64,000 nt of DNA from the NCBI RefSeq assembly GCF_009193175.1, contig NZ_VUKE01000004.1, positions 62,001 through 126,000 on the forward strand, written 5' to 3'. The stretch is from Georgenia ruanii (GTDB taxonomy: Bacteria > Actinomycetota > Actinomycetes > Actinomycetales > Actinomycetaceae). The translations under genes were made by a program, and so were the position numbers. The first letter of the stretch is position 1, and each line of letters begins with the position of its first letter. The notes beneath the pieces were generated by a model, which was not told the DNA's origin, did not search any database, and worked only from the letters and a program-made list of their open reading frames with translations. Below, one piece after another: positions 1 to 64,000 of the stretch.

Positions 1-339
1 AACCGCGTCGTCGGCGACGTCAAGGGCAAGACCGCGGTGCTCGTCGACGACATGATCGACACCGGCGGCACGATCGCCGAGGCGGTGAAGGTGGTGCTCG
101 CCGCCGGGGCGACGGACGTCATCGTCGCCGCCACCCACGGCGTGCTCTCCGACCCGGCGGCGCAGCGGCTCTCGGAGTCCGGCGCCCGGGAGGTCGTCGT
201 CACCGACACCCTGCCGATCCCCCCGGAGAAGCGCTTCCCGCAGCTGACGGTGCTGCCCATCGCCCCGCTGCTGGGCCGCGCCATCCGTGAGGTCTTCGAC
301 GACGGGTCGGTGACGTCGCTCTTCGACGGCAACGCCTGA
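1..339 (+). CDS. prs: Ribose-phosphate pyrophosphokinase, C-terminal part (5' end outside window)
   Basis: Cytosolic enzyme that makes PRPP from ribose 5-phosphate and ATP for nucleotide, His and Trp synthesis. Only the last 112 codons lie in the window; the frame is open from base 1. The PRPP-binding loop is visible as VDDMIDTGGTI (bases about 40-75), and the C-terminal TLPIPPEKRFPQL stretch is typical of class I PRPP synthetases. Its place directly before rplY and pth is the standard actinobacterial order. A strong hairpin follows 17 bases after the stop, so it appears to end its transcription unit. Identification is secure; nothing can be said about the missing N-terminal two thirds. Confidence 0.95.
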   Translation, partial: NRVVGDVKGKTAVLVDDMIDTGGTIAEAVKVVLAAGATDVIVAATHGVLSDPAAQRLSESGAREVVVTDTLPIPPEKRFPQLTVLPIAPLLGRAIREVFDDGSVTSLFDGNA

Positions 340-356
340 GCGGCGACCCCGCGTGA

Positions 357-393
357 GGCGGCGGGCACGGGGCTGGGCCCCGTGCCCGCCGCC
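357..393. terminator. Bidirectional rho-independent-type hairpin between prs and the convergent hydrolase gene
   Basis: A perfect 16-bp G/C stem (357-372 against 378-393) with a 5-base loop lies between two convergent stops at 339 and 424. There is no T-tract, as is common for actinobacterial terminators. It can serve both strands. Confidence 0.8.
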
Positions 394-423
394 TTCGCCT
401 GTGCGGCCTGCCGGGCGACCGGG

Positions 424-1137
424 CTACGGGTGCGCGGGCACCGGCAGGTGCCGGGCGAGGAACCGGGCGGTGGCGGACCAGGCCTCCTCGGCCGCCGCGG
501 GGTGGTGGAACATCGGGTGCGGGTTGTCGAAGGCGTGCCCGGCGCCGGGGTGGAGGTGGAACTCCACGTCGGGGCCGGCCACGGCGGCGCGGATGGCCTC
601 CACCTGCGGCGGCGGGATGTAGGCGTCGTCGGTGCCGAAGTGGTGCAGGCTCGGCGCGGTCACCCGCGGGGCCAGGTCGAGCAGCCGCGGCAGCGCCGAG
701 CCGTAGTAGGACACCAGGACGTCGGGCGCGTCGGCGGCCGCGACGTGGAACGCCAGCCCGCCGCCGTAGCAGAAGCCGAGCACCCCCACCCCGCCGGCGA
801 CCTGCGGACGCTGCCGCAGGGCGTGGACGGCGGCCACGCCGTCGGCCACCGCGTCGTCCCAGCTCACCCGCTGCACGAGGGCGACGCCCTGCTCGAGGTA
901 GTCCGGGCTGGTCTCGTCCAGCTCGGGTGAGCCGATGCGCCAGTAGATCTCCGGCGCGAGCACGACGTAGCCGAGGTCGGCCAGGTCGGCGCACCGGTTC
1001 CGGATGTATCGGCTCACCCCGAAGATCTCCTGCAGGACGACGAGGCCGGGACCGGTGCCCGACGGCGGCAGCCAGAGGTGCGCGGGCATCTCGCCCGCGG
1101 CGGTGGGGACGGTCACGCTGACGGGGGCATCGGCCAT
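424..1137 (-). CDS. Dienelactone hydrolase family protein (alpha/beta hydrolase)
   Basis: Predicted soluble cytosolic ester or lactone hydrolase of 237 residues, the usual family size. The Cys nucleophile elbow GFCYGG places Cys123; FGTDDAYIP gives Asp171 and GAGHAF gives His201, which completes the Cys-Asp-His triad of dienelactone hydrolases. The QEIFG motif near residue 37 holds the conserved Glu that gates the Cys. The ATG at 1137 was chosen because GGAAGGGA lies just upstream and the family-like sequence begins at once; a longer frame to 1248 would translate a simple repeat. The true substrate is unknown: in most bacteria these are carboxymethylenebutenolidase-like proteins without a chlorocatechol pathway, and no such pathway is visible here. 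Confidence 0.88.
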   Translation of the reverse strand: MADAPVSVTVPTAAGEMPAHLWLPPSGTGPGLVVLQEIFGVSRYIRNRCADLADLGYVVLAPEIYWRIGSPELDETSPDYLEQGVALVQRVSWDDAVADGVAAVHALRQRPQVAGGVGVLGFCYGGGLAFHVAAADAPDVLVSYYGSALPRLLDLAPRVTAPSLHHFGTDDAYIPPPQVEAIRAAVAGPDVEFHLHPGAGHAFDNPHPMFHHPAAAEEAWSATARFLARHLPVPAHP

Positions 1138-1154
1138 CGCGGATGTTCCCTTCC

Positions 1155-1184
1155 GGGTCTCGGGTCTCGGGTCTCGGGTCTCGG
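1155..1184. repeat. Four tandem copies of the 7-mer GGGTCTC
   Basis: Four exact head-to-tail 7-base units plus GG lie immediately upstream of the ribosome binding site of the hydrolase gene (on its template side, in the 5' leader). Copy number of such short units can slip; the position means a change would alter leader length but not the frame. Confidence 0.9.
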
Positions 1185-1294
1185 CCGCGGCGCCGCGCCG
1201 GGCGGCACCAGTGTGCCCGGCGGCGGCGCCGCCGTCGCGCACCGGCACGGTCCCCGAGCGTCGCGGAGGTCACGGGACGGGACCGACCTGCGGG

Positions 1295-1324
1295 TTACCG
1301 CCCACGCCGGGATGCCGCTAGGAT
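1295..1324 (+). promoter_or_regulatory. Possible sigma-70-type promoter for rplY
   Basis: TTACCG (1295-1300) and TAGGAT (1319-1324) are spaced 18 bases, matching actinobacterial vegetative promoters. It would give a 5' leader of about 190 bases. Within 1138-1523, apart from the 7-mer repeat, this promoter and the rplY Shine-Dalgarno, I see no gene. Confidence 0.45.
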
Positions 1325-1523
1325 GTTCCGGTTGCCTCGGCGAGGGACGCCGGACGGGCAGGCTGCCCGGGTGTGCAGGGTCGGCGCGTGGTCGATGACC
1401 GCGGGTCGGCCCGGAGCGCTCCGCCGGATCCGTGATCGACGCGGTGGCGCCTTGCCGCGCCGTCCGTACGACGTCCCACGCTGAGGCCCACCGCCCATCG
1501 AGAACCACCGCTAGGAGACCCCC

Positions 1524-2117
1524 GTGGCTGACAACCTGCACCTCACCGCGACGCGGCGCACCGAGTTCGGCAAGGGCGCGGCCCGCCGCACCCGGCGCGC
1601 CGGCCAGATCCCCGCCGTGCTCTACGGCCACGGCACCGAGCCGCAGCACCTGGCGCTGCCCTCGCACGAGACGTTCCTCGTGGTCAAGGACCACTCCAAC
1701 GCCGTCGTCACCCTGGACATCGAGGGCGCCGAGCAGCTCGCCCTGGTCAAGGACGTCCAGCGCGACCCGGTGCGCCGCGACATCGAGCACCTCGACCTCG
1801 TCGTCGTCCGCCAGGGCGAGCGGGTCACCGTGGAGGTCCCGGTCCACGTCACCGGCGAGTCCTTCCCCGGCACCATCCACCAGGTCGAGCTGCAGACGCT
1901 GACCGTCTCGGTGCCCGCCACCCGCATCCCCGAGGTCGTCTCCGTGAGCATCGAGGGCCTGCAGGACGGCGCCATCGTGCGCGCCGGCGACATCCCCCAC
2001 CCCGAGGACGCCAGCATCGAGGACGACGCCGACGCGATCGTCGTCGTGATCTCCGTGCCGCGCGTCTCCGCCGAGGACCTCGGCGAGGCCGAGGAGACCG
2101 AGGCCGCCGAGGCCTGA
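1524..2117 (+). CDS. rplY: 50S ribosomal protein L25/general stress protein Ctc
   Basis: Binds 5S rRNA in the large ribosomal subunit. The 197 residues contain the N-terminal L25 domain (about 1-95, with TEFGKGAARRTRRAGQIPAV and YGHG) and the longer TL5/Ctc C-terminal beta domain (about 100-185), then an acidic Glu/Ala tail. This long form is normal for Actinobacteria. The GTG start at 1524 follows TAGGAG with a 5-6 base spacer. It is followed by a strong terminator and then by pth, its usual partner. Confidence 0.96.
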   Translation: MADNLHLTATRRTEFGKGAARRTRRAGQIPAVLYGHGTEPQHLALPSHETFLVVKDHSNAVVTLDIEGAEQLALVKDVQRDPVRRDIEHLDLVVVRQGERVTVEVPVHVTGESFPGTIHQVELQTLTVSVPATRIPEVVSVSIEGLQDGAIVRAGDIPHPEDASIEDDADAIVVVISVPRVSAEDLGEAEETEAAEA

Positions 2118-2145
2118 GCCTCGCCGGAAGCGTGAGCTTCGCGAT

Positions 2146-2180
2146 CGTCGCGCCCAGGCCGAGTCGGCCTGGGCGCGACG
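2146..2180 (+). terminator. Terminator hairpin after rplY
   Basis: A perfect 15-bp stem (2146-2160 with 2166-2180) closes a 5-base loop, 28 bases after the rplY stop. It separates rplY from pth, which has its own -10 element. Confidence 0.85.
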
Positions 2181-2216
2181 TCCATGTGGGCCCCCACCCG
2201 TGACGACCGGGTGCCG

Positions 2217-2222
2217 TAGCGT
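2217..2222 (+). promoter_or_regulatory. -10 element TAGCGT of pth
   Basis: TAGCGT fits the TAnnnT actinobacterial -10 consensus and lies 24 bases before the pth start, directly after the rplY terminator. The same hexamer recurs before the operons at 26222, 30714 and 63231. Confidence 0.5.
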
Positions 2223-2246
2223 CGTGGGGGAACGAGAAGGAGGAAC

Positions 2247-2846
2247 ATGAGCCCGTGGCTCGTCGTCGGACTGGGCAACCCCGGTCCCGAGTACGCCGGG
2301 AACCGGCACAACGTCGGCCAGATGGTGCTCGACGTCCTCGCCCGGCGGATGAACGGGTCCTTCACCGCGCACAAGGCCCGCGCCCGCGTGCTCGACGGCC
2401 GGCTGGGGGTGATGCCCGGCGGCGCGCCCGGCCCGCGGGTCATCCTGGCCAGGCCCGGCTCCTACATGAACGTCTCGGGCGGCCCGGTCGGCGCGCTCGT
2501 GAAGTTCTACGACGTCGAACCCGACCACCTGCTCGTCGTCCACGACGAGCTGGACCTGCCCGCCGAGAGCCTGCGGCTCAAGCAGGGCGGGGGCGAGGGC
2601 GGCCACAACGGGCTGAAGTCCATCTCCTCCGCCCTCGGTACGAAGGACTACGTGCGCCTGCGGGTGGGCATCGGCCGCCCGCCGGGCCGGATGGACCCGG
2701 CCGACTACGTGCTGCGGGACTTCCCCGCCTCGGAGCGCGCCGACCTCGGGGTGACCCTGGAGGAGGCGGCCGACGCCGTCGAGGAGGTCGTCACGCTCGG
2801 CCTGGACAAGGCGCAGCAGCGGCTGCACACGGGTTCGCGGTCCTGA
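2247..2846 (+). CDS. pth: Peptidyl-tRNA hydrolase
   Basis: Releases tRNA from peptidyl-tRNAs that drop off the ribosome. At 199 residues it has the family length. Visible motifs are GLGNPGPEY (Asn11), RHNVG with catalytic His21, [10 protein letters not shown], and HDELDLP followed by [12 protein letters not shown]. The ATG at 2247 is preceded by GAAGGAGG at ideal spacing. This is the last gene of the conserved prs-rplY-pth block; the next gene begins the exopolysaccharide island, so the right end of pth marks the island border. Confidence 0.97.
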
Positions 2847-3015
2847 TCGGGCGGCGGCCTCGCCGGACCCGCTGCTGGCTCGCGGTCCGCATGGGCTCCG
2901 CAGAAGAGCCGCACGGGGTCCCCTCCGGCCTTCTCGACCCGGTGTCCTCTCGCGAGGATGGCTGTGCTCCCGTGCACCGGCGGCGGGAGCTGCCGACGCG
3001 GAGGGGCAGAAGCAC

Positions 3016-3579
3016 ATGGGGGAGCGGCACATCACCGGTTACGTGCCCGGTGGGTTCGACATGTTCCACATCGGGCACCTCAACATCCTCCGGGCCGCCC
3101 GGGAGCGGTGCGACCGGCTCGTGGTGGGGGTAGCGACCGACGCCAGCCTCATGGCGATGAAGGGCCGCGCGCCGGTCATCCCGCTCGACGAGCGCATGGA
3201 GATCGTCTCGAGCCTGCGGTTCGTCGACGAGGTGGTGGCGGACGTGGCGCAGGACAAGCGGGTCGCCTGGCGCGCCCACCCGTTCGACGTGCTCTTCAAG
3301 GGCACGGATTGGGAAGGAACTGCCAAGGGCGATCAGCTCGAGAGAGAGATGGCAGAGGTGGGGACGACGGTCCTTTATCTTCCCTACACGCCGTCTACGT
3401 CGTCGTCGATGCTGCGCAACTTCCTCGCGGCGTCCGTCGCTCGAGGGAGGACGCGAGGAGAGTCAGTGCTGTGCGGCCGTCTCGAAGGGGATGTCGCGAA
3501 GTTCGCGACGCGAGCGAATCCCGAACTTGCGGTACAGGGTCGTGAGCCGAAGCTCCACGGTGCGGACAGAGATGAATAG
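3016..3579 (+). CDS. TagD-like cytidylyltransferase (nucleotidyltransferase fold), with an atypical C-terminal tail
   Basis: Likely transfers CMP from CTP to a phosphorylated alcohol, as glycerol-3-phosphate cytidylyltransferase does for teichoic-type polymers. The 187 residues carry GGFDMFHIGH (12-21), whose HxGH is the CTP-binding signature, and GRAPVIPLDERMEIV. The YTPSTSSS segment near residue 135 replaces the TagD RTxGISTT motif. Family members end around there. The last ~40 residues are unrelated and run 117 bases into the convergent LuxR gene, so the native stop may have been lost at a junction. AT-richer than pth, which suggests transfer. The substrate (glycerol, ribitol or a sugar phosphate) is not determined; CDP-alcohol chemistry recurs at 30714. 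Confidence 0.8.
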   Translation: MGERHITGYVPGGFDMFHIGHLNILRAARERCDRLVVGVATDASLMAMKGRAPVIPLDERMEIVSSLRFVDEVVADVAQDKRVAWRAHPFDVLFKGTDWEGTAKGDQLEREMAEVGTTVLYLPYTPSTSSSMLRNFLAASVARGRTRGESVLCGRLEGDVAKFATRANPELAVQGREPKLHGADRDE

Positions 3580-6324
3580 TGCACTGGCGATCTGCTTGTT
3601 GGACGCCCCCTGCCGCACCATCTCGGCGACCTGTTGCTCCTGGGCGCTGAGCTGCGTGAGTGCGCGGCCGGCTCCGGCGCGACTCAGCCGGGCCACTTCC
3701 CGCTCGGCGCGCGCGGCGAGGGCCAGCGCCCCGCTCGCGCGGTAGCGCTCGCGTGCCCACAGGAGAAGCTGCTGTCGGTGCTCGTCCCGATCCGCAGGGG
3801 GCGAGGTGTTACCGAGGGCGACGACCTGGTCGGCGTGGCTGCCTGTACTGATGCGACCCAGCCGCAGGGCCATGAGCTCGAGTGCGACGCCCTGCTGCCC
3901 AAGAGAAAACGTGTGCTGGACGGCTACGGCCGCGTGGGCGACCCAAGCGACAAGATCGCGGTCCGCGACCTTCACGAGCTCGTCGAGCGTCACGCCGATG
4001 TCGTCATGCTCCGGCTCGCGTGGCGCCCTGGAGCGACCTTGCGCCTCTCCTCCCTTCCTGCCGTTCCAGGTGGGGAGGCGCTCGTCGCGCAGCCGCAGGT
4101 CGGACAGGACGAGGGCGGACACGGACGCTCCCTCCGCCACCCCGGCCCACCTCGCCCGGCCAAGGGCTACGGCCGCCTCGGCACTGCGGCCCTCCAGCCA
4201 CGCGTGCAGGCCATGGGCGCCGGCGAGGGCAGCGGCCTTCGCCGGCGGATCCCCGCATCGCTGCACCCAGCTCGAGGCGTCAGTGAGCCATTCCGCCGCT
4301 TCGGCGCGCCGATCGCGCAGGTCGGCCACTTGCGCCACCAGGCACAGGCCCTCGCCCAGGAAGGGCAGGTGCAGCGGCAGTGCGTCGGCTCGGGCGCTGC
4401 GAGCGATGTCCTCCGCTCTGTGCACCTCCAGGAGCGCCAGGTGCAGCTGCATCGCGAGCACCGAGACGCTGGCGGCGAGCAGGGGAGCCGGAAAGTGGCG
4501 GATCTGCGAGTGCAGGTCCGCCACAGCGGCTCGGGCTTCCTCCCACGCACCGGCCTGCACCAGCATCGCGACGTTGTCGAGCGCCAGCGTCCACCCGACG
4601 ACGTCCGTGGGGGGTCGCCTGGACAGGAGCGCCGTCCACGGCTCGGCCGGCACAGGTTCGAGCGGGGACGTACCCCCAGGAGCGCCATGACGAAGAAGGT
4701 TCCGCGTCAGCGGCAGCTCCCGTGCCAGGTCGTCGTGGTCACGGGGAACACCAGCTGTCGCCCCAGGTTCCGCCGCCCGAGCGCCGAGCGCCTCCGCGCG
4801 CTCCAGGTAGGAGGGGGCGCAGCGGTCGCCGTGGTGGTGGGCCAGCCGTGCGACGAAGGAGGCGAGGGAGGCTGCCCGTGCGGGGGCGCGGGACTCCAGC
4901 CGGGCGATCGCCGCATCGGCCACAGCGGCAGGGATCGCGCAGTCGCGGTAGGTGCGGGCGAGTATCAGGGAGGCGAGCGCCGTGTACTCCTCGCCGGGGT
5001 CCGTAGCGGCCGCAGCGGCGTCAGAGAGCCACGCCGCGGCCGAGCCCGGAATCCCGGAGTAGAGCGCGGCAAGACCAGCGACGACTTTGAGCTCGGCCGG
5101 GATGTCGCCGGGGGAAGCGATCGTGGCGACACCGGCCGCGACCCGCTGGACAAGAGCCAACTCTCCCCGGCTGAGCGCCCGTTCGGCGATACCTGTCAGC
5201 GCGGCGAGATCCTCGTGCGAGAGAGCGCCGCCCGCGAGGAGGTGGTGCCAGCGCCGCTCCGGTGCGCCCTCCGGAGCGGCGAGCGAGAGAGAGGCGTGAG
5301 CGTCCCGCACCTCCACCGCGGATGTGAGGGCGAGCACGGCGGATGCGAGCCGTGGCGTCCGGAAGCCGAGGCGGCCACCGGTCTGGTCGAAGACGGGGCG
5401 GCCGTCCGGCCCCAGCAGCGGGCTTGATCCTGGTGTCGCGCGGTGGGCGAGGGATGCGTGCTCCGGCGCGATGGCCAGCGCAGCGTGCAAGACGAAGCTC
5501 CGGTCGTCTTGGTGAAGCGACCTCCACCACGGTCCGTACACCGCAGCCGAGGTCGGCGTGCCCGGCAGCGGATCCGGGAGCGGTACCGTGCCACCGAGCA
5601 CCCCGTCGTCGAGCAAGGCGCACACCTGCCGCAGGTCACCAGGATTGCCGCCGGTCAGGCGGCCAACGCTCGCGGCTACGGAAAGCGGTACGTGAGTGCC
5701 TGCAACCTGACGCACGATCTTCACGGCGTCGCCCCGACTGAGCGGAGCCAGGCGGTGCACCCATAAGGGGCCCACCGGGCTCGACTCGTAGGCTCGCGAT
5801 GGCATGTCCCGGCACGTGACGACGACCATGATCGGCATGGTCGCTATCGCGGCCGCGAGGGAAGTGAGCGCGCGCAGAGCCGTCTCGTCCTGGAACGGGA
5901 GGTCGTCGAGGGTGACGATCAGCGGCCGTTCCGCGGTCTCCGCGCGCACGACGGCAACGGCGGCCTCAACGAGCTCCGGGGATTCCAGATTGATGCGGTC
6001 GCTCCCGCCCAGAGCGCTGACGAGGAGGTCCGTCGACGGGGGAGCCGCCGTGGAGGTCGAGAGGATGGTGCTCATCGCCTGTACCGAGTCGGGCCGGAGG
6101 ATTCCGGTGGGGATGTGAATCGCCCGGACCTGGGGCACCTCGCGGCCCGCCCTCACGATCGACTCGTGCAGCAGCGACGTCCGTCCCATCCCCGTCTCGC
6201 CGAGGAGCAGGACGAGGCTGCCGCGCCCCGCCGCAAGCCGGTGAACCATCTCATCGATCCGGGACAGCTCGTACGCCCGTCCCACCAGGTCCGCCGCGGT
6301 CTCCGTGGCAGCTACGCGACTCAT
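3463..6324 (-). CDS. Large ATP-binding LuxR-family (LAL) transcriptional regulator
   Basis: Predicted cytosolic regulator of 953 residues: N-terminal AAA/STAND-type ATPase, long helical repeat middle (about 300-850), and a C-terminal LuxR/GerE helix-turn-helix (about 880-945) with LSAQEQQVAEMVRQGASNKQ and SVRTVELRLTTLYRKFGI. Walker B is LIVTLDDLP. The P-loop GETGMGRTS has Arg in place of the invariant Lys. An ATG at 6324 was preferred; a GTG at 6354 would add ten residues. TACGCT lies 6 bases before 6324, so a leaderless start is possible. Last gene of the leftward glycosyltransferase operon (gap ~90 bases), hence probably its regulator. Its 3' end overlaps the cytidylyltransferase tail. Confidence 0.88.
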   Translation of the reverse strand: MSRVAATETAADLVGRAYELSRIDEMVHRLAAGRGSLVLLLGETGMGRTSLLHESIVRAGREVPQVRAIHIPTGILRPDSVQAMSTILSTSTAAPPSTDLLVSALGGSDRINLESPELVEAAVAVVRAETAERPLIVTLDDLPFQDETALRALTSLAAAIATMPIMVVVTCRDMPSRAYESSPVGPLWVHRLAPLSRGDAVKIVRQVAGTHVPLSVAASVGRLTGGNPGDLRQVCALLDDGVLGGTVPLPDPLPGTPTSAAVYGPWWRSLHQDDRSFVLHAALAIAPEHASLAHRATPGSSPLLGPDGRPVFDQTGGRLGFRTPRLASAVLALTSAVEVRDAHASLSLAAPEGAPERRWHHLLAGGALSHEDLAALTGIAERALSRGELALVQRVAAGVATIASPGDIPAELKVVAGLAALYSGIPGSAAAWLSDAAAAATDPGEEYTALASLILARTYRDCAIPAAVADAAIARLESRAPARAASLASFVARLAHHHGDRCAPSYLERAEALGARAAEPGATAGVPRDHDDLARELPLTRNLLRHGAPGGTSPLEPVPAEPWTALLSRRPPTDVVGWTLALDNVAMLVQAGAWEEARAAVADLHSQIRHFPAPLLAASVSVLAMQLHLALLEVHRAEDIARSARADALPLHLPFLGEGLCLVAQVADLRDRRAEAAEWLTDASSWVQRCGDPPAKAAALAGAHGLHAWLEGRSAEAAVALGRARWAGVAEGASVSALVLSDLRLRDERLPTWNGRKGGEAQGRSRAPREPEHDDIGVTLDELVKVADRDLVAWVAHAAVAVQHTFSLGQQGVALELMALRLGRISTGSHADQVVALGNTSPPADRDEHRQQLLLWARERYRASGALALAARAEREVARLSRAGAGRALTQLSAQEQQVAEMVRQGASNKQIASALFISVRTVELRLTTLYRKFGIRSRRELRDIPFETAAQH

Positions 6325-6412
6325 TCCGGCAGCGTACTGACGGCTCCACGACACTGGTCGAGGAATCAGGGCGGAGAGCGATGACAGTCCCTCACCCCGG
6401 TCGACGCACCGG

Positions 6413-7603
6413 TCAGCGCGAGGGCACCCCGTCGGCGGGCGAGTTCCGCGCCCTGCGGCACGACGCGACGACGTCCGCGACGCGGTCGCGATAACGCTCG
6501 ACAGAGAAGCGCTCGAGAGCCTCCGCTCTCGCCGCTCCGGCCAGGGCCTGCGCGAGTGCAGGATGAGCGGCGACGTCGACGATGGCCTCCGCGAGCGCTT
6601 GCGCGGAGCCGGCTTGGACGAGCAGACCGGTGCGACGGTCGGTGAGAATCTCCGTCAGTGCCTGCACCCTGCTGGCGATGACGGGCCTGCCCGCCAGCAT
6701 GCCCTCCACCGCAGCATTCCCGAAGGACTCCCCGAAGGACGGGACGAGGACCGCGTCGGCTGCCTCCAGGATCGGCTCCGTCGGGTGCACGTACCCATGA
6801 AACCGGACCGCCCCGGCGAGATCCGCCTGTTGAGCTCGTTCCCGCAGTTCGTGCTCGTACCACTCGTAGCCGCGGAACGGGGTGCCGCACACATCCATAC
6901 GTACGTCGACACCCCGGCTCCGAGCGAGAGCGACCGCGTCGAGCGCGACGTGCACGCCCTTGCGGGGTGAGAGCCGGCCTATCAGCGCCAGGCGCAGCTG
7001 GTCCGCCGGCTGACGCGCCCTGAGCGGCAACGGCGCAGCATTCGACGAGATCCCGTTGTGGATCGTCGTGATCCTCGGGGCGAGAACCGGGACGGAGCGG
7101 GTGAGGAATGACCTGGTCGCCGCACTGTTCGCGACGACCTGGCGAGCCATGAGGAGAGGGGCAGCCAGCGCCAGCCGAAACGGCCATGGCAGGTGGGCCT
7201 CGGCCTCATGGACGTGGCACACCGCCGGCGTGCGCGCCAACCGGGCGGCGAGGAACCAGATGGGTATCGTCACGGTGTTGATGTAGGCGACGTCGGCGCC
7301 ACGGCGACGAAGGAGTCGCTGCAGCCGCCATGCAGTCGGCCCCGCGGATCTGACCAGCTCCTTGAGCCCAGGCCAGGTCAGCATCGCTTTGCGGAGAACG
7401 GGGAAGGTGTGCACGTGGACCTCTGCTCCGCGGTCGACGAGCAGACCGGATAGCGGGCCCTCGTGAGGTAGCACCACGTCAACGTGCCAACCGTCGGCGA
7501 CCAGGCCGTGCACCGTCTCCAGCAGCTGACGGTCAGAGCCGTAGAGGTCCGGCGACGGGTGGGCGATCAGGACTCGCCGCACCCGCCTCGGCCGGGTCTT
7601 CAC
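6413..7603 (-). CDS. Glycosyltransferase family 4 (GT-B) protein
   Basis: Soluble or membrane-associated sugar transferase of 396 residues acting on a polysaccharide repeat unit in the cytosol. N-terminal Rossmann domain starts RRVLIAHPSPDLYGSDRQL, with the acceptor-side Gly/Asp loop. The donor-binding domain has GRLSPRKGVHVALDA and the E-x7-E motif region ESFGNAAVEGMLAGRPVIAS near residues 315-335. GTG start at 7603 overlaps the TGA of the upstream transferase (GTGA), so the two are translationally coupled. Sugar and linkage cannot be read from sequence. The cluster context (Wzx, Wzy and Wzz in the same island) implies exopolysaccharide synthesis. Confidence 0.9.
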   Translation of the reverse strand: MKTRPRRVRRVLIAHPSPDLYGSDRQLLETVHGLVADGWHVDVVLPHEGPLSGLLVDRGAEVHVHTFPVLRKAMLTWPGLKELVRSAGPTAWRLQRLLRRRGADVAYINTVTIPIWFLAARLARTPAVCHVHEAEAHLPWPFRLALAAPLLMARQVVANSAATRSFLTRSVPVLAPRITTIHNGISSNAAPLPLRARQPADQLRLALIGRLSPRKGVHVALDAVALARSRGVDVRMDVCGTPFRGYEWYEHELRERAQQADLAGAVRFHGYVHPTEPILEAADAVLVPSFGESFGNAAVEGMLAGRPVIASRVQALTEILTDRRTGLLVQAGSAQALAEAIVDVAAHPALAQALAGAARAEALERFSVERYRDRVADVVASCRRARNSPADGVPSR

Positions 7604-8751
7604 CGGACGCCCCTGCGTCGACCGGTGGGCCGGCGGGGAGGGGGCTGTTCCGTCAGCCGCCGGCAGAGGTCCTCGTACGCGTCGGCGACGTCGTCCCAGC
7701 TGTACCTCAGGGCGCGGGCGCGGGTCGCGGCGCTGCGGGCGGCACGACCGGCGCGCTGGGCCTCCGCATGCTCGACGGCCCGCAGGACATGCGCAGGCTC
7801 GGTGAAATAGGTTCCCGCGTCGCCCAGCACCTCCCGGTTGAACGGAACATCGAAGGCCAGGGACGGTGCGCCCGCGCCGACGGCACGGAGGAGCGAAGGG
7901 TTGGTGCCGCCCACCGAGTGCCCGTGAGCATAGGTCAGGCAGTTCGCGTACAGCTGGTCGAGGAGCTGTTGGTCCCAGACGGCACCCAGGAAGCGGACGC
8001 GGTCGTCGGCGAGCTCGTGCACCTTGCGTGTGTAGCGTTCCGCGTAGGGGGCCGACCCCACGACGACCAGCGGAAAGGCGGCGGTGCTACGGCTGTAGCC
8101 GTCGACCACGACGTGCACGTGATTTTCCGGTTCGAATCGGGCGACGACCAGGTGAAATGCGCCCGGCGTGAGCCCTAGCTCGGGGAGACGGTCGTCGCCC
8201 GGTGAGATCACCGGCGCGCCGTACGAGATGAGTTCGGTTGCTGCACCGAACTCGGCGCGGTAGTAGTCGGCGATTCCGGAAGCGTCCGCAATAAGGGCGT
8301 CCGACCACCGGACCGAGAGCGACTCCGCGATGCGGTAGTACCGCCGGCCGGCCGGGCCCCACTTGCTGCGCAGCCACTCCAGGCCGTCGACATGGGTGGC
8401 GACGGGGACTCCCGCAGCGCGCACCAGGGGCAGCCATGGTGCATTCGCGGCGTTGAAGACGACTGCGACGTCCGGCCTGCGGCGCACGAGATGGGCGACG
8501 GAGAGCGCCGTGTGGCTGAGGGTCTCCAGTGACCGCTGGTGCAGCGCGGGGAGGTGGACCAAGCGCATGCCGAGGTACCCACGCGGGCCGTCCTCCTCGC
8601 GCTCGGCCCGGCAGTACACCAGCACGCGGTGGCCGCGTTCGACGAGCCTCCGGCCGACCTCCTCCACACAGGTCTCGAAGCCGCCGTAACGCGCCGGTAC
8701 CCCTCTCGTGCCCACCATGGCGATGCGCAGGCTCCTCAAGGGGCGTGCCAT
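7600..8751 (-). CDS. Glycosyltransferase with N-terminal DUF1972 (rhamnosyltransferase-like)
   Basis: 383-residue GT-B transferase. The start IAMVGTRGVPARYGGFETCV is the hallmark of the DUF1972 group, found in putative rhamnosyl or fucosyl transferases of surface polysaccharide clusters. The C-terminal domain carries VARFEPENHVHVVVDGYSRS and GGTNPSLLRAVGAGAP, in which the donor-site Glu region is remodelled as in this group. The ATG at 8751 was chosen over in-frame upstream codons because the family sequence begins ten residues later and the upstream 200 codons read as non-coding. First gene of the leftward operon; the 264-base divergent region to 9016 must contain its promoter. A TATCGT on this strand at 8839-8844 is a weak -10 candidate. 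Confidence 0.88.
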   Translation of the reverse strand: MARPLRSLRIAMVGTRGVPARYGGFETCVEEVGRRLVERGHRVLVYCRAEREEDGPRGYLGMRLVHLPALHQRSLETLSHTALSVAHLVRRRPDVAVVFNAANAPWLPLVRAAGVPVATHVDGLEWLRSKWGPAGRRYYRIAESLSVRWSDALIADASGIADYYRAEFGAATELISYGAPVISPGDDRLPELGLTPGAFHLVVARFEPENHVHVVVDGYSRSTAAFPLVVVGSAPYAERYTRKVHELADDRVRFLGAVWDQQLLDQLYANCLTYAHGHSVGGTNPSLLRAVGAGAPSLAFDVPFNREVLGDAGTYFTEPAHVLRAVEHAEAQRAGRAARSAATRARALRYSWDDVADAYEDLCRRLTEQPPPRRPTGRRRGVR

Positions 8752-8889
8752 CTGTGTCCGCCTGTCTTCTCGATGACGATGAGGGGGCGCGATGCCGACC
8801 ACAGCGGTCCGGCGGTGCAGCGCCCGATGGTCAGCAGCACGATAAAGAGGTTCCTCACCTCGCCGCTCCGGAAATGAGCCGCCAACGGG

Positions 8890-8940
8890 CCGCACCCGGT
8901 CCGCAACCGCAACCGCATTACCTCTCAATCGGGGTCCGCT
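8890..8940 (+). promoter_or_regulatory. Bipartite upstream element (copy A) before the anchor/LamG module 1
   Basis: CCGCACCCGGTCCGCAA (from 8890) and CAATCGGGGTCCG (from 8926) match the two blocks seen before 26222 and 30714. Here the blocks are 36 bases apart start to start instead of 56, i.e. 20 bases or about two helical turns less. No clear TAnnnT box follows at the expected distance. Confidence 0.4.
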
Positions 8941-9015
8941 AAAGCAACACTCGTGCCGCGGGCTGGTGGTCCGTGCGGGGGGCGCCGTACGCCACGTCGA
9001 GATCGGGGACGAGAG

Positions 9016-9699
9016 ATGTCGGACAAGAACACTGACCGGAAGGCACGAGAGGCCAGGCGGCTGCGTAAGCGACGCGCCTGGTTCATAGGAGCTGCCGTGC
9101 TCGTGATCGGCGGTACCGCCGGGATCGCGGGCGCCGCCGCGGGAACTGGGCAGGCCGGGAATGCACCGCCGGCAACCGGGCAGGCGGAACTGCGGCAGGG
9201 GGAGAGCGTCGCGAGCACGCTGGTGCAGGGCACCACCGTCACTGCCGTGGGCAACACCAAGGCTGGCCCCGCGCCGACTGCCGCCCCGAAGGTCCCTAAG
9301 CCGGTGCCGGTCAAGCTCAAGGAGAAGGCCCAGCTTGAACCCGCGGTCAGTGCACGCCTCGTCGGACTCGGCGTCACCCAGGCCGAAGGGCACGGACCGG
9401 GCGACCTCAGCGGAGACGCCTATGCCGTGACGGTCGAGATCACGAACGGTTCCGGTCGTCCGCTCGACATGAGCAACGTCGTCGTCACACTCGACGCCGC
9501 CGACGGCACACCGGCATCGCCCGTCCAGGGGGACCCGGACGCCAAGCCCATGATGGGCAAGCTGCCCCCGGGCAAGGCCACAACAGGCACGTATCTCTTC
9601 TCATTGCCTCGCACGGGCGACACCGGCGTGCGAGTGAGCTTCACGTACGCGGCCGGGACCCCGACCGCGATCTTCTCCGGCGATGCGAGCTCGCTGTGA
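9016..9699 (+). CDS. Membrane-anchored DUF4352-like protein, module 1 'A' gene
   Basis: 227 residues. A very basic cytosolic N-terminus (about 1-22, KAREARRLRKRR) precedes one transmembrane segment (AWFIGAAVLVIGGTAGIAGAAAG), then a Gly/Ala/Pro-rich linker and a ~110-residue beta-rich domain (AYAVTVEITNGSGRPLD, then ATTGTYLFSLP) of DUF4352/telokin-like character. Topology is N-in, domain outside. It overlaps the next gene by TGATG, indicating coupled translation and a shared role. The protein at 26222 is its paralogue, also placed before a propeller/LamG/PKD gene. Function unknown; the pairing suggests an anchor or assembly partner for the large secreted protein. The ATG at 9016 is preceded by GGACGAGAG. 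Confidence 0.75.
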   Translation: MSDKNTDRKAREARRLRKRRAWFIGAAVLVIGGTAGIAGAAAGTGQAGNAPPATGQAELRQGESVASTLVQGTTVTAVGNTKAGPAPTAAPKVPKPVPVKLKEKAQLEPAVSARLVGLGVTQAEGHGPGDLSGDAYAVTVEITNGSGRPLDMSNVVVTLDAADGTPASPVQGDPDAKPMMGKLPPGKATTGTYLFSLPRTGDTGVRVSFTYAAGTPTAIFSGDASSL

Positions 9700-12600
9700 T
9701 GCGCCGGCAGATCGCCGTCGTCGGTCGGCGAACCGCCCTCGTGGCCGGACGAGGGAACAGCGTCCTGGGCCGCCTCGGACGAATGAGACGCGCCGGGCTG
9801 GCGCTCGTCGCCGCCGGCGGGCTCGCGCTTGCCGGAACGGTGGCAGTCGTCGCGCCGGCGAGCGCTGACATCGCGCCGGCCGACCCGAGCCTGCCGGCCA
9901 CGGTCACCGCCGACCGGTTGCCCACCGTCCAGATCGACGGGGTGGTCTGGTCCCAGGTGGTGGTGGGGAACACGGTGTATGCCGCCGGAAGCTTCGCGAC
10001 CGCGCGGCCGGCGGGGGCGGCCCCCGGGACGAACACGGTGCCACGCCAGAACCTGCTGGCCTACGACATCCGCACCGGCGCCCTGAACGCCTCGTTCGCC
10101 CCCAACCTCAACGCCCAGGCCCTGACGATCACGAAGTCCCCGGACGGCTCACGCATCTTCGTCGGCGGCGACTTCACGCAGGTCAACGGGCAGGCTCGGA
10201 ACCGCATCGCGGCCTTCGACACGGCGACCGGCCAGCTGGTGGCCGGGTTCGCACCGTCCGTGAACGGTCAGGTCCGCGCCGTGGCGGCGACCAGCTCGGC
10301 CGTCTACCTCGGCGGCACGTTCTCCACGGTCGGCGGCATCGGCCGCACCCGTCTCGCCGCCGTCGCGCCCTCGAACGGTGCGGTCCTGTCCTGGGCCCCG
10401 CGCGCGGACGACCGCCAGGTCGACGCCATGACCATGTCGCCCAGCGGCGGCAAGGTCATCGTGGGGGGCCGGTTCACGACACTCAGCGGCGTCGCGGCCT
10501 ACGGCATGGGCGCCCTCGACGCGTCCAGCGGTGCCGTCCTGCCCTGGCCCGCCAACCAGGTGGTGCGCGACGCGGGCAAGGACGCCGGGATCACCAGTCT
10601 CGCCGCCGACGGTGAGCGCGTCTACGGCAGCGGCTATCACTTCGGCGGAGGCGGGAACCTGGAGAACTCCTTCGCCGCGGACGGGGAGACGGGCCAGATC
10701 GTCTGGGTGGCGGACTGCCACGGCGACACCTACTCGGTCTTCCCCATGAAGGGCGCCCTCTACACCACCGGGCACGCGCACTACTGCGGCAACCTCGGGA
10801 CCGGTGGGTTCCCGCAGACCGAGCCCGAGTGGACGGAGTACCGCAGCATCGCCTTCAGCCGCGAGGCGACCGGGGTGAACAAGCCCGACATCTACGGATA
10901 CCCCGACAACCCGGGCGTGCCGTCGCCCACGCTCCTCAACTGGTTCCCCGACGTCAATCACGGCCTGTACACCGGCCAGTATCAGGGCCCCTGGCACGTC
11001 ACCGGCAACGACGAGTACCTGGTGCTGGGCGGGGAGTTCCGCAGCGTCAACGGGACCCCGCAGCAAGGCCTGGTGCGGTTCGCCTTCCCGCAGAACGCGC
11101 CGAAGGCGGAGGGGCCGCAGCTGAAGTTCGAGAAGTTCCTTCCCCGCGCCGTCTCGCTGGCGGCCGGCACCGTCCGTGTCTCGATGCCGGGGAACTGGGA
11201 CCGCGACAACGCCACCTTGACGTACCGGCTGTACCGCGACTCCGAGACGGTCCCACCGGTGTACGAGAAGGCGGTCACGGCGCGCTTCTGGGAGACCACA
11301 CCGCAGGGGTACCTCGACACGGGGCTGCAGCCCGGGGCGACGCATCGTTACCGGCTGACGGCGACCGACTCCACGGGCAACGTCGCGAAGTCGGACTGGG
11401 TGTCGGTGACCGTTTCCACCCAGGGACAGCTGAGCTCCTACGCACGCAAGGTCCTCGAGGGCAACCCGGCCAGCTACTGGCGTCTCGGCGAGCCCAACGG
11501 CCCCGACGTCTACGACTGGGCGGGCTTCTCCGACGCCACTGCCGGAAGCGGGGTCAGCCGGGGGGCGGCGGGCGCCATCACCGGTGACACGAACGCCGCG
11601 TCGCACTTCAACGGCACCGGCACGGGCACCGCGGCGACCCGGACGGCGCAGGACGGCCCGAACGTCTTCACCGCGGAGAGCTGGGTCCGGACCACCTCCA
11701 CACGAGGCGGCAAGATCATCGGGTTCGGCAACAGTGCGACCGGGAACTCCAGCGCCTACGACCGCCACGTCTACATGGACAACGCGGGCAAGATCTGGTT
11801 CGGCGTCCATCCGGGCGGCGTGCGCACGGTGAACAGCACCGCGTCCTACAACGACGGCCGGTGGCACCACGTCGTGGCCACCCTGGGGGCCAACGGCATG
11901 CAGCTGTTCGTCGACGGCAAGCGCGTCGCGCAGCGCTCCGACGTCACCGCGGCCCAGGGCTACTCCGGCTACTGGCGCATCGGCGGGGACAACCTGAACG
12001 GCTGGACCTCCCAGCCGGCCAGCAACTACCTCGACGGCGACATCGACGAGGTTGCGGTGTACCCGACCGTGCTCTCCGCAGCCGCCGTCAACGACCACTT
12101 CGTAGCCGGCGGAGGCACCTCCTCCGTGCCACCGGCACCGAGCGACAAGTACGGCGCGGCGGTCTACAACGCGGACCCGGACCTGTACTGGCGACTGAAC
12201 GAGCAGGCAGGCCCGACCGCGCAGGACGCGGGGAAGCAGGGCGTGCCCGGCACCTACAACGGTGAGTACCAGCTGCAGGCGGCGGGCGCCCTCGCCGGCG
12301 TGAACGACCGGGCCGTGCGCTTCACCGGGACCGGAGGGCACATCGCCTCCACCGCCCAGTTCACCAACCCGAGCGTCTACTCCCTCGAGCTGTGGTTCAG
12401 CACGACGACCACCCGCGGAGGAAAGCTCATCGGCTTCGGAGCCTCGGCCACGGGCACGTCGTCGAACTACGACAGGCACGTGTACATGCAGGACGACGGT
12501 CGCCTGGTGTTCGGGGTGTGGACCGGGCAGACGAACACCATCACCACGGATCGGGGCTACAACGACGGCCGCTGGCACCACATGGTCGCGACCCAGTCCT

Positions 12601-13988
12601 CCGGTGGCATGCGGCTCTACGTCGACGGCGCTCTCGCGGGCACCAACCCCCAGACCCAGGCGGAGAACTACACCGGGTACTGGCGGGTCGGCGGCGACAC
12701 CACCTGGGGCTCCTCCAGCCCGTTCCTGGAGGGCCTCATCGACGAGGCGGCCGTCTACTCCTCGGAGCTGTCAGCGAACCAGGTGTCCGAGCACTACGCC
12801 CTCGGCACCGATGCGCCGCCGCCGAACGTGGCGCCGACGGCGGCGTTCACCTCCACGGCGGCGAACCTGGCGGCGTCCTTCGACGCCGCGGGGTCCTCGG
12901 ACCCGGACGGGACCATCGCGTCCTACGCGTGGGACTTCGGCGACGGGGCCACGGGTACCGGGGTGAAGCCGTCGCACACGTACGCGGCGGCGGGCACCTA
13001 CACGGTCAGGCTCACGGTGACGGACAACGTCGGTGCGACGGGCACCGTGACCCACGCCGTGACGGTGACAGCGCCGCAGCCGGGGAACGTGGCGCCGACG
13101 GCGGCGTTCACCTCGACGGCGGCGGACCTGGCGGCGTCCTTCGACGCCGCGGGGTCCTCGGACCCGGACGGGACCATCGCGTCCTACGCGTGGGACTTCG
13201 GCGACGGCGCCACGGGTACCGGGGTGACGGCGTCGCACACGTACGCGGCGGCGGGCACCTACACGGTCAGGCTCACGGTGACGGACAACGTCGGTGCGAC
13301 GGGCACCGTCTCCCACGCGGTCACGGTGACGGCGCCGCCTGGCGAGGCGCCGCTCGCGGCCGACGCGTTCGGCCGCACCGTCGCTCGCGGCTGGGGCAGC
13401 GCGGACACGGGCGGCCCGTGGTCGGCCAGCGGCACGGGCGCGGTGCTCGACGTGGCCGACGGGGTGGGGCGGCTGACCGCTCCGGCCGCCGGCAGGACCA
13501 GCGGTGCCTACCTGACCGGGGTCTCGCAGACCTCTGGGCTCACCCAGGTCCAGGTCTCGCTCGACAAGATCGCGGACGGCGGCGGGTCGTACGTCAGCGT
13601 GCTGGGCCGGAGGGTCAACGGCCAGGACTATCGGCTGCAGGCGCGGGTCCTCTCGAACGGGACCGTGACCGCGGAACTCATGCGCTACACCACGAGTGAG
13701 GTCCGGCTGGGCAACGCCGTCACGGTTCCGGGAGTTCGCTTCGCCCCGGGCGATGTGGTCAACATCGTGTTCGAGGTGACGGGGACCAGTCCGACCCTGT
13801 TGCGAGCGAAGCTCTGGGAACAGGGCATGGCCGAGCCGTCGACGTGGTTGATCTCTGCCACCGACTCCACCGCCAGCCTTCAGGCTCCCGGGGGCATCGG
13901 CCTGCTGATGTACCTCAGCAGCTCGGCCACCAACGCCCCCGTGACCGCCAGGTTCGACAACCTGACCGTTCGGAAGGGGGGTGCCTGA
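9699..13988 (+). CDS. Secreted multidomain protein: DUF5122-like beta-propeller, FN3-like, two LamG, two PKD, C-terminal beta domain (module 1 'B' gene)
   Basis: 1429 residues, exported. Sec signal peptide about 28-55 (AGLALVAAGGLALAGTVAVV, then PASADI). Residues ~60-470 form a propeller with delta-60/DUF5122 repeats such as FVGGDFTQVNGQARNRIAAF. It contains the cluster DCHGDTY with GHAHYC (Cys340, His341, His359, His361, Cys363). An FN3-like segment (~485-575), two LamG/concanavalin-like domains (~580-805, ~815-1035; each with GRWHH and a YWRxGGD-like strand), two PKD domains (~1043-1210; PDGTIASYAWDFGDG) and a C-terminal jelly-roll-like domain follow. No LPxTG or SLH anchor is seen. Start overlaps the stop of the anchor gene; a GTG three bases earlier is possible. 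Likely a glycan-binding matrix or adhesive protein. Confidence 0.85.
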   Translation: MRRQIAVVGRRTALVAGRGNSVLGRLGRMRRAGLALVAAGGLALAGTVAVVAPASADIAPADPSLPATVTADRLPTVQIDGVVWSQVVVGNTVYAAGSFATARPAGAAPGTNTVPRQNLLAYDIRTGALNASFAPNLNAQALTITKSPDGSRIFVGGDFTQVNGQARNRIAAFDTATGQLVAGFAPSVNGQVRAVAATSSAVYLGGTFSTVGGIGRTRLAAVAPSNGAVLSWAPRADDRQVDAMTMSPSGGKVIVGGRFTTLSGVAAYGMGALDASSGAVLPWPANQVVRDAGKDAGITSLAADGERVYGSGYHFGGGGNLENSFAADGETGQIVWVADCHGDTYSVFPMKGALYTTGHAHYCGNLGTGGFPQTEPEWTEYRSIAFSREATGVNKPDIYGYPDNPGVPSPTLLNWFPDVNHGLYTGQYQGPWHVTGNDEYLVLGGEFRSVNGTPQQGLVRFAFPQNAPKAEGPQLKFEKFLPRAVSLAAGTVRVSMPGNWDRDNATLTYRLYRDSETVPPVYEKAVTARFWETTPQGYLDTGLQPGATHRYRLTATDSTGNVAKSDWVSVTVSTQGQLSSYARKVLEGNPASYWRLGEPNGPDVYDWAGFSDATAGSGVSRGAAGAITGDTNAASHFNGTGTGTAATRTAQDGPNVFTAESWVRTTSTRGGKIIGFGNSATGNSSAYDRHVYMDNAGKIWFGVHPGGVRTVNSTASYNDGRWHHVVATLGANGMQLFVDGKRVAQRSDVTAAQGYSGYWRIGGDNLNGWTSQPASNYLDGDIDEVAVYPTVLSAAAVNDHFVAGGGTSSVPPAPSDKYGAAVYNADPDLYWRLNEQAGPTAQDAGKQGVPGTYNGEYQLQAAGALAGVNDRAVRFTGTGGHIASTAQFTNPSVYSLELWFSTTTTRGGKLIGFGASATGTSSNYDRHVYMQDDGRLVFGVWTGQTNTITTDRGYNDGRWHHMVATQSSGGMRLYVDGALAGTNPQTQAENYTGYWRVGGDTTWGSSSPFLEGLIDEAAVYSSELSANQVSEHYALGTDAPPPNVAPTAAFTSTAANLAASFDAAGSSDPDGTIASYAWDFGDGATGTGVKPSHTYAAAGTYTVRLTVTDNVGATGTVTHAVTVTAPQPGNVAPTAAFTSTAADLAASFDAAGSSDPDGTIASYAWDFGDGATGTGVTASHTYAAAGTYTVRLTVTDNVGATGTVSHAVTVTAPPGEAPLAADAFGRTVARGWGSADTGGPWSASGTGAVLDVADGVGRLTAPAAGRTSGAYLTGVSQTSGLTQVQVSLDKIADGGGSYVSVLGRRVNGQDYRLQARVLSNGTVTAELMRYTTSEVRLGNAVTVPGVRFAPGDVVNIVFEVTGTSPTLLRAKLWEQGMAEPSTWLISATDSTASLQAPGGIGLLMYLSSSATNAPVTARFDNLTVRKGGA
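12828..13339 (+). repeat. Near-identical direct repeat encoding the two PKD domains
   Basis: Two units of about 251 bases (from 12828 and from 13089; period 261 bases = 87 codons) differ at only a few positions, including synonymous sites. This indicates a recent duplication or gene conversion inside the reading frame, not old domain divergence. Confidence 0.9.
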
Positions 13989-14001
13989 CCTGACGGGTGC
14001 C

Positions 14002-14033
14002 GCACGCACCCCCCTTCCGAGGGGGGTGCGTGC
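14002..14033 (+). terminator. Terminator hairpin after module 1
   Basis: A perfect 13-bp stem (14002-14014 with 14021-14033) and a 6-base loop lie 14 bases after the stop of the LamG/PKD gene. It ends the anchor-LamG transcript and argues against any upstream start of the beta-helix gene. Confidence 0.88.
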
Positions 14034-14137
14034 CCGTGCCGGACAATGTGCCGCCTGGCCTCGACGCGGGGCCGAGGGGTGCCCTGCCCGTTGGTGACGC
14101 TCCCCGGGAGGACCCACTGGAACGCCAGCGAGATCGG

Positions 14138-15937
14138 ATGCCACAGGTACGCCGCGGCCGACGGTCGATAACGCGCGTGTGGTCCACCCTGCTTGCGCTC
14201 GTCCTGCTCCTGGGCTCGGGTGGTCTCGCTCTGGGCCTGACCCGGCTCGGCTCGACGTCGAGCTCGGTGACGGACGCGGGCACGGCTCCGCAGGACGGCG
14301 CTCCCGACACGCGGACCATTCATGTGGCGCCCGACGGCGACGACACGGCCGAGGGCACCGCCATCGCGCCCAAGCGCACGCTGCAGGCGGCGGTCAACGA
14401 GTCGGACGCCGGGGACACGGTCATGGTGCACGCCGGCGTCTACCACGAGGAGCTCAAGATCGAGGAGCGACGAGGTCTGAGGCTCGTTGCGGCACCGGGG
14501 GCGGAGGTCTGGCTGGACGGGTCGGTCGTCGTGCCCGGTTGGGCCCGGGACGGCGAGCGGTGGGTCTCCGACGGTTGGAGCACCGAGTTCGACTCCAGTC
14601 CGACGTACAGCTGGGGGAAGCCGGACGGCGTGAGGCCCGGGTGGATCTTCCTCAACCCGGAGTACCCGTTGGCCGCGCACCCGGACCAGGTATGGATCGA
14701 CGGCGAACGTCAGGTGCAGGTGGGGGCGAGAGCGGAGGTACGCCCAGGGACCTTCTTCGTCGACTACGACGACGACAAGATGTTCCTGGGGAGCGACCCG
14801 ACCGGGCGAACCGTGACCGCGAGCGCGCAGGCTCGCGCCGTGCGGATCCTGAGCGCCGGGGTCCTCATCCGCGGCATCGGCGTCCGTAAGTACGCCCCCT
14901 CCGTACCGCACATGGGAGCGGTGACGGTGGAGGCGCCGGACGTCACGCTGGAGCACGTCAGCGTCACCGACAACGCCACGACCGGGATGCACGTGCTGAG
15001 CGAGCGTGCGAAGCTGCGCGACGTCACCCTCGAGCGCAACGGGATGATGGGCCTCAGCGCGACCGAGGCTGACGGCCTCGAGCTGGTGCGGGTGACGGCG
15101 AGCGAGAACAACCTCGAGGGGTTCAACAAGTCTCCGGCGGCCGGCGGCGCCAAGATCGGCCGGTCGTCGACGATCCTTGTCAAGGATTGCGTCTTTGCGG
15201 GGAACCTCGCGAACGGGCTCTGGTTGGACGAGTCCGTCTCCGGCATCAAGCTCCTGCACTCGCGCTTCGTGGACAACTCCGGCCACGGCATCTCGATCGA
15301 GGTCTCCGGCCACGGCACCGTCATGGGCAACGTCATCGCCCACAACGCCGGCAACGGTGTGAAGCTCAACGATGCGGAAGACGTCGCGGTGTGGAACAAC
15401 ACCTTCGTCGACAACGTCCGCTCGATCAACATCGTGCAGGACACCCGGGACGTCGAGCCTGGACGCACCTTCCGCGACCCCGAGCTGCCGCTCACCTGGC
15501 GGACCCAGCGCATCACCATCCGGAACAACGTCATCGCCGCCACCGGTACGCACCTCGGTGGCGCCGCCCGGTCCCGGACCTGCCTGTTGTGCGTCGAGGA
15601 CTACAGCGGTCGGTGGACCGCTGCCGAGATGGACGTGACCGCCCTGGGCAACGTGTACCAGCGGGCAGATGCCACGTCGCCGAAGTGGATGATCGTGTGG
15701 GCCCGACGCGACAAGGACCCGTACGTGTTCCACGGTGTGAAGGACTTCCGCGCCGCTGTGCGCCAGGAAGAGACCGGTGTGGAGGTGACCGGGACCTCGC
15801 TGCTGAGCGACGACTTCTGGCCGGAACCCGCTCTGGAGCACCTGTACGCCTCGGTGGCGCAACCGCTGCCCGCCGACCTCGCCGAGCTCGCTGGGCGCCC
15901 GGTCGGAGACCGGCACCTGGGGGCCTGGAGCCGATGA
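14138..15937 (+). CDS. Membrane-anchored right-handed parallel beta-helix protein
   Basis: 599 residues: short basic N-terminus, one transmembrane or uncleaved signal segment (~14-34, VWSTLLALVLLLGSGGLALG), a low-complexity linker, then IHVAPDGDDTAEGTAIAPKRTLQAA (split here by a DUF1565-like entry motif of pectate-lyase/beta-helix proteins) and NosD/Beta_helix-type coils (~270-480; for example HGISIEVSGHGTVMGN, NNTFVDNV). Such proteins bind or cleave acidic polysaccharides outside the cell; in this cluster it could be an epimerase, lyase or modifier of the exopolysaccharide. Catalytic residues cannot be assigned. ATG 14138 was chosen since earlier in-frame starts would translate the terminator stem. 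Confidence 0.75.
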   Translation: MPQVRRGRRSITRVWSTLLALVLLLGSGGLALGLTRLGSTSSSVTDAGTAPQDGAPDTRTIHVAPDGDDTAEGTAIAPKRTLQAAVNESDAGDTVMVHAGVYHEELKIEERRGLRLVAAPGAEVWLDGSVVVPGWARDGERWVSDGWSTEFDSSPTYSWGKPDGVRPGWIFLNPEYPLAAHPDQVWIDGERQVQVGARAEVRPGTFFVDYDDDKMFLGSDPTGRTVTASAQARAVRILSAGVLIRGIGVRKYAPSVPHMGAVTVEAPDVTLEHVSVTDNATTGMHVLSERAKLRDVTLERNGMMGLSATEADGLELVRVTASENNLEGFNKSPAAGGAKIGRSSTILVKDCVFAGNLANGLWLDESVSGIKLLHSRFVDNSGHGISIEVSGHGTVMGNVIAHNAGNGVKLNDAEDVAVWNNTFVDNVRSINIVQDTRDVEPGRTFRDPELPLTWRTQRITIRNNVIAATGTHLGGAARSRTCLLCVEDYSGRWTAAEMDVTALGNVYQRADATSPKWMIVWARRDKDPYVFHGVKDFRAAVRQEETGVEVTGTSLLSDDFWPEPALEHLYASVAQPLPADLAELAGRPVGDRHLGAWSR

Positions 15938-15991
15938 CCCCGGTCATCGCGCGCGGGGCAGAGATGGCCGGGCCCGACCGGATCGTCGCGG

Positions 15992-16028
15992 GAATCGGCC
16001 CCGTACGGCCCGATGCCCGCCGTACCCT
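15992..16028 (+). promoter_or_regulatory. Promoter-like element (copy D) before the Wzz/BY-kinase gene
   Basis: GAATCGG (15992) followed by CCCGTACGG and, 25 bases after the GAATCG box, TACCCT (16023-16028). The order and spacing match the elements before 26222 and 30714 (CAATCG, CCGTCCG, TAGCGT), so the three operons may share a regulator or sigma factor. Confidence 0.45.
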
Positions 16029-16105
16029 CGGCGTTGGGGGAACGGACGCAAGCCAGCTGACGAGTCCGCACGCTGGCCTCGGAGCCGCAGAGCAAGGGGA
16101 TGTCC

Positions 16106-17791
16106 ATGTCGTTCCGTGAGTACCTGGAGCTGCTGCAACGGCGTTGGCGCATCGTGGTGTCGATGCTCATGATCGGTCTGCTGGTTGCGGTGGCATTCAA
16201 CGTGCTCGCCCGGAAGTCGTACACGGCGGCGGCGACCTCCTTCGTCACGGTCTCCGATGCGGACGCCGCGGCGTCGGGTGAGCTGTTCCAGGGCTCGCAG
16301 TTCGCCGTGCAGCGGATGGCCTCCTACGCGGCTCTGAGCTCGAGCCCTGAGGTGCTCGACGGAGTGATCGACGAGCTCGCGCTCGACATCTCGCCACGGG
16401 CGCTGCGAAAGATGGTGACCGTCTCCAGCCCAGCGACCAGCGTGCTGCTCGAAGTGTCCGTCGAGGACGCAGATCCTCGGCAGGCGGCGAACATCGCCGA
16501 CGAGGTGTCCCGTCAGCTCGGGATGCTGATCGAGCGGCTCGAGACGCCACGCGGCCTGGCCGCGTCCTCGGTGAAGGTCACCCTGACCCGGCCCGCAGAC
16601 GTCCCGGTCGCGCCGTCCTCACCGCGCGTGACGCTCAACCTTCTTCTCGGCATGGCAGGTGGCGCCGCGGCCGGTTTGCTGCTGGCTCTGCTCAGGCATC
16701 ACCTCGACCGCCGCCTCAGGACCGTTGCCGACGTCCGGGCGATCACCGAGGTGGCGCCGCTCGGCTCGACCATCCATTCCCGGGCGGCCGAGCGTGAGCC
16801 ACTCGTCGCCACGGAGCTCGGGTCGGTGGAGGCGGAGCGTTACCGCAGCATCCGGGCCTCTCTGAAGCTCGCCGACGCGGGCCGCGAGAGCCACCAGCTT
16901 GTCATCAGCTCGCCGGCCGCCGGTGACGGCAGGACGAGCGTGGCCGCGAACCTGGCGCTGAGCTGGGCCGTCGCCGGCGCCACGGTGTGTCTTGTCGACG
17001 CCGATCTGCGGAGCCCCACGGCTTCCCGAGTCTTCGGGCTCGAGAGCGCCGACGGGCTCACCGACGTGGTGGCCGGTGACGCAGAGCTCGACACCGTGCT
17101 CCGTTCCTGGAACGGCGGTGCCCTCACCATCCTGCCCGCAGGGTCGCTGCCACCGGATCCGGTCGAGCTGCTCGGGTCCAAGGCCATGGGCCACCTGATC
17201 GCTGAGCTGGGAGCGCGCTTCGATGTCGTGATCTACGACTCGGAACCCATGCTCGCGGTCGGCGACGCGGCTGTCCTGGCGCGCGCGGTGGGCGGCCTGG
17301 TGCTGGTGGTTCGCTCAGGCGCGACCACGGCGGCTCAGCTCTCGGCCTGCCTCGAGAAGGTGCGGGGGGCCCGGCTGCCCCTGCTCGGCACGGCGCTCGT
17401 CGGAGTCAAGGAGCGTCGACGCGCCAGACGCCGGCACCGCGTCGTGGACGACGGGCGCCGGGTCGTGGAGCCCCGAGACGCCGCACCGAGTCGGCGACAC
17501 CGAGTGCCGCCGCCGACCGGGCGCGCCACGACAGCCGAGGTCTTGCGCAGCCTAGGTGCGCGGTCGGGCGATGATGCGGTGGGCGAGCATCGACATCGTG
17601 AAGAAGACGATGAAGGCCGGCGCGGTGTCGAACATGCCGCTCTCCAGCACGCCCACCAGCGTGACGAGCAGGGCGAGGCCTCCGACGAGCGATCGCTGTG
17701 GCCGGGGGAGCCGCAACGCACGGACAAGGGTGGCGAGCACGAACAGCAGCAGGATCATGCTGCCGACGTACCCAGCCTGGATCAGCGCTGA
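16106..17791 (+). CDS. Wzz-type polysaccharide co-polymerase fused to a degenerate BY-kinase domain
   Basis: 561 residues controlling chain length/export in Wzx/Wzy pathways. TM1 about 16-35, extracytoplasmic Wzz loop, Pro-rich PVAPSSPR (167-174) before TM2 (~176-196), then a cytosolic CpsD-like ATPase. The P-loop reads AAGDGRTS with Arg276 where Lys is invariant; Walker A' VDADLRSPT (298-306) is intact; the C-terminus has no Tyr cluster. It may therefore not autophosphorylate. The second ATG (16106) fits the SD AAGGGG better than the ATG at 16100. The last ~80 residues overlap the convergent Wzy gene by 240 bases and look like accidental read-through (highly charged), so the functional protein probably ends near residue 440-480. 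Confidence 0.82.
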   Translation: MSFREYLELLQRRWRIVVSMLMIGLLVAVAFNVLARKSYTAAATSFVTVSDADAAASGELFQGSQFAVQRMASYAALSSSPEVLDGVIDELALDISPRALRKMVTVSSPATSVLLEVSVEDADPRQAANIADEVSRQLGMLIERLETPRGLAASSVKVTLTRPADVPVAPSSPRVTLNLLLGMAGGAAAGLLLALLRHHLDRRLRTVADVRAITEVAPLGSTIHSRAAEREPLVATELGSVEAERYRSIRASLKLADAGRESHQLVISSPAAGDGRTSVAANLALSWAVAGATVCLVDADLRSPTASRVFGLESADGLTDVVAGDAELDTVLRSWNGGALTILPAGSLPPDPVELLGSKAMGHLIAELGARFDVVIYDSEPMLAVGDAAVLARAVGGLVLVVRSGATTAAQLSACLEKVRGARLPLLGTALVGVKERRRARRRHRVVDDGRRVVEPRDAAPSRRHRVPPPTGRATTAEVLRSLGARSGDDAVGEHRHREEDDEGRRGVEHAALQHAHQRDEQGEASDERSLWPGEPQRTDKGGEHEQQQDHAADVPSLDQR

Positions 17792-18781
17792 CACCCAGGA
17801 GCTGTCAAGCATCTGCTGGTCGCGGTAGAGGGCGGTGACGGGAATCTGCTTCAGGGCGAGCCCGCTGCCGAACAGCTGCACGGAGGGCGTGTCGGCGTAG
17901 TCGAGCGCGGCGCGCCACGCGACCGTCCGGTTGTTGAGCGTGGTCACGCTCTCCAGATCGCCGCGTCCCGCGAACGCGGTGACGAGCGGGGTGAGGAACG
18001 CGACCGCCAGGGCCATCGGAACGGTTGCGGCGATCCCGGCCACGACCCGGGGAGGAACCCGTGGTGCCACGACCACGAGCAGCACCATGATGAAGATCAG
18101 TCCGGCGAGGCCGGTCCGTGAGCCCGTCAGCCAGATCAGGCCGAGCAGCGGGAGCAGGCCGTAGAACTCGGCGCGCGACGCCGTGCCGTGGACCGCCTTC
18201 CAGAACAGGATGACCACCGGGACGCTCACCAGCAGGCAGATCTCGTTGGCGTTCAACGGAGGGATCCCGCCGTAGAGCCGCCCGGTCGTGGCCAGGGAGC
18301 CCAGGCCGGTCAGGGCGCCGAAGCAGGCCAGCAGGAGCATCGCGCTGCTCATGGCGCTGAGGACCACGTGCCAGGGGTGGCTGACCGTGACGAGGACGAG
18401 CGCGAACGCCAGGAGCGCCAACCGGCCGGCCAGCACGATCGTCGGCAGTCCGTCGGCGTTGAGGATGCCGCCGATGACGGAGATGAGCAGATAGCTCCCC
18501 AGCCAGAGCACGGGCGCCGCTGCCATCCGGCCCCAGGCGCCCGGGGGCCTACGCATCAGCAGCGCGATGACGACCGCGAGGACGGTCAGTGCCGCCTTCG
18601 CGACGACCACGACATCGAGGCCGCCGGAGTAGAAGGCGCCCCTCCGCCACGCCACCGAAGACACGACGAGGAGCAGACAGACGAAGAACAGAGGGAACGG
18701 CCGCATCGTGAGCACCCGCAACACGGAGGCGGGCTCGACCGCGGGCCGCTCCGGCAGCTCCAGCTGCGGCGCCTGCGTCAC
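17552..18781 (-). CDS. O-antigen ligase/Wzy-like polymerase, polytopic membrane protein
   Basis: 409 residues with about 10-12 membrane segments (for example FFVCLLLVVSSVAW, LALLAFALVLVTV, GLIFIMVLLVVVAP). LLGLIWLTGSRTGLAGL and PPLNANEICLLVSVPV match the conserved WaaL/Wzy_C core, which joins or polymerises undecaprenyl-linked units on the outer face of the membrane. The GTG start at 18781 overlaps the TGA of the flippase gene (GTGA), so the export and polymerisation genes are coupled. Its 3' end overlaps the convergent Wzz gene. Whether it acts as polymerase or ligase cannot be told. Confidence 0.85.
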   Translation of the reverse strand: MTQAPQLELPERPAVEPASVLRVLTMRPFPLFFVCLLLVVSSVAWRRGAFYSGGLDVVVVAKAALTVLAVVIALLMRRPPGAWGRMAAAPVLWLGSYLLISVIGGILNADGLPTIVLAGRLALLAFALVLVTVSHPWHVVLSAMSSAMLLLACFGALTGLGSLATTGRLYGGIPPLNANEICLLVSVPVVILFWKAVHGTASRAEFYGLLPLLGLIWLTGSRTGLAGLIFIMVLLVVVAPRVPPRVVAGIAATVPMALAVAFLTPLVTAFAGRGDLESVTTLNNRTVAWRAALDYADTPSVQLFGSGLALKQIPVTALYRDQQMLDSSWVSALIQAGYVGSMILLLFVLATLVRALRLPRPQRSLVGGLALLVTLVGVLESGMFDTAPAFIVFFTMSMLAHRIIARPRT

Positions 18782-20040
18782 GCTGACACCTTCGCGGGTG
18801 CGGCGGCGCCCGTGCGGGCGTCCGGCCGCAGCAGGACCTGACGGCACAGCAGGCCGCCCGCGAAGGAGCCGACCGAGAGCAGCCAGGGCATCCAGTGCGT
18901 GCCCACGTTCGCTGCCATCAGCACGACCCCCACGAGGGCCAGGGCGAGCGCCGAGTCGGCGACGCGGATGAGCAGGACCCAGTGCTGCTTGCCCCGCACG
19001 GCGGCCAGGCTGCCGTATGGCAGGACCGCGGCGCACGACGCGGCGTAGCAGGCCCAGCCCAGCGCGGCGACCAGACTGAGCTGGTACCGGTCGGCCGTGA
19101 GCAGCGATCCCACCCGGGGCAGCAGCAGAGCGGCGGCCACGCCGACGGCGACAGAGCCCGCCAGCATGACCGTCGCCGCGCGATCCGCGCGGGCCAGCAG
19201 CGCTCGCGCACCCTGGGCGCGGTCGGCGGCGTAGGAGGAGAACAGGTACGACCCGAACCCCTGGACGAGCAGCATGGCGGGCGCCACGAAGACCCGGGCG
19301 GCTTCGAGCTCACCGACGGCCGCGGCCCCGCCGAGGACCAGCACCACCCAGCGGGCGGCGTTCAGCGTGGTCGGCCGGACGAACTGCTGCAACGCTCGCC
19401 ACGAGCCGTACCGCACGACCGCCCCCCAATCGCCCCGGCCGCGGCGGGGGAGCCGGCGCTCGGCGGCGGGCAGTCGGGCCAGCGCGAGCAGTCCGGCCAC
19501 CACCTGGCCGATCGCGAGGCCGGCGAGGAAGTGGTCGAGGCCCAGCGCCCCGACAAGCCTGGAGCCGAGCAGGAAGACGAGCATGGCGAGGAACCCGACG
19601 GAGTCGACGACCGGGAGGCTCCAGAACCGCAGGTTGGCCATCAGCAGACGCCGTCCCAGGTCGGCCCAGACGAAGGCGGTGAGCGCCACCGCGAACAGCG
19701 CCGCGGTGACCGCCGAGAACTGCCCGCGGGCGAGGACGAAGCCGGTCAGGCACAGGGCAGCGCCGAGGACCCAGCCGAGTCGGAACAGAGCCGTCCGGAC
19801 CGGTGCGGCCTGCCGGTCCAGGACCGTGAGGGAATCGCCGACGAGGCCGGTGGTCAGCGCGGTCGCCATGACGATGACGCCGAACATCAGCGCGAAGGTC
19901 CCAAACCCTGCCGCACCAAGCTCCCGGCTGGCGCCGACCTGCAGGACGAAGCTGCTCAGCGCGAGAGTCGCCTGGCCGGCAAGCGCGCCGAAGGCCTGCA
20001 GGGGAAGGCGCGACAGGCCGGAGCGCAACCTCGACGGCAT
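18778..20040 (-). CDS. Wzx-type oligosaccharide flippase (MOP superfamily)
   Basis: 420 residues, about 12 to 14 hydrophobic segments (FGALAGQATLALSSFVLQVG, FGVIVMATALTTGLVGDSL, VFLLGSRLVGALGL, and so on), consistent with a polysaccharide-unit flippase that moves lipid-linked repeats across the membrane. The ATG at 20040 has AGAGAGG eight bases upstream; a GTG at 20046 is closer to that SD and less likely. Pairs with the Wzy-like gene by a 4-base overlap and is transcribed away from the ABC transporter. A second flippase domain occurs in the fusion gene at 40003. Confidence 0.82.
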   Translation of the reverse strand: MPSRLRSGLSRLPLQAFGALAGQATLALSSFVLQVGASRELGAAGFGTFALMFGVIVMATALTTGLVGDSLTVLDRQAAPVRTALFRLGWVLGAALCLTGFVLARGQFSAVTAALFAVALTAFVWADLGRRLLMANLRFWSLPVVDSVGFLAMLVFLLGSRLVGALGLDHFLAGLAIGQVVAGLLALARLPAAERRLPRRGRGDWGAVVRYGSWRALQQFVRPTTLNAARWVVLVLGGAAAVGELEAARVFVAPAMLLVQGFGSYLFSSYAADRAQGARALLARADRAATVMLAGSVAVGVAAALLLPRVGSLLTADRYQLSLVAALGWACYAASCAAVLPYGSLAAVRGKQHWVLLIRVADSALALALVGVVLMAANVGTHWMPWLLSVGSFAGGLLCRQVLLRPDARTGAAAPAKVSA

Positions 20041-20233
20041 TGCCACCGCCTCTCTGCGGGATCGGGCAACGTCAGCATGCTGGTGCCACGGTAGACCTCG
20101 ACCCGTAGGGACCGGGGCGGTCCGGGACGAAAGAATGGCCGCCGAGGCGCGTCCGCATCGTCCCCTCGGCAGAGATGCAGGTCAGAGGCGACCGATAGGG
20201 GGCCACCGGTTCCGAGGTGGGAGGATCGCCTCC

Positions 20234-22210
20234 ATGGCAATGGCAGGCATGGGCGGAGCTCACATGGGCGGGCCGGGCGGCTTCGGCCGCACCCTCCGGC
20301 AGGACTCCTCGGTCAAGGATCACCGGCTTCGGCCCGGCACCACCCGCCGGGTCGTGCGCTACGCCGCCCCCTACCGCTACCAGATCGCGGCCTTCCTGGG
20401 CCTGGTCGTGCTGGCCGCTCTCATGGTGGTGGCGACCCCGCTGCTGCTCCAGCGCATCATCGACGACGGCGTGGCCACCGGCGACCGTCGGCTCGTCGTC
20501 GTGCTCGCGGCGCTCGTGGCCCTGGTCGCCGTCGCCGAGGCAGTCCTCACGCTCCTGCAGCGCTGGTTCTCCGCCCGCATCGGGGAGGGGCTGATCTACG
20601 ACCTGCGCACCGACGTCTTCGCCCACGTGCAGGCACAGTCGGTGGCGTTCTTCACCCGCAGCCAGACCGGCTCGCTGGTCACCCGGCTGAACTCGGACGT
20701 CATCGGCGCCCAGCGGGCGTTCACCACCACCCTCTCCGGCGTGGTCTCGAACGTCATCTCGGTCGTCGTCGTCCTCGTGACCATGGTGGCGCTGTCCTGG
20801 CAGATCACGGTGGTCGCCCTCCTCGTGGTGCCCGTGCTGCTGCTGCCCGCCCGGCGGGTCGGGCGCAAGCTCGCCGCGCTGAACCGGCGCGGCATGGAGC
20901 TCAACGCCGAGCTGGGCAACCGGATGACCGAGCGGTTCAACGTGGCCGGGGCGCTGCTGGTCAAGCTGTTCGGCACGCCGGAGCGCGAGCAGGCGGAGTT
21001 CGCCGAGAGGGCCGGCGGGGTCCGGGACGTCGGCATCAAGACGGCGATGAGCAGCCGGGTGTTCTTCGCGGCCCTGGGCGCGATGGCGTCGCTCGCGACG
21101 GCTCTCGTCTACGGGGTGGGCGGGGTGCTGGCCATCGAGCAGGCGGTCACCGTCGGCACGCTGGTGGCGTTCGCCGGCCTGCTGGGCCGCCTGTACGGCC
21201 CCGTCACGGCGCTGAGCAACGTCCAGGTCGACGTCATGAGCGCGCTGGTCAGCTTCGAGCGGGTTTTCGAGGTGCTCGACCTGCGCCCGATGATCACGGA
21301 CGCGCCGGACGCCGTCGATCTCCCGGACGGGCCGCTCTCGGTCGAGCTCGACGACGTGCGCTTCGCCTACCCCGGCGCCGACCGGGTGGGCCTGGCCTCG
21401 CTCGAGGGCGTCCCGGCGGTCGGGGTCGGGCACGGGGAGAACGGGGGCCGGTCGGCCCACGGCGACGGCATGGCGGGAAGCCCGACGACGGCGACCGCCG
21501 GCCCGCACGGCAACGGCGTCGACGAGGTGCTCAAGGGCGTGTCCCTGCGCGTCGAGCCCGGCACCATGCTCGCCCTCGTCGGCCCCTCCGGCGCGGGCAA
21601 GACGACCCTGTCGACGATGATCGCCCGGCTGTACGACCCGACGTCGGGCGCCGTGCGGGTGGGCGGGCTGGACCTGCGCCAGGTTCGCCAGGCCAGCCTC
21701 CACCGGGCGGTGGGCGTGGTCACCCAGGACGCGCACCTGTTCCACGACACCGTCCGGGCCAACCTCCTGTACGCCCGCCCCGAGGCGAGCGAGGAGGAGC
21801 TGTTCGCCGCGCTGCGGGCGGCGCACGTCGAGCCGCTCGTCCAGCGGCTGCCGGAGGGGCTGGACACCGTCGTGGGCGACCGCGGGCACCGACTCTCGGG
21901 CGGGGAGAAGCAGCGGGTGGCCATCGCCCGACTGCTGCTGCGCTCGCCGAGGGTGGTGGTGCTCGACGAGGCCACCGCGCACCTGGACTCGGAGTCCGAG
22001 GCCGCCGTCCAGCTCGCGCTGGACTCGGCGATGGTCGGGCGCACGTCGATCGTCATCGCGCACCGGCTCTCCACGGTCCGGAAGGCGGACTCCATCGCCG
22101 TCATCGAGGCCGGACGCGTCGTCGAGCAGGGGACGCACGCCGAGCTCCTCGGCGGTGGCGGGCTGTACGCGGAGCTGTACGAGACCCAGTTCGCCACCCA
22201 GGACGCGTGA
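20234..22210 (+). CDS. ABC exporter half-transporter (TMD-NBD), multidrug/lipid type
   Basis: 658 residues. N-terminal Gly/Met-rich tail, six-helix type 1 exporter domain (~50-345), then the nucleotide-binding domain: A-loop FAYP, Walker A GPSGAGKTT, Q-loop VTQDAHLFHDT, signature LSGGEKQR, Walker B VVVLDEATAHLD and H-loop IVIAHRLST. A Gly/His/Thr-rich insert of about 45 residues (roughly 382-428) separates the A-loop from VDEVLKGVSL, where family members have almost none. The ATG at 20234 has GGGAGG upstream. Located between island 1 and mfd, a place where actinobacteria often carry such an exporter, so I treat it as core. Substrate unknown. Confidence 0.93.
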   Translation: MAMAGMGGAHMGGPGGFGRTLRQDSSVKDHRLRPGTTRRVVRYAAPYRYQIAAFLGLVVLAALMVVATPLLLQRIIDDGVATGDRRLVVVLAALVALVAVAEAVLTLLQRWFSARIGEGLIYDLRTDVFAHVQAQSVAFFTRSQTGSLVTRLNSDVIGAQRAFTTTLSGVVSNVISVVVVLVTMVALSWQITVVALLVVPVLLLPARRVGRKLAALNRRGMELNAELGNRMTERFNVAGALLVKLFGTPEREQAEFAERAGGVRDVGIKTAMSSRVFFAALGAMASLATALVYGVGGVLAIEQAVTVGTLVAFAGLLGRLYGPVTALSNVQVDVMSALVSFERVFEVLDLRPMITDAPDAVDLPDGPLSVELDDVRFAYPGADRVGLASLEGVPAVGVGHGENGGRSAHGDGMAGSPTTATAGPHGNGVDEVLKGVSLRVEPGTMLALVGPSGAGKTTLSTMIARLYDPTSGAVRVGGLDLRQVRQASLHRAVGVVTQDAHLFHDTVRANLLYARPEASEEELFAALRAAHVEPLVQRLPEGLDTVVGDRGHRLSGGEKQRVAIARLLLRSPRVVVLDEATAHLDSESEAAVQLALDSAMVGRTSIVIAHRLSTVRKADSIAVIEAGRVVEQGTHAELLGGGGLYAELYETQFATQDA

Positions 22211-22301
22211 CACGGGCGGCCGGCGCCACCGCCGCGGCCGAGCGCCCGGTCCCCGGTTCGCCCTGCACGAACCCCGCTCGGCGCCTGGGCGCCGCCGACC
22301 G

Positions 22302-22307
22302 TAGACT
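22302..22307 (+). promoter_or_regulatory. -10 element TAGACT for mfd
   Basis: TAGACT matches TAnnnT in the 223-base gap between the ABC exporter and mfd, about 125 bases before the mfd start. No convincing -35 box. Confidence 0.35.
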
Positions 22308-22433
22308 CGTGCGCGGACCCCGCCCCCTCCGGGATGCGGGGCTCACGTGCTGCCCGCGCGGGGCCAGGTCCCGCCGTCGTGCTCCCGGCCGGAACGCGCA
22401 GCGCGCCGCCCACCGCCTGGCCCCGAAGGACTC

Positions 22434-25400
22434 ATGAAGCTCACCGGACTGCTGCCCCTGCTGCGCACCGACCCCGCCGTCGAATCCGCCACCGAGATGG
22501 CCCGCCAGCCGGTGCTGGCCCCGCAGGTCGTGGTCAACGCCGCGGTCGGCGTGCGGGCCCCGCTGGTCGCCGAGCTCACCGCGGGGGAGCGGGGCCGCCC
22601 GGTCGTCGTGGTCACCGCCACCGGCCGCGAGGCCGACGAGGCCGCCGACGCGCTGCGCAACTTCCTGCCCGACGACGCCGTCGCGGTCTTCCCCGCGTGG
22701 GAGACCCTGCCGCACGAGCGGCTCTCGCCCCGCAGCGACACCGTCGCCAAGCGGCTGGCCGTGCTGCGCCGGCTCGCCCACCCCACCGCCGGCGGCCAGT
22801 CCGGGCCCATCGCCGTGCTCGTCATGCCGGTGCGCGCGCTGCTGCAGCCGGTGGTGCAGGGCCTGGGCGACCTCGAGCCGGTGTCCCTGGAGGTGGGGCA
22901 GGAGGCCGACCTCGAGGAGGTCGCCGCGGCCCTGGCCGCCGCGGCGTACACGCGCGTCGACATGGTCGAGCGGCGCGGGGAGTTCGCCGTGCGCGGCGGC
23001 ATCCTCGACGTCTTCCCGCCCACCGAGAACCATCCCATGCGCATCGAGTTCTGGGGCGACACGGTCGAGGAGATCCGCTGGTTCGCCGTCGCCGACCAGC
23101 GCTCCCTCGAGCTCGCCGAGCACGGCCTGTGGGCGCCGCCCTCGCGTGAGCTGCTGCTCACCGAGAAGGTCCGCGCCCGCGCGCTGGCGCTGATCGAGGA
23201 CCTGCCCGGCGCCGCCGAGATGCTCGAGAAGATGGGCAACGGCATCGCGGTGGAGGGCATGGAGTCCCTCGCCCCCGCGCTGGTCGACGGCATGCAGCCG
23301 GTGCTCGACCTCGTGCCCGACAACACCCTCGTGCTGCTCTCCGACCCCGAGAAGATCCGCCGCCGCGCCCACGACCTCGTCTCGACCACCGAGGAGTTCC
23401 TCGCCGCGGCCTGGACCTCCGCCGCCCAGGGCGGCAAGACCCCGCTGGACCTGCGCGCCGCCTCCTTCGCCGACCTCGCCGAGGCCCGCGCCCTCGCCCT
23501 GACCCGCGGCCTGGGCTGGTGGTCGCTCAGCTCGCTGCCCACCGACGCCGAGCTCGCCGAGCTGATGAACGACTCCGGCGACGACGTCGACAGCCTGGGG
23601 TCGGCCCTCGCCGTCGGCGCCCGCGACGTCGAGCGCTACAACGGCGACGTCGACAAGGCCCTCAAGGACCTCGCCGGCCTGGTCCACGACGGCTGGCGCC
23701 TCGTGCTCACCACCGAGGGCCCCGGGCCCGGCCGGCGCATGGCCGAGCAGCTCTCCGCCGCCGACGTGCCCGCCCGGGTGGTCGACGAGATCGCCCAGGA
23801 GCCGCCGTCGTCCGTGGTCCTCGTGACGACGGCGAGCAGCGGGCGCAGCTTCGTCGCCCCCGACCTCAAGCTCGCCCTGCTCGCCGAGGCCGACATCACC
23901 GGCCGCGCCGGCACCTCCACCCGCGACATGCGCCGCATGCCCTCGCGCCGGCGCAACGTCGTCGACCCGCTCGCGCTGCGCGCCGGGGACTACGTGGTCC
24001 ACGAGCAGCACGGCGTGGGCCGCTTCGTCGAGCTCGTCCAGCGCACCGTCGGCGCCGGGGCGGACGCCACCACCCGCGAGTACCTCGTCATCGAGTACGC
24101 CAGCTCCAAGCGCGGCCAGCCCGGCGACCGCCTCTTCGTGCCCACCGACTCCCTCGACCAGGTCACGAAGTACACCGGCGGCGAGGCGCCCACGCTCAAC
24201 AGGCTCGGCGGCTCGGACTGGTCGAAGACCAAGGCGAGCGCCAAGAAGGCGGTCAAGAAGATCGCCGCGGAGCTCATCCGGCTCTACGCCGCCCGGATGG
24301 CCACCAAGGGCCACGCCTTCGGCGCCGACACCCCCTGGCAGCGCGAGCTGGAGGAGGCCTTCCCCCACCAGGAGACCCCCGACCAGCTCGTCACCATCGA
24401 CGAGGTCAAGGCCGACATGGAGAAGTCGACCCCGATGGATCGTCTCATCAGCGGCGACGTCGGCTACGGCAAGACCGAGATCGCGGTCCGTGCGGCGTTC
24501 AAGGCGGTCCAGGACGGCAAGCAGGTCGCGATCCTCGTGCCCACCACGCTGCTCGTCCAGCAGCATCTGGACACCTTCTCCGAGCGCTACGCCGGCTTCC
24601 CGATCACGGTCAAGGCGCTGTCCCGCTTCCAGACCGACGCCGAGGCGACGGCGGTGCGCGACGGCGTCAGCAAGGGCACCGTCGACGTCGTCATCGGCAC
24701 CCACCGCCTGCTCACCGGGGAGGTCCGGTTCAAGGACCTGGGCCTGGTCATCATCGACGAGGAGCAGCGCTTCGGCGTCGAGCACAAGGAGACGCTCAAG
24801 CAGCTGCGCACCAACGTCGACGTGCTGTCGATGTCCGCCACCCCGATCCCGCGCACGCTGGAGATGGCCATCACCGGCATCCGGGAGATGTCCACGCTGG
24901 CCACCCCGCCGGAGGAGCGCCACCCGGTGCTCACCTTCGTCGGCGCCTACGAGGAGAAGCAGGTCGCCGCCGCCATCCGCCGCGAGCTGCTGCGCGAGGG
25001 CCAGGTCTTCTACGTGCACAACCGGGTCCAGTCGATCAACAAGGCCGCCGCCCACCTCGCCGAGCTGGTGCCGGAGGCCCGCGTCGGCGTCGCGCACGGG
25101 AAGATGAACGAGCACCAGCTCGAGAAGGTCATCCAGGACTTCTGGGACAAGGAGTTCGACGTCCTGGTCTGCACCACCATCGTCGAGACCGGCCTGGACA
25201 TCTCCAACGCCAACACCCTGATCGTCGAGCGGGCCGACCAGCTCGGCCTGTCCCAGCTGCACCAGCTGCGCGGGCGGGTGGGGCGCGGCCGCGAGCGGGC
25301 CTACGCCTACTTCTTCTACCCCCCGGAGAAGCCGCTGACCGAGACGGCCCACGACCGCCTCGCGACCATCGCCGCCCACACCGACCTCGGCGCCGGCATC

Positions 25401-26051
25401 CAGGTGGCCATGAAGGACCTCGAGATCCGCGGCGCCGGCAACCTGCTCGGCGGGGAGCAGTCCGGACACATCGCCGGGGTCGGCTTCGACCTGTACGTGC
25501 GGATGGTCTCCGACGCCGTCGCGGAGTTCCGCGGCGAGAAGGAGACCGAGAAGGCCGACGTCAAGATCGAGCTGGCGGTCGACGCGCACGTGCCGCACGA
25601 CTACATCGCCCACGAGCGGCTGCGCCTGGAGGCCTACGCCAAGATCGCCGCAGCCGCCGACGACGCCGCCATCGCCGCCGTGCGCGAGGAGCTCGTGGAC
25701 CGCTACGGGCCCGTGCCCGAGCCGGTCGAGCGGCTCTTCGCCGTCGCCGCGCTGCGCGACAAGGCCCGCGAGGTGGGGCTCACCGACATCACCGCCCAGG
25801 GCAAGTACGTCCGCTTCGCCCCGGTGGAGCTGCCCGAGTCCGCCCAGCTGCGCCTCAAGCGGCTCTACCCCGGCACCGTGCTCAAGCCGGCGGTGCGCAC
25901 GATCCTCGTGCCCTACCCGATGACCGCCCGCCTGGGCGGCAAGCCGCTCAAGGACGTCGCGCTGCTGGAGTGGGTCGGGCAGGTCATCGACGCGGTCCTC
26001 AAGGACTCCGTCGCCGCGGCCGCGACGGTGGGGGCGGCCTCGGCGCACTGA
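22434..26051 (+). CDS. mfd: Transcription-repair coupling factor
   Basis: Removes RNA polymerase stalled at DNA lesions and recruits UvrA; cytosolic translocase. At 1205 residues it is full length. N-terminal UvrB-homology region (~1-350; [31 protein letters not shown]), RNA polymerase interaction domain ([18 protein letters not shown], ~520-600), helicase motor with Walker [10 protein letters not shown] near residue 674 and DEEQ box IIDEEQRFG, motif VI region [20 protein letters not shown] and C-terminal domains. The ATG at 22434 is preceded by GAAGGA. It is core: in many actinobacteria mazG and eno follow soon after; here island 2 follows instead. Confidence 0.98.
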
Positions 26052-26080
26052 CCGGCACGGGCCGCGACCGGGTGGCACGA

Positions 26081-26173
26081 CCGCACCCGACCGCAAGATC
26101 TCCGCATCTCGGGCCAGGAGAGCCGCACGGCCGCGGCAATCGCCTCCGTCCGCGCATGCGCGCGCCCTAGCGT
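26081..26173 (+). promoter_or_regulatory. Bipartite upstream element and promoter (copy B) before module 2
   Basis: CCGCACCCGACCGCAAG (26081) and GGCAATCGCCTCCGTCCG (CAATCG at 26137) lie exactly 56 bases apart start to start, followed 25 bases later by the -10-like TAGCGT (26168-26173). Copy C before 30714 has the same order, the same 56-base distance and the same -10. The rest of the 170-base gap after mfd is featureless. Confidence 0.55.
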
Positions 26174-26221
26174 TCGGCCACGGCGCGCAGGGCGCCGGCC
26201 CGGACGCGAGGTGTGTGCGCA

Positions 26222-26872
26222 ATGCAAGGAAGGCTACGCGGGCGGGCGCTCGGAGGACTCGCCGCCGTGATCGCGGCGCTCGCCGTCGTCGGCTGGGCAC
26301 TCGGCGGAGGCGCCGACGAGCCGGCCCCCTCCAGCTCGGCCCCGTCCGCGGCGCCGACTGCCTCCGCGCCCGCCGCCCCACCCACGCAGATGCCGGACGG
26401 GGCGCCGATCCCGTCACCCAGCCCGGGGACGCCCAGCACCCTCGGCGCCGGCAGGACGGAACCCGTCGAGCCCGTCCCGACCAACCCGCCGGTCGGGTTG
26501 GACGAGACCGCCGACTTCGGAACCGGGCTCACCGTCAGCCTGACGGAGATCGTGCCCGTGCAGGGCGTGGCCCGCGCCCCCGGCGAGATCGCGGGCCCCG
26601 CCCTGGCGGTAACCGTCGAGGCGACGAACAGCTCGGCCGGGGCGCTCTCCCTCGACGGCGTGACCGTGTTCGTGTCCTACGGCCAGGACCGCACACCCGC
26701 CACCGACTTCGAGCAGGGCAGCGCGCCGCTGCGGGGCGACCTGGCCGCCGGGTCCTCCGCCACCGGGACGTATGTCTTCGCCGTGCCGGAGGACCGGCGC
26801 GACGACGTCCGTGTCGAGATCAGCTACACGGGTGCGGCGCCCACCGTGGCGTTCGGGGGCTCCGTTGACTGA
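26222..26872 (+). CDS. Membrane-anchored DUF4352-like protein, module 2 'A' gene
   Basis: 216 residues. Basic N-terminus, single membrane segment (~8-27, ALGGLAAVIAALAVVGWALG), then a ~60-residue Ala/Pro/Ser-rich spacer and a beta-rich domain (ALAVTVEATNSSAGALSL, SSATGTYVFAVP, DVRVEISYTGAAPTVAFGG) that aligns with the anchor protein at 9016 across the whole extracytoplasmic part. It is followed within 35 bases by the second propeller/LamG/PKD gene, so gene order and pairing are conserved between the two copies. The ATG 26222 is preferred over a GTG at 26213 on SD spacing. First gene of island 2 after mfd. No known function. Confidence 0.72.
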   Translation: MQGRLRGRALGGLAAVIAALAVVGWALGGGADEPAPSSSAPSAAPTASAPAAPPTQMPDGAPIPSPSPGTPSTLGAGRTEPVEPVPTNPPVGLDETADFGTGLTVSLTEIVPVQGVARAPGEIAGPALAVTVEATNSSAGALSLDGVTVFVSYGQDRTPATDFEQGSAPLRGDLAAGSSATGTYVFAVPEDRRDDVRVEISYTGAAPTVAFGGSVD

Positions 26873-26906
26873 CCAGGCCACCGGATCCGCACGCGGCCAT
26901 CGCCGC

Positions 26907-29900
26907 ATGCACGCCCGCACGCCCCACGGCGTCCGGGTTCCAGCACTCAAGGATGTGGGGTTGACCGCCGTGGACACTTCCCGGAACCTGCCGGTGCGAG
27001 GCGTGCGGCAGCTCAGGCAGCGACTGGTCGCCGGGCTGGCCCTCGTGCTCGCCGTCGCGCTTCTCGGCCTCGGCGGACCGCCGACCGCACGGGCCGACAC
27101 GAGACCGGCTGACCCCCAGGCCCCCACCACCCCGGTCACCGTGTCAGCGGACGACCTCCCCACGCCGCAGATCAACGGGGTGGTCTGGTCGATGGCGATG
27201 GTCGGCGACGTCGTGTACGTCGGCGGGAGCTTCTCGGAGGCGCGGCCGGCCGGTTCGGCACCGGGGCAGAACACGGTGCCGCGGTCGAACATGATGGCGT
27301 TCGACGTCACCACCGGCCAGATGACGTCCTTCGCGCCGACGTTCAACCAGCAGGTGCGGTCGATCGCGGTGTCCCCGGACAAGACCCGCCTCTACGTCGG
27401 CGGTGAGTTCACGACCGTCAACGGTCAGCCCCGTCAACGCCTGGCGGCCTTCGACGTCGCCACGGGCGCGCTGGTCCCCGGCTTCGCTCCGCCGATGGGC
27501 TACCACGTCGCCGCCATCGTGGCCACCAACACGACGGTGTACGCCGGCGGCTCGTTCAACGGCGTGGGCAGCGCGAGCCGTCAGAACCTTGCGGCGTTCA
27601 ACGCGTCGAACGGGGCGTTGCTCGACTGGGCGCCGCAGGCCACCGGCGGCACCGTCGCGGCGCTCGCGATCAACCCCGAGGGCACCAAGGTCGCGGTCGG
27701 GGGCGGGTTCACCGCGCTCAACGGCTCGAGCAACCCCGGCTACGGGCTCGGCATGGTCGATGCGACCACCGGGGCAAGCCTGCCGTTCGCGGTCAACCAG
27801 TACGTTCGCAACGGCACCGTCGACGGCGCCATCGACACGCTCGCCACCGACGGTACGTACGTCTACGGCGGCGGCTGGACCTACGGCAAGAGCGGCGGCA
27901 CCTGGGAAGGCACCTTCGCGGCGAGCTGGAACGCCGGGGAGGTCCGGTGGCTCGACGACTGCCACGGGGACACGTATGGCGTCTACCCCGTCGGCGACGT
28001 GGTGTACGGCGCGGGACACACCCACTACTGCGAGAACATCGACGGTGTGCGCCAGGGGGCCGGCGGCGTCGGCGACTATCCGTACTACCGGGCGATCGCT
28101 CTCGGTAAGGCGCCCACCGGCACCGGGTCCTGGGAGCCGGACCAGGGGCGCTACTACAGCTTCGAGGGCCAGCCGACCTCATCGCAGCTGGGCTGGTACC
28201 CCCAGTTCAACGCCGGCACCTTCACCGGCCAGTTCCAAGGCCCGTGGAGCGTGGTCGGCAACAGCGACTACGTCGTGTACGGGGGCGAGTTCACCCGGGT
28301 CAACGGCACCAGTCAGCAGGGGCTCACACGGTTCACCGTGAGCGGCAAGGCCCCCAACGCCAAGGGACCGACCTTGTTCGCCGCGACCTACCCCCTGAAC
28401 GTGCGCTCGACGGGGGCCGGTCAGGTGCGGATCAGCTGGCGGACCAACGAGGACATCGACAACGAGTATCTGACCTACCGCGTCTACCGCGACACACAGA
28501 ACGCGGCAGGGCTGATCCACACGCGCAGCGCCGCGGCGCGGTTCTGGAACCCCTACACGATGGGCGTGACCGACAGCGGACTCGCGCCGGGCTCGACGCA
28601 CCAGTACCGCGTCGTCGTCACGGACCCCTTCGGGAACGTGGCCAACTCGCCGTGGACCAGCGTGACGGTGGCCTCGAGCGGCGCGGACAGCGCCTACGTC
28701 AAGGCGGTCTACGCCGGCCAACCGACGGACTACTGGCGGATGGGCGAGACCTCGGGGACCACGGCGGCCGACTCGGTCGGGTTCCACCCGCTCACCGCGG
28801 CCACCGGGATGAAGCGCACGTCGGCCGGCGCCATCAGGAACGACGGCGACGGCGCGGCCACCTTCGGCGGCACCAACACCGGCTGGGCCGCGACGACCAC
28901 ACCGGGCAACCCGCCCGACGTGTTCACGATCGAGACGTGGTTCAAGACGAGGACGACCGCGGGCGGTCGGCTGGTCGGGTGGAGCAACCGCAACACGCAG
29001 GGCAGCTCCAGCCGGCACGACCGGCAGCTCTACATGGACAACACCGGCCGCATCCACTTCGGCGTGAAGCCGAACGCCAGCAGGCTCGTGGTGAGCAGTC
29101 CCGGCCGCTACAACGACGGCGCCTGGCACCACGCCGTGGCCACGCTGTCCAAGAGCGGCATGCGGCTCTACCTCGACGGCAAGCAGGTGGGCGCGCGTAC
29201 CGACGTCACCGTCGGGCAGCACCTCGCGATCGGCTACTGGCGCATCGGCGGCGACACGGTCAGCGGCTGGCCATCGGCGCCGACGAGCGGCTACTTCGCC
29301 GGTGACATCGACGAGATCGCGATCTACAAGACCGAGCTGTCCGCGGCCGACATCGCGGCGCACTACGCGGCGGGCACCGGCGGAGCGGCCCCCAACAGCG
29401 CTCCTGTCGCCGCCTTCGGCTTCGGGACGAGCGCGCTGACCGTCACGGTGGACGGCGCGGGCTCGAGCGACGCGGACGGGACGATCGCGTCGTACGCGTG
29501 GACGTTCGGCGACGGCGGCAGCGCCACGGGCGCCCAGGCCAGCCACGCCTACGCCGCGCCCGGCACCTACCGGGTCACGCTCACGGTCACCGACGACGCC
29601 GGGGCGAGCGGCACCCTCGCCAAGGACGTCACGGTCACCGCCCCGCCGAACGCCGACCCGACGGCCTCCTTCACCATGGCGCCGAACGGGCTGACGCTGG
29701 CGGTCGACGGCACGAACTCCTCCGACCCGGACGGCACGATCGCGTCATACGCCTGGACGTTCGGGGACGGCGGCACCGCCTCCGGGCCGACGGCGAGCCA
29801 CACCTACGCCGTCACCGGCGCCTACGACGTCACGCTCACCGTCACGGACGACCGTGGCGCGACGAACACCCTGACGCAGAAGGCCGGCGTCAATGCCGAG

Positions 29901-30545
29901 ACCACGCCGTTCGCGCTGGACGCCTTCGGACGCTCGGTCACCAACGGCTGGGGAAGTGCCGACCTCGGCGGTGCCTGGGCACGCACCGGGACCGCGTCGA
30001 ACTTCGCGGTCACCAACGGGGTGGGGACGATCCGCATGGGCGCCCCTGGGGCCGGTCCCGCGGCGCAGCTGGCCGGGGTGTCCTCCAGCGGCACCGACGT
30101 TCGGGTCCGGGTCGGTGCCGACAAGGCGGCGACCGGGGGTGGCACCTACCTGACCGTGGAGCCCCGTCTCGTGTCCGGCGGCGATCGCTATTTCGCCGAC
30201 ATCAGGCAGCTGTCGACCGGTGAGGTCATGCTCATCCTCGGCCGGGCCGTGGGCGGCACGGAGACCAACCTGCAATCCAGGACGGTCGGCGGGCTCATGG
30301 TCGCGCCGGGCGACCTCGTCCAGGTGCGGGTGCAGGCGTTCGGGACCTCGCCGACGATCCTCCAGGCCAAGGTGTGGGCGACCGGCACCCCCGAGCCGGA
30401 GGCGTGGACGGCGTCGGTCACCGACTCGACGGCGGGGCTGCAGACCGCGGGCGGTGTCGGACTGCGGACGTATCTGTCCGGATCGGCCACCAACGCGCCG
30501 GTACTGGGCCTGTTCGACGACCTGTGGGCCGGACCGACGCCATGA
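26907..30545 (+). CDS. Secreted multidomain protein: DUF5122-like beta-propeller, FN3-like, LamG, two PKD, C-terminal beta domain (module 2 'B' gene)
   Basis: 1212 residues, paralogue of the protein at 9699 with one LamG domain instead of two. Signal peptide (~38-62, LVAGLALVLAVALLGLGG, then ARADT); propeller ~75-480 with YVGGEFTTVNGQPRQRLAAF repeats and the cluster DCHGDTY ... GHTHYC (Cys352, His353, His371, His373, Cys375); FN3-like ~490-580; LamG ~585-815 (GAWHHAVATL, GYWRIGGDT); two PKD (~825-1000; DGTIASYAWTFGDGG); C-terminal beta domain starting FALDAFGRSVTNGWGSADLGG (split from its neighbours here). Start uncertain: ATG 26907 chosen; TTG 26865 overlapping the previous stop, or GTG 26970, are alternatives. 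Likely an extracellular glycan-binding protein. Confidence 0.84.
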   Translation: MHARTPHGVRVPALKDVGLTAVDTSRNLPVRGVRQLRQRLVAGLALVLAVALLGLGGPPTARADTRPADPQAPTTPVTVSADDLPTPQINGVVWSMAMVGDVVYVGGSFSEARPAGSAPGQNTVPRSNMMAFDVTTGQMTSFAPTFNQQVRSIAVSPDKTRLYVGGEFTTVNGQPRQRLAAFDVATGALVPGFAPPMGYHVAAIVATNTTVYAGGSFNGVGSASRQNLAAFNASNGALLDWAPQATGGTVAALAINPEGTKVAVGGGFTALNGSSNPGYGLGMVDATTGASLPFAVNQYVRNGTVDGAIDTLATDGTYVYGGGWTYGKSGGTWEGTFAASWNAGEVRWLDDCHGDTYGVYPVGDVVYGAGHTHYCENIDGVRQGAGGVGDYPYYRAIALGKAPTGTGSWEPDQGRYYSFEGQPTSSQLGWYPQFNAGTFTGQFQGPWSVVGNSDYVVYGGEFTRVNGTSQQGLTRFTVSGKAPNAKGPTLFAATYPLNVRSTGAGQVRISWRTNEDIDNEYLTYRVYRDTQNAAGLIHTRSAAARFWNPYTMGVTDSGLAPGSTHQYRVVVTDPFGNVANSPWTSVTVASSGADSAYVKAVYAGQPTDYWRMGETSGTTAADSVGFHPLTAATGMKRTSAGAIRNDGDGAATFGGTNTGWAATTTPGNPPDVFTIETWFKTRTTAGGRLVGWSNRNTQGSSSRHDRQLYMDNTGRIHFGVKPNASRLVVSSPGRYNDGAWHHAVATLSKSGMRLYLDGKQVGARTDVTVGQHLAIGYWRIGGDTVSGWPSAPTSGYFAGDIDEIAIYKTELSAADIAAHYAAGTGGAAPNSAPVAAFGFGTSALTVTVDGAGSSDADGTIASYAWTFGDGGSATGAQASHAYAAPGTYRVTLTVTDDAGASGTLAKDVTVTAPPNADPTASFTMAPNGLTLAVDGTNSSDPDGTIASYAWTFGDGGTASGPTASHTYAVTGAYDVTLTVTDDRGATNTLTQKAGVNAETTPFALDAFGRSVTNGWGSADLGGAWARTGTASNFAVTNGVGTIRMGAPGAGPAAQLAGVSSSGTDVRVRVGADKAATGGGTYLTVEPRLVSGGDRYFADIRQLSTGEVMLILGRAVGGTETNLQSRTVGGLMVAPGDLVQVRVQAFGTSPTILQAKVWATGTPEPEAWTASVTDSTAGLQTAGGVGLRTYLSGSATNAPVLGLFDDLWAGPTP

Positions 30546-30575
30546 CGCGTGCCTGACGGGTCCGGAGTGGCGGGC

Positions 30576-30667
30576 CCGCACCGGACCGCAAGGTGTCCGC
30601 ACGTCCGGCCGGTTCCACCGTGCGGCCGGGGCAATCGGGCCCGTCCGGGCGGGCAACCGCCTAGCGT
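30576..30667 (+). promoter_or_regulatory. Bipartite upstream element and promoter (copy C) before the CDP-alcohol transferase operon
   Basis: CCGCACCGGACCGCAAG (30576) and GGGCAATCGGGCCCGTCCG (CAATCG at 30632) are 56 bases apart start to start, with TAGCGT at 30662-30667. This is the same architecture as copy B. Confidence 0.55.
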
Positions 30668-30713
30668 GGCGGGCCATGGCGCGCACGGCGCCAGGCCACA
30701 ACCCGGAGCGAGG

Positions 30714-31454
30714 ATGGACGTCACGACGAGAAGCTTCACGGAGGCGGTACGCGCCCTCGGGGTCGCGCAGAAGTCCAACAGGGGCGCTCCGCTGTACTCC
30801 CGACTGGTCAACCGGCCGTTGGGGCGGATCCTCGCCGCCGCGGCGCACCAGGTCGGCCTGAGCCCCAACCAGGTCACCGGTGTCAGCGCGTGCTTCACCT
30901 TCACCGGCATCGCCTTGGTCGCCATGGTGCCACCGTCACCCGCGATGGCGGCGGTGATCGCGGTGCTGCTCGTCATCGGCTACGGCCTCGATTCGGCGGA
31001 CGGGCAGCTCGCACGCCTGCTGGGCCGCGGTTCGCCGGCGGGGGAGTGGCTGGACCACGTCTGCGACAGCCTGAAGACGGCGACCATTCACCTCGCGGTA
31101 GTCGTCTCGCTGTATCGCTTCGCCGACCTCCCGACCGACCTTCTCCTCGTCGTTCCCCTCGCCTACAGCGCTCTCGACACGACGCTGTTCTTCGCCTTCA
31201 TTCTCACCGAGCGCCTGCGCAAGCCGAGCGGACCGCGCCTGGCCACCGCCGACAGTTCGCGGCCCTCGGTGCTTCGCGCGATGCTCTCCGCCCCCACCGA
31301 CTACGGGATCCTGTGCCTGGTCTTCTTCACCCTCGCCTGGCCGCACGTCTTCCTCGTCGCCTACGGGGTCATGCTGCTCGGCACCGCCGGCTACGCGCTG
31401 CTCGCCCTGCCCAAGTGGTACCGGGACGTCTCTCGCCTCCGTGAGGGGGCCTGA
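30714..31454 (+). CDS. CDP-alcohol phosphatidyltransferase family membrane protein
   Basis: 246 residues, five to six membrane segments. The complete family signature D-x2-DG-x2-AR-x8-G-x3-D-x3-D is present: Asp93, Asp96-Gly97, Ala100-Arg101, Gly110, Asp114, Asp118. These enzymes transfer a phospho-alcohol from a CDP-activated donor to an alcohol acceptor within the membrane (phosphatidylinositol phosphate, glycerophosphate and similar). The usual actinobacterial housekeeping members are elsewhere, so here it probably acts in the island's glycan or lipid pathway, perhaps with the TagD-like enzyme at 3016. The ATG 30714 has GGAGCGAGG. First gene of a three-gene operon. Confidence 0.87.
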   Translation: MDVTTRSFTEAVRALGVAQKSNRGAPLYSRLVNRPLGRILAAAAHQVGLSPNQVTGVSACFTFTGIALVAMVPPSPAMAAVIAVLLVIGYGLDSADGQLARLLGRGSPAGEWLDHVCDSLKTATIHLAVVVSLYRFADLPTDLLLVVPLAYSALDTTLFFAFILTERLRKPSGPRLATADSSRPSVLRAMLSAPTDYGILCLVFFTLAWPHVFLVAYGVMLLGTAGYALLALPKWYRDVSRLREGA

Positions 31455-31455
31455 G

Positions 31456-32715
31456 ATGGTGACGCCTGCCGACACGAGGTCGCCGGCGGTGGCGGAGGTG
31501 GCAACGACGCCGGCTCCCCCGACCGGGTACACGGTCCGGCGCGAGGATCAGTTCGACTTTCGCTCGTCCGAGTACGCCGACCTGTACGCCCGTGCCGACG
31601 CGACACCGTTCCAGCACGGCCTGTGGCTGCACACCCTGTACGAGGTGCTCGCTCCCCGTCGCGGCGCGCGCAGGCTGGTCGTCACCGTGCGCGACGCGGA
31701 GGGTCGCCTAGCGCTGGTGCTGCCGCTCACGCGCCGACGGCAGGGCCCGCTGCGGGTGGTCGAGTTCGCCGATCTCGGGGTGAGCGACTATGCCGCGCCG
31801 GTGCTCGACCCACGAGACGCTTCCGCCCTCCTCGGCGACGGTGGGCTCGCCCGGCAGATCCGCGCGGCCCTGGGGAGGTTCGACCTGCTGCGGATCGAGC
31901 GCGTCGCGAGCTCGCCCGACACCCTCGTGTCGCTGCTCGCCGGGGCCAGGGCGCGGCGCCACGCGTACCACACCCACCTGGTCGACCTTCCCGGCACGGT
32001 CGACGGCTGGTACGAGGGGCTCGATCCGCATTTCGTCAGGCACCTGGCGCGCGCGTACAAGCGGCTCCGACCCAAGGGGGACCGCCGGCTGCGGCGCATC
32101 ACCGACCCGGCCGAGGTCGAGCCGCTGATGGAGCGGATGCGCCACTTCCGCGCCGCTCGTTTCGCCGGCCGGCGCGGCGTCGACCTCCTCCAGGACGACG
32201 CCTGCGACGCGTTCTACCGTGCCGCCGCACGCGAGAGCGTGACGGACTTCCTCGGACGCCTGGTCGCGCTGGAGGTGGCCGGCGAGCCGGTGGCCGTGGC
32301 CTTCGGCCTGGCGGACCACACCTCGGAGCTGTTCATGCTGGTCGGCTATGACGTGGAGCGGCTAGCACGCTGCTCGCTGGGCCAGCTGATCGTCGACGAG
32401 CTGGTCCGAGATGCCATCGGCCGCGGCCAGCGCCACTTCGACCTCACGGTCGGCGACGAGCCGTACAAGGCAGACTTTGGCGCCCGACCGAGGCCGCTGT
32501 TCGAGGTCCGGCTGCGGCGGACACCGGTCGGCGCAGTCGGAGTGCTCGCGCGAGACGCCTACCTCGGGGCTCGCCGGGTCGCCAAGCGGGTGCTGCTGGC
32601 TCGCGAGGCGCGCCGGCAGGCCAAGGAGCAGCAACCCGGGCAGGCACGACCGGCCGGGCAGGGGAAGAAGCGGGCTGCTCCGGGCGCCCAGGCGCCTCGC
32701 GAACCGAGGGGGTAA
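31456..32715 (+). CDS. GNAT/FemAB-like acyltransferase (Acetyltransf_6 type)
   Basis: 419 residues with the split GNAT fold of the BioF2-like/CelD group: FQHGLWLHTLYEVLAPR at the N-terminus, central ARFAGRRGVDLLQDDACDAF (written here as its core), and DLTVGDEPYKADFGARPRPLFEV near 330-350, a very typical pattern in EPS-associated members. It may acylate a sugar or lipid intermediate. The ATG at 31456 lies one base after the previous stop with GAGGGGG as SD, so it is tightly coupled to the CDP-alcohol gene. The last 40 residues are basic and low-complexity (KEQQPGQARPAGQGKKRAAP). Confidence 0.82.
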   Translation: MVTPADTRSPAVAEVATTPAPPTGYTVRREDQFDFRSSEYADLYARADATPFQHGLWLHTLYEVLAPRRGARRLVVTVRDAEGRLALVLPLTRRRQGPLRVVEFADLGVSDYAAPVLDPRDASALLGDGGLARQIRAALGRFDLLRIERVASSPDTLVSLLAGARARRHAYHTHLVDLPGTVDGWYEGLDPHFVRHLARAYKRLRPKGDRRLRRITDPAEVEPLMERMRHFRAARFAGRRGVDLLQDDACDAFYRAAARESVTDFLGRLVALEVAGEPVAVAFGLADHTSELFMLVGYDVERLARCSLGQLIVDELVRDAIGRGQRHFDLTVGDEPYKADFGARPRPLFEVRLRRTPVGAVGVLARDAYLGARRVAKRVLLAREARRQAKEQQPGQARPAGQGKKRAAPGAQAPREPRG

Positions 32716-32717
32716 GG

Positions 32718-34202
32718 GTGCGTCTTGCAGTCCGGCTCGACCGTCGCTCCCTTCGCCGGTGGCATCTCGAGCTCGTCTCCGCGCTCGCCGGACGGGAAGA
32801 TCTCCAGGTCGGGGTGCGGTGGTACGACGGCCCCTCCCGCCCCGTCGCACCGGAGGTCGAGCGGCTCTTCGCGCTCGAACAGGTCCTGCACCGGCTGCCA
32901 CGCGGTCGCTCGGCGACGGTGTCCGCGCATCTCTTCGGCCCCTACCGCGACGGCTGGCCGCACCCGGAGGTGGTGCTCGACCTCGTCGGTGTGGCGGACG
33001 CGGACGTCCGCACGTGGCACCTGACCTTCGATGGCGGCACCGGCGAGGAGGCGCTCCTGGCCGCCCTGCTGGCCGGCCGGGCACCGGTGGTGCGCGTCGT
33101 CGACGCCGCGGCTGGCCGTGTCCTCGCCGCCGGCCGCCCGGGCAGCGAGAACCCGGCGGTGACCGTGGCCGCGTTCGAGGACGTCCTGGCGGGGTGCACG
33201 CAGCTGCTCCATGCGGCACTCGACGGTGACGGAGCGGCGCACATCGAGGACGGCGAGCACCTCCAGGTCCGACACGTCCCGCTCGTCCGGCGCGCCGGGC
33301 GGCTCGTCGCCCGGGCAGCCGTGCACCGCGCCTACCGGCTGCTGTACCGGGCACCGCACTGGCGGGTGGGCTGGCGGCGCGTCGACGACGGGCCCGACGT
33401 CATCGACCTGGGCGGGCACCCGCCATCAGGGTGGCGGGAGCTTCCGGACGACGGGTGGCACTTCTACGCCGACCCGTTTCCGATCCGGGTCGGGGACGCG
33501 ACCTACCTGTTCGTCGAGGATTTCGACCATCGCCTCGGCCGGGGGGTCATCTCGGTGGTCGAGTTCGGCCGCGACGGTCCGAGGGGCACCCCGTGGCCGG
33601 TGCTGGAGCACGATGCCCACCTGTCCTACCCGTTCGTGCTGCAGGACGGTGGACAGGTGTGGATGATTCCCGAGACCTCGGGCGCGGGGACTGTCGAGCT
33701 GTACCGCGCGACCCGGTTCCCCGCGGGGTGGACCCTGGAGGAGGTTCTGCTCGAGGGGATGGAGGTCAGCGACGCCACTCCCTTCCGCCACGGCGGGCGG
33801 TGGTGGCTCAGTGCCACGGTGCGCAACGGCGGCTCGTACTCCGATGCGCTCCACCTGTGGTCGGCCGAGCGCCTGCAGGGCCCGTGGTCGCCCCACTCTC
33901 GCAACCCGGTGCTCGTCGACATCGCCGCGGCCCGTCCCGCCGGCCGGGTGGTCAGCCGACACGGCCGGCTGATCCGGCCGGTCCAGGATGGTCGCCGGGG
34001 GTATGGCGCCGCCCTCGCCCTGGCAGAGGTCACCCGCCTCGACGACGACGCGTTCGAGCAGCGTGTCATCGCAACGATCGGACCGGGGCCGCGCTGGCCC
34101 GGTCATCGCCTCCACACGCTGAACCGCGCAGGCTGGCTGGAGGTCATCGACGGCTCCGCCTTCTCCCCGCGATATCGGCACCTGCCGCGTCCCGTCCGCT
34201 GA
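32718..34202 (+). CDS. GINT1-N-like (glucosamine inositolphosphorylceramide transferase N-terminal) propeller protein
   Basis: 494 residues, soluble. Residues 1-220 resemble the formyltransferase-like domain often fused to this family; ~240-485 contain the five-bladed GH43-like domain with GWHFYADPFPI, YLFVEDFDHRLGRGVISVVE, VWMIPETSGAGTVELYRA and DATPFRHGGRWWLSA, which is characteristic of the family. Bacterial members occur in polysaccharide clusters and are presumed to act on glycan substrates, but their reaction is not established. The GTG start follows the previous stop by two bases. A terminator with a T-run follows. Confidence 0.72.
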   Translation: MRLAVRLDRRSLRRWHLELVSALAGREDLQVGVRWYDGPSRPVAPEVERLFALEQVLHRLPRGRSATVSAHLFGPYRDGWPHPEVVLDLVGVADADVRTWHLTFDGGTGEEALLAALLAGRAPVVRVVDAAAGRVLAAGRPGSENPAVTVAAFEDVLAGCTQLLHAALDGDGAAHIEDGEHLQVRHVPLVRRAGRLVARAAVHRAYRLLYRAPHWRVGWRRVDDGPDVIDLGGHPPSGWRELPDDGWHFYADPFPIRVGDATYLFVEDFDHRLGRGVISVVEFGRDGPRGTPWPVLEHDAHLSYPFVLQDGGQVWMIPETSGAGTVELYRATRFPAGWTLEEVLLEGMEVSDATPFRHGGRWWLSATVRNGGSYSDALHLWSAERLQGPWSPHSRNPVLVDIAAARPAGRVVSRHGRLIRPVQDGRRGYGAALALAEVTRLDDDAFEQRVIATIGPGPRWPGHRLHTLNRAGWLEVIDGSAFSPRYRHLPRPVR

Positions 34203-34257
34203 AGGTCGCGTCGGTGCCATCTCGGTCTGCGGGCGGCATGCTGGTGTCGTGGTCGCG

Positions 34258-34301
34258 CCTCGGGCGTGGCGCCCACCCGAGGCAACGGATGGACATTTTT
34301 C
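34258..34301 (+). terminator. Intrinsic terminator with T-tract after the GINT1-like gene
   Basis: An 8-bp stem (34258-34265 with 34277-34284), 11-base loop, then ATTTTT at 34296-34301. A T-run is rare in this G/C-rich sequence. Confidence 0.6.
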
Positions 34302-34398
34302 GGACGGCGGCCGGGGTGCGGATATAACGGTGGCGGAGCGAACCGCGCGGCGGCGCCGCTTCGCCGACCACCGACCGTGCACGGGCCCGTCCGGGCGT

Positions 34399-34426
34399 CG
34401 TCATGCCCTGCGGTGGCGGCATGACG
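34399..34426 (+). promoter_or_regulatory. Inverted repeat upstream of the antiporter gene
   Basis: CGTCATGCC (34399-34407) and GGCATGACG (34418-34426) form a 9-bp perfect dyad 22 bases before the start at 34448. It could be an operator or a leader hairpin; nothing allows a choice. Confidence 0.45.
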
Positions 34427-34447
34427 TCGTGACCGAGAGGTGTGCAG

Positions 34448-35803
34448 ATGGAGCTGGGCGAGCAGCTGCCCGTGTGGAGCATCATCCCGTTCGTCGGGAT
34501 GCTGCTGTCCATCGCCGTCGTGCCGCTGGTGAACGCCCACTGGTGGGAGCGCCACCAGGGCAAGGTCTCGGCCTTCTGGGCGCTGGCCTTCTTCGTGCCG
34601 TTCCTCGTCGGCTTCGGCCCCGCGGTGGCACTCACCCACGGCGCCGAGGTCCTGCTGCTGGACTACCTGCCCTTCATCATCCTCATCCTGGGGCTGTTCG
34701 CCGTCACCGGCGGCATCGTCGTGCGCGGCTCGCTCTCGGGCACGCCCAAGGTCAACGTCGTCCTGCTGCTCGTCGGCACGCTGCTCGCCAGCTGGATCGG
34801 CACGACCGGGGCGGCCATGGTGATGATCCGTCCCCTGCTGCGGGCGAACGCCTGGCGGCGGCACCGCGTCCACCAGGTCGTCTTCTTCATCTTCCTCGTC
34901 GCCAACATCGGCGGGGCGCTGACCCCGATCGGCGACCCGCCGCTGTTCCTCGGGTTCCTGCGCGGCGTGCCGTTCTTCTGGACGATGCACCTGCTCGGCC
35001 CGGTGCTCCTCAACACCGCCGTGCTGCTCGTGGTCTTCTACCTCATCGACTCCCGCCTCATGCGGCGCGAGGGGCCGCACCCGGAGCACACCGGCGAGCG
35101 GGTGCGGGTGGACGGCCTCCACAACGTCGTCTTCCTGCTCATGATCGTCGGCGCCGTCATCCTCTCCGGTGCCCTGGCCCAGCAGCCGCTGTTCATGGAC
35201 ACGGCCACCGGGGAGGCCCGCGGCATCACGCTGGTCACCACCGCCGAGGGCCACGTGACCGTGCCGACCCTCGGCCTCCTGCGGGACGCCGTCATCCTCC
35301 TGGCCGCCCTGCTCGCCTTCCGCGGCACCCGTCGCGAGCTGCGCGCCGCCAACGGCTTCACCTGGGGGCCCATCCAGGAGGTGGCGATCCTCTTCGCGGG
35401 CATCTTCGTGACGATGATCCCCGCGCTGGCCATCCTCCAGGCCCGCGGCGGCGAGCTCGGCGTGACGAGCCCGGCCGCGTTCTTCTGGGCCACCGGCGCC
35501 CTGTCGAGCGTCCTCGACAACGCCCCGACCTATCTCGTCTTCCTGACCACCGCCGCCAGCCTCGGCGCCACCAGCGGGGTGGCGACGACCCTGGGCGTCA
35601 TCGACCCCCACCTCCTCATGGCGGTCTCCGCGGGCGCGGTGTTCATGGGGGCGAACACCTACATCGGCAACGCCCCGAACTTCATGGTCCGCTCGATCGC
35701 CGTCGAGGCCGGGGTCCGGATGCCCAGCTTCCTCGGCTACATGCGCTGGTCCCTCGGCGTGCTCATCCCGCTCTTCGTCCTCGACACCCTCCTGTTCTTC
35801 TAG
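34448..35803 (+). CDS. Sodium:proton antiporter/CitMHS-type (NhaD-like) membrane transporter
   Basis: 451 residues, about 11-12 membrane segments. IPFVGMLLSIAVVPL at the start, NIGGALTPIGDPPLFLGFLRG in the middle and NAPTYLVFL with ANTYIGNAPNFMVRSIA at the end match the IT-superfamily group annotated as sodium:proton antiporters (CitMHS_2/NhaE-like). The two half-symmetric GxTPIGDPP and IGNAPN loops are the ion-binding hairpins. ATG 34448 chosen over GTG 34442 because GAGAGG is 7 bases upstream. Codon use is more like core genes than its island neighbours. It stands alone, convergent with the gene at 35867. Confidence 0.88.
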   Translation: MELGEQLPVWSIIPFVGMLLSIAVVPLVNAHWWERHQGKVSAFWALAFFVPFLVGFGPAVALTHGAEVLLLDYLPFIILILGLFAVTGGIVVRGSLSGTPKVNVVLLLVGTLLASWIGTTGAAMVMIRPLLRANAWRRHRVHQVVFFIFLVANIGGALTPIGDPPLFLGFLRGVPFFWTMHLLGPVLLNTAVLLVVFYLIDSRLMRREGPHPEHTGERVRVDGLHNVVFLLMIVGAVILSGALAQQPLFMDTATGEARGITLVTTAEGHVTVPTLGLLRDAVILLAALLAFRGTRRELRAANGFTWGPIQEVAILFAGIFVTMIPALAILQARGGELGVTSPAAFFWATGALSSVLDNAPTYLVFLTTAASLGATSGVATTLGVIDPHLLMAVSAGAVFMGANTYIGNAPNFMVRSIAVEAGVRMPSFLGYMRWSLGVLIPLFVLDTLLFF

Positions 35804-35866
35804 GCCGGTTCCCGTCCGCCCGTGCCGCGACCCTGCCGGAAGCCGGGTACCGCGGCGGAAGGCTCG

Positions 35867-37990
35867 TCAGGAGAAGGTGAGGACGAGCTCGGGTCTGCCG
35901 GTGCTTGCCTCGCGCGAGGCGAACACCACGGCGTCGGTGCTCGGGGAGTCCAGAGCAAGCGACAGCACCGAGCCCAGCTGTCCGCTCAGGGCGGGCACCG
36001 CGAGCGGAATCTCGTACGCGGTGTTGACCGTCGTCTTCGCCAGGCTGCCGACGGTCGTCGTCGGGGCCGGCCTGTTGGTGTAGGTGAGCCCCGTCTCCGT
36101 CCAGCTGTTGTCCGCCACGAGCTTCACGTCCTGCCTGCCGGTGGAGCTGTTGTCGCCGACGGTGAGACGGAGCGTGGCACCCGTCAACGTGCGACCGGCG
36201 TAGGCGCTCAGGTCGAACTTGAGGTAGGTGACGTCCACCGGGCTGGCGTCGACGCTGAGGATGGCGGTCGTCCCGAGGTTCTTCGTGGGGCTGGAGCTGC
36301 GGACGTAGGCGTCGGCGATCGGGACGACCGCGGCCGTCGACGGTGGTGGCGTCGAGGAGCTCGTCGTGAACGACCACTTCTTGTCCGCCGCCAGGGCGTT
36401 TCCGGCCAGGTCCTTGACGCCGCCCGACCCGCCGCGCACCGTCACGGTGTATCGGGTGCCAGCCGCCAGCGCGCTTCCCGGAGTCAGCGTCGCCGTCTGG
36501 TCGGCCGCCGCGACGCTCGCGGGCACCGTGCCGGCCGGTCCGGCGAGCGTGACGGTTGAGCTGCTCACCGTCGCGGGGTTGATCGGCTCCGAGAACGTCG
36601 CGGTCACGGGGGTGGACCGGCTCACCCCGGTCGCCCCGTCCGCGGGAGCGACGGCGGTCACCGTCGGGGGAGTGGTGTCGGCGGGGGCGCCTCCGAGGGG
36701 GAGATAGGCGTGCACGTAGTAGCGCGTGCTGTCATCGCCGGCGAGGATGAGGAGGCCCGATTTCGACGACACCGACTGCTTGGTGGAGGTGACGTTGTTG
36801 ATCTTCGGGTCGGCGGCGCTCTTGATGACGGGGGTGCCGAGGCCCGACGGGAAGCCAGAGCTCAGGTCGAAGGGCACGCTCTTGGAGTAGACGATGCCGC
36901 CGCTGCAGCATGGCCCCGCCGCGAAGGTGTAGGCGCGCGAGTTCGTGGTGTCCAGGACGACGATCGCGCGGGTGACGTTCTCCGCCACTGTCCACGCGAC
37001 CCGGGAGGTGTAGGCGGCGGTGGCGATGTCGAACTTGTAGAGCATGATCAGCGGATCACCCGGCTTGGCGTTGGAGCCGTCGTTCAACGAGGTCTTGACC
37101 ACGGCGAAGACCTTGCCGCTGGCGGCGTCGACCGACTTGATGTTGAGGTGGTCGTCGGCGCAGCGGGGCTGGTCGCACAGGGCTTCCTTCCGCTGCCAGC
37201 TGCCGGCGGAGTCGTCGGTCCCGTCGGTGTGCGTGGCGAAGTACAGGCGCTGGTCGAGCTGGTTGCTCCACAGCACGCCGATCTTTCCGCCGGTGGCGAC
37301 GAGGGTGGCGATGTCGTCGGACTTGAGGTTGTTCGCGCCGGCGACCGGGAGCTCGTACGGGGCGATCCACTTGGTGTCGCTCGTGGTGGTGTGGGTGACG
37401 TAGACGGTCCGCCCGGTTCCTCTCGTGTCGGTGAAGACCACCCACAGCTTGCCGGTGCTGTCCTTGTCCAGGACGGCCGACTCGACCTTCCTCGTGGCGG
37501 CGGTGACCGGGAACCCCGAGTCGATCGAGTAGGTCTTTCTCGCCGCGTCGTAGCTCAGCCGGGTGAAGCCCACGCGCACGTCCGCCAGGGACGAGGTGTC
37601 CTTGACGTGGAAGATGACGTAGAGCTTGCTGCCGTCCCACAAGGTGTCGGCCTGCACCGGCTTCCGGGTCTCCAGGGACGTTCCCGTGGTGGACCAGCTC
37701 TGGGAGGCGACGTCGAACTTGTAGATCTCCCACTGCTTGGACGTCGCGTTGTACAGCACTCCCCACCAGCTGTTGTCGTTGTACCAGAGCTTGCTCTGCG
37801 GCTTGTCGCCCGTGGGGGCGGAGATCGAACTGCCGTAGGAGAAGTCCCGATAGCCGGCCTCGACCGGTTCGGCGCTGGCCGGCGGCGACTGCAGGGCGCT
37901 CAACAGCGAGGACAGCAACAGGAGGACCAGCGCGTAGGGGAGCCATCGGCCGCGCGTGCGGGCGTGGCCGTGCAGGGCTGTCGACGTCAT
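35867..37990 (-). CDS. Secreted protein with propeller-like N-domain, Ig-like Big_5 domain and C-terminal DNRLRE/CBM96-like domain
   Basis: 707 residues. Signal peptide ~1-41 (LPYALVLLLLSSLLSALQSP, then PASAEP). A beta-propeller-like region (~45-440) with repeated WxxY/IYKFD strands and paired Cys (CDQPRC, PCCSG). A bacterial Ig-like Big_5 domain (~440-555; PPTVTAVAPADGATGVSRST, ATFSEPINPATV). A DNRLRE-type domain at the end (~565-707; ADAYVRSSSPTKNLGTTAIL). This is an extracellular carbohydrate-related architecture; enzymatic activity is not evident. The ATG at 37990 was chosen because a signal peptide starts there. It lies 86 bases after the metallophosphoesterase gene, same strand, and may be the last gene of the long operon. 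Confidence 0.78.
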   Translation of the reverse strand: MTSTALHGHARTRGRWLPYALVLLLLSSLLSALQSPPASAEPVEAGYRDFSYGSSISAPTGDKPQSKLWYNDNSWWGVLYNATSKQWEIYKFDVASQSWSTTGTSLETRKPVQADTLWDGSKLYVIFHVKDTSSLADVRVGFTRLSYDAARKTYSIDSGFPVTAATRKVESAVLDKDSTGKLWVVFTDTRGTGRTVYVTHTTTSDTKWIAPYELPVAGANNLKSDDIATLVATGGKIGVLWSNQLDQRLYFATHTDGTDDSAGSWQRKEALCDQPRCADDHLNIKSVDAASGKVFAVVKTSLNDGSNAKPGDPLIMLYKFDIATAAYTSRVAWTVAENVTRAIVVLDTTNSRAYTFAAGPCCSGGIVYSKSVPFDLSSGFPSGLGTPVIKSAADPKINNVTSTKQSVSSKSGLLILAGDDSTRYYVHAYLPLGGAPADTTPPTVTAVAPADGATGVSRSTPVTATFSEPINPATVSSSTVTLAGPAGTVPASVAAADQTATLTPGSALAAGTRYTVTVRGGSGGVKDLAGNALAADKKWSFTTSSSTPPPSTAAVVPIADAYVRSSSPTKNLGTTAILSVDASPVDVTYLKFDLSAYAGRTLTGATLRLTVGDNSSTGRQDVKLVADNSWTETGLTYTNRPAPTTTVGSLAKTTVNTAYEIPLAVPALSGQLGSVLSLALDSPSTDAVVFASREASTGRPELVLTFS

Positions 37991-38029
37991 GGGACTTCTC
38001 TCTCGCTCGTTCGGGCGGATGGGTGTGCC

Positions 38030-38046
38030 GTGTCCGGTGCGGACAC
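38030..38046 (-). promoter_or_regulatory. 7-bp dyad upstream of the Big_5/DNRLRE gene
   Basis: GTGTCCG and CGGACAC separated by three bases lie 40 bases before the 37990 start. On the minus strand it reads GTGTCCGCACCGGACAC and so resembles the CCGCACCGGAC block of the shared upstream element. Confidence 0.35.
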
Positions 38047-38076
38047 GCTGTGTGGTGGGGGAATCGCTTGGCGGCT

Positions 38077-39216
38077 TCACAGCTGGTCCACGGGCCACCT
38101 CCGGAGCCGAGCCCGGCGGGCGGCCGCGTCGATGTGGACCCACGTCGGATGGTTCTGCCCGTGGGCGGCCGCCTCGCACCCCCTGGTGAACGGCGACCAC
38201 GTGCCCGTGTTGAGGTAGAGCGGTCCCTCGCCGGTCGGCGTCGTCGCGCTGCTGATCACCGCCCGGCGAGCCTCGTGGGTGTGCCCGAAGACGTAGAACG
38301 GGGTGCCGAGCCCGTGGGAGGCGAGGACGGCGTGCACCCGTGAGGCGCTGCGCGACATGTAGTCCAGGTGCCCGGCCGCGTCGCCGAGCGCCAGGACCCG
38401 CCGTGCCACGCGCCCGACGGCGGAGAAGGTCCCCGACGACGACACCGCGTCGAGCTCGCGCAAGACCTGGGCGGGGAGGCCCACCACCGCCGAGTACTCC
38501 TCCAGGAACTGCGCGGCGTAGGTGGCGCGGGCTCGAGCGCTGTCCGACGTCGCCGTTGCCAGGAGCGCCGACGCGGCCAGGACGGGCAGCGCCATGCCCA
38601 CGGCCGCGGCGGAGATCGTCCCGCGCTCGCGGGCGCGGTGCAGCCGGCCGAGGACCGCCGCCGGCGTCCGTGCGCCTCCGGTGGCCAGGCGGTCCGCCTG
38701 GCCGAGGAGCCCGCCGACCCGGTTGATGTCGTGGTGCTGGCTGCCGTGCTCGGCGTGGACGAGGCCGGGGACGTGGTAGATCCACGGGTGGAAGGTGAGC
38801 CGCCCGTCGCCCGGCGCGTCGAGGCGCTCGGCGACGGCCCGCTGGACGTCGGCGTGCATGAGCTCGAAGTCGTGGTTGCCCGCGACGACGTCGACGCCGA
38901 TGCCGGTCCGCAGCAGCTGGCGCAGGGCCGCCGTCGAGGCCGGAGCGCACCGTTCTGCGCGGTCGAGGACGGCGGTGGCGCGCCGCGCGGGTGCGCCGGT
39001 GTCGCGCCTGGTGCGCCGGGGTGCTGCGGCGGGGAAGTCGAAGAGGTCCCCCAGGATGACCAGGCGCCACGGCGCGCGCCGGCGCGCCTGGGCGTGGGTG
39101 ACCGCCGTCAGGAACTCCCCGAACGCCTGGTCGTGCGGCGAGGCCATTGCGTCGTACGCGCCCAGGTGCAGGTCGCTGACGAAGACCAGGTCCACGGTCG
39201 CCGGGCGGGCGGTCAC
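38077..39216 (-). CDS. Calcineurin-like metallophosphoesterase, membrane-associated
   Basis: 379 residues. Di-metal motifs in order: SDLHLG (14-19), GDLFDF (~55), GNHDFE (~118), and FGHTHEAR near residue 320, plus HPWIYHVPG. A hydrophobic segment (ISAAAVGMALPVLAASALLATA, near 200-225) sits inside the domain. Resembles UDP-2,3-diacylglucosamine pyrophosphatase-like esterases, but the substrate is unknown. The GTG at 39216 overlaps the stop of the small membrane gene (GTGA). It is part of the long leftward operon and might dephosphorylate a lipid-linked intermediate. Confidence 0.86.
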   Translation of the reverse strand: MTARPATVDLVFVSDLHLGAYDAMASPHDQAFGEFLTAVTHAQARRRAPWRLVILGDLFDFPAAAPRRTRRDTGAPARRATAVLDRAERCAPASTAALRQLLRTGIGVDVVAGNHDFELMHADVQRAVAERLDAPGDGRLTFHPWIYHVPGLVHAEHGSQHHDINRVGGLLGQADRLATGGARTPAAVLGRLHRARERGTISAAAVGMALPVLAASALLATATSDSARARATYAAQFLEEYSAVVGLPAQVLRELDAVSSSGTFSAVGRVARRVLALGDAAGHLDYMSRSASRVHAVLASHGLGTPFYVFGHTHEARRAVISSATTPTGEGPLYLNTGTWSPFTRGCEAAAHGQNHPTWVHIDAAARRARLRRWPVDQL

Positions 39217-39437
39217 AGGATGTCCAGGACCAGGAGGGTGGCGGAGAGGGTGGTGAGGGCCAGCGAGACGTACACCACACGCCGCCGGTGCGATCGGCTG
39301 GGGTTCAGGTGGGCGCGCCGGTGCCGCCCGAGCAGCTCCACCTCTCCGAGCACCATGGTGACGATGAGCAGCACCGCCGCGACCAGCCCGGTCGCGCGCA
39401 CGAGCGCCTCGGCGAGGTCACTGAGATGAAAGGGCAT
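39213..39437 (-). CDS. Small membrane protein, two transmembrane segments
   Basis: 74 residues. Membrane helices at ~12-32 (LVRATGLVAAVLLIVTMVLG) and ~52-72 (VVYVSLALTTLSATLLVLDIL), joined by a basic His/Arg loop. I do not recognise a family. ATG 39437 was chosen because GGAGG lies five bases upstream; the upstream GTG at 39449 is less likely. It overlaps the genes on both sides (start inside the 39418 gene, stop overlapping the phosphoesterase start), so it is an integral operon member. Confidence 0.6.
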   Translation of the reverse strand: MPFHLSDLAEALVRATGLVAAVLLIVTMVLGEVELLGRHRRAHLNPSRSHRRRVVYVSLALTTLSATLLVLDIL

Positions 39438-39993
39438 GCCTGCCTCCACCCGCGGTGACGACGGCGCGAAGGTGCGGGACGATCGCGACGGCGGACGTGA
39501 GCACAGCGAGGACCGCCAGGCACCCTCCCGGCGACCACACCCCCGCGTACATCGCCACCATGGCGGTCGCCTCGTCGAGCACCAGGCTCGTCGCGACGGC
39601 GAGGGCGAGGACGGCGAGACGCGAAGGGATGCGGATGAGCCGGATGACGGCCAGTCCGGGCCCCACGAGCAGGAAGGGCAGGGTGAGGACGGCCCGCAGA
39701 GGCGGTGGCGCCGGCACCGCGTACGCGGCCACGGCCAGCGCCGCAGCCGTGACGAGGGCCGCGCTCATGGCCACGTGGCCGTCGGTGAGGAGGCGCCGCC
39801 ACCCCAGGCCGGCAGGACGCATGTCGGCACCGCCGCCGGAGCCGGTGGCGGGGGCCGCGGAGGCGGTGACCGCCGTCCCGCCGTCGATGGTCCCGCCGTC
39901 GACCGTTCCGCCGTCGACCGTTCCGCGGTCGACCGGCCCGCCCGCGGCGAGGGGCTCGCGGTGTCTCGTGCTGCCGCTCCCTGGTTCATCCAT
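39418..39993 (-). CDS. Membrane protein with DUF1616-like core and repeat-rich N-terminus
   Basis: 191 residues. The N-terminal ~55 residues are acidic, Gly/Thr-rich and include VDGGT repeats encoded by 15-base tandem units. Four hydrophobic helices follow (~75-180); LTLPFLLVGPGLAVIRLIRI resembles the DUF1616-type membrane core. Function unknown. The ATG at 39993 has TAGGAG upstream and lies nine bases after the flippase-fusion stop. Confidence 0.6.
   Translation of the reverse strand: MDEPGSGSTRHREPLAAGGPVDRGTVDGGTVDGGTIDGGTAVTASAAPATGSGGGADMRPAGLGWRRLLTDGHVAMSAALVTAAALAVAAYAVPAPPPLRAVLTLPFLLVGPGLAVIRLIRIPSRLAVLALAVATSLVLDEATAMVAMYAGVWSPGGCLAVLAVLTSAVAIVPHLRAVVTAGGGRHALSSQ
39881..39940. repeat. 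Four 15-base tandem units
   Basis: Units start at 39881, 39896, 39911 and 39926; the middle two are identical, the outer two differ at a few bases. They are in frame and encode five-residue VDGGT-type units in the protein at 39418. Copy-number change would keep the frame. Confidence 0.88.
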
Positions 39994-40002
39994 GGGGAAC
40001 TC

Positions 40003-43000
40003 CTATCCCGTCGCCGATGCGTACAGCCGCCCGTCGGGGTCGGCATAGACCAGCCGCCACCCGTAGCGGTCCTGGAGCTCTGCCTCGACCGCGGCTGCGG
40101 TGCCGCGGCTGATGCCGCCGAAGAGCTCGTTCTGGGCCTCCTGGCTGCGGGTGACGACGAACCAGCCGCCGGTGGGCGAGTCGTTCGCCAAGGAGGACAT
40201 GTGGGCGGCGAGCTCGCGGGGATCGGCGCTGTCTCCGCCCATGTTGTCGAGGATGCGGTACTTGTGGTCCGCGTACTCCTGGCTCTTCCACGGCACGTTG
40301 CTCGCGAGGGCGAAGAGGTAGGAGCCGGGCTCGGCCGCGGCGTACATGCGGGACACCACGGCGACCTCCGCAGGGCTGAACTGGTCCAGGCGTGCGTTGC
40401 CGTAGCGGCTGACGACCAGTGCCGGGGCCAGCACCGCCGTGACGGCGACCACCGCCACTGCCAGGCTCCATCCCCGCGAGGTGGGCCGCCGGGCCGCCGG
40501 CAGCAGCGCCGCGGCAGCCAGGAAGGCCACGAAGGGCAGCGAGAAGAAGTAGCAGCGGAGGAGCATCTCCCCGCCGTAGGGCTGCAGGGGGAGCAGCAGG
40601 TAGGCCACACCGGCGAGCGTGGCGGCGGTGCCGTCCCATCGTCCGCGTGCCATCCGCCGGATCAGGCCGGCGACGCCGAGCAGGCAGATGAGGAACGCGA
40701 GGCCGAGGCGAACCTTCACCACCAGCAGGTGCCCCGCGCTTCCCCCGATCCGCTCCCACACGTTGGCGTTGGTCGCCGTCTGGAGGTCGCCCACATCGCT
40801 GAGCAGAACCGGAAGGTGGCCGGAGATGTAGGCGGTGGCCGCGAACAGCACCCACGCACCCGTCGCGACCGCCGTGACGGCGGCCAGCACCCGGACGCTC
40901 CTGCCGTGCAGGAGTGCCAGTCCCGCGAGCGCGATGAGGAGGGCAAAGGGCGTCAGCTGGTGGCTGGGGGCCGTCGCCGTCACCAGGACGGCGACCACGA
41001 CGAAGAGGGGGCCCTTGGCGGACCGCGGCAGCGGGACCCGGGAGACGCCCGCGTCCGCGAACGCGCGGAACCGCGCCAGCGGGTCCCGGGCGTCGGTCCT
41101 CGCCCGCCCGTCGGGCGACGGGTGCCAGAACCAGTGGAGCACGATCGCCAGCACGGTGAGGTACAGCAGGTAGGTGTAGCTCTGGGGCGCGAAGTAGTCC
41201 TGGTTCGGCCACTGCGCGAGGTAGTAGATCCACACGGTCAGCCAGACCCGCCGGCGATCCGTCGTCAGCGCCCGCACCAGGAGCAGCAGGGGCGCCAGGA
41301 ACAGCAGATTCGCGTACAGGGGGGCGAGCGGGGTGAGCGACAGCGGCGTGCGGAACCCCGCGACCTCGCTCAGCAGCGCGCCGAGCATGAAGAAGCCGGG
41401 CCAGTTGAAGTACGCGTCGATGCGGGGGTCGGGGGCACCCGTGCGCGCGAGGTTGTCGACGATGCCGGCGTGGCGGAAGGAGACGTTCAGCCGGGGGACG
41501 TCAGACGCGAAGACCGTGATCCCCAGCAAGGCGACGACCAGCGCGACCACGCAGGCTCCGAGCAGCCACTCCGGGGTGGACGAACGCGTCAGGAGCACGC
41601 CGAAGACGACGGTCAGGGCCGCGAGACCGGCCCAGAAGGTCCAGGGAAGGAGGCCGATGATGCCCACGTCGGTGGCGGCACGCAGGTCCAGGGACGCGGA
41701 GGCATGGACGCACAGCGCCAGCGACGCGGCGATGGCGATCAGCGCCGCAGCGGGCACGGGTGGGAGACGCCGCGGCCACGCCCGGACCGGCGGGGGAGGT
41801 CGCCGGTGCGGGGTGGCCGGCGCCGGCGTGACTGCCGGGCGGTGATCGCCCTCCGGGGGCGTCGTCACGAGCTCGGCCGTCCGGGGCGCCGGCTCCGCGA
41901 CTCGGGCACCGCCCATCAGCGTGAGCAGCCGGACGCCCGCCCACGCAGCGGCCAGGCACTGCACGGCCACCCACGCGACCGCCATCCCGACCAGTCCGTG
42001 TGCCGCGCCCGTGAGGGCGGTGGCAGCCACCGCCGCGGTGGCCGAGACGATGCCGAGGACCAGTGCCTCGCGCATCCGGCCGAGCGCCCGTGCCACGGAG
42101 AAGAACGTCTGGACGATGGTGATGGGAACCACGGCGACCAGGAGGATGCGCAGCGGCCACGCTCCGGCGTCGGCGTAGCCCGGGCCGAGCAGGGAGAGCA
42201 CCGGCCCGGCGGCGACGGCCAGGACGAGGCTGCACGGCACCCCGAGCTTGAGCGACCAGCGGAGCGAACCATTCACGATGCGCCGGACCGCGTCCGGGTC
42301 CCGGGCCGCCTCGGCGAAGGTGGCGATGCCCACCGAGACGGGCATGACGTAGATGGCCCAGGCCATCATCCACACCGGGTACCAGTACGCCGTCGCCGCC
42401 GGGGACAGCAGCCCGGTCACGAGGATGGGAAGCAGGAGCCCCGGCACGCGCTCCGACAGCGTCAGGACATGGTTGGGCACGCCCTGACGGAGCAGGAGCG
42501 AGGCCACGGGCCGAGTGAGCCTCGGACGGTAGACGTACCCGATGGAGCGCCGCAGCTGCCAGGCCCCCACGAGCGACACGCTCGCGGCACCGACCACCCA
42601 GCAGAGGAACAGGTCGATGGCGGTGACCTCGGTCATCGTCCGCAGCAGCAGGATCGCGCCGATGGTGAGCACGGATCCGGTGGTGTTCCTCGTGAGCACC
42701 TGGGTGCCCTTGCGCAGCGCCATGGAGATCTGGTCCAGCAGCACACCGATGGTGCCCAGGAGGGCCATCACCAGGAACATGCCGAGGAACAGCGGGTCGG
42801 AGACGACGGCGGTCAGATCCTCCGTGACGCGGCCGCTGACCACGAGAAAGATCACCGCCGCACCCACGGACGCGGTCGTCACGAGCGTGATGGCCGTGTC
42901 CAGAAGGGCCCGGGGCGCGGCCGCGAACCTGGGGAGAGACCGGATGCAGGCGGCACCGACGCCCAGCAGTGCGAGCTGCGAGCACAGCATCACGCCGCTG

Positions 43001-43191
43001 ACCATCGCCGCCGCCAGGCCGACGTTCTCGGCCGAGGCCGTGCGCGCGGCGAGGAGCCAGAACAGGAAGCCGCTCCCCATCTGGGCGACCTTCCCCGAGA
43101 TGAGTCCCAGCGAGCTTCCGCGGAGGGAGTTTCCCCAGCTCGAGGCGGTCGCGACCGGCGCCCTTCTCCGTGCCTCTCGAACGATCGTCAT
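40003..43191 (-). CDS. Fusion of a Wzx-type flippase and a GT-C-like membrane protein
   Basis: 1062 residues, over 20 membrane segments. Residues ~20-440 are a MOP/Wzx-type flippase (SLGLISGKVAQMGSGFLFWL; GVPNHVLTLSERVPGLLLPI; YWYPVWMMAWAIYVMP). A Pro/Arg-rich linker (~450-490) follows, then a second multi-helix unit (~490-960) with long hydrophobic helices and loops such as FRHAGIVDNLARTGAPDPRI and YFAPQSYTYLLYLT, like GT-C glycosyltransferases, and an extracytoplasmic tail (~960-1062). This would couple flipping of a lipid-linked sugar to its outer-face use. The ATG overlaps the GT2 stop (ATGA). Family assignment of the second half is by pattern only. A frameshift or sequencing artefact is unlikely, since the linker reads through in one frame. 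Confidence 0.72.
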   Translation of the reverse strand: MTIVREARRRAPVATASSWGNSLRGSSLGLISGKVAQMGSGFLFWLLAARTASAENVGLAAAMVSGVMLCSQLALLGVGAACIRSLPRFAAAPRALLDTAITLVTTASVGAAVIFLVVSGRVTEDLTAVVSDPLFLGMFLVMALLGTIGVLLDQISMALRKGTQVLTRNTTGSVLTIGAILLLRTMTEVTAIDLFLCWVVGAASVSLVGAWQLRRSIGYVYRPRLTRPVASLLLRQGVPNHVLTLSERVPGLLLPILVTGLLSPAATAYWYPVWMMAWAIYVMPVSVGIATFAEAARDPDAVRRIVNGSLRWSLKLGVPCSLVLAVAAGPVLSLLGPGYADAGAWPLRILLVAVVPITIVQTFFSVARALGRMREALVLGIVSATAAVAATALTGAAHGLVGMAVAWVAVQCLAAAWAGVRLLTLMGGARVAEPAPRTAELVTTPPEGDHRPAVTPAPATPHRRPPPPVRAWPRRLPPVPAAALIAIAASLALCVHASASLDLRAATDVGIIGLLPWTFWAGLAALTVVFGVLLTRSSTPEWLLGACVVALVVALLGITVFASDVPRLNVSFRHAGIVDNLARTGAPDPRIDAYFNWPGFFMLGALLSEVAGFRTPLSLTPLAPLYANLLFLAPLLLLVRALTTDRRRVWLTVWIYYLAQWPNQDYFAPQSYTYLLYLTVLAIVLHWFWHPSPDGRARTDARDPLARFRAFADAGVSRVPLPRSAKGPLFVVVAVLVTATAPSHQLTPFALLIALAGLALLHGRSVRVLAAVTAVATGAWVLFAATAYISGHLPVLLSDVGDLQTATNANVWERIGGSAGHLLVVKVRLGLAFLICLLGVAGLIRRMARGRWDGTAATLAGVAYLLLPLQPYGGEMLLRCYFFSLPFVAFLAAAALLPAARRPTSRGWSLAVAVVAVTAVLAPALVVSRYGNARLDQFSPAEVAVVSRMYAAAEPGSYLFALASNVPWKSQEYADHKYRILDNMGGDSADPRELAAHMSSLANDSPTGGWFVVTRSQEAQNELFGGISRGTAAAVEAELQDRYGWRLVYADPDGRLYASATG

Positions 43192-44030
43192 CGCGTGCGC
43201 AACCCGTGGGCCACACCGACGTAGTTGTACGCGGTGAATGCGGTGAAGTACGGGATCCAGCGGGGCTGGCCCCGGACGGCGCTGAGCAGGGACCCCCGGA
43301 CCCCGGCGGCGAGCGGGAGGGCGAGGAGGTGCGCCGCCCGCACCCCCCGGGTCCGCACCATCCGGCCCAGCCCCGTGCCGTCCATGAGGAACTGGTCGCG
43401 CGCGAAGTCGAACGTGTCGCCGTCGAACCGGTGCTGGACGACGGTGCGTCGCGACACCCCGATCCGGCCGACCTGCCGCAACCGCCACCGCAGGTCGATG
43501 TCCTCACCGGAGCGAAAGCTGTGGTCGAAGCCGTGCGTCAGCAGGGTCTCGCGCTCCATCACGGTGGCGACGACCCCGAACCAGTTGCGGCTGCGGCCGG
43601 TGCGGTGGTGGAACGTCAGCGCCCGGCCCCAGTAGCCGGGACCCGAGGTGCTCTCGAGCCCGGCCTGCAGGGCCACGTACCCGCCGTCGACGAACTCGCG
43701 CAGGAGGGCCGCCAGCGCACCGGGCGGCAGGACGACGTCGGCGTCGACGAGCGCCACCCACCGGGTCGACGCCGCCTCCACCCCCATCATCCGCGCGGCG
43801 GGCAGCCCGCGTCCCTCGTCCGACAGCACGGTCGCCCCGTGACGGCGAGCCACGGATCTGCTGCCGTCGCGGGAGAGCCCGTCGACCACGATCACCTCTC
43901 TCGGGGCCGACGCGTCCACCGACGACAGGCAGCCCTCGAGCAGCCGTTCGGCGTTGCGCACCGGGACGACGACGGTGAGGTCCGCCGGCGAGGGGGACGC
44001 GCTCGCGGATCCGTCAAGCGCTGGCGCCAT
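43188..44030 (-). CDS. Glycosyltransferase family 2
   Basis: 280 residues. GT-A fold: LTVVVPVRNAERLLEGCLSS, IVVDGLSRDGSRSVA, then VALVDADVVLP with the DxD-like DAD, and a C-terminal acceptor part with EDIDLRWRL (the ED of the GT2 EDxxL motif). Acts in the cytosol on nucleotide-sugar donors. Both ends overlap neighbours by four bases (ATGA at 44030-44033 and 43188-43191), so it lies in the middle of the translationally coupled operon. A longer frame to 44423 is rejected: it reads the opposite side of the HprK-like gene. Confidence 0.87.
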   Translation of the reverse strand: MAPALDGSASASPSPADLTVVVPVRNAERLLEGCLSSVDASAPREVIVVDGLSRDGSRSVARRHGATVLSDEGRGLPAARMMGVEAASTRWVALVDADVVLPPGALAALLREFVDGGYVALQAGLESTSGPGYWGRALTFHHRTGRSRNWFGVVATVMERETLLTHGFDHSFRSGEDIDLRWRLRQVGRIGVSRRTVVQHRFDGDTFDFARDQFLMDGTGLGRMVRTRGVRAAHLLALPLAAGVRGSLLSAVRGQPRWIPYFTAFTAYNYVGVAHGLRTR

Positions 44031-45166
44031 CAGCCCTCCTCCCCGAGCAGCTCGCGGACGTGCGCGACGATCGAGTCGGAGGCCTCGTCCGGGGACATCG
44101 CGGCGGGCACCTGCATGAGGTACGTGGGCACCCCGTCCAACGCGGAACGGATGACGGCGGCCTTGCGGCTGAAGTACTCGTCGAGCGGCAGCACGCTGGT
44201 CGCGCCGAGCGCGGTGACGAGGCCCTGCGAGTGGCCCGGCATCTCGATGTGGAAGTTGCCGACCATGCGCGACGCCATCCACTCCCGGCTGCGCTCCACG
44301 ACGCGTGTGGCGGACCCGGCGTAACGCTCCAGGTAGACGGCGAGGGTGAGCGGGGCCGCCGTCGAGATGGTCTTTCCTGGCAGGGCCTTCTCCGGGGTGG
44401 TCATCCGGTGCTCGGGCGACCACCGCCGCGAGAAGGCGGCGGCCCGGGGGTACCGGGCGATGAAGGGGTGGACGATCGTCGTGAGGTGGCCGACCGGCCG
44501 CGAGAGCGACACGGGCACCATGGGCTTGCGGGGCCCCTCGAACAGGTGGGGGTAGATCGCGCGGTGGTGCGGCTTGATGAACATCGGCTTGGCGAAGCCG
44601 AGGAGCTGGCCCTCCTCGGACAGGAAGGCCCAGTCGTCGCCCATGAACGCGGCGCCGTCGAGCCGCATGAACTTCGCGATCGTGCTCGTCTTCCCGGTGC
44701 CGCCCGCCGCCGGCAGCGCGACGCCCCGGCCGCGGTAGTCGATGGTGGCGGCGTGGAAGGTGGCCGCCCCGCCGGCGACCATGAGCGCGTCGATCAGGGG
44801 CAGCGTGCTGGTCAGCAGCTCTCCGGGCCCGTGGAGGCGGAAGCCGGACGGCGTGCGGAGCACCTGCATCCGGGCCTCAGGGATCGTCACCGAGTGCTCG
44901 GTGTAGGTCAGGGTCGTCTCCAGGTCCGCCGCGTTCGGCACGTCCTCGAACCGCGCGCTGACGACCAGCTCCCGCGGCGCCACGGGGGCGGCGTCGGTGA
45001 CGAAGCACCGGAACATGTCGCGGAGCTGCGGTGCCGTCGGGGTGCCGCCCGCGACGCGCATGGCGACCCGCCCGTGCAGGTCGAAGTGCGTCCACGCGGA
45101 GGCGGGAGCGTCCGCGGGGGACCCGGCGGTGGTGCCGGCGGCTGGTGTCTTCTCGACCACGGTCAT
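44030..45166 (-). CDS. HprK-like P-loop serine kinase of a polysaccharide cluster
   Basis: 378 residues. An N-terminal beta-rich ~120 residues precedes an HPr-kinase-type P-loop domain: FHAATIDYRGRGVALPAAGG (core) then AAGGTGKTS at 153-161 and GDDWAFL (~183). No phosphotransferase system genes are near, so it is unlikely to act on HPr. Such kinases recur in exopolysaccharide and glycosylation operons; the target could be a sugar (as in serine/glucuronate-type kinases) or a neighbouring protein. ATG at 45166 with AGGAGA in the end of the upstream GT gene; overlaps by ATGA. Confidence 0.7.
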   Translation of the reverse strand: MTVVEKTPAAGTTAGSPADAPASAWTHFDLHGRVAMRVAGGTPTAPQLRDMFRCFVTDAAPVAPRELVVSARFEDVPNAADLETTLTYTEHSVTIPEARMQVLRTPSGFRLHGPGELLTSTLPLIDALMVAGGAATFHAATIDYRGRGVALPAAGGTGKTSTIAKFMRLDGAAFMGDDWAFLSEEGQLLGFAKPMFIKPHHRAIYPHLFEGPRKPMVPVSLSRPVGHLTTIVHPFIARYPRAAAFSRRWSPEHRMTTPEKALPGKTISTAAPLTLAVYLERYAGSATRVVERSREWMASRMVGNFHIEMPGHSQGLVTALGATSVLPLDEYFSRKAAVIRSALDGVPTYLMQVPAAMSPDEASDSIVAHVRELLGEEG

Positions 45167-46218
45167 GCTGGTTCTCCTGAGGTTGGACGACCCACGGGGC
45201 TGGTGGTTCGGCTCGTGGCTGTTTCGAGCGGCCGGAGCGGCACGCTCGGGCTGGGTGCGGTGGGGCGGGGGAACGTCAGGCGGCCGCGGAGGTAGCCGCC
45301 GGTGGCGGCCCCGAGGCCGGCGCACATGGCCGCGGCGCGGGCCAGCCGGTGGACGTCGCCGCGGCCGCGGACCCCGGACAGCTCCCGCAGCACGCCGCCG
45401 GCCAGGGTCCGCGCGACGTACGACCGCTCGGCGGCCAGCGCCTGACCCGGTCCCGCGAGGCGGGCGACGGCGGCCTTGGAGAGTCCCTCGGACCAGCACC
45501 GCGCCAGCAGGTACCGGACCGTCGCCCGGTGCGCCGGCACGAGGTGCTCCACCACGGCGGACGGATCGCTGAGGATCTTCGCCCCGGGCCAGCGCCGCCG
45601 GGCCCGGATGGCCAGCTCGGTCTCCTCGCAGCCCACGGGCAGTGCCCCGACGCGCCCCACAGCCGTGCTGAAACCGCCGACCTGCTCGAACACGCGCCGC
45701 CGGAACGACATCCCGGCGCCGATCGGGTTGCGCACCTCGGCCACCGTCGTGGGCTGACCGCGGTACGAGCAGCCCACGACCCACTCGTACTCCCGCGGGT
45801 ACCAGGCCGGACGCCCCTCGGCCCAGCGTGCCTGGACCAGGCTCCCGACCCCGATCACCGCGGGATCGTCGTAGTGGCGCACCATCCGGGCGAGCCATTC
45901 GGGCTCCGCGCGGGCGTCGTCGTCGAGGAACGCGACGATCGCGCCGCTCGAGTGTGCGACGCCGGTGTTCCGGGCTCCCGAGAGGCCACGCTCGGCGCCG
46001 TTGGCGACGACCCGCACGTGGGGAAGGCCGTCGCGCGCCTGGCGCAGCAGCTCCGCGTTGTGGTCGACGACGACGACCACCTCGTCAGCCGGATGCGTCT
46101 GCCCGTGCAGCGATCGGACGGCGCGCTCGAGCAGCGGCCACCGCTCGCTGGCGTAGGCGCAGACGACGACGGAGACGGTGGGACCGGTCCGCCCCGCGTC
46201 CGCGGCGCGAGTGAGCAT
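45163..46218 (-). CDS. Glycosyltransferase family 2
   Basis: 351 residues. N-terminal GT-A domain: VSVVVCAYASERWPLLERAV, VVVVDHNAELLRQ, GLSGARNTGVAHSSGAIVAF, LDDDARAEPEW (DDD near residue 101, metal-binding motif), EVRNPIGAGMSFRRRVFEQV, and CEETELAIRARR as the catalytic EE/ED motif. The C-terminal ~90 residues are basic and possibly membrane-associated. It starts two bases after the upstream GT2 stop and overlaps the HprK-like gene by ATGA. Confidence 0.88.
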   Translation of the reverse strand: MLTRAADAGRTGPTVSVVVCAYASERWPLLERAVRSLHGQTHPADEVVVVVDHNAELLRQARDGLPHVRVVANGAERGLSGARNTGVAHSSGAIVAFLDDDARAEPEWLARMVRHYDDPAVIGVGSLVQARWAEGRPAWYPREYEWVVGCSYRGQPTTVAEVRNPIGAGMSFRRRVFEQVGGFSTAVGRVGALPVGCEETELAIRARRRWPGAKILSDPSAVVEHLVPAHRATVRYLLARCWSEGLSKAAVARLAGPGQALAAERSYVARTLAGGVLRELSGVRGRGDVHRLARAAAMCAGLGAATGGYLRGRLTFPRPTAPSPSVPLRPLETATSRTTSPVGRPTSGEPA

Positions 46219-46220
46219 CC

Positions 46221-47108
46221 TCAGCCCGCCGTCGCAGGAAGGGCCGCGACAACACTCTCAGCGGGGCCGAGGGCCGCGATGGGCACCGGCAGGGTGCTGC
46301 GGTGCAGCAGGTCCACGACGGGCGGCGGCACGCGGCGGAGCCGCTCGCGGGTGAGCGTGCGGAACACGCGCCTGCCGTCCCGGAAGGCGTTGAGGTTGGA
46401 GGTCCCGTACCGCCGCATGAGCTCGATGCTGGGAACCTCGGCGATCCGCAGCCGCGCCTTCACCGCGTGGACGATGAGCTCCGTCTCGATCTCGAACCCG
46501 TGCGAGGTCAGGTGCAGCGCCGTCAGGACGTCCCGCCGGAAGGCGACGTAGCCGTAGCAGAGGTCGCTGAACGGCACCGTGAACAGCATGTTGACGGCGG
46601 TGACCAGGCAGCGGTTGCCCCAGTTGCGCAGGCGCGTGAGATCCTCCGAGCCGGCGCCGGGCAGGTAGCGCGAGCCCTTGACGAACTGGTACCCCGCGTC
46701 CAGGGCCCCGACGAACAGGTCGATCTCCCCGGGGTCCATGCTGCCGTCGGCGTCCATCATCACGATGTAGTCCCCACGGGCGGCGTCGAACCCCGTGCGC
46801 AGGGCCATGCCCTTCCCTCTGCCGCGCTGCTGCACCACGTGGATGTCCGGGCGGCACTGGCGCGCCACCGCGATGGTGTTGTCCGTGGAGTAGCCGTCGA
46901 CCAGGATCACCTCCTCGACCGAGGCGGGCACGCGCTCCAGGACCCACGGCAGGTTCCGCGCCTCGTTGAGGGCGGGGATGATGAGGCTGACGTGCGGCGT
47001 CACCTCCGCCCACACCTCCAGCGCCGTGTCGTGGTCATGGGACTCGGGCAGCGATCCCGCGGGCGAGATCGGATAGTGGTCGGTCCGGATGTCGGGCGTC
47101 GTGGTCAC
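46221..47108 (-). CDS. Glycosyltransferase family 2, dolichyl-phosphate-mannose/ glucosyl-3-phosphoglycerate-like type
   Basis: 295 residues. VSLIIPALNEARNLPWVLER, EVILVDGYSTDNTIAVARQC, RGRGKGMALRTGFDAARGDY and VMMDADGSMDP are the full DPM1-like set, so it probably moves a sugar onto undecaprenyl-phosphate at the cytosolic face. The GTG start at 47108 follows GGGGG. It is the first gene of the long leftward operon; the 646-base region to its right must carry the promoter. Confidence 0.87.
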   Translation of the reverse strand: MTTTPDIRTDHYPISPAGSLPESHDHDTALEVWAEVTPHVSLIIPALNEARNLPWVLERVPASVEEVILVDGYSTDNTIAVARQCRPDIHVVQQRGRGKGMALRTGFDAARGDYIVMMDADGSMDPGEIDLFVGALDAGYQFVKGSRYLPGAGSEDLTRLRNWGNRCLVTAVNMLFTVPFSDLCYGYVAFRRDVLTALHLTSHGFEIETELIVHAVKARLRIAEVPSIELMRRYGTSNLNAFRDGRRVFRTLTRERLRRVPPPVVDLLHRSTLPVPIAALGPAESVVAALPATAG

Positions 47109-47754
47109 CGGGTACCCCCTGCATGTCGCTTCTTGCGTGGAGCGTTGATGCGCCGTGCCGTGGTGGACGGCGTTCGACCGTGTGTCGCGTGTGCGTCGCC
47201 GCGGACGCGGACGTCAGGCGGCCTGCCGGGCCAACCGGGGAGCCGTCGTCGGCTGTGGGTGACCTGGAGGTTCCTGAACTCGAAGTGAACGGGAGTCAAT
47301 CAGCGGGTGTGGTGGACTGGGACCGGAGCATCGGATGATTCGACGGGCGATCGTCGCTCGTCGCCCTTGGGGTGAGGCTGGGTGAACGTTCGGCGCGAGG
47401 GTGAGTCGGCGCGCGAATCCCCAATATGCCGCCGAATGAGGGCCGGAATTGCGGTGTCCGAGGAGTCGGGAATCCGGTGAGATGGGCCAGGAAAACAGCG
47501 ATCCGGACGAGTCCGGAAATAAGCCGGGTGACATGGTCCTGGGCCGGTACGCCTGCGCCGGTGCTCCTGCGCTGGCGGCAGGCTCCACCCGGGCTTCGGC
47601 GTGTGGCGAGCAGCCGGTCGACGGACAGCACCACAGGTGCCGCGAGCCGGCGGGACGGCGAGCCGGTCGGCCTCCCTCGTACCTGCCCCTACGATGAGGG
47701 CGGTTCACCAGCACGGGGCACGGACGCCCCGGACGACATAGCGGAGGTTTCCCG
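47109..47754. other. 646-base divergent intergenic region between the EPS operon and the lipoprotein gene
   Basis: No convincing gene. Relative to its surroundings it is less G/C-rich around 47410-47530 (a tract with AATATG, GGAATT and GGAAAT), which suits promoters of the leftward operon. It contains the paired 6-mer palindromes TCCGGA...TCCGGA at about 47500-47515. A TACGAT at 47690-47695 is a -10 candidate for the rightward lipoprotein gene. The region is the right boundary of island 2. Confidence 0.5.
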
Positions 47755-48297
47755 GTGGTGCGTCGCAAGCAACTCCTCAGTGCCCTCGCTGTGGCCGTCG
47801 CGGTCGGCGTCGCCGGCTGCTCGGCCCAGCCGGGCACGGCCGCGGTGGTCAACGGCACCCGCATCACCCAGGACCAGCTCGACGACGCGACGCTGGAGTA
47901 CGTCGACCTCACCGGCCAGCCGGCCGAGCCGACCGTCGTCCTCAACACCCTCATCGCGGCCGACGTCTTCCCCGCCATCGCCGCCAAGCACGGCCTGGCC
48001 CTGTCGGACCAGCAGGTGGAACAGCGCTTCGAGGACCTGGCGCAGCAGCAGGGCGTCAAGGTGCCGGACGGCGGCTTCTCCCCGGCGTTCATCGGCCTGG
48101 GCCACTACCTCTTCGCGGCCGCGGCCGCGCAGCAGAGCCCCGACGCCCAGGCGGTCTCCGAGGAGTTCTCCGCGGCGATGGCCGACGCCCGGATCGAGGT
48201 CAACCCCCGCTACGGCGAGGCGAGCAAGGAGGGCGCGATCCAGCCGATCCAGCACCCCTGGATCGCCCAGACGCCCGAGGCGGCGCCGCAGGGCTGA
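47755..48297 (+). CDS. SurA/PrsA-like N-terminal-domain lipoprotein
   Basis: 180 residues. Lipoprotein signal: basic start, hydrophobic run, lipobox GVAGC with Cys22, so it is tethered to the outer leaflet. The rest resembles the SurA N-terminal chaperone domain (AAVVNGTRITQDQLDDA, the usual parvulin-neighbour start) with no PPIase domain. GTG 47755 has GCGGAGG seven bases upstream. This small SurA-like gene commonly sits just before eno in Cellulomonas-type genomes, so it is core. A role in folding exported proteins is inferred. Confidence 0.83.
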   Translation: MVRRKQLLSALAVAVAVGVAGCSAQPGTAAVVNGTRITQDQLDDATLEYVDLTGQPAEPTVVLNTLIAADVFPAIAAKHGLALSDQQVEQRFEDLAQQQGVKVPDGGFSPAFIGLGHYLFAAAAAQQSPDAQAVSEEFSAAMADARIEVNPRYGEASKEGAIQPIQHPWIAQTPEAAPQG

Positions 48298-48399
48298 GGC
48301 CGGCGCCGCGCCCCGCGCCGCGGGTCGTCGGTCCGCCGTCGGCCGTGGCCAGGGTCACGTCCCCGGCGGCCGCGCGCCGGACGAATGGTCCCTCGCTGA

Positions 48400-49746
<1,347 letters not shown>

Positions 49747-49784
49747 CCACCGGACGGTCCGGCGCCGCCGCGCCGACCCTCCTC

Positions 49785-49821
49785 GACGAGGACCGCGGGC
49801 TCTTCGCCCGCGGTCCTCGTC
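49785..49821 (+). terminator. Terminator hairpin after eno
   Basis: A perfect 16-bp stem (49785-49800 with 49806-49821) with a 5-base TCTTC loop, 38 bases after the eno stop. Confidence 0.85.
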
Positions 49822-49879
49822 CGTGCCCGGGCGACTCACGCGCCGCGGATCCCGGCGGATGCCCGTCGCATGGGAGACG

Positions 49880-50704
49880 ATGACCGTCATGACCGCCCGC
49901 CGTCCGACCGCGCCCCGCACGGGGCAGTCCGACGCGCGCGCCGGGTCCGGGCGACAGACCGGCGGGAGGACGACGGCGAGCGCCGGCTCTGCGGGACGGC
50001 CGGCCCCGGACCCGGCCACCTCGGCGAAGGGCGGGCGCCCGGCGGGCCCGGGCCGAGCCCGCCCGGCCGGCTCGCGGCCGGCGGGGGCGCCCCGCACCGC
50101 GACGCGCGGCGCGGGCCCGGCGGGCCCGTCCGGGCGGTCCGCCCGCAAGGGCCCGGCCGCCCAGGCCGCCCGCAGCACCGCGGCCGCCCCGCGCGGCTCG
50201 GGCAAGGGCCGCACGCGTCGGGCGGTGACCTTCGGGGACGACGGCGCGCCGAGCCCGACCATCACGCTGCGTGCCCTGGGCATCTTCCTCGTCTGCCTCG
50301 TCGCCTTCGCGGTGCTCGCGCCCACGCTTCGTTTCGCCGTCGCTCAGCAGGAGCAGCTGCGCGCGCTCAACACCCGGGTCTCGGACGCGACCGCGCGCAA
50401 CGCCGAGCTGGAGAAGCAGCTCGCGCTGTGGCAGGACGAGCAGTACGTCCAGGCCCAGGCGCGCGACCGGCTCGGATACGTCATGCCCGGCGAGACGCCC
50501 TACGTCGTGGTCGACCCCGAGAGGGTCACCGGCGGTCAGAGCAAGGCCGATGCGGAGGCCGAGCACCGCGAGGAGGCGCGCGTGGCCGCCACCCCCTGGT
50601 ACCTGCACATGTGGGACTCGGTGCAGGTGGCGGGGGAGTCGGTCACCGGGGAGGACGCCGACCCCTCCGGCCTGGTCGCCCCCGAGCCGACGCCGTCCCC
50701 CTGA
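49880..50704 (+). CDS. Septum formation initiator family protein (DivIC/FtsB)
   Basis: 274 residues. A long basic Ala/Pro/Arg/Gly-rich cytosolic N-terminus (~120 residues), one membrane helix (LRALGIFLVCLVAFAVLAP), a coiled-coil with FAVAQQEQLRALNTRVSDAT, and the DivIC core AQARDRLGYVMPGE. Links FtsQ/FtsL-type divisome partners. The start is uncertain: ATG 49880 chosen; 49889 is possible. The extended disordered N-terminus is typical of actinobacterial members. Gene order eno-divIC-DUF501-ppx supports the assignment. Confidence 0.88.
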   Translation: MTVMTARRPTAPRTGQSDARAGSGRQTGGRTTASAGSAGRPAPDPATSAKGGRPAGPGRARPAGSRPAGAPRTATRGAGPAGPSGRSARKGPAAQAARSTAAAPRGSGKGRTRRAVTFGDDGAPSPTITLRALGIFLVCLVAFAVLAPTLRFAVAQQEQLRALNTRVSDATARNAELEKQLALWQDEQYVQAQARDRLGYVMPGETPYVVVDPERVTGGQSKADAEAEHREEARVAATPWYLHMWDSVQVAGESVTGEDADPSGLVAPEPTPSP

Positions 50705-50844
50705 CGTCCGCAGGAGCGCGCGGCACGCGCCGCCGGCTTCTGCCGAGCAGCCGGGTCCGGTGCGAGGCCTGGCGCACGGCATCTTCCCGGCGGGCGCCGG
50801 CCAGGCTGACCATCGCCGGTGCCCGGGACGCCCGGCGGATGACC

Positions 50845-50850
50845 TATCGT
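50845..50850 (+). promoter_or_regulatory. -10-like TATCGT before the DUF501 gene
   Basis: TATCGT fits TAnnnT and lies 118 bases before the start at 50968. No -35 match. Confidence 0.3.
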
Positions 50851-50967
50851 GCCGTGAGGCCCGAGGCGTGGGACCCGCCCCGGTCGCCCGCCCCCGGCAC
50901 CGCACACCAACCAGCGGCTGCGCGCACACCCCGCGCCCCGTCGCGACCGACCGACAGAGGAGAAGGC

Positions 50968-51459
50968 GTGGACACGACCGTCACCGAGCGCGACCTCGAG
51001 GTGCTCGGCGAGCAGCTCGGCCGGGTGCCGCGCGGCGTGGTCGCCGTCGCCGCCCGCTGCGTGTGCGGGCGCCCGACGGTGGTGCGCACCGCGCCGCGGC
51101 TCGACGACGGCACCCCCTTCCCGACGTCGTACTACCTCACCTGCCCGCCGGCCGTGAAGGCGGTCAGCCGCCTCGAGGCCGAGCAGGTCATGGTGGGCAT
51201 GAACGAGCGCCTGGCGACCGACCCCGACGTCGCCGCGGCCTACCGCCGCGCCCACGAGGACTACCTCGCGCGGCGGGCGGAGCTGGGGGAGGTGCCCGAG
51301 ATCGCCGGGGTCTCCGCCGGCGGCATGCCCACCCGGGTCAAGTGCCTGCACGCGCTGCTCGGCCACACGCTGGCCGTCGGGGAGGGCGTCAACCCCTTCG
51401 GCGACGAGACCCTGCGCCTGCTCGAGGGCAGCTGGAGCCCGCACCGCTGCTCGTGCTGA
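50968..51459 (+). CDS. DUF501 protein
   Basis: 163 residues. The DUF501 core is clear: RCVCGRPTVVRTAPRLDDGT, FPTSYYLTCP, SRLEAEQVM and GMPTRVKCLHALLGHTLAVG. It holds conserved Cys/His (RCVCG, CLHALLGH) that could bind metal. Function not known, but the gene always lies between divIC and ppx in actinobacteria. GTG at 50968 with AGGAGAAGG. It ends 16 bases before the convergent ybaK-like gene. Confidence 0.9.
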   Translation: MDTTVTERDLEVLGEQLGRVPRGVVAVAARCVCGRPTVVRTAPRLDDGTPFPTSYYLTCPPAVKAVSRLEAEQVMVGMNERLATDPDVAAAYRRAHEDYLARRAELGEVPEIAGVSAGGMPTRVKCLHALLGHTLAVGEGVNPFGDETLRLLEGSWSPHRCSC

Positions 51460-51475
51460 GCCCGGGCGCCCGCGC

Positions 51476-51940
51476 TCACCCCTCCGGCTCGGTGACGTCC
51501 GCCACCTGCGCACCCAGCGCGCGCACGAGGGCGTCCGCCTGGACCGTCGCGGCCACCCCGTGGGCCCCGGCGCCGATGGACACGGTGCCGGTCACGGCGG
51601 CGTCGGCGATGACCGGCCACGCCGTCGACGCCCCGAAGGGCGTGATGGTCCCGCGCTCGTAGCCGGTGACCTCCTTGGCGGTGCCGGCGTCGGGCATGGA
51701 GAGACGGCTGACGCCGAGCAGCGCGCGCAGCTTGGGCCAGGCGATCGTCCGTCCGCCGGGCACGAGCACGAACAGGTAGTCGCCCTCCCCGCGCCGCACC
51801 ACGATCGTCTTGACGATCGCCGAGGGGGCGACGCCGCGGGCGGCCGCGGCCTCGGCCAGCGACCCCATCCGGCCGTGCCGGGTGACCTCGAAGGCGATGC
51901 CGGACCGCTCCAGCGCCGCCTGGGCGCTCTCCTCGCTCAT
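51476..51940 (-). CDS. YbaK/EbsC-family aminoacyl-tRNA deacylase (Cys-tRNA(Pro) type)
   Basis: 154 residues. ALERSGIAFEVTRHGRMGSL, APSAIVKTIVVRRGEGDYLF with the catalytic-region Lys (VKTIV), YERGTITPFGAS and SIGAGAHGVAATVQ are the family core. Trans-edits mischarged tRNA in the cytosol. ATG 51940 preferred over GTG 51949. A monocistronic gene facing DUF501. Confidence 0.9.
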   Translation of the reverse strand: MSEESAQAALERSGIAFEVTRHGRMGSLAEAAAARGVAPSAIVKTIVVRRGEGDYLFVLVPGGRTIAWPKLRALLGVSRLSMPDAGTAKEVTGYERGTITPFGASTAWPVIADAAVTGTVSIGAGAHGVAATVQADALVRALGAQVADVTEPEG

Positions 51941-52059
51941 GCCGGCCACCCTAAGGGGGCCCGGCGCGCGAGCGCTCCGGCCCGGACGGGCGGACCCGCC
52001 CGGCGGGGCCGCCGCGGCGCCGACCGGCCGCTGTCGGAGGGCCGTGGCAGGGTTGTCCC

Positions 52060-53034
52060 GTGACTCGGGTAGCTGCCATCGACTGTGGGACCAACTCCAT
52101 CCGCCTGCTCATCGCCGACGTCGGCACCGGGCCGGTGGCCCGGCTCACCGACGTGGTGCGTCGCATGGAGATCGTCCGGCTCGGTCAGGGCGTGGACCGC
52201 ACCGGCCGCCTGGACCCCGCGGCGCTGGCCCGCACCCTCGACGCCGCCCGCGACTACGCCGCGCTGTGCCGGGAGCACGACGTCGAGGCGGTGCGCTTCG
52301 TGGCCACCTCGGCCACCCGCGACGCGGAGAACCGCCAGGACTTCGTCGAGGGCGTGCGCGACGCCCTCGGTGTCGAGCCCGAGGTGGTCTCCGGCGAGGA
52401 GGAGGCCGCGCTGAGCTTCCGGGGCGCCGCCAGCGTCCTCGACCCGCAGGCCCACCCCGGCCCCCACCTGGTCGTCGACATCGGCGGCGGCTCCACCGAG
52501 CTGGTGCTCGGCGACCGCGAGCCGGAGGCGGCGTACTCCATGGACATCGGCTGCGTGCGCCTGACCGAGCGGCACCTGCACGACGACCCGCCCACCGCCG
52601 CGCAGGAGGAGGCCGCTCGCGCCGACGTCCGCGCGATGCTCGAGGCCGCCGGCGCCGTCGTCCCGCTGGGTCGGGCCCGCACCCTGGTCGGCCTGGCCGG
52701 CTCCGTCACCACCGTCACCGCCCACGCGCTGGGCCTGCCCGCCTACGACCCCGCGGCGATCGACGGCGCGGCACTGTCGCTGGCGGACGCGCTCGGCTCG
52801 TGCCGGGCGCTGGTGCACGCCACCCGCCAGGAGCGCGCGGCGATGGGCTTCATGCACCCGGGCCGGGTCGACGTCATCGGCGCGGGCGCGCTGGTGTGGT
52901 CGGAGGTCATCACCCGCGTGGCCCATGAGGTCGCCGCCCAGGGCGGCGCGCTGACCACGGTCGTCACGAGCGAGCACGACATCCTCGACGGCATCGCGCT
53001 GTCCATCGGCGCCGGCGCCACCACCGGCGCCTGA
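52060..53034 (+). CDS. ppx: Exopolyphosphatase/guanosine pentaphosphate phosphatase
   Basis: 324 residues, a short actinobacterial Ppx/GppA with only the ASKHA domain. AIDCGTNSIRLLIADV (phosphate 1 loop), SATRDAENRQDF, VVDIGGGSTELVLG (phosphate 2) and TERHLHDDPPT are visible. It releases phosphate from polyphosphate or pppGpp. The GTG at 52060 begins with the family start TRVAAIDCG. Core gene; a tRNA follows. Confidence 0.93.
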   Translation: MTRVAAIDCGTNSIRLLIADVGTGPVARLTDVVRRMEIVRLGQGVDRTGRLDPAALARTLDAARDYAALCREHDVEAVRFVATSATRDAENRQDFVEGVRDALGVEPEVVSGEEEAALSFRGAASVLDPQAHPGPHLVVDIGGGSTELVLGDREPEAAYSMDIGCVRLTERHLHDDPPTAAQEEAARADVRAMLEAAGAVVPLGRARTLVGLAGSVTTVTAHALGLPAYDPAAIDGAALSLADALGSCRALVHATRQERAAMGFMHPGRVDVIGAGALVWSEVITRVAHEVAAQGGALTTVVTSEHDILDGIALSIGAGATTGA

Positions 53035-53104
53035 CCTCTCCGGCGCCCCGCGTACGGCAGGATGGGCGAGCGCGCCGCGCCGGCCGCCCGTCCGCACCGG
53101 CCGG

Positions 53105-53178
53105 GCCCCCATAGCCCAACTGGCAGAGGCAGCCGGCTTAAACCCGGCCGAGTGCGGGTTCGAATCCCGCTGGGGGCA
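53105..53178 (+). tRNA. tRNA-Leu, anticodon TAA, with a short (class I) variable arm
   Basis: 74 bases. Acceptor stem GCCCCCA/TGGGGGC, D arm, anticodon stem GCCGG/CCGGC around loop CTTAAAC (anticodon 5'-TAA-3', reads UUA/UUG), variable region of five bases, T arm GCGGG/CCCGC with loop TTCGAAT, discriminator A. CCA is not encoded (ACCC follows). Bacterial tRNA-Leu normally has a long variable arm; this one does not. Its position after ppx is a frequent actinobacterial arrangement. Confidence 0.93.
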
Positions 53179-53246
53179 CCCTGGGGGTGTCGCCCGACAT
53201 CGCTGAGGTCACGGCGGTCGGCGCAACCCGGGGCGTGATCGCATAG

Positions 53247-53273
53247 CACGTTCTGACGCCTTGTCAGCACGTG
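53247..53273 (+). promoter_or_regulatory. 11-bp dyad between the tRNA and ndh
   Basis: CACGTTCTGAC (53247-53257) and GTCAGCACGTG (53263-53273) pair with a single mismatch across a 5-base loop, 69 bases before ndh. It could terminate the tRNA transcript or be an operator. Confidence 0.45.
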
Positions 53274-53341
53274 GTGCGTCTCACGGGCAAATCACCCGGT
53301 CTCGCGTGGAGGGCCGCGGGGACGGCTCCTACCATGGCCGT

Positions 53342-54865
53342 ATGGCTTCCTTCCTGCGCTCTCTCGCCGCCACCACGTCCGTGGCCGCGCTCGCCGGTGC
53401 CGGCGTCTACGCCGCGAAGACGATGGCGGCCCGCTCCGAGGAGAGCGTCCGGCCCGTCATCCACGGCGGCCGCACGCCGCGCATTCTCATCGCCGGCGGT
53501 GGGTACATCGGCCTGTACACCGCGACCACGCTGCGCAAGCAGCTGGGGCGCGCGGACGCGGAGATCGCCGTCGTCGACCCGCGGCCGTACATGACCTACC
53601 AGCCGTTCCTGCCGGAGGCCGCCGCCGGCTCGATCGAGCCGCGCCACGTCGTCACCTCGCTGCGCCGTGAGCTCGAGGGCACCACGGTCCTCACCGGCAA
53701 CATCACCGAGATCCGCCACGCCGAGCGCAAGGCCGTCATCAAGCCGCTCACCGACGACCCCGCCTACGAGGTCACCTACGACCACCTCGTCGTCGGCCTC
53801 GGCTCGGTCGCCCGCGTGCTGCCGATCCCCGGCCTGGCCGAGATGGGCATCGGCTTCAAGCACATCGAGGAGGCCACGGCGCTGCGCAACCGCGTGCTCA
53901 ACCAGCTCGCCATGGCCGCGTCGACGTGGGACGCCGACGAGCGCAAGCGCATGCTCACCTTCGTCTTCGTCGGCGGCGGCTTCGCCGGCATCGAGGCCAT
54001 CGGCGAGGTCGAGGACATGGCCCGCGCGGCCACCAAGGAGTACGACTCCATCGAGCCGGAGGACCTCCGGTTCGTCGTCGTCGAGGGCGCCGGGCGCATC
54101 CTGCCCGAGCTGGGCGAGGAGCTCGGCGGCTACGCCCTCGAGCAGCTGCGCGAGCGCGGCGTGGAGATCCACCTCAACACCTTCCTTAACTCCTGCGTGG
54201 ACGGGCACATCGAGCTGTCCACCGGCGAGAAGTTCGAGGCCGACACCGTCGTGTGGACCGCCGGCGTCAAGCCGCACCCGGTCCTGGCCCAGACCGACCT
54301 GCCGCTGGACAAGGCCGGCCGCGTCCGCGTGAACGCCACCCTGCAGGTGACCAACGAGGACGGCACCGTGGTCGAGGATGCCTGGGCCGCCGGCGACTGC
54401 GCCGCCGTCCCGGATCTGACCCAGGGGCCCGGCGCCACCTGCGGCCCGACCGCCCAGCACGCGGTGCGGCAGGGCAAGCACCTCGGCGAGAACGTCGTCC
54501 GGGTCCTGCGCGGCGAGCAGCCGACGGACTACGTGCACGAGAACGTGGGCACGGTCGCCTCCCTCGGGCTGTACAAGGGCGTGGCGCAGATCAAGGGCTA
54601 CAAGTTCCGCGGCCCGCTGGCCTGGTTCATGCACCGCAGCTACCACGTCATGGCCATGCCGTCCTTCGAGCGCAAGGTCCGCATCCTCGCGGACTGGACC
54701 CAGGCGCTGGTCTTCCGCCGCGAGCTGGTCTCGCTCAGCGCCCTCTCCCGGCCGCGCGCCGCCTGGGAGGAGGCCGTGGCGTCCGGCAAGAAGCCGACGC
54801 CGGCCCCCGCCGCCGCCAAGACGCCGGCCGTGGCGGGCGGCAAGCAGCCCTCGGGCAAGCAGTAA
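53342..54865 (+). CDS. ndh: Type II NADH dehydrogenase (NADH:quinone oxidoreductase)
   Basis: 507 residues. An N-terminal hydrophobic stretch (VAALAGAGVYAAKT), FAD-binding ILIAGGGYIGLYTATTLRK, substrate motif MTYQPFLPEAAAGSIEPRH, NAD-binding FVFVGGGFAGIEAIGEVED and the second FAD motif DAWAAGDCAAVPDLTQG. No quinone-site aberration is evident. It oxidises NADH at the inner face of the membrane without pumping protons. An Ala/Pro/Lys tail (residues ~478-507) is typical of high-GC relatives. ATG 53342 chosen since no other codon fits; the SD is weak. Confidence 0.93.
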   Translation: MASFLRSLAATTSVAALAGAGVYAAKTMAARSEESVRPVIHGGRTPRILIAGGGYIGLYTATTLRKQLGRADAEIAVVDPRPYMTYQPFLPEAAAGSIEPRHVVTSLRRELEGTTVLTGNITEIRHAERKAVIKPLTDDPAYEVTYDHLVVGLGSVARVLPIPGLAEMGIGFKHIEEATALRNRVLNQLAMAASTWDADERKRMLTFVFVGGGFAGIEAIGEVEDMARAATKEYDSIEPEDLRFVVVEGAGRILPELGEELGGYALEQLRERGVEIHLNTFLNSCVDGHIELSTGEKFEADTVVWTAGVKPHPVLAQTDLPLDKAGRVRVNATLQVTNEDGTVVEDAWAAGDCAAVPDLTQGPGATCGPTAQHAVRQGKHLGENVVRVLRGEQPTDYVHENVGTVASLGLYKGVAQIKGYKFRGPLAWFMHRSYHVMAMPSFERKVRILADWTQALVFRRELVSLSALSRPRAAWEEAVASGKKPTPAPAAAKTPAVAGGKQPSGKQ

Positions 54866-54884
54866 CCCCCCCGCACAGCGCATG

Positions 54885-54921
54885 CGCGATGGCGCCGGAC
54901 CCCAGGTCCGGCGCCATCGCG
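54885..54921. terminator. Terminator hairpin after ndh
   Basis: A perfect 16-bp stem (54885-54900 with 54906-54921) with a 5-base loop, between the ndh stop and the convergent membrane gene stop at 54932. It serves both. Confidence 0.87.
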
Positions 54922-54931
54922 GGTCTGCCGG

Positions 54932-55933
54932 TCACCGACCTCCGGCGGTGCTCGGCTCCGGGGCCGGCGTCGCCGCCGGAACATCCGCCCGGCGACGACG
55001 GACCGGCAGCACCATCAGCGCCAGGCCGAGAACCGACCACGCCGCCAGCACGAGGAGCGGGGCGGTGGCACCGGCGCCGTCGAAGTAGGCGGTGGAGCGC
55101 AGGGCGGTGGCGGCCGCGCCCGGCGGGAGCAGCTGGCCCAGCGCTCCCCAGCCGGTGGGCAGCAGCACCGGCGCGCTGGTCAGCCCCGACAACGAGTTCC
55201 CGAGCAGCAGCACGGTCGCGCCGCCGAGGGCCATCGCCGGGAGTCCGGCCAGACGCTCGAGGCCGAGCAGCGCCGCAGCGGTCGCGGTGATCGCGAGCGC
55301 GACGACGGCGACGTTCGCCCAGAAGGCGCCTGACACCACCCCGAGCCACTGCAGGATGGCCACCATCGCGATCCCCCCGACCGCGCCGGCGCCGAGCACG
55401 CCCCCGACGCGCCGGGTCGGTTCAGGGACCCGCAGGCGCAGGGCGGAGGCGGTGGCGATGCCCCCGAGCACGAGCGGTAGCGCCCCGGCCGCGAGGCCGA
55501 CGCCGCGCGGGTCGTCGTCGGGCAGCGGCGCGACGTCGGTCACCTGGACGGGTCGTTGCTGGGCCTCGCCCAGCCGCTCCGCGACGTCGGTGAGGAGCTG
55601 GGCGACGGCGGGGCCGGCGGCCGAGGCGACGAGGACCTCGGCGCCCTGCGGGCCGGCGACCAGCCCGCCGTAGACGTGGCGCCCCTCGACCAGGTCGACC
55701 GCCGCGGCGCGGTCGTCGGCGGCGGTGACGGCGAAGGCGCCAGGCGCGACGCCGTCGAGCGTCCGGGTGAGCTCGGCGGCGACCGGCGCCGGCGCCGAGA
55801 GCGCGACGGGCACGGCGCGCGGGGCGACGTTGACCGCCGGCCACGCGAACGTGAGCAGCGCCACGGAGACCAGCGTGCCCAGCCCGAGCACCAGCGCGAG
55901 GACGTGACCCCAGGGGGTCTTGGACGTGTGCAT
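54932..55933 (-). CDS. Membrane protein of the ABC-2/DUF3533-like efflux type
   Basis: 333 residues. One N-terminal helix (LALVLGLGTLVSVALLTFAW), a large extracytoplasmic segment (~35-145), then about five to six helices (LPLVLGGIATASAL, IAMVAILQWLGVVSG, and so on). Resembles the YhgE/Pip-type or DUF3533 membrane proteins that pair with TetR regulators. ATG 55933 has AGGAGG at optimal spacing. Divergent from the TetR gene with two palindromic sites between them, so it is very likely that regulator's target. Substrate unknown. Confidence 0.75.
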   Translation of the reverse strand: MHTSKTPWGHVLALVLGLGTLVSVALLTFAWPAVNVAPRAVPVALSAPAPVAAELTRTLDGVAPGAFAVTAADDRAAAVDLVEGRHVYGGLVAGPQGAEVLVASAAGPAVAQLLTDVAERLGEAQQRPVQVTDVAPLPDDDPRGVGLAAGALPLVLGGIATASALRLRVPEPTRRVGGVLGAGAVGGIAMVAILQWLGVVSGAFWANVAVVALAITATAAALLGLERLAGLPAMALGGATVLLLGNSLSGLTSAPVLLPTGWGALGQLLPPGAAATALRSTAYFDGAGATAPLLVLAAWSVLGLALMVLPVRRRRADVPAATPAPEPSTAGGR

Positions 55934-55950
55934 CGATGCCTCCTCATAAA

Positions 55951-56021
55951 AACGAACGTTCTTTCGGTTTTGGACTCAGCGTGGCGGTCGGGTGCCGCGC
56001 TGTCAAGAACGAATATTCGTT
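55951..56021. promoter_or_regulatory. Two TetR-type operator palindromes between divergent promoters
   Basis: AACGAATATTCGTT (56008-56021) is a perfect 14-base palindrome; AACGAACGTTCTTT (55951-55964) is a close variant with one arm mismatched. Their arms (AACGAA/TTCGTT) match, and they overlap the only A/T-rich stretch in this part of the window, so they likely cover both promoters. One site sits next to each gene. Confidence 0.75.
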
Positions 56022-56034
56022 TTACGATGGGGTC

Positions 56035-56664
56035 ATGCCTCGCGTCACCGCTGAGCACCGCGCCACGCGCCGGGAGCAGATCCTTCAGGCGGCCTTCCGC
56101 TGCGTCGCGCGCAGCGGCTTCCAGGGGATGACGATGGCCGACGTCATCGGCGAGTCCGGCCTGTCCGCAGGCGCTGTCTACGGGTACTTCCGCGGCAAGC
56201 GCGAGCTGCTGCTCGCCATCGCCGACCGGGCCATCGGCTCCATCGACGAGGTCTTTCACGGACTGCTGGGCGACGGTGCGGCGCCGCACCCCGCCGACGT
56301 CCTGCGCGCGGCGCTCGAGGCCCTCATGGCCGTGGGCGACGACGACGTCGACCTCACCGTCGTGACCGTGCAGGCCTGGGCGGAGGCCGTGCGGGGCGGG
56401 GAGGTCCGCGAGCTGCTGCGCCCCCGCGTCGCCCGCCTGCGCGAGCAGTGGGCGGAGGTGATGCGGCGTCACCAGGCCGCCGGCCACCTCGCCGCCGACG
56501 CCGACCCGGAGGAGGCGGCCCAGGCGATGGTCGGCCTCGTTCCCGGCTTCATCCTGCAGCGGCTCATGCTGGGGGACCTCACGGTCGAGAGCTTCACCCG
56601 GGGCGTCCGGCAGCTGCTGGACGCACCGCGTCGGGAAGCCGTGCCCACTCCGCCCGGAGCGTGA
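56035..56664 (+). CDS. TetR/AcrR-family transcriptional repressor
   Basis: 209 residues. The N-terminal HTH ([41 protein letters not shown]) is unmistakable; the C-terminal helical ligand domain (~70-195) resembles the TetR_C_6-type. ATG 56035 is 13 bases after the perfect palindrome, so it likely represses itself and the 54932 gene. The 3' 71 bases overlap the convergent copA gene. No ligand can be named. Confidence 0.9.
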
Positions 56665-59600
56665 ACGGCGCGGTGACCACCGTGCCGTCCCCGATCCGGA
56701 ACTGCGCCCACAGGCGGTACACCCCAGGCCGGTCGAACCTCACGTGCAGGTCCAGCTCGGGCCCGAACCGGGTGGCCGGGACGGCGAGCACCGGCCGGCC
56801 GCGGCCGTCCTCGGTCTCGGCGTGGCGGTGCCCGAAGGTGGACCCGTCCGCGGCCATGACCACGACGTGCCCGGCCGCCCCCAGGTAGGGCTGCAGGTCG
56901 GTCACGGGCCGCCCGGTGGCGGGGTCGGTGAGACGGAACGCCAGGTCGCTGCGCCCGCCGGCGTGGGCCTCGCCGTCGAGGCGCACCCGCACCCCGCCGA
57001 CCACGTGCTCGCGGACCTCGTCGGCGGGCAGCGGCGCGGCGGGAGCCGCACCCGGCACGGTGAGCTCGCGGGCGTCGAGGACGTCGGCCATCTGCCCCTG
57101 CCGGCGGAACTCGGTGTGCAGGGCGTACCGGCCGCCGGTGGGCAGCTCGGCGGTCACCGCGAACACGCCGGGGGTGCCGGTGGGCTCGGGGTGGATGTGG
57201 GCGAAGGTGCCCAGGTCGGAGCGGGTGAGGATCATGTGCATCCACACCTGGTGGGTGCGCACCACGTCCGTGACCAGCGCTCCGGTGGCCGCGTCGCGCA
57301 CCGAGACGGTCAGTGTCGCCGGGCGGCCCGGTGCCAGGTCGGCGGGCACGTCCACGTCCACCCGCATGCCCGCGTCGTGCGGGCTCAGCGGCGCCACCTC
57401 GGCCTCCTCCATGACGCTCATCGCCGGGCGCATCGGCATGCCCATCCCCGCCTGCCACGCCAGCAGCCCGTTCATGCCGCGCTCGGCGGCGTCGGTGCGG
57501 CTGGCCGCCGTGAAGCCGACGCCGAGGGCGAGCGCGACCACCGCCACCCCGGCCAGGTAGGCGCCCTGGCGCAGCCGGGCGAGCAGCGGCGGGCGGAGCA
57601 GCTCCGCGGCGGTGGCCGGCGGGCGGAAGCGGCGCAGCCGCAGCGCGTTGGTCACCACGCTCACCGAGCTCGTCGCCATCGCGGCGCTGGCCAGGACCGG
57701 GTCGAGCAGCAGGCCCTCCCAGGCGTACAGCGCCCCGGCGGCGACGGGGATGAGCAGGACGTTGTAGGCGAAGGCCCACACGAGCCCCTGCCGGATGGTC
57801 GCGACGGTGCGCCGCGACAGCGCCAGGGCGGCGACCAGGCCGCCGAGGTCGCCGCCGACCAGGGTGAGATCGGAGGCGGCCCTGGCCACGTCGGTGCCGG
57901 TGCCGATGGCGACGCCGAGGTCGGCCTGGGCGAGGGCGGGGGCGTCGTTGATGCCGTCGCCGACCATGGCGACGACGTGCCCGGCCCGTTGCAGCTCGGC
58001 GACGGCGTCGGCCTTGCCGGCCGGCAGCACCTCCGCCCGCACGTGCGCGATGCCGACCTCGGCGGCCACCGCGCGGGCGGTGGCGGCGTGGTCGCCGGTG
58101 AGCATCCAGACCTCCAGGCCGAGGGCGCGGAGCCGGGCGACGGCGTCGGCCGCGCCGGGGCGGACCGTGTCGCGCACGGCGGCGAGGCCGGCGGCCCGCC
58201 CGTCGACGGCGGCGAACAGCGGCGTCGCCCCGGCCGCGGCGGCGGCCCGGGCGGCCGGCTCGAGGGCCGTCGCGTCGATCCCTTCGGCGTCCAGCAGGGC
58301 CCGGTTGCCCACGACGACCCGCCGCCCGCCGACCTCGGCGGTGACGCCGTGGCCGGGCACGGCCTCGAAGGAGCCGGCGGGCCGCAGGGCGAGCCCGCGC
58401 TCGCGCGCGGCGGCCACCAGCGCCGCGCCGGTCGGGTGCTCGCTGGGCACCTCGGCCGCGGCCAGCACGGCGAGCAGCTCCGCGCCGTCCCAGCCGTCCA
58501 CCGGGTGCAGGTCCACCAGGGCCGGGCGGCCGCGGGTGAGCGTGCCGGTCTTGTCGAGGACGACGGCGCTGACCCGGCGGGCGGTCTCCAGCGCCTGGCC
58601 GTCGCCGACGAGGATGCCCAGCTCGGCCGCCTTGCCGGTGCCGACCATGACGGCGGTGGGGGTGGCCAGGCCCAGGGCGCACGGGCAGGCGATGATGAGC
58701 ACCGCCACGGTGGCGGTGATGGCCAGGACCAGCCGGTCCTCGGCCGGTCCCCAGGTCAGCCACGCGGCGAAGGTGACCGCGGCGGCGAGGAGCACGGCGG
58801 GCACGAACCACGCCGCCACCTTGTCCACGAGCTGCTGCATCGGGGGCTTGGTGCCCTGGGCGTCCTCGACGAGCCGGATGATCTGGGCGAGGGTGCCGTC
58901 GGAGCCGACGGCGTCCGCGCGCACCAGCAGCGTGCCGGTGCGGTTGACCGTCGCGCCGATGACCGCGTCGCCCGTGGTCTTCTCCACCGGGACGCTCTCG
59001 CCGGTGAGCATGGACTCGTCCACGGCGGAGGCCCCGTCGGTGACGACGCCGTCCACGGGCACCTGCTCGCCCGGGCGCACCCGCACGACGTCGCCGACCC
59101 GGACGTCCTCGAGCGGGACGTCGCGCTCCGCGCCGTCGCGCACGACGCGCGCGGTGCGCGGGGCGAGCCTGGCCAGCGCCCGCAGCGAGGCGGCGGTGCG
59201 CTTCTTGGCGCGCAGCTCGAGCCAACGGCCGAGCAGCACGAGCGCGACGACCACCAGGGCGGTCTCGAAGTACACGTGCAGCGGCAGGCCCCACCGCTCG
59301 GCGGGGCCCGGCCACAGGGTCACGAGGGCGCTGTACCCGTAGGCCACCCCGGTGCCGAGCGCGACCAGGGTGTTCATGCTCGTGGCGCGGTGGCGGGCCG
59401 CGGTCCACGCGGCGCGGTAGATGTCCGCCCCGGCCCACAGCTGCACGACGGTGGCGACGACGAGGAGCAGCGGCATGAGCCAGTCCATCGTGTCGAGGTG
59501 GATCGGCACGTACATCACGGCCATGAGGCCGAGGCCGACGGCGAGGGCCACCGTCCAGCGCCGGCCCAGGCGGGCGATCTCGGCGTCGCGGCGGGCATCG

Positions 59601-59995
59601 AGGGCGTCGGCCTCCGGGTCCTGCCCCCGGGGGTCGGGGGCGGCGGCGCCACCGGTGCCGGCTGCGGCGTCCGCGCGGGTGCCGTCGCCGTCGGGGCGCG
59701 GGGCGGGCCGGGGCGCGGCGGTGTAGCCGGCCCGGGTCACCGCGGCCGTCATGGTCGCGACGTCGGCGACGGCGGGGTCGTAGCTCACCGTCGCGGTCTC
59801 GGTGGCGAGGTTGACCGTCGCCGCGACCACCCCGTCCACCCGGCCGAGGGCCTTCTGGACCCGGCCGACGCACGAGGCGCAGGTCATGCCGCCGATGTCG
59901 AACGTGCGCTCAACGGCTGCGGTGGTGGCGGCCGGGCCGGGCGCCGGCGCCGACATGGTCGTGCTGGCCGGGGCGGGCGAGGCGGTCGCGGTCAC
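56594..59995 (-). CDS. copA: Copper-transporting P1B-type ATPase with a long C-terminal extracytoplasmic extension
   Basis: 1133 residues, about 300 longer than ordinary CopA. Order: Ala/Pro-rich start, heavy-metal domain GMTCASC (36-42), P1B transmembrane helices, phosphatase motif TGES, CPC in [13 protein letters not shown] (Cu+ type), phosphorylation DKTGT, HP motif SEHPTGAAL and [10 protein letters not shown], then the last helix pair (~800-830). Residues ~840-1133 form a Met/His-bearing tail with [30 protein letters not shown] and GHRHAE, in two similar beta-type halves, predicted outside. GTG 59995 has AGAGGAG. It exports Cu(I) with the chaperone gene at 60025. Confidence 0.92.
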
Positions 59996-60024
59996 GGCGG
60001 GGCTCCTCTCACAGGGCGGGGCGC

Positions 60025-60237
60025 TCAGTGGCAGAGCTGGTAGCCGGCCTCGTCGATCGCGGCGGCCATCTCCTCGGTGAGCAGGGCGCGGTTGCTGCGG
60101 ACGGTGACCCGCCCGGTGGCGAGGTCGACGGCGACGTCGGCGACGCCGGCGAGGGCGCCGACCTCCCGGGCGACGGCGCGGGCACAGTGCTCGCAGGTCA
60201 TCCCGGTGACCTGGTACTCGGCGGTGGTCTGAGACAT
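60025..60237 (-). CDS. copZ: Copper chaperone (heavy-metal-associated domain)
   Basis: 70 residues, a single HMA domain. GMTCEHC (12-18) supplies the two metal-binding Cys; ferredoxin-like beta-alpha-beta pattern ([20 protein letters not shown]). Delivers Cu(I) to the P-type ATPase N-domain. The ATG at 60237 has GAAGGAG. The stop lies 29 bases before the copA start, the same order as many copZ-copA operons. No CsoR gene is visible in the window. Confidence 0.92.
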
Positions 60238-60323
60238 GTCGGGCTCCTTCGTGCGACGGGCCGACCGGGTCGGTCGGGCGGGTGGGGCACGACGATCGTC
60301 CCGGGCCGGCGACGCGGCTCGCG

Positions 60324-60373
60324 CCGGTGAAATCACCGGGGTGGCCACCGGGTCGCCGCCGGGGCGCTACTCT
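60324..60373. promoter_or_regulatory. CCGGTGA-AA-TCACCGG operator and -10 box TACTCT before the second LAL regulator
   Basis: CCGGTGA and TCACCGG (60324-60330, 60333-60339) form a 7-bp dyad around AA. TACTCT (60368-60373) lies eight bases before the GTG at 60381, a distance expected if transcription starts at the start codon (leaderless). The half-site CCGGTGAAA recurs at 63158-63171 before the DJ-1 gene, so the LuxR protein may bind both. Confidence 0.5.
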
Positions 60374-60380
60374 CCGGCCC

Positions 60381-63095
60381 GTGAGAGTGCAGGGACGCGC
60401 GCGGGAGCAGGCCGCGATCGACGAGGTGGTCCGGGCCGCGCGCGAGGGCCGCGGCGGCGCGCTGGTGGTGCGCGGCGAGCCGGGGGCCGGCAAGTCGGTG
60501 CTGCTCGCCGACGCCGCGGCGCGCGCCACGGGCGTGCAGGTGCTGCGCACCCAGGGCATCGAGTCCGAGGCGCCGCTGCCGTTCGCGGCCCTGGAGCGGC
60601 TGCTGCGCCCCGTCCTCGACCGGGCCGACCGGCTCGCCGCCCCGCAGGCCCGCGCCCTGGGGGTGGTGCTGGGGGAGGAGCACGGCGAGGTCGACCGGTT
60701 CCTCGTGTTCCTCGCCGCGCTCAACCTGCTCGCCGAGGCCGCCGCGGCCGAACCCGTCCTCGCCGTCGTCGACGACGCCCACTGGCTCGACGACGCCTCC
60801 GCCGCGGCCCTGCTCTTCGTCGCCCGCCGGCTCCAGCGCGAGCGCGTCGCGGTGCTCTTCGGCGCCCGGGAGGGCGACGTGCGCTCCTTCGACGGCGGCG
60901 GGCTGCCCGAGCTCGTCGTCGCCGGGCTCGACGACGACGGCGTCGCCGCGCTCCTGGCCGCCCAGGCCGGGGCGCCGGTCGCCGCCGGCGTCGCGGCCCG
61001 GCTGCGCGCCAGCACCGGGGGCAACCCGCTCGCCCTCGTCGAGCTGCCCGAGGTCCTCAGCTCCGACCAGCTCGCCGGGCGCGCCCCGCTGCCGGCGCGG
61101 CTGCCGGTGACCGGCGGGGTCGAGCGGGTCTTCCTCGACCGGACCCGGCGCCTGTCCGCCGACGCCCAGCGGCTGCTGCTGGTGGCGGCCGCGGACGACT
61201 CGACCCGGGTCGGCACCGTCCAGCAGGCCGCCCGCGCCCTCGGCGTCGGCCCCACCGCCCTGGACGAGGCCGAGCGGTCCGGGCTGGTCCGGGTGGCCGG
61301 CACCCAGTTGGAGCTGCGCCACCCGCTGGTGCGCTCCGCCGTCTACGACGCCGCCACCAGCCAGGAGCGGCGCGCGGCCCACCGGGCGCTCGCGGACGCG
61401 CTGGGCGAGGCGGACGCCGACCGCCGGGCCTGGCACCGCGCCGCGGGCACGGTCGAGCCCGACGAGGCCGTGGTCGCCGAGCTGGAACAGGCCGCCGAGC
61501 GGGCCCGGCGCCGCGGCGGGCACGAGGCGGCCGCCGCCGCCTACGAGCGCGCCGCCGAGCTCACCGCCGCCCCGGCGGCCCGCGCCCGGCGGCTCTTCGG
61601 CGCCGCGACGTCGGCCTGGCTCGCCGGGGACCCGGCCCGGGCCCGGGCCCTGGCCGACGCCGCGAGCACCACCGCCGCCGACCCCCTGCTGCGCGCGGAC
61701 CTCGCCCGGCTGCGCGCCCGGGTGGAGTGGAACACCGGGTCCGTCGCCCGCGCGCACCGCATGGTCCTGACCGCGGCCCACGAGGTGGCGCCCGCCGATC
61801 CCCGGCGGGCCCGCGAGCTCGCCCTCTTCGCCGCCGCGCTGGCCGGCGCCGGCGCGGACGTCGACGGCGTCGAGGCGGCCGCCGCCGCCCCGGCGCCCGG
61901 GCCGGCGGACCCCGCGCGGGACCGGTGGCTCGCCGAGCTCACCGCAGGCCTCGACCACGCGGCCGCCGGCCGCTGGGCCCCGGCGGCCGGGGTCCTGCGG
62001 CCGCTGTTCGCCGCGGCCCGGATCGCCGACGGGGACGACGAGGACCTGCTGCCCAACCTCGCGGTGGCCGCCATGCACCTCGGCGACGACGAGGCCGGCG
62101 CCGACTACCACGGCCGGATGCTCGCCCGCGCCCGGGACTCCGGCGCGATGGTCCTGGTCCTGTACGCCCTCACCCGCCTGGCCGCCGGCGACGTCGTCGC
62201 CGGGCAGTGGGCCGCCGTCGAGGCCCGCGCCAGCGAGGCCCTGGCGCTGGGGGAGGAGACCCGGCAGCCGGTGCTCGCCGCCATGCCGCGGGCGACCCTG
62301 CTGCTGCTGGCCGCGCTGCGCGGCGACGAGACCGCCTACGACGCGCTGCTCCCCGCGGTGGAGCCGGCGCTGGCGGAGGAGCCGGTGGGCACGCTGGGCG
62401 GCATGCTGCGCGACGTGGTCCGCTGGGCGCGGGGGCTGCGCGCCGCGGACCCGGTGGCCGCCCACCGCCACCTCGCCGCGATGAGCTACGGCCCGCTGGT
62501 CCGCTCCGCGGCGGTGGACCGGGTCGAGGCGGCGCTGCGGGCCGGCGAGGCCGCCGTGGCCGAGGCGTGCGCGGCGGACCTCGCCGGGTTCGCGGCGGCC
62601 ACCGGCCAGGCGTGGGCGGCGGCGGCCGCCGAGCACGCCCGGGCCCTGCTCGCCGAGGGAGCCGACGCCGAGCGCCACTTCCGCGCCGCGCTGGCCCACC
62701 ACGAGCGCTCCCCGCGGCTGGTCGCCCGCGCCCGCACCCAGCTGGCCTACGGCGAGCACCTGCGCCGGGTGCGCCGCCGGGTCGACGCCCGCGAGCAGCT
62801 GCGCGCCGCCCTGGCCACCTTCGAGGAGGTCCAGGCCCGGCCGTGGGCGGAGCGGGCCGCGCAGGAGCTGCGCGCCTCGGGCGAGACCGCCCGCCGCCGC
62901 GACGAGCCCGCCGACGCCTCGCTCACGCCGCAGGAGCTGCAGGTGGTGGGGCTGGTGCGTCAGGGCCTGTCGAACCGGGAGGTCGCGGCGCAGCTGTTCC
63001 TCAGCCCCCGGACCATCGACTTCCACCTGCGCAACGTGTTCGCCAAGACCGGCGTCACCTCGCGCACCCAGCTCGTCCAGCTGGCGCTCGCCTGA
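60381..63095 (+). CDS. Large ATP-binding LuxR-family (LAL) transcriptional regulator
   Basis: 904 residues. N-terminal AAA ATPase: P-loop GEPGAGKS at 32-39 (intact Lys), Walker [12 protein letters not shown] (~125). Ala-rich helical repeats (~350-830). C-terminal LuxR HTH (~845-900): [43 protein letters not shown] start with no SD. Divergent from copZ and in tandem with the DJ-1 gene. Sensed ligand unknown; compare the regulator at 3463, whose P-loop is altered. Confidence 0.9.
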
Positions 63096-63157
63096 CGGCG
63101 GGCGGCGGTCGCGCCGGCGCCCGCGTCCGGCGGTGGCGACCATCGGGGCGACAACCC

Positions 63158-63171
63158 GGCGGTTTCACCGG
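63158..63171. promoter_or_regulatory. Operator-like GGCGGTTTCACCGG before the DJ-1/PfpI gene
   Basis: Its complement, CCGGTGAAACCGCC, shares the CCGGTGAAA half-site with the dyad at 60324. It lies 24 bases before the -10 box TAGCGT (63195-63200) of the DJ-1 gene. Confidence 0.4.
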
Positions 63172-63194
63172 CGCGACACCGGCGGCGCGGTCCC

Positions 63195-63200
63195 TAGCGT
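63195..63200 (+). promoter_or_regulatory. -10 element TAGCGT of the DJ-1/PfpI gene
   Basis: TAGCGT is the same hexamer as before pth, module 2 and the CDP-alcohol operon. It ends 30 bases before the ATG at 63231; GAGAGGAAGAG in between is the SD. Confidence 0.5.
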
Positions 63201-63230
63201 GAGGGCTCCCCACCGAGAGGAAGAGCCCCC

Positions 63231-63863
63231 ATGGACATCGCCATCCTGCTGTTCGACCAGGTCACCGCGCTCGACGCCGTCGGGCCCTACGAGGTGCTGG
63301 GCCGGCTGCCCGGGGCGCGCCTGACCTTCGTCGGCGAGCGTCGCGGCGCGGTGCGCACGGACCTCGGCAGCCTCGCCCTGACCGTCGACGCCACGCTCGA
63401 GGAGGTGCCCCGGCCCGACGTCGTCGTGGTCCCGGGCGGCATCGGCCAGCAGCGGCACATGGCCGACGGTCCGGTGCAGGACTGGCTGCGCGCCGCCGAC
63501 GCCACCAGCACCGTCACCACCGCGGTGTGCACGGGCTCGCTGATCCTGGCCGCCGCCGGGCTGCTCCGCGGCCGGCGCGCCACCAGCCACTGGGTGCGCC
63601 GCGAGGACCTCGCCGCCCACGGCGCCGTGCCGGTGGCCGAGCGGGTGGTGGTCGACGGCAAGTACGTCACCGCGGCCGGGGTGTCGGCGGGCATCGACAT
63701 GGCGCTCGCCCTCGCCGACCGGCTGGCCGGGCGCGCGGCGGCCCAGGCCATCCAGTGCGGGATCGAGTACGACCCGATGCCCCCGTTCGACGCGGGCAGC
63801 CCCGACAAGGTCGACCCGGCCACCGTCGCCCGCCTGCTCGCCCTCAAGGACGTCGTGTTCTGA
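63231..63863 (+). CDS. DJ-1/PfpI family protein (isonitrile hydratase-like)
   Basis: 210 residues, one DJ-1 domain. Glu21 (GPYEVLG) and nucleophile-elbow Cys100 in TAVCTGSLILAAAGLL are in the places seen in isonitrile hydratases and AraC-type amidotransferase domains. No HTH is attached. Likely enzymatic, possibly chaperone or glyoxalase-like; reaction not determined. The ATG at 63231 has a GAGAGGAAGAG SD. Probably controlled by the LuxR regulator upstream (135-base gap). Confidence 0.85.
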   Translation: MDIAILLFDQVTALDAVGPYEVLGRLPGARLTFVGERRGAVRTDLGSLALTVDATLEEVPRPDVVVVPGGIGQQRHMADGPVQDWLRAADATSTVTTAVCTGSLILAAAGLLRGRRATSHWVRREDLAAHGAVPVAERVVVDGKYVTAAGVSAGIDMALALADRLAGRAAAQAIQCGIEYDPMPPFDAGSPDKVDPATVARLLALKDVVF

Positions 63864-63895
63864 GCGGGGCCGGCCGGGCGGCGCTTGGGCCAGCC

Positions 63896-63963
63896 CCGGC
63901 CGGTGCTGAGCCGCCTCATCTGGGCCGCCCCCGGCCGGTGCCGAGCCGCCTCAGCTGGGCCGC
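63896..63963. repeat. Two direct 33-base copies, period 35
   Basis: 63896-63928 and 63931-63963 differ at two bases. The second copy spans the end of a minus-strand reading frame (stop 63951-63953), so the 3' end of that gene appears duplicated. Confidence 0.85.
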
Positions 63964-64000
63964 ACCAGCCCCGTCTCGTAGGCGAGCACGACCGCCTGGA
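63951..64000 (-). CDS. C-terminal tip of a NarL/LuxR-type response regulator (5' part outside window)
   Basis: The reverse strand encodes QAVVLAYETGLVRPS and a TGA at 63951-63953. This ending (VVxAYExGLVRP) is characteristic of the GerE/LuxR helix-turn-helix C-terminus of NarL-family response regulators. Only the last 15-16 codons are present, so a two-component system continues beyond the right edge. Confidence 0.6.
   Translation of the reverse strand, partial: QAVVLAYETGLVRPS

Follow-up and report, generated by a model that had tools for sequence, protein, structure and literature searches.

The closest described systems are the matrix proteins Bap1 and RbmC of Vibrio cholerae, secreted proteins in which a beta-propeller and lectin-like modules are tied to exopolysaccharide, and whose propeller, according to the available part of the source, binds the Vibrio polysaccharide (PMC10102183). 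The same part gives them eight blades and a beta-prism, and describes no anchored small partner (PMC10102183). The large proteins discussed here, designated B, share the secreted propeller and the tie to exopolysaccharide (EPS), with LamG domains instead of the beta-prism, whereas they differ in being paired with a small anchored protein, designated A. No description of the A-B pair was found in the open-access literature, to which the search extended, so that the novelty is provisional; the earlier note on this DNA knew of no described system with such a pairing. To our knowledge, little is understood of how Gram-positive Actinobacteria retain at the cell the polysaccharide that they secrete.

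The window, i.e. the whole stretch of 64,000 nucleotides that was analysed, contains two such pairs, all four genes on the forward strand. Gene A1 (9016..9699, ATG at 9016 and stop at 9699) encodes an N-terminal transmembrane (TM) anchor recognized by eye, a linker and a DUF4352/MPT63-like domain. It overlaps B1 (9696..13988, starting at GTG 9696 or ATG 9699), whose product has a signal peptide (by eye), a core of propeller and FN3-like domain, two LamG stretches, two PKD domains and a C-terminal beta domain. The second pair consists of A2 (26222..26872, start at ATG 26222 or GTG 26213), with a TM anchor, a Pro/Ala-rich linker and an Ig-like domain (residues about 90-216), followed after a 34 bp gap by B2 (26907..30545), which has the same composition as B1 except for a single LamG stretch (signal peptide again by eye, two PKD domains, LamG and PKD by Pfam). 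With 35% identity over 131 aa between A1 and A2 (E 8e-18), and 49% over 786 aa plus 49% over 618 aa in the second half between B1 and B2, the view that these are two paralogous pairs in the same gene order is borne out, and searches of the own genome gave only these two A and two B genes, with no further copies. The word "duplicated" in the earlier note is thus correct in the sense of paralogy, but a recent local duplication is rejected by the B tree. In the trees A2 and B2 fall with Georgenia sequences. B1 clusters, with modest support, with sequences from Cellulomonas and Actinotalea (support for its exact place is low, 0.33-0.83), and A1 has no settled place.

The surroundings of the pairs had been described as exopolysaccharide genes in both cases, which is clear for pair 1 and less so for pair 2. 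Upstream of pair 1 lie two GT4-type glycosyltransferase genes (6413..7603 and 7600..8757, the latter start approximate, both on the minus strand) and a large LuxR-type regulator identified by eye (3463..6354, minus strand), a relative of which is found near a pair in L053, L056 and L057. Downstream are a right-handed beta-helix protein (Pfam) with an N-terminal TM segment seen by eye (13997..15937, plus strand), a Wzz/BY-kinase-type chain-length protein (16100..17791, plus strand), a Wzy_C-type polymerase/ligase (17552..18781, minus strand) and a Wzx-like flippase recognized by eye, without Pfam match (18778..20040, minus strand). Pair 2 has mfd upstream, identified from sequence by eye both here and in the earlier note, and downstream, all on the plus strand, a CDP-alcohol phosphatidyltransferase (30714..31454), an Acetyltransf_6 (GNAT) protein (31441..32715) and a GINT1_N-like protein (32718..34202). 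Further along, the window codes on the minus strand for a 707-aa protein with Big_5 and CBM96 domains (35867-37990); CBM96 is also C-terminal in a sister-type B protein of a presumed Streptomyces (L228). A 1025-aa protein with a membrane-rich start by eye (40003-43080, minus strand) has GT2 genes near it and gave zero Pfam matches at E≤0.001.

The structure predicted for A2 has a low-confidence helix (residues 14-23) and a low-confidence linker, presumably disordered, in front of an Ig-like beta-sandwich (AF2 pLDDT about 97). The nearest folds to this domain are 5bxg, YxkC, YjhA and MPT63. The sole fold matches at E≤0.001 were 5bxg, 9a4z, 3cfu, 4les and 1lmi, with modest TM-scores, and those to 3cfu, 1lmi and 5bxg (E≤8.5e-4, target TM-scores 0.49-0.63) place the modelled domain in the MPT63-like Ig fold. 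DUF4352 (PF11611), to which an immunoglobulin fold was given earlier in the available part of PMC4520260, is matched by A1 and A2 with 18.5 and 20.4 bits, below the Pfam gathering cut-off of 25.9; 26 of 50 A members match it at E≤0.01, the best at 1.4e-7. The A subfamily is thus similar to Pfam DUF4352 and the MPT63-YjhA Ig-like proteins in its Ig-like fold, and is distinguished from them by the pairing with B. Judging from sequence motifs, A appears to be anchored in two alternative ways, by a TM helix or by lipid. In the g4 genomes a lipobox replaces the TM helix in six of seven A genes (the seventh was called without its N-terminus), and a simple motif detected a lipobox in 16 of 82 A genes called by our own script, several of which have truncated starts.

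The propeller and FN3-like domain that form the core of B are predicted with a pLDDT of 92, and Foldseek identifies the core as WD40-like. Rax2 is matched above its Pfam cut-off of 28.8 by B1 (34.1) and B2 (38.3), DUF5122 (cut-off 27) is matched above it by B1 (30.5) and below it by B2 (21.4), and fn3 gives a weak match in B2 only (E 0.06). The domains listed in the earlier note, a DUF4352-like A and a B with a Rax2/DUF5122 propeller, LamG and PKD, were thereby recovered, fn3 weakly. At E≤0.001, Rax2 matches 56 of 56 B cores and DUF5122 54 of 56, while no NCBIfam family matches more than two of the 56 and sequence searches of the PDB yielded nothing useful. As compared to Rax2 and DUF5122 (delta-60) propellers, B adds the FN3-like, LamG and PKD domains as well as a DCHGD/HxHYC signature, which is present in the core of B1. 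Invariant in the 56 cores are D293, C294, H295, G296, D297, H313, H315, C317, E276, Q386, W389 and E403 (numbered on the translation of window 27081-28722). Because of these residues, an alternative stays live in which B acts enzymatically on EPS, cutting or modifying it; DCHGD/HxHYC/E/Q/W would then be the putative active site, and A a membrane cofactor or tether. Such dense conservation of polar residues would also fit an enzyme, propeller-fold lyases exist, and the beta-helix fold, represented among the neighbours of the pair (18 of 79 loci), is common among polysaccharide-acting enzymes. However, the 50 Foldseek matches listed (of 243 at E≤0.001) are mostly WD40 scaffolds and include no lyase, and sister B types keep the C and HxHxC but not HGD, so that we regard an enzymatic role as rather unlikely.

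The C-termini of B vary: besides LamG and PKD there are repeat or Asp/Asn-rich tails and, in 61 of 157 genes, a domain with a GWG motif. A sortase-type anchor was looked for in these 157 B genes, which were called by the same script and score above 500 bits, and some of which are cut at locus ends; a C-terminal hydrophobic segment was found in none, and LPxT[GAN] in the last 60 residues in three. Some Georgenia B paralogues (L053, 8356-16876) end in tandem GDWDGDG-type repeats instead of the GWG domain. In L067 (4723-11632), EPS-type genes are accompanied by large proteins in tandem that have a DUF5122-type propeller, are distantly B-like and show a fibrinogen-like start by eye.

The constancy of the pairing was examined by separate searches for A and B in the family, the order and the class, with cut-offs chosen after gaps in the score lists were seen; few candidates were scored per genome (e.g. 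three for B in the class census), so misses are possible. Among 121 genomes of the family, strong B (E<1e-80) occurs in 11, and all 11 also have A (E≤3e-8). Nine more lack A and have a B match of lower significance (2.5e-43 to 7e-4); four have an A-like match without strong B (G010 at 2.9e-9; G084, G093 and G097 at 4e-4 to 6e-4). The order census, comprising 297 genomes, detected A (E≤1e-15) in 44, strong B (best E≤1e-150) in 45 and both in 44 (Fisher 5e-52); the sole strong-B genome without A (G519) is in about 500 contigs, and the 45 do not include five genomes that lack A and whose B lies at 1e-101 to 1e-108. For the 394 genomes of the class the numbers are 19 for A (E≤1e-20), 21 for B (E≤1e-150) and 19 for both (Fisher 2e-30), the two B-only genomes (G136 and G395) belonging to one family. 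Weaker matches are more widespread in the class: B-like propellers at E≤1e-20 occur in 111 of the 394 genomes and A-profile matches at E≤0.001 in 193, the latter, among the matches listed, mostly to the N-terminal anchor and linker columns. Matches to the Ig columns of A at 3e-13 to 3e-7 were left uncounted in eight genomes (G389, G483, G336, G302, G437, G293, G512 and G381); G483, G336, G437 and G381 also hold a B relative, and in these the Ig-column match is either on a different contig or 84 kb or more distant.

The two genes are also close together. In the order census the nearest B match lies within 1 kb of 38 of the 50 A matches and within 5 kb of 48 (distances here and in the Streptomyces-type census below run to the profile match, not to the gene end); B is downstream on the same strand in 44 cases, upstream on the same strand in five and on the opposite strand in one. 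B outnumbers A, with 77 places (E down to 8e-123) against 50. The gene following a called A on the same strand is B in 70 of 82 cases, and B lies just upstream in four more, for loci that were partly chosen for A or B and were not dereplicated. The orders A-B, B-A and B-A-B all occur, and in L192 four B genes stand behind a single A. Among the best 75 named loci, which were found by B alone, A was in reach in 62. The constant pairing that the earlier note proposed is thus strongly supported by the separate searches at all three levels. Chance adjacency, the outcome it named if A were usually found without B or B without A, is rejected by the same searches; in the order census all 44 A genomes have strong B.

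The link with exopolysaccharide genes is strongly supported across genomes. In a set of 79 loci that contain a called A, chosen for holding A or B and not dereplicated, the families found most often within 8 kb of the pair are CDP-alcohol phosphatidyltransferase (51, the family of the gene behind pair 2), GT4 (48, that of the gene at 7600..8757), GT2 (42) and cytidylyltransferase-like proteins (33). These are followed by a weakly GT-like family (27), a further GT4 family (26, that of the gene at 6413..7603), Wzz/BY-kinase (23), a further GT2 family (22), Bac_transf (22), the beta-helix proteins (18, the family of the gene at 13997..15937) and a Wzy-like family that Pfam does not match (16). 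Two or more EPS markers, which were picked from A-bearing loci, occur in 56 of the 62 A-bearing loci as compared to two of the 13 without A among the best 75 named loci; the remaining six A-bearing loci have fewer than two. Five of the 13 are cut by a contig end or represent later tandem copies (L150, L171, L183, L191, L207), and the other eight are orphan B loci with full flanks (L153, L154, L188, L190, L195, L214, L216, L222), none of which has any EPS marker. In L231, L233, L234 and L235 a B without nearby A stands among unrelated genes, and the genomes concerned hold A beside another B. It follows that B can exist without a neighbouring A, and that A goes with B in EPS clusters whereas B outside such clusters is without A. 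EPS-type surroundings with a B relative and no A were seen in G136 (NCYGA type), G395 (context by eye) and G022 (a distant B beside a CDP-alcohol transferase). Short propeller-only B relatives of 506-545 aa (L241, L246, L249-L251) have Wzz and either cytidylyltransferase or CDP-alcohol transferase genes as neighbours. In the loci examined, no small partner was seen beside these short proteins or beside B relatives without EPS context.

These observations bear on two other explanations. A could be devoted to the export or folding of B, acting in secretion instead of retention; in most operons A comes first, the two genes overlap by 4 bp in three of 70 called pairs and in pair 1 of the window, and one DUF4352-like fold match is a protein modelled with DacA (PDB 9a4z title). 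On the other hand, B genes occur without a neighbouring A, the order B-A exists and the signal peptide of B is ordinary-looking by eye, which makes this explanation very unlikely. Alternatively, A and B could act independently on the same polymer, for example A in assembly and B in the matrix, and be neighbours via the shared EPS cluster in which both are found. The tree distances of A and B are correlated (Spearman 0.36, 0 of 500 permutations as high); the partial correlation is 0.30 given the GT4 tree (1/500) and 0.17 given the CDP-alcohol transferase tree (8/500), and this fall indicates that co-location explains part of the correlation, i.e. that locus history contributes to it. Nevertheless, with B this close to 48 of 50 A matches and no A genome of the order census lacking strong B, while even the commonest EPS family is near the pair in just 51 of 79 loci that had been chosen for A or B, independent action is quite improbable.

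A sister type of B, found in genomes of 5.5-12 Mb that are presumably Streptomyces, carries mostly xCLGA in place of DCHGD and keeps HxHxC. Its loci contain Bac_transf and, by eye, GDP-sugar genes, and in the 13 examined loci a lipoprotein gene was found directly after B in all 13. DUF732 is matched by two of three scanned lipoproteins (2e-4, just below the Pfam cut-off, and 0.07). Homology of this lipoprotein to A was considered and rejected, hhalign aligning 21 columns in the signal region only. A census of 91 genomes gave the lipoprotein (E≤1e-30) in 34, B (E≤1e-40) in 41 and both in 33; three lipoprotein (A5) matches at 2e-7 to 3e-6 and matches to second fragments of B genes were omitted. 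The lipoprotein is present in each of the 33 genomes whose B frame is long (at least 700 aa) and in none of the eight with short B only; the one lipoprotein genome showing no B is an assembly of 740 contigs. In 34 of 35 places the lipoprotein is on the same strand near a B. The strongest argument for a genuine function of the small partner together with B is that two unrelated anchored small proteins are found next to B types in EPS clusters. One may tentatively extend this to a general cell-to-matrix tether of Actinobacteria, in which propeller matrix proteins would be captured by a small anchored partner, with the anchor (TM or lipid) and the partner domain (Ig-like or weakly DUF732-like) exchanged and the EPS-cluster arrangement kept; in this general form the idea is somewhat doubtful.

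The reading we prefer, to which we give about an even chance, is that A and B are the surface-anchored partner and the EPS-matrix protein of one system resembling Bap1/RbmC. B unites a beta-propeller and a lectin-like module in one large protein with a secretion signal (by eye), is coded with exopolysaccharide genes, and without A is mostly found elsewhere; by analogy, the binding of Vibrio polysaccharide by the Bap1/RbmC propeller favours the matrix-protein reading. In such a system B would be secreted, and its propeller-FN3 core, together with lectin-like LamG domains and PKD domains as spacers, would bind the polysaccharide made by the neighbouring genes, giving matrix cohesion or surface adhesion. 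A would be fixed in the membrane by its TM helix or lipid, with the Ig-like domain at the tip of the probably disordered linker, and could, from the cell side, capture the B proteins of its locus or hold them in position (one A to one to four B). We infer contact between A and B, binding of B to the polymer and the matrix role from these features taken together. Since A is anchored in two ways, no anchor is found on B and one A often stands beside several B genes, it is a reasonable inference from the sequences that A anchors, folds or exports B, as the earlier note suggested.

Thus, A and B, which many soil-type Actinobacteria encode almost always side by side within the clusters for their outer sugar coat, probably belong to a system, so far undescribed, that keeps this coat or a sticky matrix attached to the cell surface. 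As a widely conserved, linked pair in EPS clusters, they offer a candidate for the cell-matrix link that can be tested directly. The DUF4352-like and DUF5122-like families, both without known function, gain a shared context.
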